Assembly (NCBI GenBank): GCA_021234155.1
Contig: JAJEKV010000027.1
Location: 3,842,623-3,906,622 of the forward strand
DNA length: 64,000 bases
Direction of reading: 5' to 3'
Origin: Isoetes taiwanensis
Lineage: Eukaryota; Streptophyta; Lycopodiopsida; Isoetales; Isoetaceae
A program made the position numbers and the translations under genes. Below, piece after piece: positions 1-64,000 of the stretch. A model generated the notes under the pieces. It saw only the letters and a program-made list of their open reading frames with translations. It was not told the origin of the DNA and searched no databases. Position 1 is the first letter of the stretch. Each line of letters opens with the position of its first letter.

Positions 1-2751
1 CAATGGTCCAACATCGAAGGGCTCAAAACAAAAGCCCTCTTTTTATTTTAGGGGCTGAACATGCAAGCCTCGTGGATAGCATTTCAGGGCATTCTTGCAA
101 AAAATTAATGTTCTTGTGATCAGACTTACGCAGTGGCATGGATAGATCCGGCAGTAAGGCAATGTACTCTGCTCAACGAAGAAATCATGTCTGGAATGGC
201 AAGCTAACATTTTTTGTGGATGATTCAAGCATTCGAGACGGAAGCGGAGCATTTATGGTAGAAATTTATTCCCATGGAGCCCTGAGTGATTATTTAGTAG
301 GAACTGTAAGATATCCCTTCAGATGCAAGGCAAAATAGTGCCGCAAATACTCAGTTTATGGCTTATAGTGTGCGCAGATCTTGAGGCCGTAAACATGGCA
401 TACTCAATGTTTCCGTCAGACTCCATTACAGATCGATTCTTCTTCCTCTCCAAACCCTAACCCTAATACTCCATCTTCTAGACCTAATTCTTCAAGCTCT
501 AGGGCAACAGAGGCAGTTATGGCTTATCCTCAACAATCTTACCAATCTGCTGAGTCTATTTCTGAAGGATTCTCTGAACATATCCCATTATGTGGAAGCA
601 TATCTGTGCCTATATCTGTGCAGTTTCCTAGAGCTTTTCTTTCAAATCAAATAACAGGGACATCACGGCACATCGGATTTGAAGCAGCAATTTGCAGCAT
701 ATTTGAAGCAGCGGATTTGTCAAGGCAGATGTCAAGTTTTGGGCCTTTATAAAAACTTCTAGGGCAAATCCAGAGTTCGGGGTTTCTCCTACAGCCAGAG
801 CTCGGGAGGTTTCATCTGCAGCCAGAGCTAGGGAGTTCGGGAGTTCTGGAGTTGGGGAGTTCTTTTTCCTTTTTATTTTTTGAAATTGCTGGAAGGGTCG
901 GCCTGCAGGAATCTCAGATCTCCAAATGATCCACCGCAGCTCAAGTTTTTCGCCGGAGTTAAGAAGAAGCCTGTCATGTGCAACAGCGACGCCTAGGCTG
1001 CTTTGCTTATTCAAACCTCTGCATTAATGGCTTCCTTGTCAAATTTCGTTGCATTAAATCGGCCGTTCCACGTGCTCGCTGCTCCATTTACGAGCATGAT
1101 GATGCCCTACTGTACTCGGTTTTACAGTATCATGTGAGTATATAGTCCCTCCTTTCTCTCAATACCTTCTAATCCTCTTCCCGTTCAACCAGCGGTTTAT
1201 AATTCTTAGAATTTTTTTCTCTTTTGCTCTTCGGTTGGATTATAAGGCAAGCTTTCTTGATTCATGGCTCCAGTTTTCTAATGGTGAAAACGGAACTACC
1301 ACCGGTAGTTTGTTTGGCGATTCTTTGCTCCTCTCATAATTCACTTCTTTCGCTTTAACGTGGAGTTTTTACTCTTCTCCGCCATTTTTTTGAATGCTTC
1401 ATACATCTTTTGATTCCGCATACACATATCTCGTAGTTTTAGATTTTGCACAAACCGCAATGGGGATTTTGGCATACGCATGATCGTAACACTATTCGAC
1501 TCGATTTCTCAGAGAAGCAGCCTAGCGAGGAGATTCGCCCCTACACACACGAGATGATGTAAACCCGACATAACGTAGGATTATATGACGCAAATAGACG
1601 CTAAAGGGACACCGTGGAAGTTTGGTTTTGCAATGGCTTGCAATGGCTTTTGTAGCCACAGTTCTAGCATGGAGAATTCTTGAAAAAGCTGGATTGCTTG
1701 ATCAAGCAAGGGGTACAATGCAAGCAAGGGGTACAATGCGCTGGATTACAGATTATTTTATAAAGATTTCATCCTTCCAAGAATGAGCTATACTTCCAGG
1801 TGAAATTTCACCCCTTGTCCTTCTAAGCATTATGTTATCTTCTATTTTTCATTATGCATTGTGCTCTCTCTCGTTTGTTCTAAGCTTAATTCCACACTGT
1901 TAAACCATGGAATTCATTGCTTCAAGTTATGCAATGGCTTGCTTTCCTCTGTCCAAGCTCAAATTTACATACTACCTTGCTAGCATTTGTCATGTTCTTG
2001 GAAAGTTTTTGCATATGTGTTGCTCAAAATACATTAATGCTAAAGTATTCTCTGTACTATTCTCTATGCAGGTTCAAAAAAAAATTGCAAGATGTTGATA
2101 TCTCTAGCAATGCTTACGATGGCAATTGCACAAACAACTAAGGAAGATCGAGTTTGTCGCATGATCCATTTCTATTTTATGTGTAACTATCAATGCCTAC
2201 AGTTTTTATTCCGTCAAGACAAGCAAATTGTTGCAACAATGCTATTTTAGAATGATTTCAAGACAATTTGAGCGCATTGTTACAATGTTGTCATTTTGAA
2301 GCCTATAAATTATGCAATTTAAAATATATGGTTTGCAATAACACACTTTTATTTTATTTTCATTTTTCTTTTTTTGTTTACCACAGAGTTTATCTATGTT
2401 TGTTTCTTTTGTGGCCCGAAGGGCCAAAAAATTTTTGTAATATAAGAACCAACATAACTACTATGAACATTAATTAACACAAACCATTATATTATACATG
2501 TTTAATTAAATTCCCCCTTAAACCCCCTTTTGTTTGGGTGCATATTCACACGGGGGGTGACGTAGGGCAGCGAGAGCCCTTGTAATTATGTTTTGCACGT
2601 ACAAAATCAACACCATATAGTATATTGCCTGAAATCTTATAGTATTTTATAAATCTTGTTATACAGTATAACAAATTCTATACATTCATACCCCACAAAC
2701 GAGGAACTTTGTGTACGGTGTAGATTAAGGAATAAGGGGTGAATATGCCTA
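1..2751. other. Gene-free repeat-derived stretch
   Basis: I see no supportable gene here. Short ORFs occur on both strands but show no domain, no consistent splice sites and no codon pattern. Around 770-860 the phrase 'cagagctcgggag' and close variants recur several times, a local degenerate tandem pattern. A small perfect hairpin lies at 2412-2426 (TGGCCC, loop GAA, GGGCCA) followed by A and T runs; such hairpins are common near the 3' ends of plant retroelements, so this stretch is probably old transposon sequence. That last point is inference. Confidence 0.5.
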
Positions 2752-3369
2752 GGGAGTCCAGTCTGGATATCTGATTCATTCAAGGATTACATATGAATCA
2801 TCATCAAGTAAATTGTTTCTATTTCCGCTTTTTGGTGACTGATCAAAAAAGATAGGCCAGTTACACAAGAATTATGTACAGGGTTTAAGGGATGAATTAA
2901 TGCATTGAATTGTTTCCCAGATCATTGTCTATTAATGTAAAGGTTATGAACATGGATCAAAGGCATTAAGTACCAGACTAGCAAAGCCAACGGCGAGGCC
3001 TGGATTGATAAGACTGCTTAGGGATTGACCGAAGCAGATGCAATTCTAAAGGCATTTAGTTTTGGCTGGGTTTTTTTTTAGACATTTCAATTCACTAGTT
3101 TAACTGGTGTGGCTTATGTCTTTGGTACACAGTAGTGTTTATTTGGCATACTTGACTATAAATTATATCTCTCTCGTACTCACTGTTTTCTTGGCATTCA
3201 CAGAAACAATATGATGATAATCTATTTGAAGTTATACCTCCCACATGGAACAATGAGCTGATAACCCTTGGATATGGAGGCAGTAAAATCGAAATCCCTA
3301 AAGCAGCAGTGCAGACCCTAATGTGCTGTGTAAAGGAAGGCAAGGTGCATGAATATTTACTGGAAAAGG
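2752..3369 (+). repeat. Long direct repeat R1, partly L1-3'-derived
   Basis: A 618-bp stretch is repeated almost unchanged at 11226-11843, also 618 bp. The middle (2881-3066) is found a third time at 32576-32761, at the 3' end of the L1 element there, so that part is L1-derived. The following part runs through a T run and a splice-acceptor-like site into the reading frame that starts at 3204. The second copy stops exactly where the copia 5' LTR begins, so the true repeat may once have been longer. Confidence 0.85.
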
Positions 3370-4725
3370 AAATCACTAAAAAGGATGGCGACTTCTCAGC
3401 TATTGAGCATCTAGGATTCAGTGAATGGCTACAGCCGGTACCAGCAATCAATAATGACATAGTGCGCATTGTCAATAATGCATACGCTGAAATTTCAAGC
3501 AAAATCTTTGCATGGACAATTGAGGAGGATCAAAGAAAGGAGCTCTACTTTTCTGGTATTGGACCACTTGAAACTGCAAATAATATTAAAAGAGCACAAG
3601 ATGATGATGAAAACAAGGATGCTGATGGGTTAAATGTACAAGACAATGAGGAGGACGACCTCTTTGAATCATCTGTACTTTCTGAAAAAGACAGGGAAAC
3701 ACTCAACTCCAATTGTGGTGTTACTGATGATGGCAGCCATGAACGCTTTAGTTTCACACTCAGCAACTGCTCACGTTTTCCAATTATACCTGAACGATTG
3801 GTGGAAAGTCATGGTATACTTTGTAACCAGGGTATATGGAGGACTAAAAACTTTGGAGCATTGGCACCCATCAGCCGAGATGCTTGGATTGCACTGGGTA
3901 ACATTACACCTGCACAAATAGAAGCAACCAAGACAACAGCTTTAAAAATGGATAAGTTTGTGAAAAAGGACAAAGTCAAACTCAACTTTACCACCAGATT
4001 ATTTGATAAGGTATGTACCAGGGATGACTTTATCTATATTAGCCAAAAGGGGCATATGGCGTACCCCACATCGGAGAGGGGCGATTTCTATCTTAAGAGG
4101 ATTTGGCGAACAATGTGCCCATATTTCAAGTGCTATTGTGAATCGCAAGGAAGAAATAAGAAATGTAGGGATAACATGACTTGGCTAGACCATGCACTCT
4201 GGTATGCACTGAACAATCTACATCTGGTTTTATCCTAATATTTCTGTCGCTGGACAGTTTGTAGCCTTTAGAAATTGTCTGAAAACAACTCTAAAGAAAA
4301 GCATTTTAGCATATATCTCATATCTGGAGATTAGACAAACACTGATTGAAATGGTAAGTGACTTGGCAGCAGATCCTTGGGGAGATTTCAAACTTAATAG
4401 GGTAGGATGCAAAATGGTAGATATCTGTGAGAAAATGATCAAATATGCTTCCTTTATGACTAAGAGTCATGGCATCAATGGTCCTAACTATAACAGAAAA
4501 ACCAGAATGACAAAAAGTGAAGCTGCAAGTACATCTATGAGCAAGATCAGTCAACCTCCCAGAATTATAATGGATCCACACAGAAGTGATTTGGCTCAAT
4601 CTGAAAGTATCTCCATTGAAGCTATAGGTACACCAAGTTCAAACATCGGACATTCAGTGACTAAGGACTCCAACAACAAGATCCCAAAGGGTAAAGACTA
4701 TACGGGACAAAAACTCAACTATTAA
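3204..4725 (+). pseudogene. Unrecognised coding relic with one frameshift
   Basis: I do not recognise this protein. An open frame follows a splice-acceptor-like 'ttcacag' at 3197-3203 and runs to a stop at 4236-4238. Shifting frame at about 4228 lets it continue without stops to 4725, so about 500 residues are readable with one frameshift. The segment has sensible composition: an acidic linker (DDDENKDAD, then NEEDDLFE), then hydrophobic and basic stretches, and a serine-rich tail. The first 55 or so codons are duplicated at 11678-11843. The upstream repeat is L1-related, so this may be a transposon-carried or duplicated host fragment. It could also be a real multi-exon gene with an unusual intron at the break, but I see no clear splice pair there. 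Confidence 0.45.
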
Positions 4726-5039
4726 TCACAAGGTATGTTTACTTGGAAATATATATTGAGCTCTTTACTACTTTATTTCTGTACCATGGATGCAGTAGCA
4801 GCAACTTATTGTTTAAGCCTAACCTAGTGGTTCCCTAAATCAGAATAACAAAGAAAAAGACTGAAAATGGTGCAATGCACCAACTATGCCACCTGGCCCA
4901 GAAACTAGATCCAGCAAGAAACTTATAAGTAAGTTCTCTTCAAAAAACACTTATCGGACACGATAAGTTAGTCATATATTTAGTTCCTCCTTGAGAGGTC
5001 GATCCGATTACTGTCGATCCCCTTCCATTACTTCTCTCG

Positions 5040-5172
5040 GTATGGCGGTATGGCGGTATGAATGGCGGAATGGCGGTGGAATGGCGATGGCGGTAGAATG
5101 TGAATGCCAGAATAAGAGTCCGGCGAAGTGGTAAGGAAATGGTAAGGAAATGGTAAGGAAATGGTAAGGAAA
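5040..5172. repeat. Two adjoining short tandem repeats
   Basis: From about 5040 to 5096 the units are variants of 'tatggcgg/aatggcgg'. From about 5130 to 5170 there are roughly four copies of the 11-mer 'ggtaaggaaat'. No coding function is apparent. Confidence 0.85.
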
Positions 5173-5505
5173 AATGGATCGATGCAGGATCCCAGCTTCA
5201 TTCCGAGCACAGTGTAGTCTGGATTCAGTGAAGCTTGGGAATATAAACTTGCTGGTATCATCCTAGATAGGTCGGGCCTTCGAAATCTTAGGATCGAGAA
5301 GCTCCTTTATGTTTAAAACTAGCTCTGATTTTCTATGAATACAGCTCCGAAAAGGAGCTGAAGGGATTTCTCACATATTTTCTGTAAATGTAGGCAGGGG
5401 GGACATAGATATTTCAACGGCCAGAGCTGGAGGTTTGAAGTGGAAATACGAAATCGGGAGGGTCTTCGGCTACATCAGATTCAGAAGCTCATTTTCTGCT
5501 TGAAT

Positions 5506-5925
5506 CAGGGCACACCAAGAAGGGAAGGAAGAGAGCAGATCTAGGGCTCCCAAAAAAGCCCAAATGGGCTGGTATGGCAGCAAATCCGATGGTGCCCCTG
5601 TGGAAAAGGAGGCATTTGCACAGGCCCAAGATCTGTGCAACAGGGTCTGTTTTCTGGTTAGCCCTAATCTGGAAACCAGATTTATGAAGCATATGGTATA
5701 TCAAATCCGAAGCAACAGGTATGGTTTGCTCGATGATAATTCTAGTTTGAATCGTTTGATTTTGCTTGGAAGTAAACAGGGCACACCAAGGAAGGGAGGA
5801 AAACCTAAAAACCGCCGGATTAGAGAGCAGAACTAGGGCTCACAAAAAAGCCCAAAAAGCTGGTATGGCAGCAAATCCGGTGGTGCCCCTGCGGAAAAGG
5901 AGGAATTTGCACAGGCACAAAGCAT
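5506..5925. repeat. Pair of ~140-bp direct repeats
   Basis: The segments 5506-5640 and 5779-5925 are alignable copies. Both begin 'agggcacaccaag', pass through 'gctggtatggcagcaaatcc' and end near 'ggaatttgcacaggc' or its variant. The second copy carries a ~20-bp extra piece near 5805. The short frames in this interval come from these repeats and are not convincing genes. Confidence 0.8.
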
Positions 5926-6529
5926 TGCTGCTCCATCTCCGAACTAACCACCATGCATCCTTGATCCTTTCCTGAATTTGTTTGAAGACAGATTTCTTAT
6001 TCGTAACTGCTCTTTTTTATAACTTGTCTGCATTAAAAGATTGCTGGTTTAAGGTTTTTGCAGCATAAAAGTTTAGGTCAAGGCTTTGCTTACAACGGAT
6101 ATCCATGATTGTCATGCCCGGAATGGAATTTGATGCCCAGGGGCGAATATTGTAACAGACTTGAGTCTGGATCAGATTTCATATAAAAGGCATGGGTTTT
6201 GAATATTTGAACATTTAGGAGCCGGCTATCAGAGGCCCTAGTTGCTGAGCATGAGGGGAGTCCAACTAAGGACCTTCAAAATCTGGGCTGACTCCATAGT
6301 CAGAAATGTAGAAATGGGGGGCAGGTGATGGCGGTAGCAGCAGGCTATAAAGATGGAGGGCCGAGAGGCAGCAGGTTGTGGGGACAACGATAAAAAAGCA
6401 GGATAGAAAGCAGAATCCAAAATCCAGAATGATGATGAATGGTAGCATGGGAATCCAAAACCCACCAGATGGGGAAAGGATGTGGCAGCGGAAATCCAAA
6501 ATCCAAAATGATGGAAAAGGATCTCATAA

Positions 6530-7104
6530 TAATTTTGTGCATTAGTGAGCCCATTACTATTAAGGTTTTTTCCCGAAAACCCTTCGGGGCGGGGTTTTTT
6601 AATCCTGATAGTAATCGGCGTCACTAATGTAGTCCAGGCCAGTGTGACTCTATTGCCGCTGGACACCACTATTGGGCACCAAGACTATGCATAATTGTAA
6701 AAAAGGAAAGGCACTAAGTGTCGGGACAGTGAGGGACCTCCGACCGACCACCAGGATAGAGTGGGTTCAACCTGCCGGCTGGTGTTCTATTTCCACATTC
6801 GAGCTCTGGTGCGCCAAAAACTTAGGGTTTACAATCTGACCCACTATTAAAGGTGGGACAGTGGAATCCACAATGTGTACAGCTCAAAGTTGTTGATAGC
6901 GAAGCATTCTCGCATGGCCACGAAGCCAAATATAAGCGGGGTGCTGGTATCAATAGAAACTAAGAAAAGCCTTCAGAAAAGGCTACAATATACCAGCGTG
7001 ATGTGCTGGTAGCACCCATCAGGGAGCTCGCCCATGCTACATAAGTCCACGGGCCTCAGGGCACAAGGGACAATAATGTATCTATCTATCTATCTATCTA
7101 TCTA
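6530..7104 (+). mobile_element. Non-LTR element end with hairpin and (TATC)n tail
   Basis: This stretch ends in about six TATC units (7079-7104), the type of 3' tail made by target-primed reverse transcription in RTE-like LINEs and their SINEs. An ENE-like hairpin sits near its left end (separate entry). At about 6768 'gggttcaacctg' resembles a pol III B box, but no convincing A box is placed upstream of it. The body does not match the LINE 3' end at 25.8-26.0 kb outside the hairpin, so it is a different family. The 5' boundary is uncertain. Confidence 0.5.
6540..6629 (+). ncRNA. ENE-like triple-helix hairpin, copy A
   Basis: Outer stem: 6540-6560 pairs with 6608-6629 (about 19 of 21 positions). 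Inside are AGG (6563-6565) and CCT (6604-6606), then a U-tract on each side (6566-6571 and 6595-6600) facing each other, then an upper helix CCCG/CGGG and a CCC-TTCG-GGG cap. Opposed U-tracts between GC-rich helices are the defining layout of the ENE, which clamps a poly(A) tail in a triple helix and slows decay. The outer stem sequence differs from the other four copies while pairing is kept. Confidence 0.75.
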
Positions 7105-7107
7105 TTT

Positions 7108-7870
7108 TTGTTGTCAACACAAATCGAAAAGATGATTACAAAACATGTGCTGGGAAAGTGGCATATGGAGAGTGTTGCACAAAAAAATAAGCTGAAAATT
7201 GTGCATTGCACATTTCTATCTAAGATCCTTGACAAAATATGTCTTCCCAAGATATTTAATGAAATCTTTATCGAAGTTCTCAATGATATTGGTGCTGATA
7301 TAATGGATAGTACTATATGTTCAGCTGGAGATATATCGAAAGTCTTAGGGACCTTTGCTATAAACCTTATCAGGTGTTTGCTGCTGACAAAGAAAATATC
7401 TGCCCTTGTAGCAAGCAATATATCATTAAGCTTGTTGATAAAAATGTAGGACATGTGGTTACCACTGATACTAAGATCGTGTATAATAAGGCACTAAGAG
7501 GCATTTTCCAAAAAGGCCTCAATCACATCCCAAACAGAATGTTGATTATGGAGGATTTTCAGGATGATATTTCCAAAGTGTGTGATGCTATATTTGATCT
7601 ACATATCTATACATATCCGCACATTAATGAGATCGACAAAAAGTTTATTAAGGAATGCATTGTGAAGGAGGCCAGCTACCAAGTAACAGAGGCTATTAAA
7701 ATGGAAAAACCTCAAAGGTTCATATTAAATGACACATGTGCTACAAGCAACCTAGATTGATTGAATAAAAACCTGTATATATCCGGGGTTGATAAAGCAG
7801 CCAATAACCCTGCATACAATTGCCCAAAATACATCAAGGAGCTGGCATACATAGGGCTCAATAGCTAAAG
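7108..7870 (+). pseudogene. Possible Penelope-like reverse transcriptase N-terminal fragment
   Basis: Two overlapping frames (7108-7449, then 7317-7760, readable past a stop to about 7870) give a protein-like stretch. It contains 'CPCSKQYI', then 'GHVVTTDTKIV', 'LRGIFQKGLNHIP' and, beyond the stop, 'VDKAANNPAYNCPKYI'. The order Cys-x-Cys, GHV(I/V)T, LR..(F)xKG and DKxxxNxxxxCxKxY is what I associate with the region before and at the start of the reverse transcriptase in Penelope-like elements. No YADD-type motif or endonuclease is present, so only the N-terminal part survives, with at least one frameshift and one stop. It begins right after the (TATC)n tail of the preceding element. The family call is a judgement from motif memory. 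Confidence 0.4.
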
Positions 7871-8019
7871 GGGTTTAGCACTACTGACTTAAAGAACTAC
7901 CTATGGAACTTACTAGCTACTCTAACATTAGCCATAAATATACCTTATATGGCTTATTATTATAAACATATACTTAATAAAAATAGCCGTTAAAAGTTAA
8001 TGGTGTACTATTAAACGGT

Positions 8020-9168
8020 GGCGCAGGTAGGGCGGCAGGTTTAGGCGGCTTCTTGCTGCCTCTCCAAGTCGGTACTGCTGCGGTGGAATGCGATTTTTCT
8101 TGTTTCTCTGGAGCCAGGCAGGAGATCCTTATGACGCTTCGGCACAGCTGGTTGAAGATGATGCGTTGCTCTAAGGTCTGATTATGCTGCAAAGAATCAG
8201 TTTCTTGCAGATTTCAAGAGGTCTTTCTTGGATCTGGGTCGACCGGGAGACATGTTTTCTTTGTAGGGCATAATCTTCTTTGAGTTCTTCGTGTATAATT
8301 TGGAGCAGGTCTGGCATCATAGGTTCTTCCTTTATCTTTCACACTCTTTTACTGGCAAAGAGTTTCAGATTGTATTTGCAGACTGAAGGACATGGTATCT
8401 TATCCCTCTAGATCTTGAAATGCAGAGATTCTTAGTCGTGGAGGTTACATGAACTCGCAATCTTGAGAAAGAAAGAAATTCCTCAAGAATGTGATCCTGC
8501 TGAGAATATTTTTATTTAAGTCTATCTAGGGATGCTCCTGTGGATTGGGCTTTGTGGCTAAAGGTTCCACGACAGTTTAGCAATCTTGAGAATTCTATGG
8601 GCCTCAAGTTTGTTATATTCAGTTTAGTTCTTTGACATTGGATTTGAGGAAGGGATTGTGATGATAATGCCGAGCTAGGGACATCCAAATGCGGAGATAT
8701 ATTATGCACCTGACTTTAGAGAGGAGTTTGGCGGTTTGGGCTTGTTCTAAGCCTAGCCAACTTGAGGATGACCGTATTTTTCCCAACAATGCAAAGATTG
8801 CATCAAGATCCCTCTTAGTGTCCGGACGCGATCGTAGAGGGCAAAGGAGCAAAGGCGACTCTTTGGATCAAGCAGGGCGTGCTTTTCTACAAAAATATGT
8901 CTCTTTATCTGGTATATTTTCTGTTATTTGTGAAAGTTTTTGTGCTTACTTTTACCAAGCCATAACAGGGCTATCTGATTTGCTAAAATATTTCCAATCT
9001 AACTCTTAAGGAGTTCTGAATAAGCATAGCTTATGGGAAGCGAAGATGTTGAGGTATGCTCCTGTAGTAACTTCCCATATTGTTGATGCATGTACTCTTT
9101 TATTCTGATAATATAAAAATGGCACCTTCATGGTGTCACATTGCCTCCAAAAAAAAAAAAAAAAAAAA
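8020..9168 (+). mobile_element. Poly(A) retroposon, copy 1
   Basis: The sequence ends in 20 A at 9149-9168. Just before the tail, 'ggcaccttcatggtgtc' (9121-9137) can form a small CACC/GGTG hairpin. Several blocks are shared, in the same order, with the element at 60946-62184: a start rich in 'gcggc', 'aatgccgagctaggga' (8669-8684 here), the 'gaggagtttggcggtttgggc' block and 'cccaacaatgca'. No long open frame with a recognisable domain exists, so it is probably a non-autonomous element mobilised by an L1. I found no clear target-site duplication for this copy and its 5' end is approximate. Confidence 0.6.
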
Positions 9169-9456
9169 CTACTGTTTATACAATGCTAGTCAGGGTTTCA
9201 AAAAGCTACCAAAAGCAATATTGATTAATAAACGGAAGGGGCCACTATGAAAGTGATGGGAAGATCTACAAACGATGATATGGCACTGTGCTACTAATTC
9301 AGGGTAGGATAACTCCCTTTTCACCGAACTCATATTAATGGTTATACGTGTAAAACTCTAGGGGCTATTGGTCCAGTGGAAATAACAATACGTATCCAGC
9401 CTATCCTACTACCAATACGTGCTTTAGATGTCGAGCGCATGTAAGGTCTTTAATTT

Positions 9457-9801
9457 TTGGGGTCCCCCCCCACACACACCAAAATTATGGAGTGGGAATA
9501 TGATTCCGACAGCAGACCTAATAGTTGGAATGAAGAGCTGCTAAATGAAAGTATCTTAGAAAATGAAGTGCAGAGCTATTTGAGCGTCAAGGATAAGGCG
9601 GTTGGGCATATGTATAATCATTCAGACGTGGTTAATCCAAAACGTGGAGCAAGTGACAGCGCTGCAAGCAAAAGCAACAAGAAAAGTTATACTAGTGATT
9701 CCGGTAGGGATGGTAGTACTACAATGGATCATAACTCTTCAATTCCTGAAACACAACCGGATGAGGAGTATTGTTCAGACCATGACGACTATCAGGTATA
9801 G
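9457..9801 (+). CDS. Hypothetical acidic, serine-rich ORF
   Basis: A 114-codon frame with composition unlike random sequence: rich in Ser, Asp, Glu and Asn, ending in 'DEEYCSDHDDYQV'. No known domain, signal peptide or membrane segment is visible. It lies in repeat-rich DNA downstream of a poly(A) retroposon. It may be an exon of a decayed element protein or simply a chance frame. Confidence 0.25.
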   Translation: MGSPPTHTKIMEWEYDSDSRPNSWNEELLNESILENEVQSYLSVKDKAVGHMYNHSDVVNPKRGASDSAASKSNKKSYTSDSGRDGSTTMDHNSSIPETQPDEEYCSDHDDYQV

Positions 9802-11225
9802 ACTAGTACCAAAGTCTTACATTCTATTTACAGTTTGATGGAAGAAGCCCTGATGGAAAAGCCAAATAGCAATGCAGATAGGGGGGTTTCTAGATTTCTA
9901 AAAAATAAAAAATGGTAATACAAGCCGGTTCCTAACATGTCACTAACCACATCTTCAGATAAGGGACCACAACAATATTTATAAGTGCCATTGAAAACTT
10001 ATGGTACCAGCTATTTCCTGATAGGCTTGGAGCTAGCATACATGGGCGACCATAACACTTACAACAGGACATTTAAATATATTATGGTTTAAAGAAAAAC
10101 ATGCTTTTTATTGACTGAACAAAAGCAAGAACGCGCCAAACAGGTTGAGCATTATGATATTAAAAGTATTTTCTTTGATGTTTTCAAAAGTCTAAGCAAA
10201 TAGTATTATTTTTGAATATCAGGCTTAAGGTGTACATCTGATTCATTTGAGTGATAGTATCAGAAAAGCAGACAGTGACCACAGTATAAAAAAAGATGCA
10301 CCCTAAGATTGGGTTTTCCATTACAAATCATTCTATGGAAGGAATACTGACAAGTACCCATCTGGATTGTTTAATAAAAATGGTTCTCCATCTTTAGCAT
10401 AGAATTAATCCTCTGTTCCTTTTAAACATAAGGCTAAGAAGGTGCAATGAGTGACCGGTGATAAACCAAGAGACTCTATGTACCTTATGGCCCTGGATTT
10501 GTTACCATTTTCATGCTAACAAATTCTTGGTTGGCTGCAGGTACGAACGTCTCTCTTCTCATTGCTCTTTTTTGTCTGCTGTTCGAAGGGAACTTTGAGG
10601 GAATAGTACTACTGTCAAAAGCTTTGATTACCAATTGTAGATGCGCATCTAACGTTTTATTCGGTCTGCTGATATGGTTGCATGTTGACCTTAATGATGT
10701 TTTGTTGAACCATCACTGGTATGATATACTTAATTTTTGGCTACTTAAGGCATAAATATAAGAGGTATAATATTCTCCAACTTTCAATATATTGAAAAAA
10801 TGTGATGTCCTTCATTAGTAACAGACTGTTTTTTGAATTTACGAATTATGTTTAGCATATTTGACAGTTCATATAACTAACAGTTCTAAGTATATTCTTG
10901 TTTAAACATATATTTGGTTTCGACAGCCTCTCATGAGTCTAATAATCGACATATGCAGTTACATGGTATATCCACCTTAAGTCTGTGCTACAGAATGGGT
11001 TTAAAATAACAATTTGTTTCTTGTTTAAATAGAAAAGGAGAAACCTTTGATGAAGACAATTCTTAAAAGATTAACAATTCGAGTAATCGATTTCCAATTA
11101 AAGGCAGCTAGTGTTATGTACTAGAAGAAAGAAATATGATACTCTAATAACAACAAAAGCTAATTTAAATACGTCCATTAGCACCTAATGAATTTTACAA
11201 GCTTTGAAATAGTGATTGTTTAATA
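9802..11225. other. AT-rich gene-free stretch
   Basis: I see nothing supportable: scattered short frames, no splice-consistent coding and no clear repeat structure up to the start of direct repeat R2. Confidence 0.5.
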
Positions 11226-11843
11226 GGGAGTCCAGTCTGGATATCCGATTCATTTGAGGATTATATATGAATTATCATCAAGTAAATTGTTTCTATTTCT
11301 GCCTTTTGGTGACTGATCAAAAAAGATAGGCCAGTTACACAAGAATTATGTACAGGGTTTAAGGGATGAATTAATGCATTGAATTGTTTCCCAGATCATT
11401 GTCTATTAATGTAAAGGTTATGAACATGGATCAAAGGCATTAAGTACTAGACTAGCAAAGCCAAAGGCTAGTCCTGGATTGATAAGATTGCTTAGGGATT
11501 GACCGAAGCAGATGCAATTCTAAAGGCATTTAGTTTTGGCTGGTTTTTTTTTTAGACATTTCAATTCACTAGTTTAACTGGTGTGGCTTATGTCTTTGGT
11601 ACACAGTAGTGTTTATTTGGCATACTTGACTATAAATTATATCTCTCTCGTACTCACTGTTTTCTTGGCATTCACAAAAACAATATGATGATAATCTATT
11701 TGAAGTTATACCTCCCACATGGAACAATGAGCTGATAGCCCTGGGATATGGAGGCAGTAAAATCGAAATCCCTAAAGCAGCAGTGCAGACCCTAATGTGC
11801 TGTGTAAAGGAAGGCAAGGTGCATGAATATTTACTGGAAAAGG
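11226..11843 (+). repeat. Long direct repeat R2, target of the copia insertion
   Basis: Near-identical to 2752-3369 and of equal length. It ends at '...ctggaaaagg', immediately followed by the 'TG' of the copia 5' LTR. In R1 the same place continues 'aaatcactaaaaagg', so the copia element entered this copy. The expected continuation is not found after the copia 3' LTR, meaning the right flank was rearranged later. Confidence 0.85.
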
Positions 11844-12455
11844 TGAAGTGGTTATCATGTAATAATTGTTTGATGGAAATTCATCTAATTCTACAAGCTC
11901 TAACCTATGAGAAGCAGTGGCAGTAGGTTATAAGTTATACAATCATTCATGAGAAGCAGTGGCAGTGAATGCAAGTGAAGAGAAAAGCATCTAATTTGAA
12001 AATGGGCGCTGCCTGTGTTTGAGGCGCTTAGAATTCAATTTTAAAGCTGTATTTCGCACTCAGCGCCCAATATCTTTCCGTCGTATAAAATACGCGTGGA
12101 AAAGAATACGTGTGGAAACCTGGTTAGGTTTCAATGGTTCGGAGGCAATGTTTCTTTATATATACGCCTGTGGGATATTAGGGAATATAGAGGAGGCCTG
12201 GATTGGAAAGTTTATCAGCCTCTGAACCGCCGGATCTACATAGAACAGTTATATATATGTGATGAATTATGCCTAATGTCTATCATCCAGATGCAGAAGC
12301 AATAATGTTGTTCTGATACTTCATCTTGTTTGAGAAGGTGTTTAAGCTTATTAAATTATGATTAATGCAGCATAAGGGATTAGTGACCATTTTTTGGCTT
12401 CCTTATTGCTTGCAAAGATAAGTTGTATAAGAATAATTTTGCTTAAATACTTACA
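11844..12455 (+). repeat. Copia 5' LTR
   Basis: Starts with TG (11844) and ends with CA (12454-12455), 612 bp. Positions 11844-12330 match 25289-25766. The primer-binding site follows one base later. A TATA-like 'tatatata' at about 12160 may belong to the element promoter. Confidence 0.85.
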
Positions 12456-12456
12456 G

Positions 12457-12468
12457 TGGTATCAGAGC
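12457..12468 (+). promoter_or_regulatory. Primer-binding site (initiator Met tRNA)
   Basis: 'tggtatcagagc' is the standard 12-nt primer-binding site of plant Ty1/copia elements, complementary to the 3' end of initiator methionine tRNA. It lies one base after the 5' LTR. Confidence 0.95.
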
Positions 12469-12482
12469 ACAGGTGATCCAAG

Positions 12483-13469
12483 ATGTCAACTAGATTTGGT
12501 GCCAATTTGCTGGCAACTATTGAAGTATTTAAAGGTGATACAGGTTTTCAAATTTGGAAGGAAGGAATCAAGTCAGTTTTGGAGTTTGAAAATCTTTGGG
12601 GTTTAATTGATGGCAGTACATTTGCCATGGCCACCTCAGCATCTCCTACAGGGTCTGGGAATGTAAGTACTAATCCAGGAGGTGGTCCAACAGCGAGTGC
12701 AAGTGCAAGCTCTGGTGGTGTTTCAACTGCAGCTTGTGGAAGCAGAAGCAGTCCTACTGTTCAAACAGATGCCACAAAAATAATGGAGGCCCAAGCCATT
12801 ATCATAAGCAAGGTTGGAACTGCTTTGAAGTTGAAACTAAGAGGTAAGCAACCAAAAGAGATGTGGGAATATTTGATTAAGCACTTTGAAATTAAAAGTT
12901 CTTCTCAAATAGATGTTTTAGAAAAGCAACTGAGAAAACTTAAATTGTTTGAGAAAGATAATATTACTGAGTTTATGGAAAAATTTGAGTCCATATTTGC
13001 AGACTTGGAAGGTGCAGGTTCTATTCTGAATGATCAAAATCAAATCTTGTACTTGGCCAAGTCAGTTTCTCATAACACTCATTTAGCTACATTAATTAGA
13101 AATGTGGCTACTAGTAAAGAGCATGCTATAAAGATGATCCAAACTGAATTTGAACAAACCCGAAGGGGATTTGATGATGAAGAACAGTCTCCAGAAGTGT
13201 TATATAGTGGAAACATCAAAAGAGGTGGAAGTACCTCAAGAATGAGTAAGGATAAAATAGGGCCATGCTTTAAATGCAATCAGTATGGCCATCTGAAAGC
13301 CAAAGTATTCAGATGCTTTAACTGTGATGGTAAAGGACATTTAGCTTCAGAGTGTCCAAGTCCCAAATCCTCATTTGGAAGAGGCAGAGGTTGTGCCAGA
13401 GGTGGAGGCAGGGGGAGAGGAAGGAGTCAGCCAAGCTTGAATTTGGTCAAAGAGGAAGAAACTGATTGA
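12483..13469 (+). CDS. Copia Gag with zinc knuckles
   Basis: 328 residues starting 15 bases after the primer-binding site. Residues ~100-230 carry the UBN2-like copia Gag region ('LRGKQPKEMWEYLIKHFE', 'LRKLKLFEKDNITEFMEKF'). Two CCHC-type zinc knuckles follow near residues 260-300 ('CFKCNQYGHLKAK', then 'CFNCDGKGHLASEC'); the first has lost its last cysteine. A Gly/Arg-rich tail (RGRGCARGGGRGRGR) ends the protein. The knuckles package element RNA. An Ala/Ser/Gly-rich insert at residues ~48-90 is unusual. Gag ends at a stop before protease, so Pol is not in the same continuous frame in this copy. Confidence 0.9.
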   Translation: MSTRFGANLLATIEVFKGDTGFQIWKEGIKSVLEFENLWGLIDGSTFAMATSASPTGSGNVSTNPGGGPTASASASSGGVSTAACGSRSSPTVQTDATKIMEAQAIIISKVGTALKLKLRGKQPKEMWEYLIKHFEIKSSSQIDVLEKQLRKLKLFEKDNITEFMEKFESIFADLEGAGSILNDQNQILYLAKSVSHNTHLATLIRNVATSKEHAIKMIQTEFEQTRRGFDDEEQSPEVLYSGNIKRGGSTSRMSKDKIGPCFKCNQYGHLKAKVFRCFNCDGKGHLASECPSPKSSFGRGRGCARGGGRGRGRSQPSLNLVKEEETD

Positions 13470-13515
13470 GGTAAAATGTAATCATATCTCGAATAAAGTT
13501 CTTGCTTCAAAATCT

Positions 13516-15785
13516 ATGCATGACAATTTTTGTGTGATAGATTCAAGAGCAACAAAAAATGTAGTTTTCAAGCCAAGTCTGCTACAAGATTGTGTGAAGA
13601 AAGATGGGCATGTACAGCTAGGAGATGGTGGAGTTCAGCAAGTAAAGGATGCTGGTGTTCTAGAACTTTTTGATTTGAATGGGAAACCTGTAAAACTCAG
13701 AGATGTATTGTGTGTGCCTGGTTTAGTGAGAAATTTAATTTCAGTAAGCCAACTTGTTGATCTTGGATACAAAGTTGTATTTGAGAAACTGGAATGTACG
13801 ACATTTCAAGATAATGAAATTAATTGGCAGACGTGTTGGTAATTTGTTTGGATTTCATTACAAACATATTCCATGTCTTAACTTCATTGAATGTGCATCC
13901 AAACAAATCTGGCACAACAGACTTGGGCATACAAATTTCAAGAATCTTGATATATTAGAAAGGAAAGGCTTGATCACCATGTCTGCAAATAAAGAAGAGA
14001 ACATTTGTGCTGGATGTATGCTTGGGAAGCAAGCTAGACAAGCTTTTAAGAAGTCAGCTCACAGGTCAAAAAGAATATTGGAGTTAGTTCACACAGATTT
14101 GTGTGGACCTATTAATGTAACTAGTATATCTGGATACAAGTATTTTATGACATTTATAGATGATTTCAGTAGGAGAACTAACTGTTATCTATTGAAATCA
14201 AAAGATCAAGCTCTAGATGCTCTTAAAATCTTTGTGGCTGAAGTAGAGCTAGAAACAGGAGCTAAGATCAAACGTATTAAATCTGACAGGGGTGGTGAAT
14301 ATCTGTCAAATGAATTTAAATGGTTTTGTGCTTCCAAAGGTATTAAAAGGCAGCTTACTTGTAGATATTCTCTGCAGCAGAATGGAGTAGCTGAAAGAAA
14401 AAATAGAACATTACTAAATGCTGTAAGATCTATGTTGAAATACTCAGGACTGCCAAATTTTTTGTGGGATGAGGCATTGAAAACAGCTGTGTTGATCCAA
14501 AACAGGTTACCTTCTGTGAGCATCAATGGAGCCATACCTGAAATGCTATGGTCTGGTAAAGCTCTATCTTTTGATAAATTTAAAACTTATGGGTGTTTGG
14601 CCTTTGCACAGGTTCCAGAAGAAATAAGGAAAAAGCTTGATGATCGATCCTATACCTGCTATCTGATAGGTTATGATTCAAATTCTAAAGGATATAGGTT
14701 GTATAATCCAGCTCAGAGAAAAGTCATTGTTAGTAGAGATGTGGTATTCTCTGAAAACCAGTTCTATAAGACCATTCCAAAAGTAAACACTTCAAATGAC
14801 ATGGAGACTATACATAATCAAGCAAGGACTGGTAGTTTATATGAAGAGCCACTGAAACATGCAGAAAAATCCAGTGAAAAAAATCACACTAATGTTGCAG
14901 ACTTTAGTGATAATGAAAGTGAGGCAGATCTTAGTTATACATCTCAACAGGAATCTGCAAATGTAACTGAGCCAGCTCAAGAAAGACCTTCAGAAGAACC
15001 TTTAGAAGAAGTTCAACATGCTCATGAACAAATATTAGAAAAACCCAGAAGAAAAAAAGAACAGAAGCTCAGATATTGAAGGATGAAAATAAAGATACTA
15101 CATTGTTTGGAAGAGATGCTCATGGCAGAAGTAAAAGATTATTGCCAATTGAGGGGGAAATAAATACAGTGTTTGATATTCTAATTCTAGAAAGTGAAGA
15201 GGCTCCAAAAACCTACATTGAGGCTATAAGTGGCAAGCATAAAGGTGATTGGAAAAAAGCTATCGAAGATGAAATGAACTCATTTCATAGAACTAATATC
15301 TATACTCTAGGGGACAGACCTGAAAATAAGAACATTATAGGAAGCAAATGGATATACAGAATTAAACCTGGAGCTGATGGGAAATCCAGAAAATACAAGG
15401 CTAGGCTTGTTGCTCAAGGGTTTACTCAAAAAACAAGGTCAAGATTTTGATGAAACATTTTCTCCATTGGTGAAAATTAATAGTCTTAGAATTCTGTTAT
15501 CAATTGCAATGAGGACTTAGAAATTCATCACATGAATGTGAGCACAACATTTTTTATTGCTAAGTTAGAAGAAGAAATTTATTTAAAACCAGCTCCAGGA
15601 TTTGATGAAAATGCAGATAAAGTTTGGAAGCTAAATCGAGCTGTGTATGGTTTAAAACAAGCTCCTAGGGAATGGTACAAATGCATAGATGGATATCTGC
15701 TTGAACAAGGGTTTGAGAAGTTTATATGTGATGGTAATCTCTACAGATTCAGAAGTGGAAATGAATCAGGGATGCTTTTATTTAT
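13516..15785 (+). pseudogene. Copia Pol, first part (protease, integrase, RT start)
   Basis: Protease begins at 13516; its active site reads DSRAT where the family has DSGAT. After a frameshift near 13820 comes integrase: a His-Cys zinc domain (H..H near 'WHNRLGHTNF', then 'CAGCMLGKQ') and the DDE core ('HTDLCGP', 'SDRGGEY', 'AERKNRTL'). A stop near 15077, a frameshift near 15430 and another stop near 15520 precede RT motifs 'GSKWIYRIKPGADG', 'YKARLVAQGF' and 'YGLKQAPREWY'. Coding breaks off at 15785 in 'GMLLFI', where the inserted DNA begins. Multiple lesions mean this copy is dead. The remainder of RT and the RNase H are at 24288-25262. Confidence 0.92.
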
Positions 15786-16453
15786 TTTTTCAATGCAATT
15801 TATATAGAATGGTTGGCGAATGTAAAGAAGAATAAGATTAATTTTAATGGCGAATATGTCAAATAATCCATCTCTATTCATCAGCATTTGGCGAATTTGA
15901 AGCTTTATAATTCAAAAATATTAATCAAGTACATTTATAACTTATGCTCAAAGTAGAAATGGGTTTGATCCCATGAAATACATTACCTGCAAATGCAACA
16001 AGGAAAACTCTATCAAGTCACACAAATCTCAAGGAATAACTTGCAGACTAACTTGTGATGCTCAAAAAAACCAGTGTCTGTATAAATCAGGATGAATACT
16101 AGAACTTTAGTCACAGGAACCTATAGAATAGGGGGCGAATGCGCTGCTGTCTTAGATTCGAATACATGGCGAATGTCTTCTTAGAAGGACAACTTCGTAT
16201 CAACTCAGGGCGAATATTCTAATAAAAAATATGATATGTAACCTACTAAACATTCGTAGGAAATTTTTGAAAATCCCTAAATATTCGTTCTGGGAAAGGA
16301 CTCGCGAGAGACACAAAACCGGCCGTAGATAGGCTTGTCATTCATCACAGCAGCAGTATACAATGTATAAGAAGAGAGAGGGGTAGCCGAACATAGGAAC
16401 AATATCGGACTACCCCAAAAAAAGAAAATGTGCTAAGGCATGATAAGAGGGCA

Positions 16454-16534
16454 ATGGCGACAAGTTCTCATCGGGATAAAAAACCCCGCCCTTTCGGGTT
16501 TTCGAGGAAAACCCTAATGAGAAATGGTCGCCAC
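16454..16534 (-). ncRNA. ENE-like triple-helix hairpin, copy B
   Basis: On the minus strand the outer stem pairs 16517-16534 with 16454-16471, with a 3-nt internal mismatch. The core reads GGG, U4, CCUCG, AAAA, a CCC-GAAA-GGG cap, CGGGG, U6, AU, CCC. The cap is a GNRA tetraloop where copies A, C and D have UUCG, and the lower helix is GGG/CCC where they have AGG/CCT, a compensated change. It lies ~160-240 nt from the minus-strand 3' end of its host element. Confidence 0.75.
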
Positions 16535-16825
16535 CAACCTCGAATGTGGTGCCTAGAGAGCAGAGAAAACCTGACGAGCCAAGGCAAACCGAAGCACGAC
16601 CCCAAACAACCGCTAAAACCCCATGTAACAACGAGGATGACGAATCGGAAACCAATAGGACCCCAAAAGCCGGTGGAAGATAGCGAAATCTCAGAAGACC
16701 AAAAACTCAAAAACACCCGTGAAGAGTCGAAAACAAGCCTAGCCATAAAAAGAATCCGCATCAAGAAAGCTGGAAGAGATAAGGCATAAAAATCGACAGA
16801 AAAAGAGCAGAACAAAAAAAGATAG

Positions 16826-18284
16826 CGTCACCGACAAGGTGGAAAAAGCATCACCCAGCGGGTGGAAAACATGATATATAAAGATGCATCACCCTCAAGG
16901 TGGAAATAAACAGCATCGCCCGCAAGCGGAGAAAAACACAGGAAAATGCCAAGGAAACAGCAACAAGGCAAAAGCGACACCCACAAGTGAAAAACCACAA
17001 AAAGAGCAAGGACCAATACTAATACAAATGAAAAAGACGTACACGCCCACGCAGTAGGGTGGGAAGGGAGGGAAGCTACGAGCACGAAGAAAATGCTGCT
17101 GTGAGAAGACGCCGATAACCGGCCTGAGAATGGAACTAGCCTAATATAGGGGCTCGTCCTTTCCTGCATGGTGATCCGATGGCTCGGATCGATGGGATTC
17201 GGGAAAGGACTCGCGCGAGACACAAAACCGCCGACTACCAAAGGACTTCCTTAACTATAAACCCAGTGGCCGCAAACCTCCAAGTGTTGAGTAGGGTCGC
17301 AGCGACATTTGTGTGGAAGGAAGAGTGGAGAGAGAGCTAAGACGACGCCAAGGTGAATCAAAATCAAATCGAAATCCAAAGCGCAAGATAGAACTCCAAG
17401 TCAAGAATGAGGAGAAGTGCCCCAACCCCTCCCCGCACATCCAAACCCGTGATACCGCAGGAAAAACATCGGCGGAGCACTACTAGATCATGACAGAAGA
17501 GGTTGTAGACTAGGTAAAGTGACGGATTAAAAATAAAGCTAGGGCCATATATAGGGTCCGAAATACTAAAGCAAAAGACAATAGTGGACATGATAAAGGA
17601 ACCAAAAACGAATGACAATCTAAGGGACATGATAGAAAAATAAGAACGCTGCTGAAATGTAAAATATAAAAGAACGCCGAATGATAGGGCCGAATGAATG
17701 TGCATGACGGCGAAGCGCAAAGTCGCACAACAACTCAAATCGATGTGAGCTTAGTAATGAGGAAATCAACAATACATGAAAAGAGAGATAGCATCACCCG
17801 GAGGGTGGAGAAAAAGCCGCCACCCAAATGGTGGAAGAAAACCGGGATAAATACAAATTGCCGCCCCCATCGGGGGGAAAGAAACAACGCCACCCACAAA
17901 AAATAGTCCAAGAGAAACTCATGTCACAAAATTGCAAAAAACTAATATCCGCACATCTAATCATAGCGAAATAGCAAATATGATAAATAATAATAGCACA
18001 ATGCACGATGATATCCCAATACACCGTGAACAAAGAGCTCAACGGTTAGCTAGAAATGTATGCCCCGACAAATGATGCATAAGGATAGCATAATGCACAA
18101 TGCACAATGAACAAAGATCACCCGCAGATGGAAATAGCATCACCACCATGGTGGAAAAAGCGGCACCCAATCGGTGGATAACAATCATGTAAAAAGAAAT
18201 ATGCATTGCAAAATAATGCTAGACAATGGTATTTACAACATCACTAAAGATAATAAATAGACATGAATGTCACCATCACGGTGG
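16826..18284. repeat. Array of small CACC/GGTG hairpins
   Basis: At least eight short stem-loops recur with similar flanks ('gcat' before, 'gaaa' after). Left and right arms: 16829-16832/16838-16841; 16852-16856/16860-16864; 16890-16893/16899-16902; 17795-17799/17803-17807; 17820-17824/17830-17834; 17864-17868/17872-17876; 18143-18148/18149-18154; 18164-18167/18173-18176; 18271-18274/18280-18283. One at 16920-16929 is CCGC/GCGG and one at 17864 is CCCCC/GGGGG, so base identity changes while pairing is kept. Loops vary from 3 to 5 nt. They span segment X, T and the start of Y of the LTR-like element. Function is unknown; protein-binding or packaging hairpins are possible. Confidence 0.6.
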
Positions 18285-18639
18285 AAATAAACAAAGACCA
18301 CCCAACAAAAAAAACGGTCCATAAAAAACGCGACATCTAGAGAAGGATAAAGCATCAATGTAAAACCATAAAAAAGAACATCAAGAACACGAAAACTAAA
18401 AGTGGCCATTAGAATGTGCCCAATATAACAGCTTGCGTATAACTACGTAATACACGCCATGCCTAGATAAAGAGAAGCATAAAAAGGAAAAAATGATTAA
18501 ATATAAACCCATGTCGGACAACAACGTAGGACACCCCATATCTTTAAAGAGAAGCATAAAAAATGAAAGATAATCCAATATACACCCATGTCGGAAAATC
18601 TCAATGCAGTGCCAAACGCAATATGCATCCTATCTAGAT

Positions 18640-18731
18640 AAAGCCAAATAGCAAATATGCCAAAGATGATAAAGCCAAATAGCAAATATGCCAAAGATGA
18701 TAAAGCCAAATAGCAAAATACGCCAAAGATA
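18640..18731. repeat. 31-bp tandem repeat, three copies
   Basis: The unit starting 'aaagccaaatagcaaatatg' begins at 18640, 18671 and 18702. The third copy has small changes. It lies in non-coding segment Y. Confidence 0.9.
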
Positions 18732-21700
18732 TATAATGAGCATACCAAATAGAAAAGATCCGCTACAAGTGAAAAAACCCTCAATAGACAGCTAGAAGGC
18801 CAGCGACCGTGAGCGCGCGCAGCATCATGTGGAACCCCCCGAGTGGCAGCCGCCGAGGCCCCGTCGCGACGAGCAGAATGAGCACCATACTGGAACGGAT
18901 TTAAGCTGAAAGCAAGAAGATACACCGTCACCACCTCCAAGCAATCGGATAGGATAAAGGACGTAGAGAGGCGAAAAAGAGGGCTGCCATAGGTGCAGAA
19001 GGATAATGACAGGGCATGCAAACGAAGGCAAGCGAGCTAAAGAAATCGTATGAGCACGGGCAAGTGGGTCTCGCTTTGAATGGCGGGGGAGAAAGGGAAC
19101 CGTGGTCCGGCGAGTCCGGTTCAAGCGAGAGGGAAGCCGCATTGATTGACGACGAGAACCAAAGAGCCGCCGAAAGCCGCCGTGGAGAAAAAGTGAAGTT
19201 GAAGAAGAAGAGCCGAAAAGCACCGCTATGGATCTGTATCACGCTCAATGACCCCGAAAAAGGGAAGGACATTAGAGAACAAAAACAATGATAAGAAAAA
19301 GACGCCGCCACGATGATGAATCGGGAAGCGCCCGGCATGCCAACGAAACGCAACAAGGCGATGAAAAAATAAACCACGCACGCGCATAATGCACATATGA
19401 TATGAATGCGCATCACGAACGTATGTCCGTGGATAGTTGAATGTGGCTACGGACCAAGTCCGTGAATGTGGCTATTATTCCTTCAAACCGCGGGCCAATA
19501 TCTAGAGGGAGATAAGTCAACAAAGGAACCCTTCATCATGGATCCTTAAAAAGAATAAACAATAACGATAAATAAGAAGGCAGAATAACAAGTAACTGAG
19601 ATAATAAGGCAAAGAGGAAAAAACGTACGCATAGGAATGTAAAAATGCATAGACATAAAGATCGAACGAAAAACATGGAGATGTTGAGTAAAGTCGCACA
19701 CCACGTAGCGAGCACGAGAGGACGAGGACCGCCAGCAACCGTGAGTACGAACCTCAACATGTATACCCTGTGTATTGAGCAAAAAACGGAGGAAACGAGG
19801 AAGAATGATAAAAACTATGGGCTAAAAGAACATGGAAAGTCACCACGTCTAATAAAGCAACGTCTCGAAACTTACACAATGATTATGTAATATCATATAT
19901 AGTGAACAAAGCTATGCACGAAAAAATAAGCCTACTACGAACATGACAAAGTGGAGCTAACGAAAACAATGAAGCTCCCAAATCCATAAAATTGGTACAC
20001 CGAACAATATCACCCATGTGCAAGAACAGAAAATACAACTTCAGGAAACAACAAATAAGTGCGCTAATAAAGTGAACAAAGGAACCCACAAACACCAAAT
20101 ATAGAATATACATATAAGAAATTTAGCCACAAAGGACAAAGAGGTGAATAGCAAATATGATGTATAATGGTAGCACAATGCATAATGATAGCGAACTAAA
20201 AATGAAGTCCCCGAAAAAAGACAACAAAAAGTTATCGTTAAGCCCAAGCAGAAATACGAGAAAAAGAAGAATGTAAGCCAATGAACAAATCAATAAGAAA
20301 ATAACCACGCACAAAGAGCCCAACAAAATGAGAAAATGTAAAACACGGTCGCCAACGTAAAAAAAGCGTAGAATACAAAAATGATCGACATAGGCCAAAA
20401 GATGAAATCAACGCGCCAAAAAGCGAACATAAATAGGAAAAATAATCCGAATAACACAACAACCGCTGAATAGTGCGAGCATCAAGATCCCATGGAAAAA
20501 GACAATGGCAAAAGAGAACATAAAGTTTATAAGATCATGCTACATAAAAAGAAACCACGTGGGCAACTAAGACGAAAAATGTAAAAGGAACATATGAAAA
20601 GATATACGCCACCCAATCAAGAACCCCATTACAACCCAAATAGTATAAATTGAGGGCCTCAGAGAATTGAAAACATCCGAATAACATGAATGCAAGTCAT
20701 TAACCATATTCATCCCTGTATGTTGCAAAATAAAATACACATGTAAAAAAGCATCTCATGAAAAATATGCCAATTATCAATCCATAACCATACTCAAAAG
20801 AATTAATGCCAGGAAATATGGATAGCAAACAATAGCCTAAAGTAAGTCGATAAAATTGTGGAAAGAAGCAAACCTAGAATGGATACCTCACCTGGGGCTC
20901 AACTTGTATAAAATGCGACAAAGAATGTACGCCCCAAGCCCAAAACAAACACGTCAAAAAACTCAGCCCCCATGGCAAGAGCCTGGACTAAGGAAAACAT
21001 CCCCTATGGACTGAATAAAAGAAGACTTTAAAAGGCCACAAAGGAACTTCCGCTAGAAAAATGGCTCAACAAACTAATTGTCTACATTGAGGATCCGAGA
21101 ATTTTGAAACGAGAACGCCCAACCCTGGAAGACCACCAACCTTCTACCAAATTTATAATTAGCAAATATAGCTCATATCCAAACCCAAGGAGCAAACCCA
21201 AATGATGATAAGATAAACTGCAATTAAATACCTACCAAATGAAAAACGAAGCATAAGTCCAGATGCAAAAATTGATAGCGATGACATACATATAAGAAAT
21301 TTGGTCCAAAGAAAATCAAGCGATTGATCAAGGCGAAGAACATGTCGCGGATGAAAAAGACGAAAATGGCAAATGCATACATGATCGAATTCAAGCCGGA
21401 TGAGCCCCGTCAAAAATCAAACCCCAAATCCATTGATATGAACTTCCGTAAATAATGGCAATAGGAAGTGGGCAAATGTATCATTTTATTGAAAACTTCG
21501 TAAATAAAAACTCATCCATATAACACCTAGAGAAATAAATGCAGTTCTCAATCGACCTCCCCGCTAAAAAGAAAATGCAAAAATAAGTAAATGTCCTTTA
21601 TACAATTAACAAGTCACAACAACATGATGCAATATCCAAGAAAACCCATTTGTAAATGTAGGATGCGGTGTATATGTAGACAATATGAAGATATGTGGAA

Positions 21701-22101
21701 AAACAAAATGCATATAGGCAAACATGAGAGCGTCCACTTGGACTCCACGACCTGCAAATGCAAAGAGGCTAGATAGCTGCATGGAGTGGAAGAACTACAT
21801 TGCAACAAAGTGAGCTAAAATGGACTTGGAATTGCAAACCCGATGGTGGAAAGAAGAAAAGCAAATTCTAGACATGATCTAAGTAAACTAAAACTACACA
21901 TCCAACCGTTCCCTCGATCATCTTTTGGCGGGCGAGAGCCGGGCAAATTAAGAAAAGGAAGAACAAGAAAAGTCGAGGCTAAATGTTGCATCCCACCTCC
22001 GTTCGCCAAGATGCCCCACCAAACCGGGCCGAAATCCAACCTAACAGAGGAGAATGGAGAAAGGAAGCCCTGATCCGGATTCCGAGAAAAACAATGGCGT
22101 A

Positions 22102-22157
22102 TGCTTAGGCTTAGGCCGAGGCCGAGGCTTAGGCTTGGCTTAGGCTTAGGCTTAGGT
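22102..22157. repeat. GGCTTA/GGCCGA hexamer repeat
   Basis: About nine hexamer-like units of 'cttagg' with 'ccgagg' variants. It resembles a telomere-type repeat only superficially: the usual plant telomere unit is TTTAGGG, and no such unit is present. Confidence 0.85.
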
Positions 22158-24287
22158 GTAGTCAACGGCAAAAAGAAGCGGGAGCAAGGAAATCCAAGGA
22201 AAAAGTGTTTGAACGAGGAAGTCGGAAATAGGAGAGCGCAATCATGGACCCGTGATGGCGCCGCCCGCCTCGCGAGATCGAAGCCAAGAACCGAAAAAGT
22301 CCGCGACCTTGTTCCTCACAACCGAGCCGCTATAAAATGGGCGAACCAAAGAACAATTCAGCAGCCCATACTCCCCGCCAATGCTCCAAATGACCACGCC
22401 CACGCAAGATGCGGCTCGCGACAACTCAGGGTGTCCCGCCGGACCAATGGGTTCCAAATTCTAGAATGTCCGTTTGAAGAACGAAAGAGAGGCAAGACAA
22501 AGAGGGCCGAGAATGAAAACCGTAAAAGAAAACACACGGCATGGAACCGCAATCAAAATGGCAGGGAACTGCCTTGGACATGCAGGATCAAGACAAAGAC
22601 AGAGGATAGGATGGGGAAAAAGAGGAAACTAAACCAGAGAGCATGCGCTAATTAGTGAACACAAAATGAATCCACTCTGATCGCAAAAATTCTTGAGCCG
22701 CGAAGACCAATCATATAATCCGCCATCGCATGCCAAAGGCCGATTTACGCAACAACAAATAACTAATATAGCACACAGAAGAGGAAACAGTGAGCATGGC
22801 TTGCCAGTTTGCATGGCTTGCCAATTGAATCGATCACCAACAAACCAATATACCTCAACCAATAGACCCCGGATGCAATTTTGTTGCTCCAAAGTTAACC
22901 GCATGTATCAAATTCAACGAAAAACCCATACCTTCCAAAATCTTCTGGCCGGATGCACATAGCCGTAATGGCCCCTACCACTACATACCGAGCATAAAGA
23001 AGGAGAGCATAAGAACCCGCTCAAGAACTTACCGCCACGGATACCGCTAAAAGTTCTCTCGCACCAGCTATAATCTTGAGAAGAAGAAGCCGCGATGTCG
23101 CTATAGATGAGCCCGAAAATGAGCAAAGTGGGCCAGGTGGACAAAAGAGTGGAGATGGTGATGTGCGGGACAATTGGGTGGAAGAGTGGAGAGAGCGAAG
23201 ATGGCAGCAAGGTGAATCAAATCAAAATCCCAAGCTCAAGATAGAACTCGAATTCTAGAATGAGGAGAAGTGCGCTAACCCCCTCCCGCGCATCCATCCG
23301 GAGATACCAGTAAAAAAACAAAGAAGAATCCAAAATGGAACCTCAGAGAAAAGCAAGAAGAATCCAAAATGGATTGATAGTACCATGGCTCGAACCCTCA
23401 TCCATAAGATGATAAATCTACACCCTAACACGCCAACCATCCGAATCAGGCAAAAGACAAAAACAATCGGGTATTCCACCCAAAAAACAACCCTAAACCC
23501 GAGAGATGCATGCGAGAAACATTACACAAGCAATTGCCATGCATAAATCAGCCAGCATGCACAAGGCAAGTGTGCTAAGGAAGACCGAATCACGTAAAAA
23601 ATGCATAGAAACCGCAAAGCAAGATGAAAGCGTCTCGGATCGCGGGGGCTGCCCAAATCTCTATGAATTGCTTCGATGTCGACGGCGAATCCGCCGGCAT
23701 GCAACAAAATACCGCAAAGAAAGATACCCGGTCAGCCGCAAACCATTAGTGGCCCCTGAGGAAATAATCCGCATGCAATCATTGCAAAAACAAAACAATC
23801 GATGAGTTCCATCCGAAAAAACAATCTGGACTAGATGCATGCAACAAAGTGATGCCTTCAATTGACATGCAAAAATCAGCCAAGATTCACGCGAAGAAAT
23901 TGCGCGAAGAAAGAAGAGATCACGCTCATATTTTGAATCCTCCGCGTAGCATGCAAAACAAAGAAAGTGCTAGCAAGAAACCATGAGAAAGAGCAAGCCA
24001 AAAGGGAAAGAAAGAAGAAGAGCAATCTAAAAGGGAAGAAAAGAGGAAGAGGAATCTAAAAGGAAAAGAGAGACAGCAAATCTCCAAAGAGGAGAAAGAG
24101 GATGGAGCCAAAGGAAGCTACGAGCACGAAGAAAATGCTGCTGTGAGAAGACGCCGATAACCGGCCTGAGAATGGAACTAGCCTAATATAGGGGCTCGTC
24201 CTTTCCCAGAATGGCGATCCGATGGCTCGGATCGATGGGATCTTTTACGAATATTCGCCACTAAAAACATCATTGAAATGAATGGTG

Positions 24288-25262
24288 TATAATTGCTTTG
24301 TATGTAGATGATAATACTATGGTGGCAAAAGGCAAAAATATTTTGTTACACTGTAAGAATATTTTGAGCAAACGCTTTCAAATGACTGATTTGGGAGAGT
24401 TAAAAAGATTTCTTGGGATTGAAGTCTATAGGGACAAAACAAATAAGACCTTGCTTCTATCTCAGGAAACACATATTGCTAATATGTTGAAAACCTTCAA
24501 AATGGAGAATTGCAATGTAGCAGATACTCCACTAGTACCTGGACACAGAATTTCAGAAGATATGTGTCCAAAATCAGCTCAAGAGGTAAAGCAAATGGAA
24601 AAAACACCATATAGATCTTTAATTGGTTGTCTTGCATATGTGGCTAATTGTACAAGGCCAGATATATCATTCACTGTAAATTTGTTAAGCAGGTACAACA
24701 ATAATCCAGGGATAGCCCATTGGATTGCAGCAAAAAGGATACTGAGATATTTGAAAGGCTCTTTGAAAGTTGGTGTTATGTACCATCCAACTAAATTAGA
24801 ATTAAAAGCTTACTGTGATTCAGATTGAGGGGAGATTTAGATCAAAGGAAATCTACCTCAGGATACTTAGTAATTCTGGGTGGAGCTCCTGTAGCCTGGA
24901 AGTGCAAAAAGCAATCTAGCATAGCTTTATCAAGTGCAGAAGCTAAATACAGTGCAGCTTGTTTGGTGGCCAGAGAATTAATTTGGGAAAGAAGGCTATT
25001 AGCAGAATTGGAAACTCAACAAGAAAAACCTACAGTTATTTACTGTGATAATACAAGTTGCATAGCCATGTCAAAAAATCCTGTTCTTCATGAAAAAACA
25101 AAGCACATTGAAATGGAGGTTCATTTTTTAAGAGACATGGTAAAGAAAAACTTGTTGCAAATGATACGTATTGGGACAAATGATCATCTAGCTGATATCC
25201 TGACTAAAGCACTTACAGTGAACAGGTTTCTACAGCTGAGAACTTTAATACAATGCAATTGA
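24288..25262 (+). pseudogene. Copia Pol, second part (RT end and RNase H)
   Basis: Resumes the RT with the catalytic 'YVDD' ('ALYVDDNTMVAKG'), then 'FQMTDLGELKRFLGIEV', 'TPYRSLIGCLAYVANCTRPDISF' and 'YLKGSLKVGVMY'. A stop at 24826-24828 interrupts 'YCDSD' at the start of RNase H. The frame then runs from 24825: 'RKSTSGYLVILGGAPVAWKCKKQSSIALSSAEAKYSAA', 'DNTSCIAMSKNPVLHEKTKHIEMEVHFLRD' and 'TKALTVNRF', all typical copia RNase H motifs. Together with 13516-15785 this accounts for a full-length Pol, split by the 8.5-kb insert. Confidence 0.92.
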
Positions 25263-25278
25263 AATCTCATTATTACAT

Positions 25279-25288
25279 GAAGGGGGAA
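25279..25288 (+). promoter_or_regulatory. Polypurine tract
   Basis: 'gaagggggaa' directly precedes the TG of the 3' LTR, the position where plus-strand synthesis of copia elements is primed. Confidence 0.85.
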
Positions 25289-25766
25289 TGAAATGGTTAT
25301 CATGTAATAATTGTTTGATGGAAATTCATCTAATTCTACAAGCTCTAACCTATGAGAAGCAGTGGCAGTAGGTTATAAGTTATACAAGCATTCATGAGAA
25401 GCAGTAGCAGTGAATGCAAGTGAAGAGAAAAGCATCTAATTTGAAAATGGGCGCTGCCTGCGTTGCGTTTGAGGCGCTCAGAATTCAATTTTAAAGCTGT
25501 ATTTCGCACTCAGCACCCAATACCTTTCCGCCGTATAAAATACGCGTGGAAAAGAATACGTGTGGAAAACTGGTTAGGATTCAATGGTTCGGAGGCAATG
25601 TTTCTTTATATATACGCCCGTGGGATATTAGGGAATATAGAGGAGGCCTGGATTGGAAAGTTTATCAACCCCTGAACCGCTGGATCTACATAGAACAGTT
25701 ATATATATGTGATGAATTATGCCTAATGTGTATCATCCGGATGCAGGAGCAATAATGTTGTTCTGA
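25289..25766 (+). repeat. Copia 3' LTR, truncated
   Basis: Matches the 5' LTR from its first base (TG at 25289) to about 25766, then diverges. About 130 bp, equivalent to 12323-12455 of the 5' LTR, are missing. The shared part has perhaps 12-15 differences, so the copia insertion is not recent. The LINE 3' end that follows probably replaced or deleted the LTR terminus. Confidence 0.85.
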
Positions 25767-25775
25767 TTTCTTAAT

Positions 25776-26016
25776 CTTTTTACACAACTTCCTGCGTCTC
25801 TCGTTTGTGTCCTACGGGACGGTCTTGAACTGTCCTATGCAATTGTACAGTGTGCCAGCATGCTTATTACTGCTAAGGTTTTTCCCTCGAAAACCCTTCG
25901 GGGCGGGGGTTTTTTAATCCTGTCAGTAATATGCTTGCTGCTCTCTTTTTGTTTGGGTCCCATAGGCCAATTGGTCTCCGTGGACGCTAAAAACCTATTC
26001 TATTCTATTCTATTCT
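25776..26016 (+). mobile_element. 5'-truncated RTE-like LINE 3' end with (TATTC)n tail
   Basis: The segment 'ttgtacagtgtgccag' through the hairpin and on to 'gggtcccataggcc' and 'attggtctccgtggacg' matches the 3' UTR of the minus-strand LINE at 44.1-44.5 kb, including the end of that element. It finishes in about four TATTC units (25996-26016), a short-tandem-repeat tail rather than poly(A). It is therefore a heavily 5'-truncated copy of that LINE family, or a SINE sharing its 3' end. Confidence 0.7.
25856..25940 (+). ncRNA. ENE-like triple-helix hairpin, copy C
   Basis: Outer stem 25856-25872 pairs with 25924-25940 with one or two mismatches. Core: AGG, U5, CCCUCG, AAAA, CCC-UUCG-GGG cap, CGGGGG, U6, AAU, CCU. 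The upper helix CCCUCG/CGGGGG is six pairs with one U-G. It lies about 55 nt before the LINE 3' tail, the expected place for an element that clamps a 3' A-rich end. Confidence 0.8.
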
Positions 26017-28668
26017 CCTTCCAATCAAGGCAATCTGCTCCTACAGTTAAGTCTTGTTCACAAAACCCCTCTGCTTTCATTAAATTTGGTGATTTTGCTG
26101 ATCCAAATTTGTTTCATAAAGAAATGCATCATATGACTCGTGATGTGCCGGAATGGGACAATCTATCCATCCTGGTCTTCATGGCGATCCCATTCTCAAT
26201 GCCAATGGAGTTCCTCTGCCCTATGGAAATATCCGGCCAGTTCAAGAAAGAGTCTCAATATCAGACAAGACCCAATCTGCAGCTCTATAAAGGTATTTAC
26301 CTAAACCATGCCAGTATAGCTGAAAAAATAAAGTCTCTATCTTCCACTGCTGTCATTGTGTCAATAGATAGAGTTGGTGTCAAAATTGATAAATTATGGG
26401 ATCACCTGCTGACTGTCATGATTGACTCAGTATTTTGGTTAAGATACCCATACATCTTGGTTGAATGTGGGAACCCCAGGTCTGCAAATTTCTTGCTCAA
26501 GCTAAGCAGATCGACTTTTGACACCTTCCAATTATCCTTTCTCAAATGGTATCCTAAACTTCCTATTGCAGAATATGATAAATATTTCATTTTCCAAATA
26601 TATTTGCACTGAATTCTGTCCCTATAAGCCACCTAAATGCTTTGTTCAGTTAAACATCTCCAATCCAGTTCCAACATCTGTGCCAATCCTTGATTTCTAT
26701 GGCAATCAAATTAAAGTGCAACTAAGTTGGGTTGGTTTACCAGTTTATTACCATGATTGCAACTGTAGGCATTTTTCTGGTACTATCTGCCAGAAAAATG
26801 CAAATGCAAGTGAAAATGCAGGTAAGGACTCCATGATAATTTCAAGATTGGATCCTAACCTACAATTCAACAATCAAGATATAAATCCAAGGCAGGGACA
26901 GACTATACCTGATAAAGGACATCCAAATTCCAGAACTCAATCCCATAATTCAACAAAGGCTCATGCTATGACAACAGCATTTTCATGGGAAAGGGTCAAT
27001 GGCAGTAGGAAAAGGATTAAAAAAAAGAGAGAGGCCAAACAAGCTCAATCACATTCAGAATTCAAGAGCTCTGACAGCTCAAGGTTTGCAAATTCTATTC
27101 TGACTATCAGAGAAAATACAGTTAAGGTTATAAACAAAGGGCTGGAATACATGAACAATAAATGTAATCCTCCTTTGTATGATGAACCAAATAAGCAGCT
27201 GCCTCGTCAAGATAACAACACCTGCTTCACTGATAATGACAGCAACAACAGAAGAAACTTGAAAGGGAAAGGGCCTATGCAGGAAAGTCAATTTCATCAA
27301 GCTCAAGACCAAATCAATCTTGCAAACACTTTGCAAGATATAATGGTTAATTCTAAAAGAGCTGCATCATTTAGAAAAGCTGCTGCAAACCAGTTGAAAT
27401 ATAATATAAATTCTCAGCTGGCACTTTTGAAGGATAAGAGGACAAATACTTTGAAAATATACTCTGTAGACAGAAACATCCACAAAAGTTCTCAGGCTAC
27501 ATCAACTGGTATAAATAGGAATATCTCAGACAACAAGATCAATGCAGCTGATAATACAGGAACAGGAAATGAGGAATTATTAATTATGGAGAATAAGGGA
27601 AAGTTAACTGACACTGAAACTGCACTTTGTTCCAAACAGAAAATTGAGGAACATCAACAAAATTACAAGGGAGAACTCTCTCATCATATGGACAGGCATA
27701 ATCTTCCAGAAGAAATTCAACATCCACATATTCAAGATGGTGACACAACAATTGACTCAACTGCTACAAACACTGGAATAATATGCCAAAATAAATTTAA
27801 AATTCTTGCTGATTTTGCTGATGACTTTTGTGCAGATTCTCTTGAGCCAATAATTGTTCCAGATTCCTTGCCTTCACAGTCAAATCAGATTTGCAGCCTT
27901 GTTGCCTCCACACCTTGCTTAATATCTGAGAGCCCTGATAATTTACCCCTAAACCCTGATCCCACTACTGTCAAATATGATTCCTTTAATGGCCATGGAG
28001 ATCTCATTGACTTATCTGATCCAAAGGACCCTTTAGACGATTACTATTCCCAGTATCCAAACCAATTTAAGAATGTTGAACAGGCTATTGCTAAGCAATT
28101 AGCAGAGTTACATGTGGAATTTATAGGGGATCGGAATGCAGATCTGGGGATATAAGACAATATGGTCTGTCAGGAAGGATCAAGTAAGATAGCACAGCAA
28201 GAGGCAGATTTAAATTTAACTGCAGTACAAAAATCACATTCAGAGGAAGTGAATATAGCAAATATGGAGATCTCTAAAGATGGAAATGAAACAGACAGGC
28301 CAGCACAAAACAAACACACAGGAACTTGTGGTTCTCCCCCTACCAGGCAAGTACTTTCTATTATCAATGATATTAATTTGAATAATTCTAATAATTCTGA
28401 TTTAAATACTTCGCCTTCTAATCCCAAGAATAATGATAATTTGATTGAGTCAAACAATCCTTGCTGTCATTCTAAATTCTGGGCCTGCTCTCATGAATCT
28501 GACTCTGATCCTGATTTCCCTGATAAGAAAAATGATTCATTTGCTCAATTATGGGAGGATGATAAATTTCTTTCCAATTCAATTTCTGCCACTGGAAAAA
28601 AAGAAACATTGCTACCACATATAAGGTCAGTAAAAATAACTCTAGGAATTTTGAATCTCTTGCCTTAA
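26017..28668 (+). pseudogene. L1 ORF1 (Gag-like, DUF4283 and zinc knuckle)
   Basis: The first frame (to 26612) contains 'FWLRYPYILVECGNPRSANFLLKL...WYPKLP', the DUF4283-type RNA-binding fold of plant L1 ORF1. A frameshift near 26590 moves to the frame running to 28155, which begins with 'KCFVQLNISNPVPTSV' and 'VQLSWVGLPVYYHDCNCRHFSGTIC', a CCHC-like knuckle with altered spacing. A long Asn/Lys/Gln-rich low-complexity region follows. After a stop at 28153-28155 reading continues to 28668. ORF1 proteins bind the LINE RNA and form the RNP needed for retrotransposition. The tract of disabling changes is small, so the copy is fairly young. Confidence 0.8.
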
Positions 28669-28759
28669 ATACCAGACTTCAATCTAAGAAAAATACTAGA
28701 AGTCAAAAAAAGAAGTCCTATTAATCTTTCCATCTATTAACTTCTATCCTCTCTCCAAT

Positions 28760-31700
28760 GAAGATTCTTTCATAGAATCTTAAGGGGATAAGAGGCCCTT
28801 TGAAAAGAAGCTGAGTTATTTCTCAAATCAAAGATTATAATGCTGATATAATCTTGCTTCAAGAATTAAGGCTTCCAAACTTTGAATGCTCAAATCTGGC
28901 CAATTGGATTGCTCCAATATTCCTCTTGTTGGATAGAAGCCACTGGCACTGCAGGAGGTATATGTATCATCTGGAAGAACATTTCTTATTCTCTAATTTA
29001 TAACAGTCCAGAGAAAAATTGGCAGGCTATGGTTTTCAAAAACAAAGATCTTAGCTTTGGAGTTATCAATGTTTATGCCTCAACCTGTTCAAAAGAGAGA
29101 GAAGACCTATGGCCCAAAATTGGCAATTGGCTAGAAAGTCAAAGTTCCATATCCTGGATTATTGGAGGAGATTTTAATAATACTCCTACTAGAGATCTCA
29201 AGCTTGGCAATGATATTAATATAACCAGAACTGAGAAGATCAATTGGGATTATTTTATAGATAACCACCTTTTCACTCATATCCCCTCTGCCACAACCAA
29301 ATACACTTGGTCAAATAAGCAAGAAGGTAACAAACGTGTCTTCTGTGCCCTTGATAGATTTTATATCAACAATTCGGATAATCCATTCTGGGATAACTGT
29401 GTGGTATATAGTGATGAGGCCACTTCCATTTCTGACCACCAGCCTCAATTTCTCGAGATCAAGCATCTATTAAGCATAAAAAAAGGATCAAATTGTCCCT
29501 TTAAACTCAATTGCAGCCTGTTAAATAATGACAATTTCTGTGAACAGTTTAAGGCATTCTACTTAAGTCTCCCAAGAGTGCATCATTCCAATTCTATGAG
29601 AGATTTCTATTCCAATGTTAAGGCCTCCAAAATTTGGATCAAGCAATGGTCTAAAAATAATTGCAATTTAAGGAGAGAGGAGAAAAAAAGATGCATGATC
29701 AGCATGAAGAATATTAGGCTTCAAATTCAACAAGATCCTCACAATAGAGATCTACATCTGCAGGAATCTAATCTTGAGCAAATAATTAAGGCTATGGAAG
29801 AATATGAGGCAAAAGGTGCTGCTATTAAGTGCAAGATTAAATATCTTTCAAACATGGATAACAATAATTCCAAATTTTTCTTTAGAGTGGCAAAAAACAG
29901 AGTCCTCAAGAATCAAATTCTGCCTGTTAAAAATGATCAAGATGCCTCTCTTGAAGATGCCAAAGAGATAAGTGACTTCTTTTATTCTAAGTACTCAGAC
30001 ATTTTCTCTGATTGTGGGAATATATCTTGGCAGATCCCTGAGGCCAAAGAATTCATTGATCTATTAAATGCTCTCCCTGATTATGACGCTGTACCAATCT
30101 CAAATAATATTACTGATCTGCCAAATGAAAATGAGATTAAAACCACTCTTATGCATCTTGCTAAAGGGAAAAGCCCTTGTCCTGATGGCTTGCCTCCAGA
30201 ATTTTATATAAATTTCTGGGATGAAATTAAACATGATTTTATTCAAATGATACATGGATTTTGGTTGACCAATCATTTACATCCAGCCATAGCTTCAGGT
30301 TTGGTCACTTTAGTGCCTAAGATAGACAATCCAGAAAAATTCAGTGATTGGAGACCTATCTCCCTCACTAACACCTCTTATAAAGTCTGTGCCAAAATTA
30401 TAGCAAGTAGAATCAATTGCTACTTGCAAAATAATATCTCTATAAATCAGTCTGCCTTTTTGCCAAATAGATACATCCTTGATAACTACATTGCTGCTAT
30501 GGAGGGGTTGCATTGGACTAAATTTTCTAATCAAAATTGCATCCTTCTAAAGCTGGATTTCTCTAAGGCCTTTGACTCTATTCGATGGGATTTCTTGGAA
30601 TTAGCCCTGAGGAAAATTGGTTTCCCTGGCAAGTTGATCCAGTTAATTATAGGGTTAAACTCTCGTGCTCAATCTTCTATTCTGATTAATGGTTCTCCAG
30701 GAAATTTCTTCCCCCTGCAGAAAGGAGTCAGACAAGGTTGCCCTTTAGCACCTTATCTTTTTATTATTGCTGCTGATCAATTAACTAGAGCTATCTTGCA
30801 TCATCAAAATCTTGGTAACATAAAGGGTCTAGTCATGCCTAATTCCCAAAATCAGTTGACTCTTTTACAATATGCAGATGACTCATTCTCATTCTTGCAA
30901 AATGATGTTAGAAATATTGAGTTCTTCTTGAAAATTATTCATAATTTCAGTCAGGCTTCAGGTATTCACTTGAATTTCCATAAATTTGTCATTATTGGTG
31001 CCTTAAATCAATAAGATATTCTTGGCATAAAATGTGCTGCAGCAAATCAAGCCACTAAAATGCTAGGTATGCCTTTAGGCCTAGATATAAACATCAAGAC
31101 TCTCTGGAGACCTATTGTGGATAAGATTAGGAAAAAACTCAATAATTATGGCAGTTGTCTTTCTCTAGCTGGCAGATCTATCATTGCTTCCTCTGTCATA
31201 GCCAGCTCTCATGTCTATTTCTCTTCTGCCCTTATTGCTCCAAAATGCATTTATCAGCAATTAGGGAGGATCATTAGAAATTTTATTTGGGGAAAGAAAC
31301 ATCTAGTAAACTGGAATTATGTAACCAGGAACAAATCTGCAGGCCTTGGATGCAAAAGTTTATTGCTACAAGCTTATGCCTTAGGTGGAAAGTATATTTG
31401 GAAAACACTCTTCCAAAGAAAAAATCCAGCTACTGAATTTTTTCATTACTGGATCTCTAAAAGTGTTATTAGGGGACATTCTGCAATTGAACATAAGCTC
31501 CCTCATTCAGCATTCTATGATATTAAACCAGCTGCCAATACCTTCCCTTTGATGAGAAATTTATTGATGGCATGGAACAATCTTTCTAATGCTTTTTCCT
31601 ATACTAAAATTGATCAGGCTCGTCATGCTATGAGTATCTTCTGGAATCCAAGCTTATCTAAAAGAGATAACACTCTGGCTATAATTCATCCTAAGATCTA

Positions 31701-32603
31701 CAGAAAATGGATGCATAGTAATGTTTGCAACCTAGGTGACCTCTGGGCCAATGGAAACTGGATTTCATGGACTAGGCTTAAGGCCAAGATCAAGGGCTCT
31801 AGTACTGACAGATTGCTTTATAAACACATTACTAGCAAAGTGGCCAACAAAAATTTGGATGCTAATGATTGGATTCTGAATAGCAAGAAGATTTATAAAG
31901 TGTCTAGAGTCTATGAATATTTGACCATCTCCAATCTGCCATCCAAAGCAGCTAACTACTGGCATATTTCTGAGCAAGCTGAAAAGAATCTCTTTACAAA
32001 TATCTGGAATTCTTATTGTGCTCCAAAAATTTCATATTTCAATTGGCTAATAGCAAATAAAAGTGTCCCAAATCTTCAAGCTATTTGCAAACATCAGAAT
32101 AATCAGTCAGGTGTTGGTCCTCAATATATGGTTTCCCCTTTATGCCCTTTGGGATGTGACACTGATGAATCTATGGAGCATATTTTTCTATGCCCTAAAT
32201 TAAAGAATTTTCGGTCCTGGTTTGAGGAGAAATTTAATATTCAACGACCTGCTACAATTCTGGATTTTATGATGAATAACAATGCTCTTAAAAATATTAT
32301 TTGCTTTATTGCTCTATGGAACATATGGAAACACAGGAACAGATGTTTACATGGTGGTCACAACCGGCTACTTTTTGGATAAAATTGCAGGTTATCTTTG
32401 ATATAGAGCTAACAGCAACAGCCCAAAGAAATAAATATGATGATGCACATTTTGACCATCATTGGAATTCTTTTAGGCAATTTGTTGGTTATTTTAATCT
32501 ATTTAAATTACACTGTCATGGAGACATTACTAATTCTGGCTCTGATCTTGCTAGATTATCTCTGGAACTGCACAAGGGTTTAAGGGATGAATTAATGCAT
32601 TGA
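28760..32603 (+). pseudogene. L1 ORF2 (endonuclease, reverse transcriptase, zf-RVT)
   Basis: An AP endonuclease domain begins near 28765 ('RGPLK', then 'DIILLQELRL' with the catalytic Glu), interrupted by a stop and a frameshift near 28900. It continues with 'GGICIIWKN', 'WIIGGDFNNTP', 'LDRFYIN' and 'SDHQPQFLE'. The reverse transcriptase has 'KGKSPCPDGLPPEFY', 'WRPISLTN', 'LLKLDFSKAFDSI', 'GVRQGCPLAPYLF' and the active site 'YADDS'. A stop occurs at 31012-31014 and the frame continues to 32382 with 'MLGMPLG', 'SLAGRSIIASSVIASSHVYF' and the zf-RVT region ('CPLGCDTDESMEHIFLCPKL'). A final frame reaches 32603. ORF2 nicks the target and copies the RNA. Few lesions compared with the copia. Confidence 0.9.
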
Positions 32604-32766
32604 ATTGTTTCCCAGATCATTGTCTATTAATGTAAAGGTTATGAACATGGATGAAAGGCATTAAGTACCAAACTAGCAAAGCCAAAGGCTAGGCCTGGAT
32701 TGCTAAGACTGCTTAGGGATTGACCGAAGCAGATGTAATTCTAAAGGCATTTAGTTTTGGCGGGCC
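32604..32766 (+). repeat. L1 3' end, shared with repeats R1 and R2
   Basis: 32576-32761 matches 2881-3066 and the corresponding part of R2. It follows the ORF2 stop and is best read as the L1 3' region. It ends at a long T run (32769-32788), which is the reversed poly(A) of the next element. Confidence 0.75.
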
Positions 32767-32767
32767 C

Positions 32768-35300
32768 CTTTTTTTTTTTTTTTTTTTAATGAACGTGGAC
32801 CTTTATTACTCAAAAGGATACAAAGAGTACACATGGGGGACTCAAAACCCAGCGGAGAAGATGTCCACTAGAGCAACACTACCCACCACATACATAACAC
32901 AGAAAAGTAGAAAATACATATCACCACGAGCACAACTATTTGCTATGAGTAAGCCTATCTGAAGATATCGCTCCCAAATGACACTCTTGACGTCATCCTT
33001 TAAGGAAGAACACTTATACGCCTTGACAATGCGACGACAAGCATCATTAAGCACTTGCATATCTGAAAAGACCCGTCCTTTGAAGATGAGGAGATTTTGT
33101 CTCTTCCAGATGGACCAGATGATCCAAGCAGATGCTAAGTGAAAAGCCCTCTTTGCCAACTTGTCCCAAGAACTAGGATAGATTGACAATAGGACCTGCT
33201 AACTATTCAGGTCACGATGGAAAAGGCTCAAAAGCCACTGTCAAGCAAGTCGAACATGATGACACAAGAAAAAGCAGTGCTCAATTGTCTCATTCCTCTG
33301 TATGCAAAGAGGGCAGATCATAGAGACTTCTAGATGAAATCTATGAACAATAGTGTTTACCTGCATGCATCTATGAATGATTTGCCACCACAGGATAGAT
33401 AGCTTAAGATGGAGCAATTTATCCCATACCCATCGCTAGACTGCTTTCCGATGAGGCTCAGGGATAACTAAAGGCCACTTTGGCGATGGAGGCAACACTT
33501 CAGGATGAAGCAGGACCACATACATCGAGTGCACCAGGTGCTCCTCCTTAACACTGCCATGAACCACCCAGAGCTGGGGAGCCACATCTTGTGGATGTGG
33601 AGGAAGAGTAGCAGCTACTTTTTCCCAATGCCACGGTCCCAACGAAGGAGGAAAAACTTCAATCTGAACTCATTCCATGTCAACAATCTTATCTCATTAT
33701 ACCATGCAGATACTGTGAGCACACCCGCTGCTCACCATCTACGCTGCGTCAATGGATGGACAGAAGATACTAGGGGACAATCTGCCTGCTTGTCACCCAA
33801 AGGGATCTACCAGCAACTGGCTGTAGGATCTGTGTGGGCCATCGAATGGAACTGAAACAAAGTGCGCACCGTCTCCCAAGCAGCTCGCAATCCCTTGAGG
33901 AAAGGAGGGGCATTAGGATATGGAGAAAGTGGATAGAATAATGCCCATGGGAGGAGTGGCTTAATGGATGGAGAGCCAAAGGAAATGCACATCTGTAAAG
34001 ACTGGTGAATGAGACACAACCCTGGAAAATTATCAGCATTATTTAGAATCCGCCATATAAACTTAGAAATCAACACCTTGCTCTGGAGAAGAAAGTGAAT
34101 CATCCCCAGCCCCCCCATAAAGTTTAGACATAACGCACTTCGCCCAACTAATTTTAACATCAGCTGCTTCTTCACAGTGCCACCCCAGATGAAGTTCCTG
34201 ACAGTACGATGAATAATGAGCTGTATCTTTGTCTATGGTGCCGGCAAGATGGATGCCATATAGACATGTGTACTACTCAGAACTGACTTTGCCACAATTA
34301 CACGACCAGCCATGGATAACTTAGTCGTGGACCACCAGAACAAATGCCTTTCTAACCCCCTTAATAATAACATCCCACGCGTCTCCAGATGAGAGGTGTA
34401 TACCAACTGAAATGCCCAGAAGCATAGTTTCCTTCCCATGAGGAAGAACCTCCATGGAAATGCAACCACAGAAGATGGCACTGGAGAGTCTAGAGCCCAC
34501 AAGGCAGTATACTTTTGCCATTAAGAACAAGAAAGTGTCACCTGCGTACTGATTACAAATCTCCTGTGAACCACTATTCATAGGAAGACCATGCAAGATG
34601 CCTTCCTGCACTGCAAGAGAGAATACCTGAGAAAGAATCTCTGCCACAATTGTAAAAAGCAGTGGTGCCAAAGGATAGCTGTAGCGAATGCCACGTCCCA
34701 CCTGAAAAAATGCCGATGGTTCCCCTTGAAAAAGAACTGAAGAATGAGCAGAATAATGAAGTTTCATAATGTCTGTTGTGAACTGGGCACCAAAACCAAG
34801 ACATAGGAGGCACTGCTCCAGGAAACTCCAGTCAACACTGCATATACTTTTGCAAAGTCTAGCTTCAAGTATACAATGGGATAACCATGCATTCTAGCCC
34901 AATAGAGACCCTCATATGCTGCTGCCACATTATTCAAGATACACCGGCGAGGCAAGAAACCTGACTGTGTGGAAGAGATGGACTCAGTAAGCATACCACA
35001 AAGCTTCTGAGCAAAAGCTTTAGCAAAGATCTTGTACATTGAGGACAACAAAGTAATGGGGCGTCAATCTGAAATGGACGAGAGATCCTTACATTTTGGA
35101 ATAAGGGAGATACAATCAGAGTTGAGGATTTTGTCCAGGTGCCTCTGTCTTTTAAAATCCCGGAAAGCATCATACACATCTGCACTGAGCCAATCCCAGT
35201 ACTCCTGGAAAAATTCCACCGGAATGCCCCGCTTGAGAGAAAATGAGCTAAATCAAGAGCCCACCTGATTGTGGATGATATGTCATGATTGAGCACTATA
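32768..35300 (-). pseudogene. 5'-truncated L1 on the minus strand
   Basis: The T run at 32769-32788 is its poly(A) tail. Read on minus from 35300: 'MYKIFAKAFAQKL', 'STQSGFLPRRCILNNVAAAYEGLYWARM', 'YLKLDFAKVY', 'YSYPLAPLLFTIVAEILSQVF', 'NQYAGDTFLFL' (catalytic YADD now YAGD), 'LSMAGRVIVAKSVLSSTHVYM' and, near the 3' end, 'EHCFFLCHHVR' and 'ASAWIIWSIWKRQNLLIFKGR' of zf-RVT. The frame is broken many times. It begins inside the reverse transcriptase, so the endonuclease is missing, as expected for incomplete reverse transcription. Clearly older than the neighbouring plus-strand L1. Confidence 0.88.
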
Positions 35301-35860
35301 TAATGGACACAATAATAAAGTGGAGGTGGAGCCTTGCTGAGCGTGGCTAGGGGGGCTCCTATAGTGTGCTAGGCTTATAGTCGGTCACTGCACGTGGGCC
35401 GAGTATGAGTCTGACACCCCCTAGATTGCAGGTGTCGTCCCGAAAGGATGTCCTTGGGACTCGATAGGTGCGATGAGCCGGCCTATGGATTTTGGGGGGT
35501 TGAGACGGGTACGGATGCGTGATGCTAGTGGTGCACGATCCTCTAGCCACCCATGTAACCATTGTGTGCCGGGAGGGGATTTGTCTCTTTCCTGGCTCAT
35601 CGGACCGGGGAGATGCAACCTAGAGTAGTCTCATAGGGTGACGCCATGAGATTACGTCTCCGGAAGACTACAATCGAGCTATAGCATGTTTCAGCATATC
35701 TGCAAAGTGTGCACAGGAGGGGCGGATGGAGTGGACTACCCTAGCCATTGTTGTATGCCAGCCAATGCCATTGTCATGATTCCGTCTGTTGTTATCCGGA
35801 GGCCCTGATAGTCAGTCGACCCCCTTGAGCCTAAGCCTCATATGCTATGTTAGTATTATG
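35301..35860. repeat. Unclassified GC-richer repeat
   Basis: Base composition changes sharply to GC-richer sequence. It contains no domain-bearing frame. Phrases such as 'ggtgtcgtcccgaaaggatg' and 'ccgggaggggatttg' look like LTR or untranslated retroelement sequence, but I cannot place it in a family and see no partner copy in the window. Confidence 0.4.
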
Positions 35861-35865
35861 TTGTA

Positions 35866-36045
35866 AGCTATTGGTAATGGGCGACCCCCATCCAGGCCCA
35901 AAACCCATTGACTATCATCGGATGCACAAAAAGAAGAAGAAAAAACAAAACGTTCATCGCGGTGACAGCCTAGTGGTAAAGCCATCGGTAATGGGCGACC
36001 CTCACCTAGGCTCAAAGCCCGCTGACTCTGATTGGATGCCGGAAA
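35866..36045 (+). mobile_element. Two tandem tRNA-derived SINE units
   Basis: The second unit (about 35957-36045) has an A-box-like 'cagcctagtgg' (35966-35976) and a B-box-like 'gctcaaagcc' (36011-36020), spaced as in a tRNA gene. The first unit (35866-35928) is a 5'-truncated copy of the same sequence ('ggtaatgggcgaccc', 'gactatcatcggatgc') with an A-rich 3' tail. Head-to-tail pairing suggests nested insertion into the A-rich tail. Pol III would drive the second unit. Confidence 0.6.
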
Positions 36046-36566
36046 CAAAAATGGACGGGACAAACAATTGTGGGAATTCTGTGGTAGTCGACTATGGCGC
36101 CTATCTATCCTACAGGCACAAAACACAAGGCAAAAGTGCGGTTCAACTCCTACATGTTTTCAAGCTATCTGCTCGAATTGATATATCAACTAATCCTAGA
36201 AATTCTAACCTATAAATGAGCGAAGTTAGAAGGATTAGGACGCTAATAATGAGTCTAACTGCACGTGTTTAAGCAAAAAGAAACGATCCAGAAGTTAGCT
36301 CCCTAATTGGGAATTTCTCACCAGTGGACATTATATAGTGGATCTAAGTGAACAGGTTAGGAACATATCAGATCCAGTTGAACAGGCTAGGAACAAAAGA
36401 AATGTTCGCGGCTTGGCCGCCGCGTAAATTTCTCGTAGGTATAAAATTTCAAACTATGAGGGAGTACAAAGTAAAAAATACCTGGGTCGCCATTGCGCCG
36501 TAGAATACACATAGATACACACACGTACACAACTTGAATTCTTTGCACAAGCTCTAGTTTTGCAAA
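36046..36566 (+). promoter_or_regulatory. Upstream region of the TGD3-like gene
   Basis: No gene in this ~520 bp. It contains an imperfect direct repeat ('gtgaacaggttaggaaca', about 36348-36365, and 'ttgaacaggctaggaaca', about 36378-36395) and a short inverted repeat (36399-36432, with GCGGC/GCCGC arms). I see no convincing TATA box at the expected distance from the start codon. Confidence 0.4.
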
Positions 36567-39212
36567 ATGGCCACGCCCCTTTCTGTTCCCATCACATCAT
36601 TCCGGCATAATTATGCAGAAAGGAGGCCATTCCTCTATGGCGCACAGGAGCATGTCGGAATTCGAACTACTATTTCCCTCATCCAAGGTCGTCTTACAGC
36701 TCCAAATGTTATTTGTTCTTGTAGTTCTACTCCTATCCCCACATCTACAGCTGCAGACAGCCCAATGGCGCTTCTGCTCCAGGTGATCTCTCTTATTTGA
36801 AACTCGCACAATCAATTTCACGTCTCTATTGAATAGATAAGTATCCTAAACCTTAATTTTGAATATTATTAGCAGCCCGATTCCAAAGAAGGAGATTATA
36901 GTTGTAATAGAGAAGCAGCTGGAAATGACTCTGAAGTATTTATAGAGTGCCGTGAGGTGTATAAATCGTTTGGGGAAAAGCATATTCTCAAAGGAGCAAG
37001 CTTCAAGGTAAGAGGAAAATATTTTTTTTTCTTGTTTCTCACTCTATTACTTGTCTATATGGTATGCCCAAACATGCTCTTTTCTTTTCGATGCTTATTT
37101 TAATTGCCACATTTATAACGACATCGCAAAGCGATTTACCATATTCTATAAAGTACATGCAATATTGCACATAGTTAACTTGGCTAAAGGCAGCAGTCAT
37201 TTTTTCTCCATGTTGTTCTCTGCAGTTTAGTTTTCTAATGTCAAAGACTATGTTATGATTTAAGTAGATTCGACATGGAGAAGCTGTAGGTATTATTGGT
37301 CCATCTGGCACTGGGAAGTCCACAATTCTCAAAATAATGGCTGGCCTACTTCTTCCTGACAAGGTGCTATATCTTTGTCAGTTTCTTTCCTTTAGAAATT
37401 GCTTTTCATTTTCTCTAGTTCTCTTTGAATGTGAAAATTTTATCTGTTGATTGTTTTCCAGGGTGAAGTCTATATACGTGGCAGGAGAAGGTGTGGCTTG
37501 GTTAGCGATGAGGAACTTCCTGGGCTGCAGATTGGGCTGGTAAAACTTTTGTTTCTCTTAATTGCTTAAGATACACAAGACAAACAAGAAACACAATCAG
37601 AAAATTAGTAACATTCTTTTATGAAAAGACAACCAATGTGATCTATGGGTTTTGGATTTTTGGACGTTTTCAGCGGCATTTTTTTCCCTTGGGAAGGAAT
37701 GGAATTAATCGCAAAGTAGAAATTGTTACATCAGATAAAGATCCTACATGGATCATTCGAAAATAAGCATAAAAAAAGCGGATATGAACTCTGCATGATG
37801 CTGCTCTAATCAGTCAGATTTCCATTGAGCACATAAAAAGAATCTCCCACAAATAAGCAGATGTATAGCAGATAAGTTGAAGCTGATTCGAGGAAGGAAG
37901 AAGCTTTCAGACTGATTCAGCATAGCCAGAAGGAAAGGATGCATCCATCACCTTGAAATACCTGAATTTTAGAACACTAACTGTGCACTTGGCTTCGAGA
38001 GTGTTTTAGTGGGACCTTGCACATTAAATTGCTGAAGTGCTTCAGTTGTACTCTATGGTCTGTGCAGGTTTTTCAAAGTTCTGCTCTGTTTGACTCCCTT
38101 ACAGTGCGTGAAAATGTTGGGTTCATGCTGTAAGTTGTCAATTGCTTCATATTTCACGTCATTTTTCTAACATCTTCACCAGTGGTCTTCATGGAGCATT
38201 TACAATTGATGCAGATACGAGCATTCCTCTCTTTCAAGGAATCATATTGCAAAGCTTGTGACAGACAGCTTAGCTGCAGTAGGCCTCAAGGTTGGTGTAG
38301 GATCCATGGTTGTAGAAGAGATTTTAATATCTGTACTGACCGGATAATTGACATGTCTGTAGTGAGTACAGACTATTTGTTTGTGCGTCAAGTAATGAAA
38401 AAATGTTTGAGGTTTTTATGCATTTCCCTTCTGCTTATGCATGACATGTGTAGCTGAAGTATTTTCCATCTTCTGCACCTTTATGACAAGTTTTTTATTT
38501 ATGTAGGGAGTTGAGGACAGGCTTCCATCTGAGCTATCTGGAGGCATGAAAAAACGTGTGGCATTGGCTCGGGCGATAATATCTGATGTAAATGATGAAA
38601 GCAGCGAGCCAGAGGTACAATTATTTTGATCATGAGGTTGCTAAGCTCAGCAAATATATTTTCATTTGGCTCTTTTGCTTGCATTTTCATAGCTATGCAA
38701 CATCGTAGAAGTTAAAGCCGTGTTCATTTTGTGTTTAGTTCTAAGTGTTGATGTTTATTTTGTAGGTTGTGATGTATGATGAACCAACTGCAGGATTGGA
38801 TCCCATAGCATCGACGGTGGTTGAGGATCTCATACGTTCTGTCCACATAAAAGGCCGTGATGCCAGTGGAAACCCGGGCAAAATTTCATCATATGTGGTT
38901 GTAACCCATCAACATAGCACAATACGAAGAGCTGTTGATAGGTAACAGCTTATGTCTAAATATTGACCCACCACTTATATACAAAAATGCTGACAAATGT
39001 GTTTCATGACATAAGGATTTTATTCCTTCACGATGGAAGAATTGTTTGGGAAGGAGCAACGGCAGAATTTGATACAACAGTGAATCCAATTGTCCGACAA
39101 GTAAGCATTTTCTGTATATGCATTTATGTTTTCTTAAAATCCTCACATATGATGTTGTTCCACATTGTTTTAGTTTGCTGAAGGGAGCTTGTCTGGTCCA
39201 ATACGTTACTAG
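36567..39212 (+). CDS. TGD3: TGD3-like chloroplast lipid-transfer ATPase
   Basis: ABC ATPase of the TGD1-TGD2-TGD3 complex, which powers ER-derived lipid import across the inner chloroplast envelope. Ten exons with GT/AG borders join in one frame to 355 codons: 36567-36782, 36876-37007, 37268-37363, 37462-37539, 38068-38129, 38215-38290, 38507-38614, 38766-38941, 39016-39100, 39174-39212. Exon 1 encodes a Ser/Thr-rich, weakly acidic leader fit for plastid targeting. Walker A is 'GPSGTGKST', the Q-loop '[13 protein letters not shown]', the signature 'LSGGMKKR', Walker B '[12 protein letters not shown]' and the switch 'VVTHQH'. The C-terminal '[12 protein letters not shown]' is TGD3-like rather than general ABC. 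Length is close to the Arabidopsis protein (about 345). No lesion is seen; it appears functional. The exon 2 acceptor could also be three bases upstream. Confidence 0.95.
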
Positions 39213-42200
39213 ATCTAGTCACATCGCCTCTGTACCTGGCGAGGGAACTCCTACTAACTTGTATACCTATGACTATGTTAAATGCCCACTGAGCAATGGC
39301 ATGATTGCCATGTCCATTTCATGTGTACCTGGAGGGTTTGTCACAGTTCGTGATGTAATGTCAGCTTACGTGACACTGGAAGACAGTTGATACTTGATAC
39401 TGAACGTCTTAAAAATCCAGTAGAGTTTGTGCAGTGAGAAAAACAAGTATGGCAAGTCAGCAACCATTTAGCAATGATAAGATTTTGAAACTTTGCAGCT
39501 TGTGCTCACAACCAGCAGAATGGATGATCCTCTAAATTCATCTACACTTCTTGTAGGTGTAACATTCCATTACCTGCGCAGGAGAATATTTTTTTAGAAC
39601 AGTTTCAGATTATGCTGAAGTGTGGTGATCTAGTTACCTTAAAATTGGAGGGAAAAGGTTCTTTACAAGATACAACATGCAAGGTTTCCATCAAGTTTTC
39701 AAGAGGAATTTACAATCCTTGGCATGTGTAGGTGAAAAGTTGTCTTGTGCAAGGAGCCAATGAGAAATGAGATAATTAGGACATTAGCTGAGAAATCGAT
39801 GAACTAATGGTATGAATAAGATGGTTGCAGGCTTCAGAGGCTTAGAGCACAACTGGAATTCTAAGAATGAGTTATGCTACAAACCATACACATGCCCAAT
39901 GCATCTAGTGATCTTATAACAAGCAAGGTCAGGCTCTGGGAACTAGATAACTCAGCTTGATTTAGAGAATGTGTTTCTATAGAAGCGTGGATATAATAGT
40001 GATGGTTATAAAGGAATAAAGAACAAGGAGTGCAGCTATGGAAAATGGTGGTAAATGGTAATGGTGGTAAATGGTATAGACATCTGTCTTACTTAAGCCA
40101 ATCATATATTTCTTCCTTCCAGATATCTTAGAAGAAAATGAGATGTTGCATGGCATAAAAGGTGACTCAGATTGAACAGGAAGGTCTGGCCAGAATGCAG
40201 AACTTAATTGTGCAGAACATTTTTGAGCAAGCAAACAGGACAGCTACGCTCAAATACTCAAGAGAGAGACTCCAGCAAGATGAGAATCCCTGTTAGTGCT
40301 GCATTACTTGGTAAAAATAGACATCAAATGATGGGGTCTTATATGTCAATGCTCAAAGGGTAGATTCTGCTAGATCTCCAGGCAATGCCTTAAGATTATT
40401 GTAATCAGGGGATTTAACTCCATTAAATATTGGCGCATGTTCCTAGAGCCAATGCAATGCAAGACTGAGACTGGTAATGAAGGATATGGATGCTAAAAGC
40501 ATACAAGAGGTCCCTACACTTCACTTGCACTCCTGTGTAATGAATAGTTTGGGACAAAATGCATTGTGTATTGTATTATTACTTGTAACATGGCAGTTCG
40601 CGTAATCAACATTAATTTATGCATCTTAGTGCTTTCAACATGACTCTGTAGATTTTAAAGCTTCCATTAAGTTCTAAATATCATGTCGGCATCATTATAA
40701 TGAGTTCAATAAAAGTATGCATGATAGGTCCATTCTTAGTGCAATCTTACAAACTTTCTAGGTCCAACCAGATGGAAGTTTGCTTTTATGAGGAGAGAGA
40801 AAATTATGAAGTTTAGGCTGAAATTCCCCATATGCAAAATTCATTGAAACTACCTGTTTCATTAAATAGGGATGTTAATGTTTCAGCAAATAGAGTGGTT
40901 TACCGTCTTTTAAGCATCAAATAGAGTTCTTTGAAGCATCAAATCCATGAGAAATAAAAATGCAAACCATCATATCATTAGGTAATTCCAAAAACGTATT
41001 TCTCCTTAATCTTAAAGCGCTCTAACAAACTGTAGTCGTTTTTTTTAGCAAACTAAAAAAACAATAACATTCCAATTCAAGCATTGAACATAAAGGCCAA
41101 AAATATGGGCATGCACGTGGCAGCCATCAGAGAGAATACAAAGAGCTTAAAGGAGGATCCCAAAACCAATAACTAAAGAACGTTGTTCTGGAGGGCACCT
41201 TGGAATTTGGAGCTGCTATATGCCCAGCGCCTGCAATGCCTCTCTTTTCTTTAAAAGTATCACAAGATGCATGTTAGGTTATCAGATGCTAGGTTAATAT
41301 ATGTTTATTCCATTCTTATTGAGTTTATAATCATTCTTTTGCTGCCCCGCCCTTGATCATTATGCATCATGATGATTAGTTAGAACTCTCTATAAGGGTA
41401 GAAGAACCAACATAGAAGTATTATACTCATAGCATAGCGTTCTTCGTTCTTAAATAATGTGGCTCTCATATCACATCACACCTGTGGTCGTGTATCATGC
41501 TTTGAGGGATTAGGTCCTTGGACACATAAATGTGTTCAAGACTGTAGGCACGTACTAATGGAGATATAAGCTAGAGATAGTATAAAACTCACCTGCATTT
41601 TCTATCTAGTTGAATGGTTTTGACCTGCTGCCAGTTCCTATACTCTTGTATTGGAATAAACAATTGAATTAGGCAGAGGGAGATAGTGAAGAAGTCCATC
41701 TAACCATGCATCCAAGGGACATTCAATGTCCTGTACTTAAGGGTGATATATGGGCTCTGTTACAAATTCCCTGTTGGAGTTTATGCCCATGGTTTGCCCT
41801 TGAGTATGATTTAGTAGACCCTATTTGCAAAAGGTCTGAGAGAGGGGTAAATGATGTGCATTTTCCTAAGGCATGTTCTTATGCCAGCTTATCATTCTAC
41901 CATATCTCTGTTTGACATGGAAGCCACGAACCTTTGCTTGAGGATCAACCATCCGTAGATTGATAGTGAATTAGATTTATTATTATTGCTATTTTATTCT
42001 TGTTATTCATGGTTGAGTTACTTTATGATGTGCATGCATACTCTGATTTTTAGATATTATGACAAGGGCTGTTCACTTTTGGGTGTCATACAAAATGTGT
42101 CTGCATCCTCATAAGGAATCAGATAATACTAATTTTTAGTAGAGCACATCCTCATTTAGGTAAGAGAACGACAAAATTCATGATTTCTTTGATCAGCTCT

Positions 42201-42240
42201 TGCAACTGCACTTAAAAAGCTTCTAGATTAATTTGTTTAG
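39213..42240. other. AT-rich intergenic stretch after TGD3
   Basis: I see no gene. Short frames (for example 41706-41915) lack domains. A short 'ggtggtaaatggtaat' repetition lies at about 40045-40077. The 3' UTR and poly(A) site of TGD3 should lie in the first few hundred bases but no signal is decisive. Confidence 0.5.
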
Positions 42241-42249
42241 TTTTTAAGT

Positions 42250-42685
42250 TGATACTCAGTTATGAAATTTAGAATCCATAGGTCCCAAAGAGTTCGGAGC
42301 TGTATGATTGGGCCCATCAGTTACACCTGTTAAAAGTCTTGGTGGAGCGTGTTCTTCTATACGGGGTCGAAGTCTAGTGTCCGGTAGTGTCCCTTGCGAT
42401 CTGGAATGACTTGGATCAGGTGCAAAAAGTATTCTTCGCACATGCATTGGGAGTAAAGTCCACGGTCCCATATCAAATCCGATTATAGGAGACAGGTTTC
42501 TTGCCTCAGAAGGTGGACAATATGGACAATGCTCGTCTCTCCAACTTGACTTACACCATGGCAATAGAGCCGCAGTCCCTCAAGCCCAGCTGGAGGGAAA
42601 AGGGAGCTCAATGGCTAGCCAGATGGATTGTGCAGGAGCACAAGTGTATACAGATGCAAACGAATGTTCGCATTGGTAGATGTTG
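42250..42685 (+). pseudogene. RTE-like LINE fragment (ORF2 C-terminal part)
   Basis: Translation on + gives 'VLLYGVEV', a stop, 'VSLAIWNDLDQVQKVFFAHALGVKSTVPYQI', a stop, then 'VDNMDNARLSNLTYTMAIEPQSLKPSWREKGAQWLARWIVQEHKC'. This parallels the minus-strand LINE at 44729-45070 ('QKAFLVRALGVKFTVPYQI', 'VVNMDDARLPNLAYIMAMGLQCLKACWREKRAQWLARW'). A stretch of about 12 residues in the middle is deleted. It is a short, dead fragment of the same family. Confidence 0.8.
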
Positions 42686-44104
42686 AGATGGAGGAATCTC
42701 CTGTGCCTATACAATCAGGCATTGTATAGATGTAGGGGACATCAAATACACTTTTGTCACATATTATTTTCCAATCTATTACAACTTATAATAAAGACAA
42801 CCAACCATAAGTTACCACATGGCATAGCTTCATGTGGTGCTGGCATCATAATCTTACCAACACCACAATACATAATAAAAAAAAATAGGAAAAGGAAGAA
42901 AAAAACATGACAATGTTGCCATCATCACCTTGGAACCATCAACAATAAGCAATGCATAGAGCAAGGCATGCATGGCTGTTGACCCAAATCTATATCATAA
43001 CAAAATAATAAACAATAACATAATAAATCAGAAGCAAGGTCAATAACGATAGCCGTTCATATAGTTTCTCCACAGCATCTCATAACACCTGTTGTGTCAG
43101 GTCAATAATCCTCTTACCCTGCTCATCCCAGCCTTCATACTGATAGCTTCACTGATAGTGGTCCTACAATAACGTTTAAGGGCTCGTCACCTTCAATAAT
43201 TCTAAATATGGAACGACGACTCCAGGTTTACATTCAAAAAATGCACTCTCTTTAATCATTGAAGCAAAAACCTTAGATAAACAACTAGAAGAGGAAGGAG
43301 GAGAAGGGGCCGAAGGCCAACAATCTCCTCCTAAGTCTGCGACACCTCCTGATTAAAGAGTACATGAGAAACAACAATTTTTGAAGCAAAGCTAGAAGAA
43401 TCATTTGCATGATTTTTTCAAGTACATAAAGCACAAAGGGAAAATTCAAGAAAACACAACTACTAGGTAAGCGCACTGTCAGCTCCGAGAAACTGTAAAA
43501 GACCCACAAAACAAAATGAAAGAGTTCCAAGCTACAAGTCACGACCTCCAAGAACAAAGAGCAAGCAAAAAGATTGAACTATAAAATTCTTATCTTGTAA
43601 TTTGTACTACAAAGCAATATCAAAGATAACAATACATGTGAAAATCCTCCGAACAAGGGCGGGCTGCTACTGCAGCCTAGATTTTTCCATCATGCACCAA
43701 GCCAAGTCACAACTGTCACCGGATTTGGGCGATTCCAAACGACAATACCAAGCCAGATATGGCATGGATTAGCCAAATCACAAGGCAAATCCGTCATGCA
43801 AATCTGATATGCAAGATATACATGTGCCTGATTTAGACGTCGCCAAACTTTCCAAAAAAATAAAGAAATAAATAAATTTCTCAAACCATTGCCTAAATGC
43901 CAATGGCATTGTATTTGCCATACTCGTAAATCCTAAAGAACACCAAGCGTATGAAAATACATCCAAACCCTAATATCATGTAACATAAGATTTGGCAACA
44001 AAAAAATCCAAAATAGCGACCCTAAAAATCTATAGGTTCAAAACCATTAAAATTTTGGGCCTTGTCTCCCACTTTGCAAGATAATAGCAATGGCTACCTT
44101 TTTC
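42686..44104. other. Gene-free stretch
   Basis: No supportable gene on either strand; the frames at 43285-43557 and 43690-43966 show no domain. The sequence is A-rich on + with no clear repeat borders. Confidence 0.5.
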
Positions 44105-44202
44105 TTTAAGAAAGAAAGAAAAAAAGAAAGAAAGATTTTTATCGTCCACTAAGACCAATCGGCCTATGGGACCCAGAAGGAGCGCGACAAACTTATTACT
44201 GT

Positions 44203-44500
44203 CCGACATTGAGGATGAATCTCATACCCTTCAAAGTTGCCTAGCATATGATCAAATCCAGACGCGCTATGTTGAGTTGGTCAGGCCTGGCCAGCCACTA
44301 CATGTGGCATTGAGCACAGCTTTCGTACGGATGCTGGGATCATACCTTCAGGAGGTCATGGACATGCGAGATCAGCTATGTCCTCGGGCACACATTTGAC
44401 ATGTACATATACATATATTTCATGATGATGTATACCTGTACAGTATGGCAACATTCTTATTACTGCCACAGTTTTTCCCTCGAAAACCCTTCGGGGCGGG
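44203..44500 (+). other. Inverted segment inside the RTE-like LINE
   Basis: The minus-strand ORF2 runs to 'CQCGQMEV' and stops at 44501. Its continuation, 'DIEDESHTLQSCLAYDQIQTRYVELV', is on the plus strand from ~44203, followed by 3' UTR and the left half of an ENE-like hairpin ending at 44500. The right arm of that hairpin is on the minus strand just outside (44188-44201). Flipping 44203-44500 restores both the reading frame and the hairpin. Confidence 0.8.
44449..44500 (+). ncRNA. ENE-like hairpin, copy D (broken by inversion)
   Basis: Left outer arm 44449-44465, U5 tract at 44472-44476, CCCUCG, AAAA and the CCC-UUCG-GGG cap are present up to 'ggcggg' at 44500. The second U-tract is lost at the breakpoint, and the right outer arm ('acttattactgt' on +) is at 44191-44202, on the other side of the inverted segment. 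As it stands it cannot fold as an ENE. Confidence 0.7.
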
Positions 44501-47500
44501 TTAAACTTCCATTTGGCCGCATTGACAAAGCCTGTCCTAGCGTGACTCACCAATCCATCTGCCCATCTCAATTCGAAGATGATGTGCCCCTGTGCGAATG
44601 GAGGCAATGAGTCTGCACCTTTTCATAGGCAAGTGGGTACGCAGGTAGCATTGCGGGCCGCATTCCAATGTGGGATTTATGTGGCGTTGGTAGTATGCTA
44701 TTTTGACCTATTCAAGGGCATTGGCATCCTAGAGCTTGTTGAGGAAGCAAGCGTCAAGATATTGCCTTAAGCTATGGCAATCTGCATTTGTTTGCACACG
44801 TACGCACCTGTGCTCCTGCACATTCCATCTAGCCAACCATTGAGCTCTCTTTTCCCTCCAGCAGGCCTTGAGGCACTGCAGCCCCATTGCCATGATATAA
44901 GCTAGGTTAGGGAGACGCGCATCGTCCATATTGACCACCTTCTTAAAATAGACAATGTGGCGATCAAGGGCCGCCCTATAAAGAGGCAAGAAACATGTCT
45001 CCTGCAATAGAATTTGATATGGGACTGTGAACTTCACCCCTAGTGCTCGTACCAAGAAGGCTTTCTGCACCTACTCTAAGTCATTCCAGGTAGCGGGCCC
45101 CATACTTCAACCCCGTATAAAAGGACAGGCTCCAATAAGACCTTGAACAAGTGCGATTGATGGGCCCAATTTCATACAACTCTGCTTTATGATTATTGTT
45201 TTGCATCGTATATAGTGCCTTCCAGCCCGCCGTCACTCGTAGCCGTATGGATGTGTCCATGTGCATAATCGAAGGAAACTCTACTCCCAAATATTTTTAT
45301 GTGGGTGCCACTTCCACATTCTGCCCTCGGTAACTGAAGGAGGGGATACTCAGCTGACGTGAAGATGATATGAGGACCACCTTAGTCTTGGCCAGGTTGA
45401 CGCGCATATCAGTCGCTTGGCTGAATGTGTCCAGGGCATTGAGATGGCACTGCATGTCCGCTGGTGTGTAAGCTAGGAGGTCCACATCATCAGCATATAT
45501 TAACTGCCTGATGATCTGATGTAGAAGGTGAGCTCCATCACCCCCATTATCAGCAAGCCAGCTCTCCAACTGATCAATGTAAAGCCCAAACAATGTTAGG
45601 GAGGGAGGGCAACCCAGATGAACCCCGATACTACTATCAAATGGTTGGCTTGTCGGCTGCAACCATTCCGAGCATCTCTCATATAATCTGTACACTGCAT
45701 TCTGCAAATCTACAGGAACCCCCAGTTGTCGCAATCTTGCGCATAGTTTTTCCCGAGGCACAGTGTCAAACGCCTTCGCAAAATCCACGAAGCAACAATA
45801 TAGGTCCTGCCGGCGGTTCCTGCTGTCTTCAGCCAAAGTCCCCAACGTGAAGATGTGGTCAATGGTTGAGTGCCGGGGTCTGAATCTTGCCTGGGTGAGA
45901 ACCCGTACCTCTGTTGCCTCTGCCCAACCCATCAATTGCTGCTCGAGAATCCCAGCGAGCAGTTTTGCAAACACCGAACTGACCATGATTGTTTGCTAAT
46001 TGGCTGGGTAGTGCGGGTCACCTGCCTTATAGATGGGAACAACTCTGCTATTGGTCCACTGCAATGGGGAGCCTTCCTGTAATGCCTTGTTGAACAAGGC
46101 AGTCAGCACTGGTACTATGGATGGCCCTGCCCACTTGAGCAATTCTGCCTGCATACCATCCAGGTCTGGCGCTTTCCCATTGGCAAGATGTTGTAAGCCA
46201 TGGTCCATGTCTGACTCTGTGATTTCCAGCACTGGGCCTTCTTGCAGGGGTAATGCTGCCTTTGCACCTGAGGCTCATATAGATGTTGCAAGTATTGCCT
46301 CCACTGCTCGGGAGTGATGTTTCCTATGGGCTGTACTGGCTTTCTGAGAACCCTTCGCCAGAAGGTCCTGGGTTTATGTTCCAAGAGGTAGAACATTTCC
46401 CTTTGATTCGCTGTGATGTATCTGGCTTTCTTAGCTTTAAGGAAGACGCAATACTGTCTGACTGCATGTGGGCGTAAAGCAGGGTCTGTAACCTGGCGGA
46501 GCCAGCATTTGTGTTCCTTCCACTCTGCATTAAACCATTGATTATGGGCGAAGGTTGTGGTCCTGGAGGTCCGTCAAAGGCGGGTTATACCAAAGCACCT
46601 TTCCGCAGCAGTTCTAAGCACATGGCCTGTCCGTTGCTCTAGTGTAGGGTACTGCAAAATTTCTGCCAAGTCATCTACAAGCATCTGGGCATATAAGCCC
46701 TGCATGTTCATAATCCAATCGCAGCTGAGGCATGTGAGGAGTTGTCGCACAGGGGGTTCGCACAACCTGCGAAGCCAGCTTCAAGTAAAGTGGTAGGTGG
46801 TCTGAATTGATCTCTTCTTCCCTATTAGATGTTCCCATCTGGAAGTGCTTGACAACATGCACATCCTGCTTAGGCAACAACACATAGTCCACCACACTAG
46901 ATCCTCCCCCCTGGTTTTCCTGCCTGCAAGTGCTCTTGCGGGTAGATGGCCACTGTGCCAGTCCATTGCAGATTATCAGGTCAAAGATTCCACAGAGCAA
47001 AAGCAATTGCCTACCATAGCGCATGACCTGATTGTCATCTGATGTCTGTGGCCAAGCTCCTTATGCAGGACACAGCTGCAATACATCATCAGTCAAGGGA
47101 TCAAATCTCATGGGTTGTTCTACCCCGGTGCATGCATTGAAGTCTCCAAGGAGTACGACACTGCCCAACTGCTTATGCTATTGTATGTCATCATATAGAT
47201 CGACATAGGGGTCCACCCTATCCACATCCGAGTGGGCGTGATAGAAGTTGCTTCCTGCATGTAGAAAGTACCAGGCTGCCACAAAAAGAGGTCTGCTACC
47301 GCAGTTTTGCACATGCACCCATAGGTACCAGTTGTGGCTGTCTGTCTTGAACAAGGAGATTGATCGTGCCAATCTTGTCCGGTGGTAGTAGGGCAACCCC
47401 CCACCCCCCAATGCCCCCGCTTTCCTGTGCAATCATTGAAGATTGAGTAGCGCTAGTATCCTGGAAAGTGGAGTATCTTGTGTCCTGCATGCTCCCATGT

Positions 47501-47599
47501 TTCCATGAGGAAAATGAGATCCATGTCTGCGGCAACCAAGTTGAGACTATCTCCCTTCTGGCTAATTTAGCAAATTCTTGCATGTTATATAGATTGTTC

Positions 47600-48123
47600 A
47601 AAGCTGTGGGCAAAGGAGGAAGAGCGGGCAACATCCACTTTCCTTTGTTGCAACAAAATCCATTCACCTCTACGTTGAGCAGTGGGATATGACAATACGT
47701 GCACCTCTTATTCCACGAGCACATCATATACGTACGACGTATTGCCTTATTCATGTGCTGTGCACGAGATCGCCAATGTGTCGAGGCGCTTGCAAGACTT
47801 ACCACATGTGAATCTGAATCTGAATCGCCTCCTGCACAGACTTGTTCAACATATTCTCTTTCTTCTAACATACCTTCGGTGCGTTCTTTATAGCGTTGCC
47901 TTTCTTTTTCTAGTAATCTCCCCTTGGCTTCTTCAGTTAAGCCTGCTCGCAATGCTCTTCTTGTTTCTCGCCTTTTTTCCTTATCTGCCTCAGGCTCGCG
48001 TGCACGAAGTTCTCTCTTCCTCTCTCGTATTCTCTTCCTATCTTCTTCAGGCACATTAGCAAACCACTCTTTCCGAGGCATAATTCCAATACCAACGGAT
48101 CTCTTTATATTTTGATATAGCAA
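47600..48123 (-). pseudogene. Helitron Rep/helicase N-terminal fragment fused to LINE
   Basis: From the ATG at 48121-48123 on minus, an Arg/Glu-rich charged region ('RKRIRERKRELRAREPEADKEKRRETRRALRAG') is followed by 'CTYCHIPLLNVEVNGFCCNKGKWMLPALPPLPTAL'. A C-x2-C pair, a CC pair and 'LP.L...P..L' are the features I associate with the region before the Rep domain in plant Helitron proteins. No HUH nuclease or helicase follows: the frame passes at ~47600 into the 5' part of the LINE endonuclease region and stays open to 47296, giving 275 codons. The Helitron was therefore interrupted by, or joined to, the LINE. Confidence 0.6.
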
Positions 48124-49625
48124 TGTCTACCAATCCTTCATTGAATGCAATTTATAAATGTACCACAGAAGGGGGGATGGTAGAAGTGGAAGCAGCATGA
48201 GATGTGCGAGCACCAGAAGGTGAGGCAACTGGAGCAGGGCGTGCGACTGTAGCAGGCGAATCAGGGGCATGGTCAGGGGCTGCTGGAGGGTTCGCAGTAT
48301 TCGCAGCAGCATTTGACGGCCTAAAGATTTAAGTAAACACACAAATTTAAAGTACACAAGATTTATTCATTGTGAACTTAAAGCTTGAAGGAACAACTAA
48401 ATTGTACCATCAAGTGATATGCCAATTTGATGAATACACAATACCCATTCTTGGAGCATTGTTATATGTCAAAAGGTAGCACAACATGACATTATGGATA
48501 CTCTTGATACTAGAAAAGTATGTTTGCATTTTGCGTTCACATTAGCTTTCTTCCATATGACGATATGTTTCACCTTCCAAATAAAAAATAATAAAAGGCA
48601 TGATGATTGTCCTCCAAAAAGATAAAGGAACAAATACTTTTTATTTAGTTAAAGTATCAAAAGGGAGTAAAAGTGACGTTTAATAGACAATGAAGCACAT
48701 CCCTTCTCAGCCAAGCAATTTAAGAACATTATTTTCCAACTTGAGGTATGATATTAGCCGTAGAAGTTAGCGACATATCTGACCTAGCATAGCGGTTAAA
48801 TGATGGAAAACAAAGTATTCTAAAAACGACAAAACATACTCTCCTATTAGGGCAACTAAATGTAGTCATTTATATGACTAAATGTAGTCATATTAAATTG
48901 ATCATAGAGGAATAAGTAGATCAATTGGAAGTACATATAGGACATTCAATAACAACATACTGGGAACATAATAGGACAAGCAAGTCTAATTAACGTGTTG
49001 ACTGAATAAAATAAATGAACTCAATTTTACAATGTGCAAGAGTTGCAAATTGATAAGTGGTTAACAATTTAAAAGGCATAAAATCTACATCAGTTGTTAC
49101 TATGTATGTTATTTATGTTGACATGTATGGACCCATATTGGTACAGAATTGGCGGTCTTTGTTCACATGTCCCAATCCTAGCCCATACCATATGTATGGA
49201 ATGTAAAGCTTACCCTATCAGGTGTAAATACCCCATAGGTGATGTAGAAGAATCGTGTATTAAGTGGTAGTGTGAATTTATATTAGATATTTTAAACGAG
49301 GTGCGCCCTAGACTACCTCAGATCGTCAAATTTGTTAGACCTACGACCCAGACCATATGTGGGCTAAACGAGGTGTGCCCTAAACTTCCCGGATCATTAG
49401 ATCTGTTGATTCTACGACCCAGAGCATATGTAGACGTCTGTTGTTTCAAATATGATCTTGTTTGAGATGCCTATGATTTTGAAATATCATATACAAAGGT
49501 TCAGAAAGCTGCATATAGTTTTGAGGATATGCTATACGAGGGATCTATGCATTACAAGCACTCGAACCCCTACCCCTAATAAAATCCATTTGACTAATAC
49601 AACCCACAACTGAACGTGATTATTT
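48124..49625. other. Gene-free stretch with a ~70-bp tandem duplication
   Basis: No gene seen. At 49292-49363 and 49364-49432 two diverged copies of a ~70-bp unit lie head to tail; both start 'aaacgaggtg' and include 'acgacccaga'. The rest is AT-rich with no recognisable element borders. Confidence 0.6.
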
Positions 49626-50724
49626 TAGAATGGGGCTCGCTAGAAAATGACAAAAACCTCCCGATAGATAGGCTTCTCATTCATCTCAGCAGATTTTCTA
49701 CAATGGTGGATAGTTGGGTAGCCGCACACATGCGAACTACCCACGAAAAAAATAAAGGGAATGCCCAATTATACAACTTGAACCCATGAAATACAATGCT
49801 AATAGATGTTTTGTTTTTGTACCTGCCGAAAGCTTATCACCGGGATTAAAAAACCCCGCCCTTTCGTGTTTTCGAGGAAAAACCCTAGTGATAAGCCTTC
49901 GGCAAGGGGCTTGGACAAACGTAAGGCTGAGAATTCGCTCCCAAAACCCACGAATGGAGAAGTCGAACCTGCTGCCGCTTGCCAACCTGTACCTGCACAT
50001 CACCAACACTAGAACAAATGTGACAAAACAAACCTCCCAAAGCGGAGGGGCTGATCACGCGTGCCATGCGACAACAAAACAAAAACCTCTTCAAATAGAG
50101 GGGCTGGTCACGCGTGCCAGGCGACAAATATATTAAATAATTAAGGGGGGGAGGGTGGGTTTCAAAGAATAGAGAATAAGGTACTGCTGAGAGAGAAGAG
50201 AAAGCGCCGATGAGACGTTGATGAAGAACCTCGCCTAATATAGCGATCTCCCAACCAGAAAAGGCATGCACCGTATGCATGCATGCAAGACATGCATGCT
50301 CGCCCCCTCTAGAATTTCGATCCGAGGGCTCGGATCGATGGGATTCTAGAATGGGGCTTGCATGAAAACGACAAAAACCTCCCGAATGGAAGAGAATTTC
50401 CTTAACAAAACGGGATCGAGGACGAAGGTCAAAGGATTATGGCTAAAGAAGAGGCAAGGCCGAGAAAGGACATGCCACAGCATGAAAGAAACGCCAAATT
50501 GGTCAATCCAACCAGGGAGATGCCCCTCCCCTGCATGGTTTCAAAGAATAGAGAATAAGGTACTGCTGAGAGAGAAGAGGAAACGCCGATGAGACGTTGA
50601 TGAAGAACCTTGCCTAATATAGCGATCTCCCAACCAGAGAAGGCATGCACCACATGCATGCATGCAAGACATGCATGCTCGCCCCCTTTAGAATTTCGAT
50701 CCGAGGGCTCGGATCGATGGGATT
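49626..50724 (-). mobile_element. Non-coding LTR-like element with repeated ends (small form)
   Basis: Same order as the element at 16291-24240: A (49626-49670), X, T (50160-50345), A' (50347-50391), Y (to ~50538), T' (50539-50724). A and A' start 'tagaatggggct'; T and T' are ~186 bp with about ten differences. Each T ends with a perfect 8-bp hairpin CGATCCGA/TCGGATCG (50318-50337 and 50697-50716) eight bases before its end. Flanks at both sides offer 'atttt', a possible 5-bp target duplication. There is no coding content. The two elements share T and A motifs only partly, so they are separate subfamilies. Confidence 0.6.
49822..49907 (-). ncRNA. ENE-like triple-helix hairpin, copy E
   Basis: On minus the outer stem pairs 49888-49907 with 49822-49840 with one or two mismatches. 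Core: GGG, U5, CCUCG, AAAA, CAC-GAAA-GGG cap, CGGGG, U6, AAU, CCC. Only the cap stem is slightly weakened (CAC for CCC). Its host places it ~195-280 nt from the minus-strand 3' end, the same relative place as copy B. Confidence 0.8.
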
Positions 50725-52420
50725 TTCTATGTTAGACCACCCTCCCCCCTTTTTTTTTAAAGAGGCAATTTTCACTGACAGCCGCTCCCATGGCAGCTGC
50801 TAGGAAATCTTTCGTTGGTGAGAATTCTCGGGCGATTGTATTTTTTGCATTTTCTTCTCTTTTTTCTGGCCAGTTTTTTTGCAGATTCTGGCGAGATTGG
50901 TGGCAGAACCACTTAGCAAGGGACGATAGGAAGATGACTGGCGGTCAACACAAATTTTTCGCGATGAAAAATCACCTATTTCATGGCAAAATTTGGTTGT
51001 CCCTTTTTTTTCGTTCAATTACGATTCCGTGCTATAATTATGAAACTAAATCAATTTCCTCCTAGATAGTTGGCACATTGTATCGAAGATCCGATGTGGT
51101 TCCAATAAAAAACTTGTTGTACGTATGAGGCCGACATTGTGAGAAACATGGAACTTACTTAGATGGAACATGACAAATTCAAGTCGTCCACATTTATCTT
51201 GTCTTGGATAATAATGGACACATTTTGGTCTAAAATATTAGAGAAATGGGTCCACGTAAAAACGTTAGGTGGCATGGCATATAAAACGTCTCTGTCTACT
51301 GAATGCTCAGTAATAACCAACAGGTGGCCATTATTTAATGGCCTTGGTTCCTCCACGTCAGCCTTATTTTGCAAGCCACATTGGACGGACCGGATTCTGC
51401 CCTGCACTCCTTAAACCCTTCTTGTTTTTTTTTTTTTTTTTAATTTCCTCCGGTTAACCAGGGCCCTCGTTTCTGCCATAAACCATGCCGGTCTTTCACT
51501 TTGCATCAATTCCGGCGCATCAGTCTTTTTAAATCTTCAAGTTTTTTTTGCAGATCGTACTTGCCAATCTAGATTTGTAAATGCAGCAACCACACCCGAA
51601 CAACTACGGCAAAGGTCAATCATGGATTTTTCTTGGCATTTTCTCTTTCCTCGGGTTGAAGAGTCCCTTCAGCTTGGACCCATTTCGGTTTTGTCCGTTT
51701 TCTACGTCTTCATTCTTCATAGTGGCTTCGGGCTAAATAAATCTCGCTGTCATTTTCCTTCCTCTTTTGAGTAGATCTGCCCAATTGCCCGGCCGTATTT
51801 TATGGCTTAGGAATTGCTTAGGAATTGCCCGGCCCCATTTTATGGCTTAGGGGTTTAATTTCTGGCCACTGGGTGGTTTCCTGGCGTTTTCAAGTGCATT
51901 GGATTTGGCGGTCGTGCTTCGACCTCTGGAATATAGTTGTTTAGTGCTTTTCTTATATGAACGTGGGTGTAGTGGTCTTCTTCTGTTCTATTCTACCCTT
52001 TGTTCTTTGGATTGATCCAGCTTGAAGTTTCTTTGGTCGGCTATGGCTTGTCGGATCTCTGCATTGATTCTGGGCTCATGGATTTTGGATAGAATCAATG
52101 TAGAAATCTAAGCTGCCATACAAGACACTGCAAAACATCGTTCCATGAATAATTGGCCTCAATTTTATTTTCTCCTCATGTTGAAATGGCGGAATGCATA
52201 TGTAGGTTATGGTAAAATATCTCTTAACCTGTGACGTCCTATCTAAGTTTGGAATAGAAGGAAGATGCAGTGCTTGACTGAAAACTACAGATGGAGAATG
52301 CATTTCTCAAATGAAAGTCATGTAGTCTCAGATGGAGCTTGCACTGGTATGGGAAACAGAGCATTCAACAAATTTTAAAATTAAATACGGCTTAAACAAC
52401 CGTAGCAGTTTTCAGGCAGG
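50725..52420 (+). promoter_or_regulatory. Upstream region of the receptor-like gene
   Basis: No gene found in this 1.7 kb. It contains a T run (51426-51443), possibly a minus-strand retroposon tail, and a short tandem near 51780-51860 built on 'gcccggcc' and 'ttatggcttagg'. Transcription of the downstream gene probably starts between 51450 and 52400. No unambiguous TATA box can be assigned. Confidence 0.4.
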
Positions 52421-55400
52421 ATGTCAAAAATGCGATATGCAACGTTATTTTTGTTCTTCTTGCTTTGCAGAATTGGAAGAGGATTTTGCCTCTGCGATGA
52501 TGGTATAGAGAAATTACTTGCTATATTTCATTAGGTTTTGGGCTCATTGGATCCGGTTTGCAGGTCAAGCCTTGCTTGCTTTTCGAGCCAGCATAACATC
52601 AGATCCTAATGGGGTTCTATCTAGTTGGAAAGCGGTCGATGAGACTCCATGCCAGTGGTTTGGCGTTGGTTGCTTTAATGATGAACTTATTAGTCTGTAA
52701 GTAGTCGAACCTATCATGCCTTTTGCATTCTACTAGGATCAAGCACCTCAAATCGTCTCGTACGATGACAAATAGAGAAATTCTGATGTGTAGAACGGAT
52801 TGGAAAGAAGCATGACTTGCCGCGGCTTAAAAACACAATTTGTACATTTTGACGAAGCAGTTTCTGCATTTTTTCTTAGTAATGTGTACTGATGAGATTA
52901 CAAAATTATATGCATTTTTTTATGTACATTTTGACGAAGCAGTTTCTGCATTTTTTCTTAGTAATGTGTACTGATGAGATTACAAAATTATATGCATTTT
53001 TTTAAGCTGACTGTTTTCTACAAATTTATTTACAAGAATTGAGTCACTTTCACAAAGCAGGAACTTATCTGGGAGCAGCTTGAGAGGAAGGATTCCACTG
53101 CTTGGCAAGCTGGGAGCTCTACAAGTTTTAGATCTTTCAAATAACCATTTAACAGGGGCAATTCCTCCCGATATAGGAGCACTGATCAATTTAAGGATAT
53201 TGTGAGAAAATACTGCACTCTTTGCTTTCTGCTGCATCACAATTGTCTTCTTGGGGAAGATCCTGCTTAACTATGACATACCATATCTAGGAACCTTGGG
53301 CACAACCTTTTGAATGGACGTCTTCCTCCAGAACTTGCAAATCTTGTTGACCTCCAGGAGCTACACTTGAATAACAACAATTTTTTTGGTTTTATACTTG
53401 AAGATGATATGGTGTTTGCTACCTATAGAACACATCTGGAACTGTAAGCTCTTTGTTAATTCGTATGCCCATTTATCATTTGTTATATCTTAACCTTACC
53501 TGTTTGCAGCAAGGATCACATTGCTGCAAATGCCGGACTTTGCAACTTAAAACAGTTGATGCTGGTTAACTTGTCAACTAACTTTCTTCATGGAGGCATT
53601 CCAACTTGCCTACAGAAACTGCCACGGTGAGATTTTCTAAAGGAATGCCTTCTTTGGGCTAAAGTACTTCACATCTTTTTCTCATGGCCATCATATTGGT
53701 GCATTTTCAGAGTGAATTTTGATAACAACTGCTTACAGTCTCCAGAATGGGGTATTGCCAAGATTACACAGAGTCAATGTGGTAAGTTTATTTTGTCCTT
53801 GCTCCAGTCTCTCTGAGGGACAAACTGGTATTTATGTAATCTTTTGCAGGAACAAAATTTCCACGTCGTCTGCAAGAGCTACCAAAGAGATTAAATCCTC
53901 CAAAGCCTAAAAGCAAAAAAACAGAGCCCCAAAAAGAAGTAAAAGATAAGAATCATAAACAGAATGTCATGGTTCTTGGGACCTTATATGCATTACCTGG
54001 AATAGTGGTATTTTTATTAGCCATCTTTGCTGCCGTTGTGTTCTACTACAAACGTAAGCCTGCTGCAGTTAGCCCTTGGAAAGCTGGAATGAGTGGCAAT
54101 TTGCACAAAGCATTTTGTATAGGTACTTCATTTCCAAACTGGTTTTTCGCTGTCGGATTGCCTTTAGTTTTCTGAAGTCTTTTAACTCTTATGGCATAGC
54201 AGAAGTTCCAGTATTCACCTTGGAAGAGCTTCAGTCAGCATGCGAAGACTTCAGTAATATCATTGGCTCTTCTCCAGATAGTATTATATACAAAGGTACA
54301 TTGAAAAATTTAAAAGAGGTGGCAGTTACAAGTATACAGGTGTCTTCTACCTCATGGAGTACAAGTCTCGAAATTTTCTTTCGGCGCAAGGTTTGTTCTT
54401 GATTGTGGCATTGGTGGAACTTGTGAATGTTGCTGTAGTTAGTTTCTTTGTTTGTTTCAGGTGGAAGCTTTGGCACGAATGAAACATGAGCATTTGGTCA
54501 ATTTGGTTGGATATTGTGCTTCGGAAGTTCCTTTTGCTAGGATGTTGGTATTTGAGTATGCACCCAATGGGACAGTGTTTGAGCATCTACATTGTATTGC
54601 ATTTCCCTACAATTTGGTTGATGTTTCAAATTTTTGCTCTCTTATGTGTTTTCTTGTTGTAGTTGAGGGGTCTGAACATCTGGATTGGAACACACGCATG
54701 CGTATTGTCTTGGGTACAGCTTCTGGATTGGAATATATGCATCATCAGCTTGTGCCTCCTGCTAGTCATATGAACTTTGATTCAACTGCAATATTTCTAA
54801 CTGAGGATTATGCTGCTAAAGTAAGACTCCTAGCGTCTGATACTGGGAGATATTAGTTAGCAAATATTTGTTAGCAGTAGCTTACTTTACCTTTCTGCTT
54901 TCAGTTGGCAGAATTTGGGCTTCCCAAAACGATAGCTATGAAAACTGAAAAAAGAAAGTCCTTTAGTAATGCGATATGTTATGATGACTTGGAGGGATCC
55001 GACAGACTTGCACCAGATTTTGAGAGTAATGTATTCAGCTTTGGGGTCTTCTTATTAGAAATAATTAGTGGCCGGATTCCGCATGACAAAGATGGCTCGA
55101 TTGTTGAATGGGTAAGTACAGTTATAGATAGAAACAAATTCAATTTGTGGTTGAGTTCCATGTATCTCTCAACTTAAACCTTGTTGCAGGCACTGGAGTT
55201 CATGAGTTCTCGAGGAACAATTAAGTATATGGTTGACCCATCACTTAAGGCTTATGATACCAAACAACTTGAGACAATCTGTGATATTGTTCGGCTATGC
55301 ATCCAATCTGATCTGTCTAAACGGCCAACCATGAAACAAATTTTGAGAATACTTACCACGTCCTTAAATGTGCCAGAAATCATTACTTGTCCCAAAAATC

Positions 55401-55447
55401 CTGCCCTGGCTTGGGCAGAACTGGCTATATTGTCTCCAGTTGATTAA
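52421..55447 (+). CDS. LRR receptor-like pseudokinase (At1g63430/MRH1-like)
   Basis: Twelve exons join in one frame to 637 residues: 52421-52502, 52564-52696, 53061-53201, 53291-53443, 53510-53626, 53711-53781, 53850-54122, 54203-54390, 54461-54593, 54663-54820, 54905-55111, 55190-55447. Order: signal peptide (residues 1-22), LRRNT domain ('ALLAFRASITSDP', 'CQWFGVGC'), about four LRRs, Lys-rich juxtamembrane, one transmembrane helix ('TLYALPGIVVFLLAIFAAVVFYY'), kinase-like domain. The ATP-binding Lys is absent ('EVAVTSIQV'), the HRD loop is missing and DFG reads EFG ('LAEFGLPK'), so catalysis is unlikely. It ends 'ALAWAELAILSPVD', a tail of the At1g63430/At5g41180 group. Probably a plasma-membrane co-receptor or scaffold. 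No lesion seen; the exon 8 acceptor could be three bases upstream. Confidence 0.93.
52841..53004 (+). repeat. Perfect 82-bp tandem duplication in intron 2
   Basis: 52841-52922 and 52923-53004 are identical as read. The unit begins 'tgtacattttgacgaagcag' and ends 'gcattttttta'. Identity implies a very recent duplication, or an assembly artefact. It does not touch splice sites. Confidence 0.95.
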
Positions 55448-57493
55448 ATAGTGGGGTGTTTATCTGCAAGGAAATGAATCCCTGTAAATTGTCACAAAAA
55501 AGAGTATTGTGGGTGTGTGAGAGAATTACGATAACGTGTCTTAATATTTCAAGGATGCATAAAAGAAATAATGATGCAAATAAGAGAACGTGTGTTGATA
55601 TTTCAAGAAGGATGCAAATAAACTTCCATTATTCTCGTCTTTTAAGCCCTAGGCCTTTCCTTGAAATTTTACAAGGCGAACTCCAAAGTATCAAGTATTC
55701 AGACTGTAAGTAGACAGAGGTGAGAAAAAGATGGGATATCTATTAGGGGATCAGATTGTGGTTGTCACATTTAAACGAAACAACAAAACATTAGTTGGAA
55801 GGCACTAATAGTTGATTTGGTACCAAATTTAGCAGCATCCAGGAACGGCATCTTATTATACAGTACTTGATACCAAAATTTAGCATTCGCATATAGTTGA
55901 GAACCACCATAATCGCAAGTCCATGAACGAGTACCTCAATTATGTGAGAGGTCGCCATCAAAGATGCGAGTAAGCGAACCTTACTTTTTGGGCTTCAATC
56001 TTGTCTCTGTAAATAACAGTGCTTTCCAGATGAATATGGTTTAACTTTAATATTATGCATTCTAAAGAAAACACGGAAGGATGGTGCAATAGAGGTAGAA
56101 GGGACACCTTGTCATATAAGGAACGAAATGGCACATCTAGTAGTTAAGGTTGTAAAAATTTCAGCAAAAGATACTTAGGGCCCATCAGTAATACGCCGTT
56201 TTGAAGGCCTCACTTGCATCCGCATTACGTCATCTTGGTACATACACAAACAAGGTGCTAGGGCACTGAGGGTTGGCTTGAATAATTTAGAATAGTATTT
56301 TTTGTGAAGGCTTTAATCTTTCACAAAGAATATTATTTTAAATTATTCAAGCGTTACATGCTAGCATCATCCTCTATCTACTTCTAAAACCATAAAAATG
56401 GTGGCGATTGTTTTCTACTTCTCAAATGCTTTTATAGAAATGAATTTAGTAGAATTAGGATGTCTTATCACAAACTTAGAATACCCTACTATAAAATGTT
56501 CCTTAATTTGGCGAATTTAATGTAATTAGGATTGCAAAAATTAGAATTTAATGTTTCTGAAACAGGGTGCAGATTGCTAAATCTCTGAAACAGGCTCGTA
56601 ATATCTGCAGAAACAGGGTATAGAGAAGCCAACGGACTGGCAAAGAAGGACAATGAGAATCCCTAGGGTATTATGCCATTTTCCACCAATTATCCTCGGG
56701 TATTATAGACGATCTCCATACGTTTTGAACCGAAGGCACGTTACTAGATATTAACCACAGACCCTTGCAGGTTATACTGATCTAACCGTCCCCAACCGTC
56801 CGATCTCATTATGGTTATATCACATAATCTTCCGAATATGTTTTTTCAAAGAATATTCTGTGGATTACAGTAATAATCTTTAGAATATACCTTTTTAAAG
56901 AATTTTCTTGTGTGGTTTCAGCGGGAATACTCTGTTCCGGCTCTGCTCCGCCATAGCCATGGAAAGTTCTCTGCACTGCGATACGTTTTCTTCACATTTT
57001 GAGGCCGATTACTTTGAGGCCAATTACTTTGAGGATTCCATGCTGATTTAGGGCCGATTTCTATGCAGAATCGGAGCCCATTTCTATGCTTGAAGGTCGT
57101 TTCTCTACAGCCATAGCCATGGAAATTTCTCTGCAGCCGACTCCTCAAAGGGAGTGGCTTTTTGTTTCGGTTGTGACAGAGCTCTTTGTTTTCCTCCCAT
57201 CAGGTTCGTTCAATGCAGATTTTGCTTTTGGTTTTGGTGTTCAGGGTTTGCGAGATTCAAATCCGGCCCTTGTTCAGGTTTGCTAGATTCCAATCCAGGC
57301 TCAATTTTGTTGTTTATGCTCAGATTTGCCAATTTGTTCCGTTTATTGGAATTGTGCTTTCCATTGGGATTTTTTCCAGAGTTTTCTTCATTGTTCCAAA
57401 CTACAGGACGATTTGGCTTGATCAGACGGTTCAAGCCCATGACGAACAAAGGCAGATTTGATGGTGTAAACCTGTTCGGGTCTGTGGTTAAGG
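55448..57493. other. Gene-free stretch after the receptor-like gene
   Basis: No coding domain. Overlapping frames around 57086-57675 are Phe-rich, on several phases, and look like chance frames in T-rich sequence. Confidence 0.5.
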
Positions 57494-57576
57494 GAGGTCA
57501 ACCCTCCCCTCTCGCAAATTATGGGAAACAAACCCTCTCGGCTTCCTATAATTTGCTTGAGGGGAGGGTTAACCTC
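57494..57576. repeat. 33-bp inverted repeat (fold-back)
   Basis: 57494-57526 and 57544-57576 are inverted copies with four differences in 33, separated by 17 bases. The arms include 'aaccctcccctc' and 'gcaaattat'. It could fold as a short hairpin RNA or be a small fold-back element. Confidence 0.85.
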
Positions 57577-60206
57577 CTCGTAACAGCTGCCAAATCAACG
57601 GTCCAGATTAAATCTGATCCTGTATACCTGAGAATTGGGGCCTCAAGGAACGAAATGGCACAATTAAGGTCGTAAAATTTTTAGTACAAGATACAATGTC
57701 TTTGATAATCATCCTAAGTACAAATTCCATGAGCACTGGGGATCATGAATGCCTTTATCATCTTAAACAGTAGTATTGCAAATTAGTTTATATCTAACTA
57801 TCTCGGCAAATATACAGTGCAACATGACAAGATGTTTAATCAAGTTAAAGAGCAGAAAGTTTTCGGTGTCATACCGCAAATGTCAAGTGTTTTTGCAACA
57901 TATAATGCTTGTATTCTTGTTGATGGCTTTTCTACTAATATATTGTCAATGTATCTCAAGATCCTTTCCAACTCTATCTGCAAATCCTGATAAAAATTTG
58001 CTCCTTTTTGCTCTACATCCTGCGCAAACCACGAGTTCCCTATGATTTCTGCTTTTTTTCCTGTATTTTTATTTCTGGGTAATTTTTGGTTTTCCTATTC
58101 TAAGCGGCGCCGCCCAGACCTACCCTAATGGAAGTTTCTTGAAGCATTCCAGCCATGGCTCATTCCGGCATTGTCCGCCATTCCCTTCTCCCTTGTCGTC
58201 AGTACTGTTGCTGCAATTTGAGTAGTGAATATCTTAACAGATGAACAATTGCATCTAATCTGTAACCTTATGCTTCTCTTCAAGCTACAGTCTTTATCTC
58301 ATATTATCAAATACATTTGAAAAACTATACTTTTTGAGGAGATACTGAATAGAGATTGTTAAGGCAAAGCTCTTCAGTCATCTAAATTTATTAATGCAAA
58401 AAATAATAAAAAATATTTTTAAGATGTCTGGAACAGATTGTAACGAAAACAAAGACTCGCCAAATCTTGAATTCTGCCTTTTCCATAATGCAAAAACTTG
58501 TAGAGTATGGTTTTAGTAGCTTCGGCTCAATACAACCTTCTATGTTTGCAAGATTTTCTTTAATTTGGAGTTTAATCTGGATCTACCTGCATGTCCTCCA
58601 TTCTCAAAGTTGTAGGCTCCAAATTAGCTAGCCATGGCTTCATACTACGCCTAGCCTGTGGTAGAATACATGGCATAATGAATGATGCCACTGAACAAAT
58701 CTAGCATATCTTGCTAAATAATATGTAGTGGCTAGATTCCATGTACATATTCAACGAAGTTGTAAAGCATAAGACCTGATAGAAATGAAAAATACAAGAA
58801 GGGCCAGATCACATGAAGGAGGCAACATGGATTATTTCCTGTTGACATGAACCCATTTTTTATGCTAGAGTCACATGAAGTCATCGATAGCATATGAATC
58901 AGAGAGCATTCTTCCTCCTTTCATGTAACAGGAGGGCTCAAAATCTGTGTTGTTAGATGAAGAATGCAAGCCACTGTTGAAATCGAACGTATTCCTGTCA
59001 ACATCGGTATCATTTGGGTGGCATGTGACCCTTCTATTTTAGACGATTGCCAGAGAAGCAGCTAGATCAACAACTTCAAGTATATAGAAATGCCAATTTA
59101 CATGCCATTCCGGGCATAAAGAGGGCGCCGCATGTGGAGCCATGTTGACATATCAGGAATGGCATGTATGCCATTCTTGCAACATAGAAAACAGTTAGGA
59201 AGCATTCTGTGTCTGTGATAAAAATGCCGAAATGTTAAATTTTGAGAATGTTAAAATTTGCGCCCAATGTAAAAGTTCGTTGCACAGCAAGAGTTTTTTA
59301 GCATTCATGTTTTAAAACAGTGCAACGTGGCATGACACTATTGGTAGAGAATGCTTTCTCACAGTTTTTACGCGACCGGACTCTAAGGCCCCTTTTCTAC
59401 GACACTGCTGTCTTATATTTATTAGAATTCGATTGGGACAACACATCATCAAATAAGACACCCTACCTTTTCCATTGCAATTTTTTGGACATGTCTTACG
59501 TCAATGTCGTACAAGTCTGATGTGGCATTTTCTTCTGGGGGGGCAACCCCCTACCATAAAAAGCGACACCAAAAAAGACCCAATCTTAGACCTTTTTTGC
59601 CGCAAACATAGGCTATCTCAAAAAAGAGAAGACGAGAAGCAATGGAGTTGATCAGACAGGTAATGGTTCGACAGGCAAATACGACACTAGATGTTGGCAA
59701 ATCCTTTGAAATAGAAAGTCACTGCCCTTTTTTTTTAATAGAGACACGTAGATTCACAGAGAAAGGCAGGTCGTTTTTGAAGTTAGATTGTTTTTGAAGT
59801 TGGAAAAATTTGAAGCAGCTCAATTTATCATTAGGGCGAACTTGCAACAAAGAATTATTTCTTTTTTAGATCATTTTTTACAAACAAATTTAAAACATCA
59901 GTTGCAAATTTGCAACAGGAGCCATTGTTAATCACTTTTGCATTCACATATTTGCATTTCACAATCCTCCTTTTTCATGTATTCATTATGCAACTCTAGA
60001 TTCTTATTCAATAAGTACTTCTTTATCTTTAGAGAATTGGCTTCCTTTTAAAACAATAGAATTTGCTTCCTTCTGAAACAACGGTTACAGATCGAATTGT
60101 TGCAGGTCCTTTGCTCCAATCTACATGTGGAAAAACAAAATTATAAGATAGGTATAGTGCACGATCACACTATTTCCGCCCGATCTGGGTTATTAAACAA
60201 ACAAGT
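57577..60206. other. Gene-poor stretch
   Basis: No supportable gene; the frames at 57776-58045 and 59320-59520 have no domain. A run of eight G/C residues near 58105 ('gcggcgccgcc') is the only GC-rich spot. Confidence 0.5.
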
Positions 60207-60295
60207 GGAAACCCTTCCGTGCTTCCACATGGAAACCCTTCCCAATTTCAAGGAAATTCGGAACGGTTTCCACGAGGAAGCACGGAAGGGTTTCC
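60207..60295. ncRNA. Near-perfect 43-bp hairpin, small-RNA precursor candidate
   Basis: 60207-60249 and 60253-60295 are inverted copies with four differences in 43, separated by a 3-nt loop (AAG). The outermost 20 pairs are perfect. Each arm contains 'ggaaaccsttcc' twice, so the hairpin has an internal repeat. Long, nearly perfect hairpins like this are processed to 21-24-nt RNAs in plants, as young MIRNA genes or fold-back MITE transcripts. The 3-nt loop is short for a conventional MIRNA. Confidence 0.55.
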
Positions 60296-60628
60296 GTTAA
60301 GAATATAATTTTTTTGGTTAAAATATCCACCGCTCATTAATTTTTAGAATTAAATTCTTACGGCTACTTGAAGAGCCTTTTCAGAAAGGCAAATTGTTTT
60401 CGTTCTTACCTCTTAGTCCGGGGATTTTTCTATGTAATCAACGATCCAGAAGTGTTTCAGATTGGTTGGAATTGATCCAAGAAGTGTTTAATTGATCCAA
60501 GAAGTGTTTCAATGTTGGAATTGAAGTCAAAAGGGTTTTCTTCCATTTTTGAAGTTAGGCTTGAATTTTTTTCTCTGTTTTGGCATTCCATTCCGGCAGC
60601 GAGGATGATTCTGGCAGCGATTCCACTT

Positions 60629-62345
60629 CTGTTGGGGGTGTAATCAGTGCTGGAGCTCATGGCAATAGCCTTTGTCTATTTATGAGTATGTCGTAAGTGT
60701 CATCATAGTTGTCCCTGCCAATAAATCTCAAGGATATGCTAAGCTCATCAGGATTTCTGCCTCCAACCAGGATTTGAATGCTGCAAAATTGTCACTTGGA
60801 GTTCTTGGTGCTATATCTCAAGTTACCTTGGCAATAGAACCCATGTTCAAATGATCTGTTGTGAAGCAAGCGACGAATGACAACACCTCGGAAGATGATA
60901 TCATTGAGATTGCGACAAACTATAAGTTTGCTGAAAAAATTGGCCATGGGAAAAATGGCCGTTCTTGGTGCCTGCGGCTAGGGCGGCGTGAGAGACGGGA
61001 AGCCGCTCTCCTCTTCTCTCTAATCGGCACTGCGGCAACACTTCCAGAGTTTTCTTTACTTCTACAGGTGCTAGCCAGGGTTTCTTGCAAAGGTTTCTGC
61101 CGGATCTGTTGCATCTCAAGATTGTCAGATAATCTATTTCTTGAAGTTTCTTCAGGGCGGCTTTCTTATAAGCATACAGGCAACCCACTAACATGGTCTT
61201 TCTGCTCTAATGCATCAGAGGCATTATGTTTCTTGCAAGAAAGGAAGATCTTGGGAAGAATTTTTGGCTGCCCCAATCTTTGTTATCTCTAATTAGTGGA
61301 ATAGGCTACAAGGGCTCTTTCGCAGGAGATGCTAAAGTGGCTGACCTGGCATAAATTCTTCTTTACTTTCTTTTTTAGTAAGCAAGAACACACTGAAAAG
61401 GCATATAGGTCTATAGGGTGGAGCAGATTTCTGCATAGCTTTGAGAAAAAGGGGCTTCAGGTTCTTTTGATTTCTAGCAATCTATTATCCTAATCCAGAT
61501 TCTTTAAACAGTTGTATGATTCCCTTCCTCTTGCTCTTTCCTACTAGCGGAAAGATCTAGGGCTGTTTTCTTGGAAGGAAGCAGAGTTCTTTGATCAGTA
61601 TTTGCAAGTTTATTAACAGACTGTGAGATCTTGAGAATGCCGAGCTAGGGATCTTATTGTGGCTAGGACGACGCTCCCATATCATGAACCATACTTCGGA
61701 GGAGAGTTTTGGTGGCTGGGCTGTGTGTCTAGCTTATTCAGGTTGGCTGACTGGCACATCCCAACAATGCAGCATCTCTATTTGACTTCACAGGTGTAAG
61801 TAGATTTGTAGATATGATCATAGTTTGAAGCATAGGTGGTTTCTTTGAGCAGTGCGGGAGTGCAGGAGATTGCTCAAGTTACTCTTCTTTTCTTTCCTCT
61901 TCATCTCTATTTTTGCAAGAGGATTCTTTGAGCATTCAAGATTTGTCTGCAGATCTGGAAAATGGGCACTTGACTCCTGTAGTACTTTGTTTAACTACGA
62001 AGATGTTGATAATGTAGTACTAGTTAGATGAAGGAAGAGGTTGAGAGAGGCTTATGAGTACAAGAGCTTCAGATAAAATTTTAGATCCATGCGATCTAAA
62101 TCTGATCCATGAGGGATCTTTATGTTGTAATTCTTCCAATCTGTTGAATACAAAATTTTCTTACCTTAAAAAAAAAAAAAAAAAGAGGGTTTGCTGAGAT
62201 TAATTGGCATATAAGCCAAGGCAGGCTTATTCTTACTCTCAGCAAAAAGGTTCCCATCAGCACTCCTAGTAATGGCAGGAACATAAATTACACTCTCCGA
62301 CTTGGATCTTCTGTCAAATACTGGAGAAGTGTAGGTAAGCAAAGC
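60629..62345 (+). pseudogene. L-gulonolactone oxidase-like pseudogene
   Basis: Reads 'SVGGVISAGAHGNSL' (60635-60680), the FAD-binding GAHG segment of plant L-gulono-1,4-lactone oxidases, then after a frameshift 'YEYVVSVIIVVPANKSQGYAKLIR' and 'AAKLSLGVLGAISQVTLAIEPMFK' up to a stop at 60852-60854, then 'VKQATNDNTSEDDIIEIATNYKFAE'. The 1.24-kb retroposon follows. Coding resumes at 62189 with 'FAEINWHISQGRLILTLSKKVPISTPSNGRN', closing the same exon. A donor-like 'gtaagc' is at 62335. The active enzymes oxidise aldonolactones toward ascorbate. Here there are at least one frameshift, one stop and the insertion, and the N- and C-terminal parts are not seen, so the copy is dead. Confidence 0.75.
60946..62184 (+). 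mobile_element. Poly(A) retroposon, copy 2
   Basis: Inserted in the lactone-oxidase pseudogene. It is bordered by an imperfect ~20-bp target duplication: 'gtttgctgaaaaaattggc' (60926-60944) and 'gtttgctgagattaattggc' (62189-62208). It ends in 17 or so A at 62168-62184. It shares ordered blocks with 8020-9168 ('gcggc'-rich start, 'aatgccgagctaggga' near 61637, 'cccaacaatgca' near 61758, 'gaagatgttga' near 62000). No domain-bearing frame. Differences from copy 1 are extensive, so the family is old or diverse. Confidence 0.75.
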
Positions 62346-64000
62346 AGTTTATCAGTGCTTTTTTACAATTTTGTTTGCAGATTTGCTTTTCTTTTTTAGC
62401 ACACCAGCCCTACCGAGCCTACAACCTTTCCTCAAATTCTAGCCTATCCACGTGTAATTTCCACCTCATCAAAATCCGACGTGGTCTATCTTTCTGCCGT
62501 TGGATCTCGATTGTTTCGCATCGATGGCTGGCGAAATTAAAAAAGGCCAGGAAAATAGGTTTTGGAGATTTCGTTCATCGCATTGCCATCGAACTAGCTC
62601 TTATTTTCGCACCTCTGTCTGGTTCGGCTATCTTTTCTGTCAATTGGAACTTGCTATTTTTTGTCTTGATTGTATTTTCTCTGCTTTTTGTTGTTCCTTT
62701 ATTTTGCTTCCGGACTCCATGCCGGAAGAAGCAATGTGTGTCCGAAAGGAGTTGTCTCCTCCTGTTTTCACAGCTCCAAATGTAGAGGCAAGGCGGCAAA
62801 GCTTCATTCAGCAACAGCTCCGGTATACACCTCATTCGGCGGCAGCCAAATCTGCATTCTGTAACAGGTGATTCTTTAGCAAGTTTTGTCTATTTTTATT
62901 TTTATTTTTATTTTTATTTTTATTTTTATTTTTATTTTTATTTTTATTTTTATTTTTATTTTTATTTTTGACACTCTCGACCTTATTCTTTTAAATTCTG
63001 ACCTCTATATGTGCTAGATTTACATCAAAACCTCAAAAACATAGATTTACATCACGATTGCATGGGAGTTCCATATTTGGAGCATTTAGATCGTTCCAGG
63101 TCTGCCATAAAGGTATTTACCATATTCCTTTCCCCCCTGCTTCTAAGTATTTATAGGATACAGAGAAGGCAAACGTTCTGCTTTGCATTTCTCTTATTCT
63201 AAGGCCAAAACTGCTATAGAGAAAAGCCTTAAAAAATTGGAGAACGGGGATAGCAAAGGACATCCACGTATTGTCCTTGGGGACTTCTGAAAATGTATCT
63301 GGATCTTCTTAGAAGCCTGGAGCAGCAGGTGATACTGCAAGACCTGTGCAACGCCTGCTCATGGAGCTTTGCAAACGGAACTCCACATCTAAGGTAAGTC
63401 TTTTCAAATTTTAAAATTCATTCTTCCAAAATTAGGCTCTTCTTCTAATGGAATCGATGCTTGCAAGCATGTTTTATTAGCTTTGTCCTGTTTTTGTTTA
63501 GGTTTTGAACTGTGGGTTCGAGTTAGGGCAATGACCTGTTTTGATTTAGGGCAGTGACATGTTCCTCATCTGGCATGGCTGCTCAAAGCATCGCCACCAT
63601 CGCAGCTACAGCCATTAGGATTCGGCAAAGCTCTTTCAAGAGTCATCTTACTTACAGGTAGATCTATTTGTGGAGCTTTATATAGACTATTGCATAGGCT
63701 GACCCCTTTCTTTTATTGTTTCAGCCAATCTGGAGGACAGCAATTCCAGATAAAATCTCTGTTTATAGGAGACCTCTTTTAGTGCTATTAGCCAACACGG
63801 AGAACTTCAATTCCAGGTAAAATCTCTATCTATAAGGGACCTTTTTTTAGTGCTACGTATTTAAAGATGATGAAACCAGCAAGTTATGCACTCCTATGCG
63901 AATAGAAGAGGTCTCTTATGGAAGTATTTCGTCTGGCCTAATGTCAATTTTTTAGGCATCGTGCATGATCGAAGAATCCCTCTTCATGGCCGATGCCTCT
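62346..64000 (+). other. Unassigned region with possible exon relics
   Basis: No gene can be called firmly. 62719-62870 reads 'MPEEAMCVRKELSPPVFTAPNVEARRQSFIQQQLRYTPHSAAAKSAFCNR' up to a donor-like 'gtgatt'. 63196-63397 reads, with one frameshift and a stop, 'AKTAIEKSLKKLENGDSKGHPRIVLG' and 'PGAAGDTARPVQRLLMELCKRNSTSK' up to a 'gtaagt' donor. These look more protein-like than chance, but I do not recognise the family and the frames do not join cleanly. They may be exons of a host gene or pseudogene extending beyond the window. Confidence 0.3.
62894..62968. repeat. (TTTTTA)n microsatellite
   Basis: About twelve uninterrupted units of 'tttatt' phase, a pure hexamer repeat. Confidence 0.95.

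Follow-up and report, generated by a model that had tools for sequence, protein, structure and literature searches.

An ENE-like hairpin with a covarying stem and a common core in several kinds of mobile element of Isoetes taiwanensis

Does one RNA hairpin, with two U-tracts facing each other between GC helices in the manner of an ENE, recur in transposons of different types? The question was raised by five places in a 64-kb stretch of Isoetes taiwanensis DNA (the window, i.e., the whole 64,000 nucleotides analysed), at which the original prediction had located ENE-like hairpins with a shared core. All five places hold the hairpin, four copies being intact and one broken:

6540..6629, + strand: intact ENE-like hairpin, family A (AGG/CCU, UUCG cap, U6 + U6; model R1 85.9 bits, folding)
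16454..16534, - strand: intact ENE-like hairpin, family B (GGG/CCC, GAAA cap, U4 + U6; R1 74.2 bits, folding)
25856..25940, + strand: intact ENE-like hairpin, family C (AGG/CCU, UUCG cap; R1 107.3 bits, folding)
44436..44544, + strand: broken ENE copy, of which 44449-44500 is the 5' half, inverted (R1 33.9 bits)
49822..49907, - strand: intact ENE-like hairpin, family D (GGG/CCC, GAAA cap, one cap-helix mismatch; R1 90.3 bits, folding)

These positions were confirmed by a core pattern, by the covariance model R1 and, for the four intact copies, by folding energy. With at most three mismatches allowed, the core pattern had four matches in the window and was absent from all of 100 shuffles; the folding energies of the intact copies lay 4.7 to 7.1 SD below shuffles, and that of the broken 44449 copy 0.9 SD below. 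The two reverse strands tested also gave good folds (z -5.2 and -5.8), and the strand is therefore not given by energy alone. A covariance model built from the window copies had been proposed at the outset; the four intact ones were used in building R1, the 44436-44544 copy was left out, and its scan of the window recovered all five, that copy being the weakest (E 1.5e-6). Up to E 1 the window scan listed no sixth copy, its sole extra row being a reverse-strand shadow of the 25856 copy (E 0.42), and an Rfam search of the hairpins, also up to E 1, identified no family and gave two unrelated chance-level matches.

Each aligned hairpin has a single pair of U-tracts, which is the layout of a single ENE and led us to reject a double ENE with two tandem U-loops per hairpin. 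The tracts are mostly U4-6 opposite U5-6, with the degenerate single copies L011 and L018 deviating. G-C pairs flank the U-loop on both sides: they occupy both basal positions in 33/33 copies of a 33-copy set selected without regard to them (29/29 and 27/29 in a second set), and the upper helix has C-G at both loop-near positions in 31 of the 33. A bulged A lies three pairs under the loop in every aligned copy. Most aligned copies were chosen by ENE patterns or similarity, and invariance of a pattern's own letters is by construction; the AAAA bulge, however, is not required by the cap-independent U-tract pattern, and it was present in 82 of the first 100 matches listed, that is, in 82 of 89 long caps, the 11 short caps among these 100 being without it. 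The lower helix was said to change from AGG/CCU to GGG/CCC in step, and does so in the aligned copies, where a third state, CGG/CCG, was also found; the UUCG and GAAA caps are likewise both present, with a UUCA cap besides. Two details differ from the original description: the 6540 copy reads CCCG instead of CC(C)UCG, and the cap helix of the 49822 copy has one mismatch. A closed fold, in which the first U-tract pairs with the internal AAAA, was favoured over the open form by 1.3 kcal/mol in the B copy and was less stable than it by 0.2 kcal/mol in the D copy, 1.6 kcal/mol in the A copy and 6 kcal/mol in family C. A pseudoknot joining the CCUCG loop to CGGGG and the first U-tract to AAAA was rejected by reasoning, the connecting loop being too short.

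Of the cells in an alignment of 33 genome copies, 97.6% were paired, and 77 showed two-sided change, as compared with 26.8 in shuffles and 12 or fewer when the helix was slid. A second set of 29 copies, which adds families found by the cap-independent pattern, had 94.0% of cells paired and 61 two-sided-change cells (17.1 shuffled, at most 17 slid). In both sets these cells and the covariation score were higher than in any of the 500 shuffles or the slid controls. Counts of pairs showing two-sided change and of pair types were not above shuffles in the 33 copies (7 vs 6.2 and 23 vs 23.0) and showed a modest excess in the 29 (8 vs 5.7 and 20 vs 17.8). The claim that the outer stems have diverged yet remain paired is borne out by covariation in both sets; loss of covariance on the alignment of more genomic copies had been named as the outcome that would count against the prediction, and with these copies aligned the covariation was kept. 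U-G pairs occur on the strand given for each hairpin in 25/33 and 22/33 copies and become A-C mismatches if read on the opposite strand; these conserved G-U pairs point to RNA of the given strand, and by the covariation in both sets the structure is conserved at the RNA level. Across eight LINE loci, mean identity was 0.71–0.75 in the hairpin windows as compared with 0.44–0.55 in the 160 nt upstream, all eight having been found by ENE patterns, a bias that favours the hairpin. In the whole genome the pattern of two U-tracts opposed between GC pairs gave 13,303 matches, as against 137 for a reversed control. The same RNA hairpin is present in several kinds of mobile element and in thousands of copies, and the ENE layout, the covariation and the proposed spread across element types all have firmer support than the original five copies could give.

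The 25856 and 44449 copies are the 3' ends of one LINE clade, whose relevant features in the window are:

25800..26016, + strand: 5'-truncated LINE copy, 3' end only, with ENE, 3' terminal motif, A-run and (TATTC)n tail
25989..25993, + strand: genome-encoded A5 directly before the tail, ~69 nt past the ENE
44108..48126, - strand: LINE with an RVT_1 reverse transcriptase at 45297-45995, its extent inferred from ORFs and similarity

The 44449 copy had rightly been described as broken: an inversion of 292 nt (44207-44498) inside the 44108..48126 LINE has one breakpoint through its ENE. The hairpin and the reverse transcriptase of the LINE are encoded on the same strand, and 64–116 nt separate its end from the A-run and tail; in this clade it lies on the sense strand near the transcript 3' end, as judged by DNA position. 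With the terminal motif, and not the hairpin, as the criterion for sampling LINE 3' ends, an ENE match was present in 21 of the first 32 on the list (13 by coordinate overlap with the genome pattern matches, and 8 of 19 fetched sequences, among them L081, a weak match with a diverged 5' half), and the other 11 appeared, by eye, to be 5'-truncated within or below the hairpin. The hairpin seems to be a regular part of the 3' end in this one LINE group. The tails of the copies are (TATTC)n, (TTCC)n, (TTTC)n or the like, not poly(A), and an A-run of at least four precedes the tail in all 26 rows printed (20 distinct loci), its range being A4-6 and its length merely A4 in several subfamilies. The predicted location in a LINE 3' UTR holds for two of the five copies (25856 and 44449).

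The 6540 copy belongs to an element of another kind:

6438..7105, + strand: stretch common to family A copies, with the hairpin near its start and a (TATC)n tail ~470 nt past the hairpin

We rejected family A as a LINE; a search that used the LINE proteins of the window plus 12 relatives as queries identified no reverse transcriptase upstream in four fetched stretches or in window positions 1-7200. No A-run was seen at the family A 3' end. A pogo-type DDE_1 transposase ORF lies ~4 kb upstream of one family A copy, a putative connection.

The two remaining copies, at 16454 and 49822, are within the following elements:

16285..17199, - strand: family B element unit with a terminal hairpin and inverted-repeat ends
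49622..50723, - strand: family D element without Pfam match, with head-to-tail 5' ends at ~50723 and 50345

Both families consist of non-coding, head-to-tail tandem units with one hairpin end and inverted repeats. Family B has a second 5'-type end at ~24241, and ~130 nt are common to its two 5' ends, forming direct repeats of that length at 17071-17198 and 24113-24241. In the family D element a TATA-like box lies after each of the two 5' ends; the ENE comes further on, with GATGAATGA 157 nt past it, and direct repeats of 188 nt are located at 50158 and 50537. An LTR retrotransposon was considered for both copies and rejected, as the direct repeats are the 5' ends of tandem units and no LTR was recognised; the earlier label "LTR-like" is replaced by a terminal hairpin, inverted repeats and tandem units. 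The B and D elements had no clear target-site duplication. A Pfam scan of eight ORFs of the B and D regions left seven without a match and gave one weak VEGF_C match below the cut-off (E 0.013); a ninth ORF had no Pfam match. No A-run was seen at the family B 3' end, and some D copies have, by eye, an A4-6 run roughly 70–90 nt before the end. A Helitron-like nature was also considered for the 16454 and 49822 elements: Helitron Rep domains are many in the genome (150 scored of 1,813 candidates), none being tied to B or D ends; by eye, 1/40 family A places is within 3 kb of a Rep place, a finding to which we give no weight.

ENEs of plant and fungal transposons were reportedly described by Tycowski, Shu and Steitz in 2016. 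The ENE of PAN RNA has a U-rich internal loop between GC helices, as do the hairpins here; the viral element is not known to have the apical part (AAAA bulge, CCC-tetraloop-GGG) that is conserved here. Like the plant and fungal ENEs, our hairpins are in transposon RNA, near the 3' end, with U-tracts opposed between GC helices; unlike the LTR-associated ones, they occur in a LINE clade and in elements without recognised LTRs, with one common core, and they differ further in the bulged A and the mostly AAAA bulge below the tetraloop cap. PMC12501189 describes a strong association of plant and fungal transposon ENEs with LTR retrotransposons and, for the Arabidopsis Evade ENE, two-phase melting with A20, a requirement for flanking G-C pairs, and a drop in RNA stability and copy number on deletion. 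The likeness to this Evade/Copia93 ENE, in which function was demonstrated, lies in the 3' UTR U-rich internal loops and flanking G-C pairs; the U-rich tracts of Evade number four and lie in a long spacer ahead of the LTR, as compared with two per hairpin here (PMC12501189). The ENE of the PAN RNA of a human herpesvirus is also named in PMC12501189 and PMC10078130. In MALAT1, according to PMC11411715, an A-rich tract gives nine U-A-U triples; the LINE clade similarly has a U-rich loop and a downstream encoded A-run, but of A4-6 at most.

ENEs are already known in plant transposons, and the hairpin here is a variant of them. What is new is the regular presence of the hairpin at the 3' end in one LINE clade, where a microsatellite stands in place of poly(A), the one core common to several element types, and the AAAA cap; in our limited literature search, which did not include the 2012 and 2016 ENE surveys, none of the titles listed (8–20 per query) gave an account of ENEs in Isoetes or in LINEs, and absence from print is not claimed. 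We consider it probable that the hairpins are single-type ENEs. Two opposed U-tracts, kept open between GC helices in transposon transcripts, would act in cis: the U-loop would take in an A-tract, of which the poly(A) tail is the likeliest, and form a U-A-U triple helix of at most four or five triples, which would slow deadenylation and decay. The core is common to element types (the LINE clade, the (TATC)n-tailed element and the non-coding hairpin/inverted-repeat elements) whose outer stems have diverged while staying paired, from which it would follow that it is a module, inherited or exchanged. Against this reading stand the closed fold, favoured in the B copy and not far from the open form in D and A, the microsatellite tails of the LINE and family A, and the lack of an Rfam match.

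The hairpin might instead be what the LINE reverse transcriptase recognises, a 3' tail structure of the stringent type, with other elements borrowing the enzyme; its distance of 64–116 nt from the LINE A-run and tail, its presence in the sampled LINE copies that reach far enough up (truncation judged by eye), and the microsatellite tail on family A too are consistent with this. We nevertheless think it unlikely, since families B and D keep the core without a tail or, in the sequences shown, the LINE 3' terminal motif, two opposed U-tracts are unnecessary for a recognition hairpin, and the terminal GGTCTCCGTGGACG motif, being closer to the tail, is probably the better candidate for the enzyme's signal. 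Improbable, too, is a U-loop that takes up an A-tract encoded by the element itself, in the style of MALAT1, be it the A4-6 run of the LINEs or the AAAA bulge as a lid until poly(A) displaces it. The A-runs before every printed LINE tail and in some D copies, the frequency of AAAA in long caps, and the small energy difference between closed and open folds in A, B and D argue for it; the short caps without AAAA, the mere A4 of several subfamilies, the 3' ends of families A and B without such a run, and the poor closed fold of family C argue against it. That the microsatellite-ended LINE, by its ENE and encoded A-run (or AAAA gating), has a self-contained MALAT1-like 3' end, which was taken up as a module by other transposon classes, has an outside chance.

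An inherited palindrome with no RNA role, its copies being young copies of each other, or a structure of the DNA, would account for the likeness of copies within a subfamily, the good folds of the reverse strands, and pair and pair-type counts with little or no excess over shuffles. It is very improbable in view of the two-sided-change cells and covariation score, which beat all shuffles and slid controls, the strand-specific U-G pairs, and the higher identity of the hairpin than of upstream sequence in the eight LINE loci, a sample that, as noted, favours the hairpin.

If the hairpins function as ENEs, a single early lineage of vascular plants would have well over ten thousand by pattern count, in LINEs and other elements, and its genome would offer a test both of an RNA-stability module passing between transposon classes and of the role of ENEs where insertions have no poly(A) at their end. 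The covarying cap and AAAA bulge provide a structural variant for comparison with the known triplex. Among the other loci, L032 constitutes a family E, and L033, L058 and L070 a family F, neither being assigned to an element type, with reverse transcriptase similarity upstream of L070.

The five positions at which the original prediction placed ENE-like hairpins in the Isoetes taiwanensis sequence (an ENE being an RNA element in which two opposed U-tracts between GC helices take up an A-tract as a U-A-U triple helix) proved correct, four copies being intact and one broken when judged by folding against shuffles and by a covariance model:

6540, plus strand: intact hairpin, family A
16454, minus strand: intact hairpin, family B
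25856, plus strand: intact hairpin, family C
44436–44544 (the 44449 copy): broken hairpin in a minus-strand LINE
49822, minus strand: intact hairpin, family D

The four intact hairpins folded 4.7–7.1 SD better than shuffles, and the 44449 copy gave a z of −0.9. The model, built from 29 genome copies that included four from the window and left out 44436–44544, listed all five known hairpins in a window scan; the omitted copy still scored E 1.5e-6, and beyond the five the sole row up to E 1 was a reverse-strand shadow (E 0.42). The LINE that carries the 44449 copy lies in the window itself, on the minus strand (about 48126 to 44108), and contains a 292-nt internal inversion (44207–44498); the hairpin is broken because one breakpoint of this inversion cuts the ENE, the second U-tract being absent at the junction.

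Searches of the whole genome (1,658,258,908 bases, 1,110 contigs) returned 10,657 matches to CGAAAACCCNNNNGGG against 194 for the reversed pattern, and 13,303 matches to a pattern that asks for the two U-tracts and ignores the cap (GGTTTTTCC, 6–36 bases, GGTTTTTT) against 137 for its reversed control. Enlarged alignments supported the proposed covarying stems through the count of cells with two-sided changes. Across 33 copies, selected by cap pattern or similarity to the 6540 copy, so that the cap letters are invariant by construction, the core helices were 97.6% paired, with 77 such cells, whereas shuffles gave 26.8 and sliding the helix no more than 12; neither the number of pairs changed on both sides nor that of pair types was above shuffles in this set. 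In an overlapping set of 29 copies from more families, mostly selected by the U-tract pattern, the basal and outer helices were 94.0% paired with 61 such cells (17.1 shuffled, at most 17 slid), and the latter two counts were only modestly above shuffles. A single bulged A lies three pairs below the U-loop in every copy of both overlapping sets (33/33 and 29/29), at a position outside both search patterns. U-G pairs at two positions (25/33 and 22/33 aligned copies) make the strand given for the hairpins the most likely RNA strand.

Among the first 100 places listed for the U-tract pattern, 89 had a long cap, with AAAA in 82, and 11 a short single-hairpin cap without AAAA; the internal AAAA is therefore not essential to the ENE-like layout. 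In the 80 of 89 long caps that could be parsed (nine could not), the cap helix was CCC/GGG in 51 and CCT/AGG in 15, a paired change. The hairpins of two genome loci, L063 and L071, have a longer bulge (AAAUAA and AAACAA, respectively) and additional G-rich bases preceding the second U-tract.

Host families were told apart by flanking sequence, with families E and F left unassigned. The predicted LINE 3' host is confirmed for the 25856 copy and its relatives, which form the 3' ends of a single LINE clade. Loci that extend far enough have an RVT_1-type ORF upstream in the same orientation; the copies are 5'-truncated and terminate in GGTCTCCGTGGACGNTAAAA or a near variant, with a tail of (TATTC)n, (TTCC)n or the like. 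The RT region had 39 relatives in a large protein collection, the best 48% identical and one assigned to Chlorella. The terminal motif, which as searched includes TAAAA, had 10,028 genome matches versus 0 for the control. Thirteen of the first 32 places listed coincide with ENE-pattern matches; all of the other 19 were retrieved, and eight match the ENE model at E 1.8e-7 or better (the weakest, locus L081, shows divergence in its 5' half), while in the last 11 the truncation point seems, by eye, to fall within the hairpin or below it. Thus the hairpin seems to be present in every sampled LINE copy that extends far enough upstream, truncation being judged by eye. Mean identity among eight LINE loci was 0.71–0.75 in windows of the hairpin and next 40 nt, 0.44–0.55 over the preceding 160 nt and 0.40–0.72 in the RT region, all eight having been found via ENE patterns, a selection that favours hairpin identity. 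A separate LINE at 28870–32382 (RVT_1 and a below-cut-off zf-RVT match, then a poly-T stretch) had no listing by the ENE model in the window scan.

Family A copies share about 670 nt ending in (TATC)n or (TATTC)n, with upstream parts that vary from copy to copy, and no reverse transcriptase was found in the upstream stretches searched. The ORFs scanned in families B and D had no Pfam domain. The 5' end of these elements consists of a terminal hairpin and, next to it, a sequence that repeats the 3' end in inverted orientation, and units are often arranged head to tail; by eye, no clear target-site duplication was seen around them, although the B copy (16454) has a possible one of 7–8 nt. These ends resemble those of Helitron-like elements. 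Helitron Rep domains are numerous in the genome (150 scored from 1,813 candidates), some of them within long reading frames that are open, but no Rep gene was linked to the B and D ends. Of 16 distinct copies of families B and D, 13 have GATGAATGA or GATAAATGA 127–163 nt past the ENE-like hairpin, and five have an exact TATA-like box upstream. These elements may possibly be short non-coding transcription units. The family B element sits in about 8 kb interrupting a Copia element (11844–25763; gag, integrase and RT pieces); the direct repeats of the Copia element (11844–12313 and 25289–25763) we read as its LTRs.

Around 200 ENE motifs are known from plant transposons, and a strong association with LTR retrotransposons is described for them (PMC12501189). 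According to the same paper, the Arabidopsis Evade ENE melts in two phases with A20, depends on both its U-tracts and the G-C pairs flanking them, and when deleted leaves the element with less stable RNA and fewer copies. The quillwort hairpins have the ENE layout features tested at the sequence level, and by analogy we infer that they would bind poly(A) and stabilise RNA. The inserted DNA, however, ends in microsatellites rather than poly(A), which does not fully fit this reading. The RNA might carry a poly(A) tail of which the inserted DNA holds no copy; otherwise the candidate partner of the U-loop is, as in MALAT1, an encoded A-run, here the A4–6 run that precedes the LINE tail in 20 distinct loci (26 rows). 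A further possibility is that the first U-tract is covered by the internal AAAA, the modelled open and closed folds being −35.4 and −33.8 kcal/mol for family A, −35.6 and −36.9 for B, −33.5 and −27.3 for C, and −41.9 and −41.7 for D.

Other repeats in the window include direct repeats at 2750–3049, 11224–11523 and 32445–32744 (the first two 96% alike, the third 65%), an ORF at 3162–4238 without a Pfam match that by eye partially recurs near 11700, and a long inverted repeat at 60207–60295 with 43-nt arms, 91% complementary, around a 3-nt loop.
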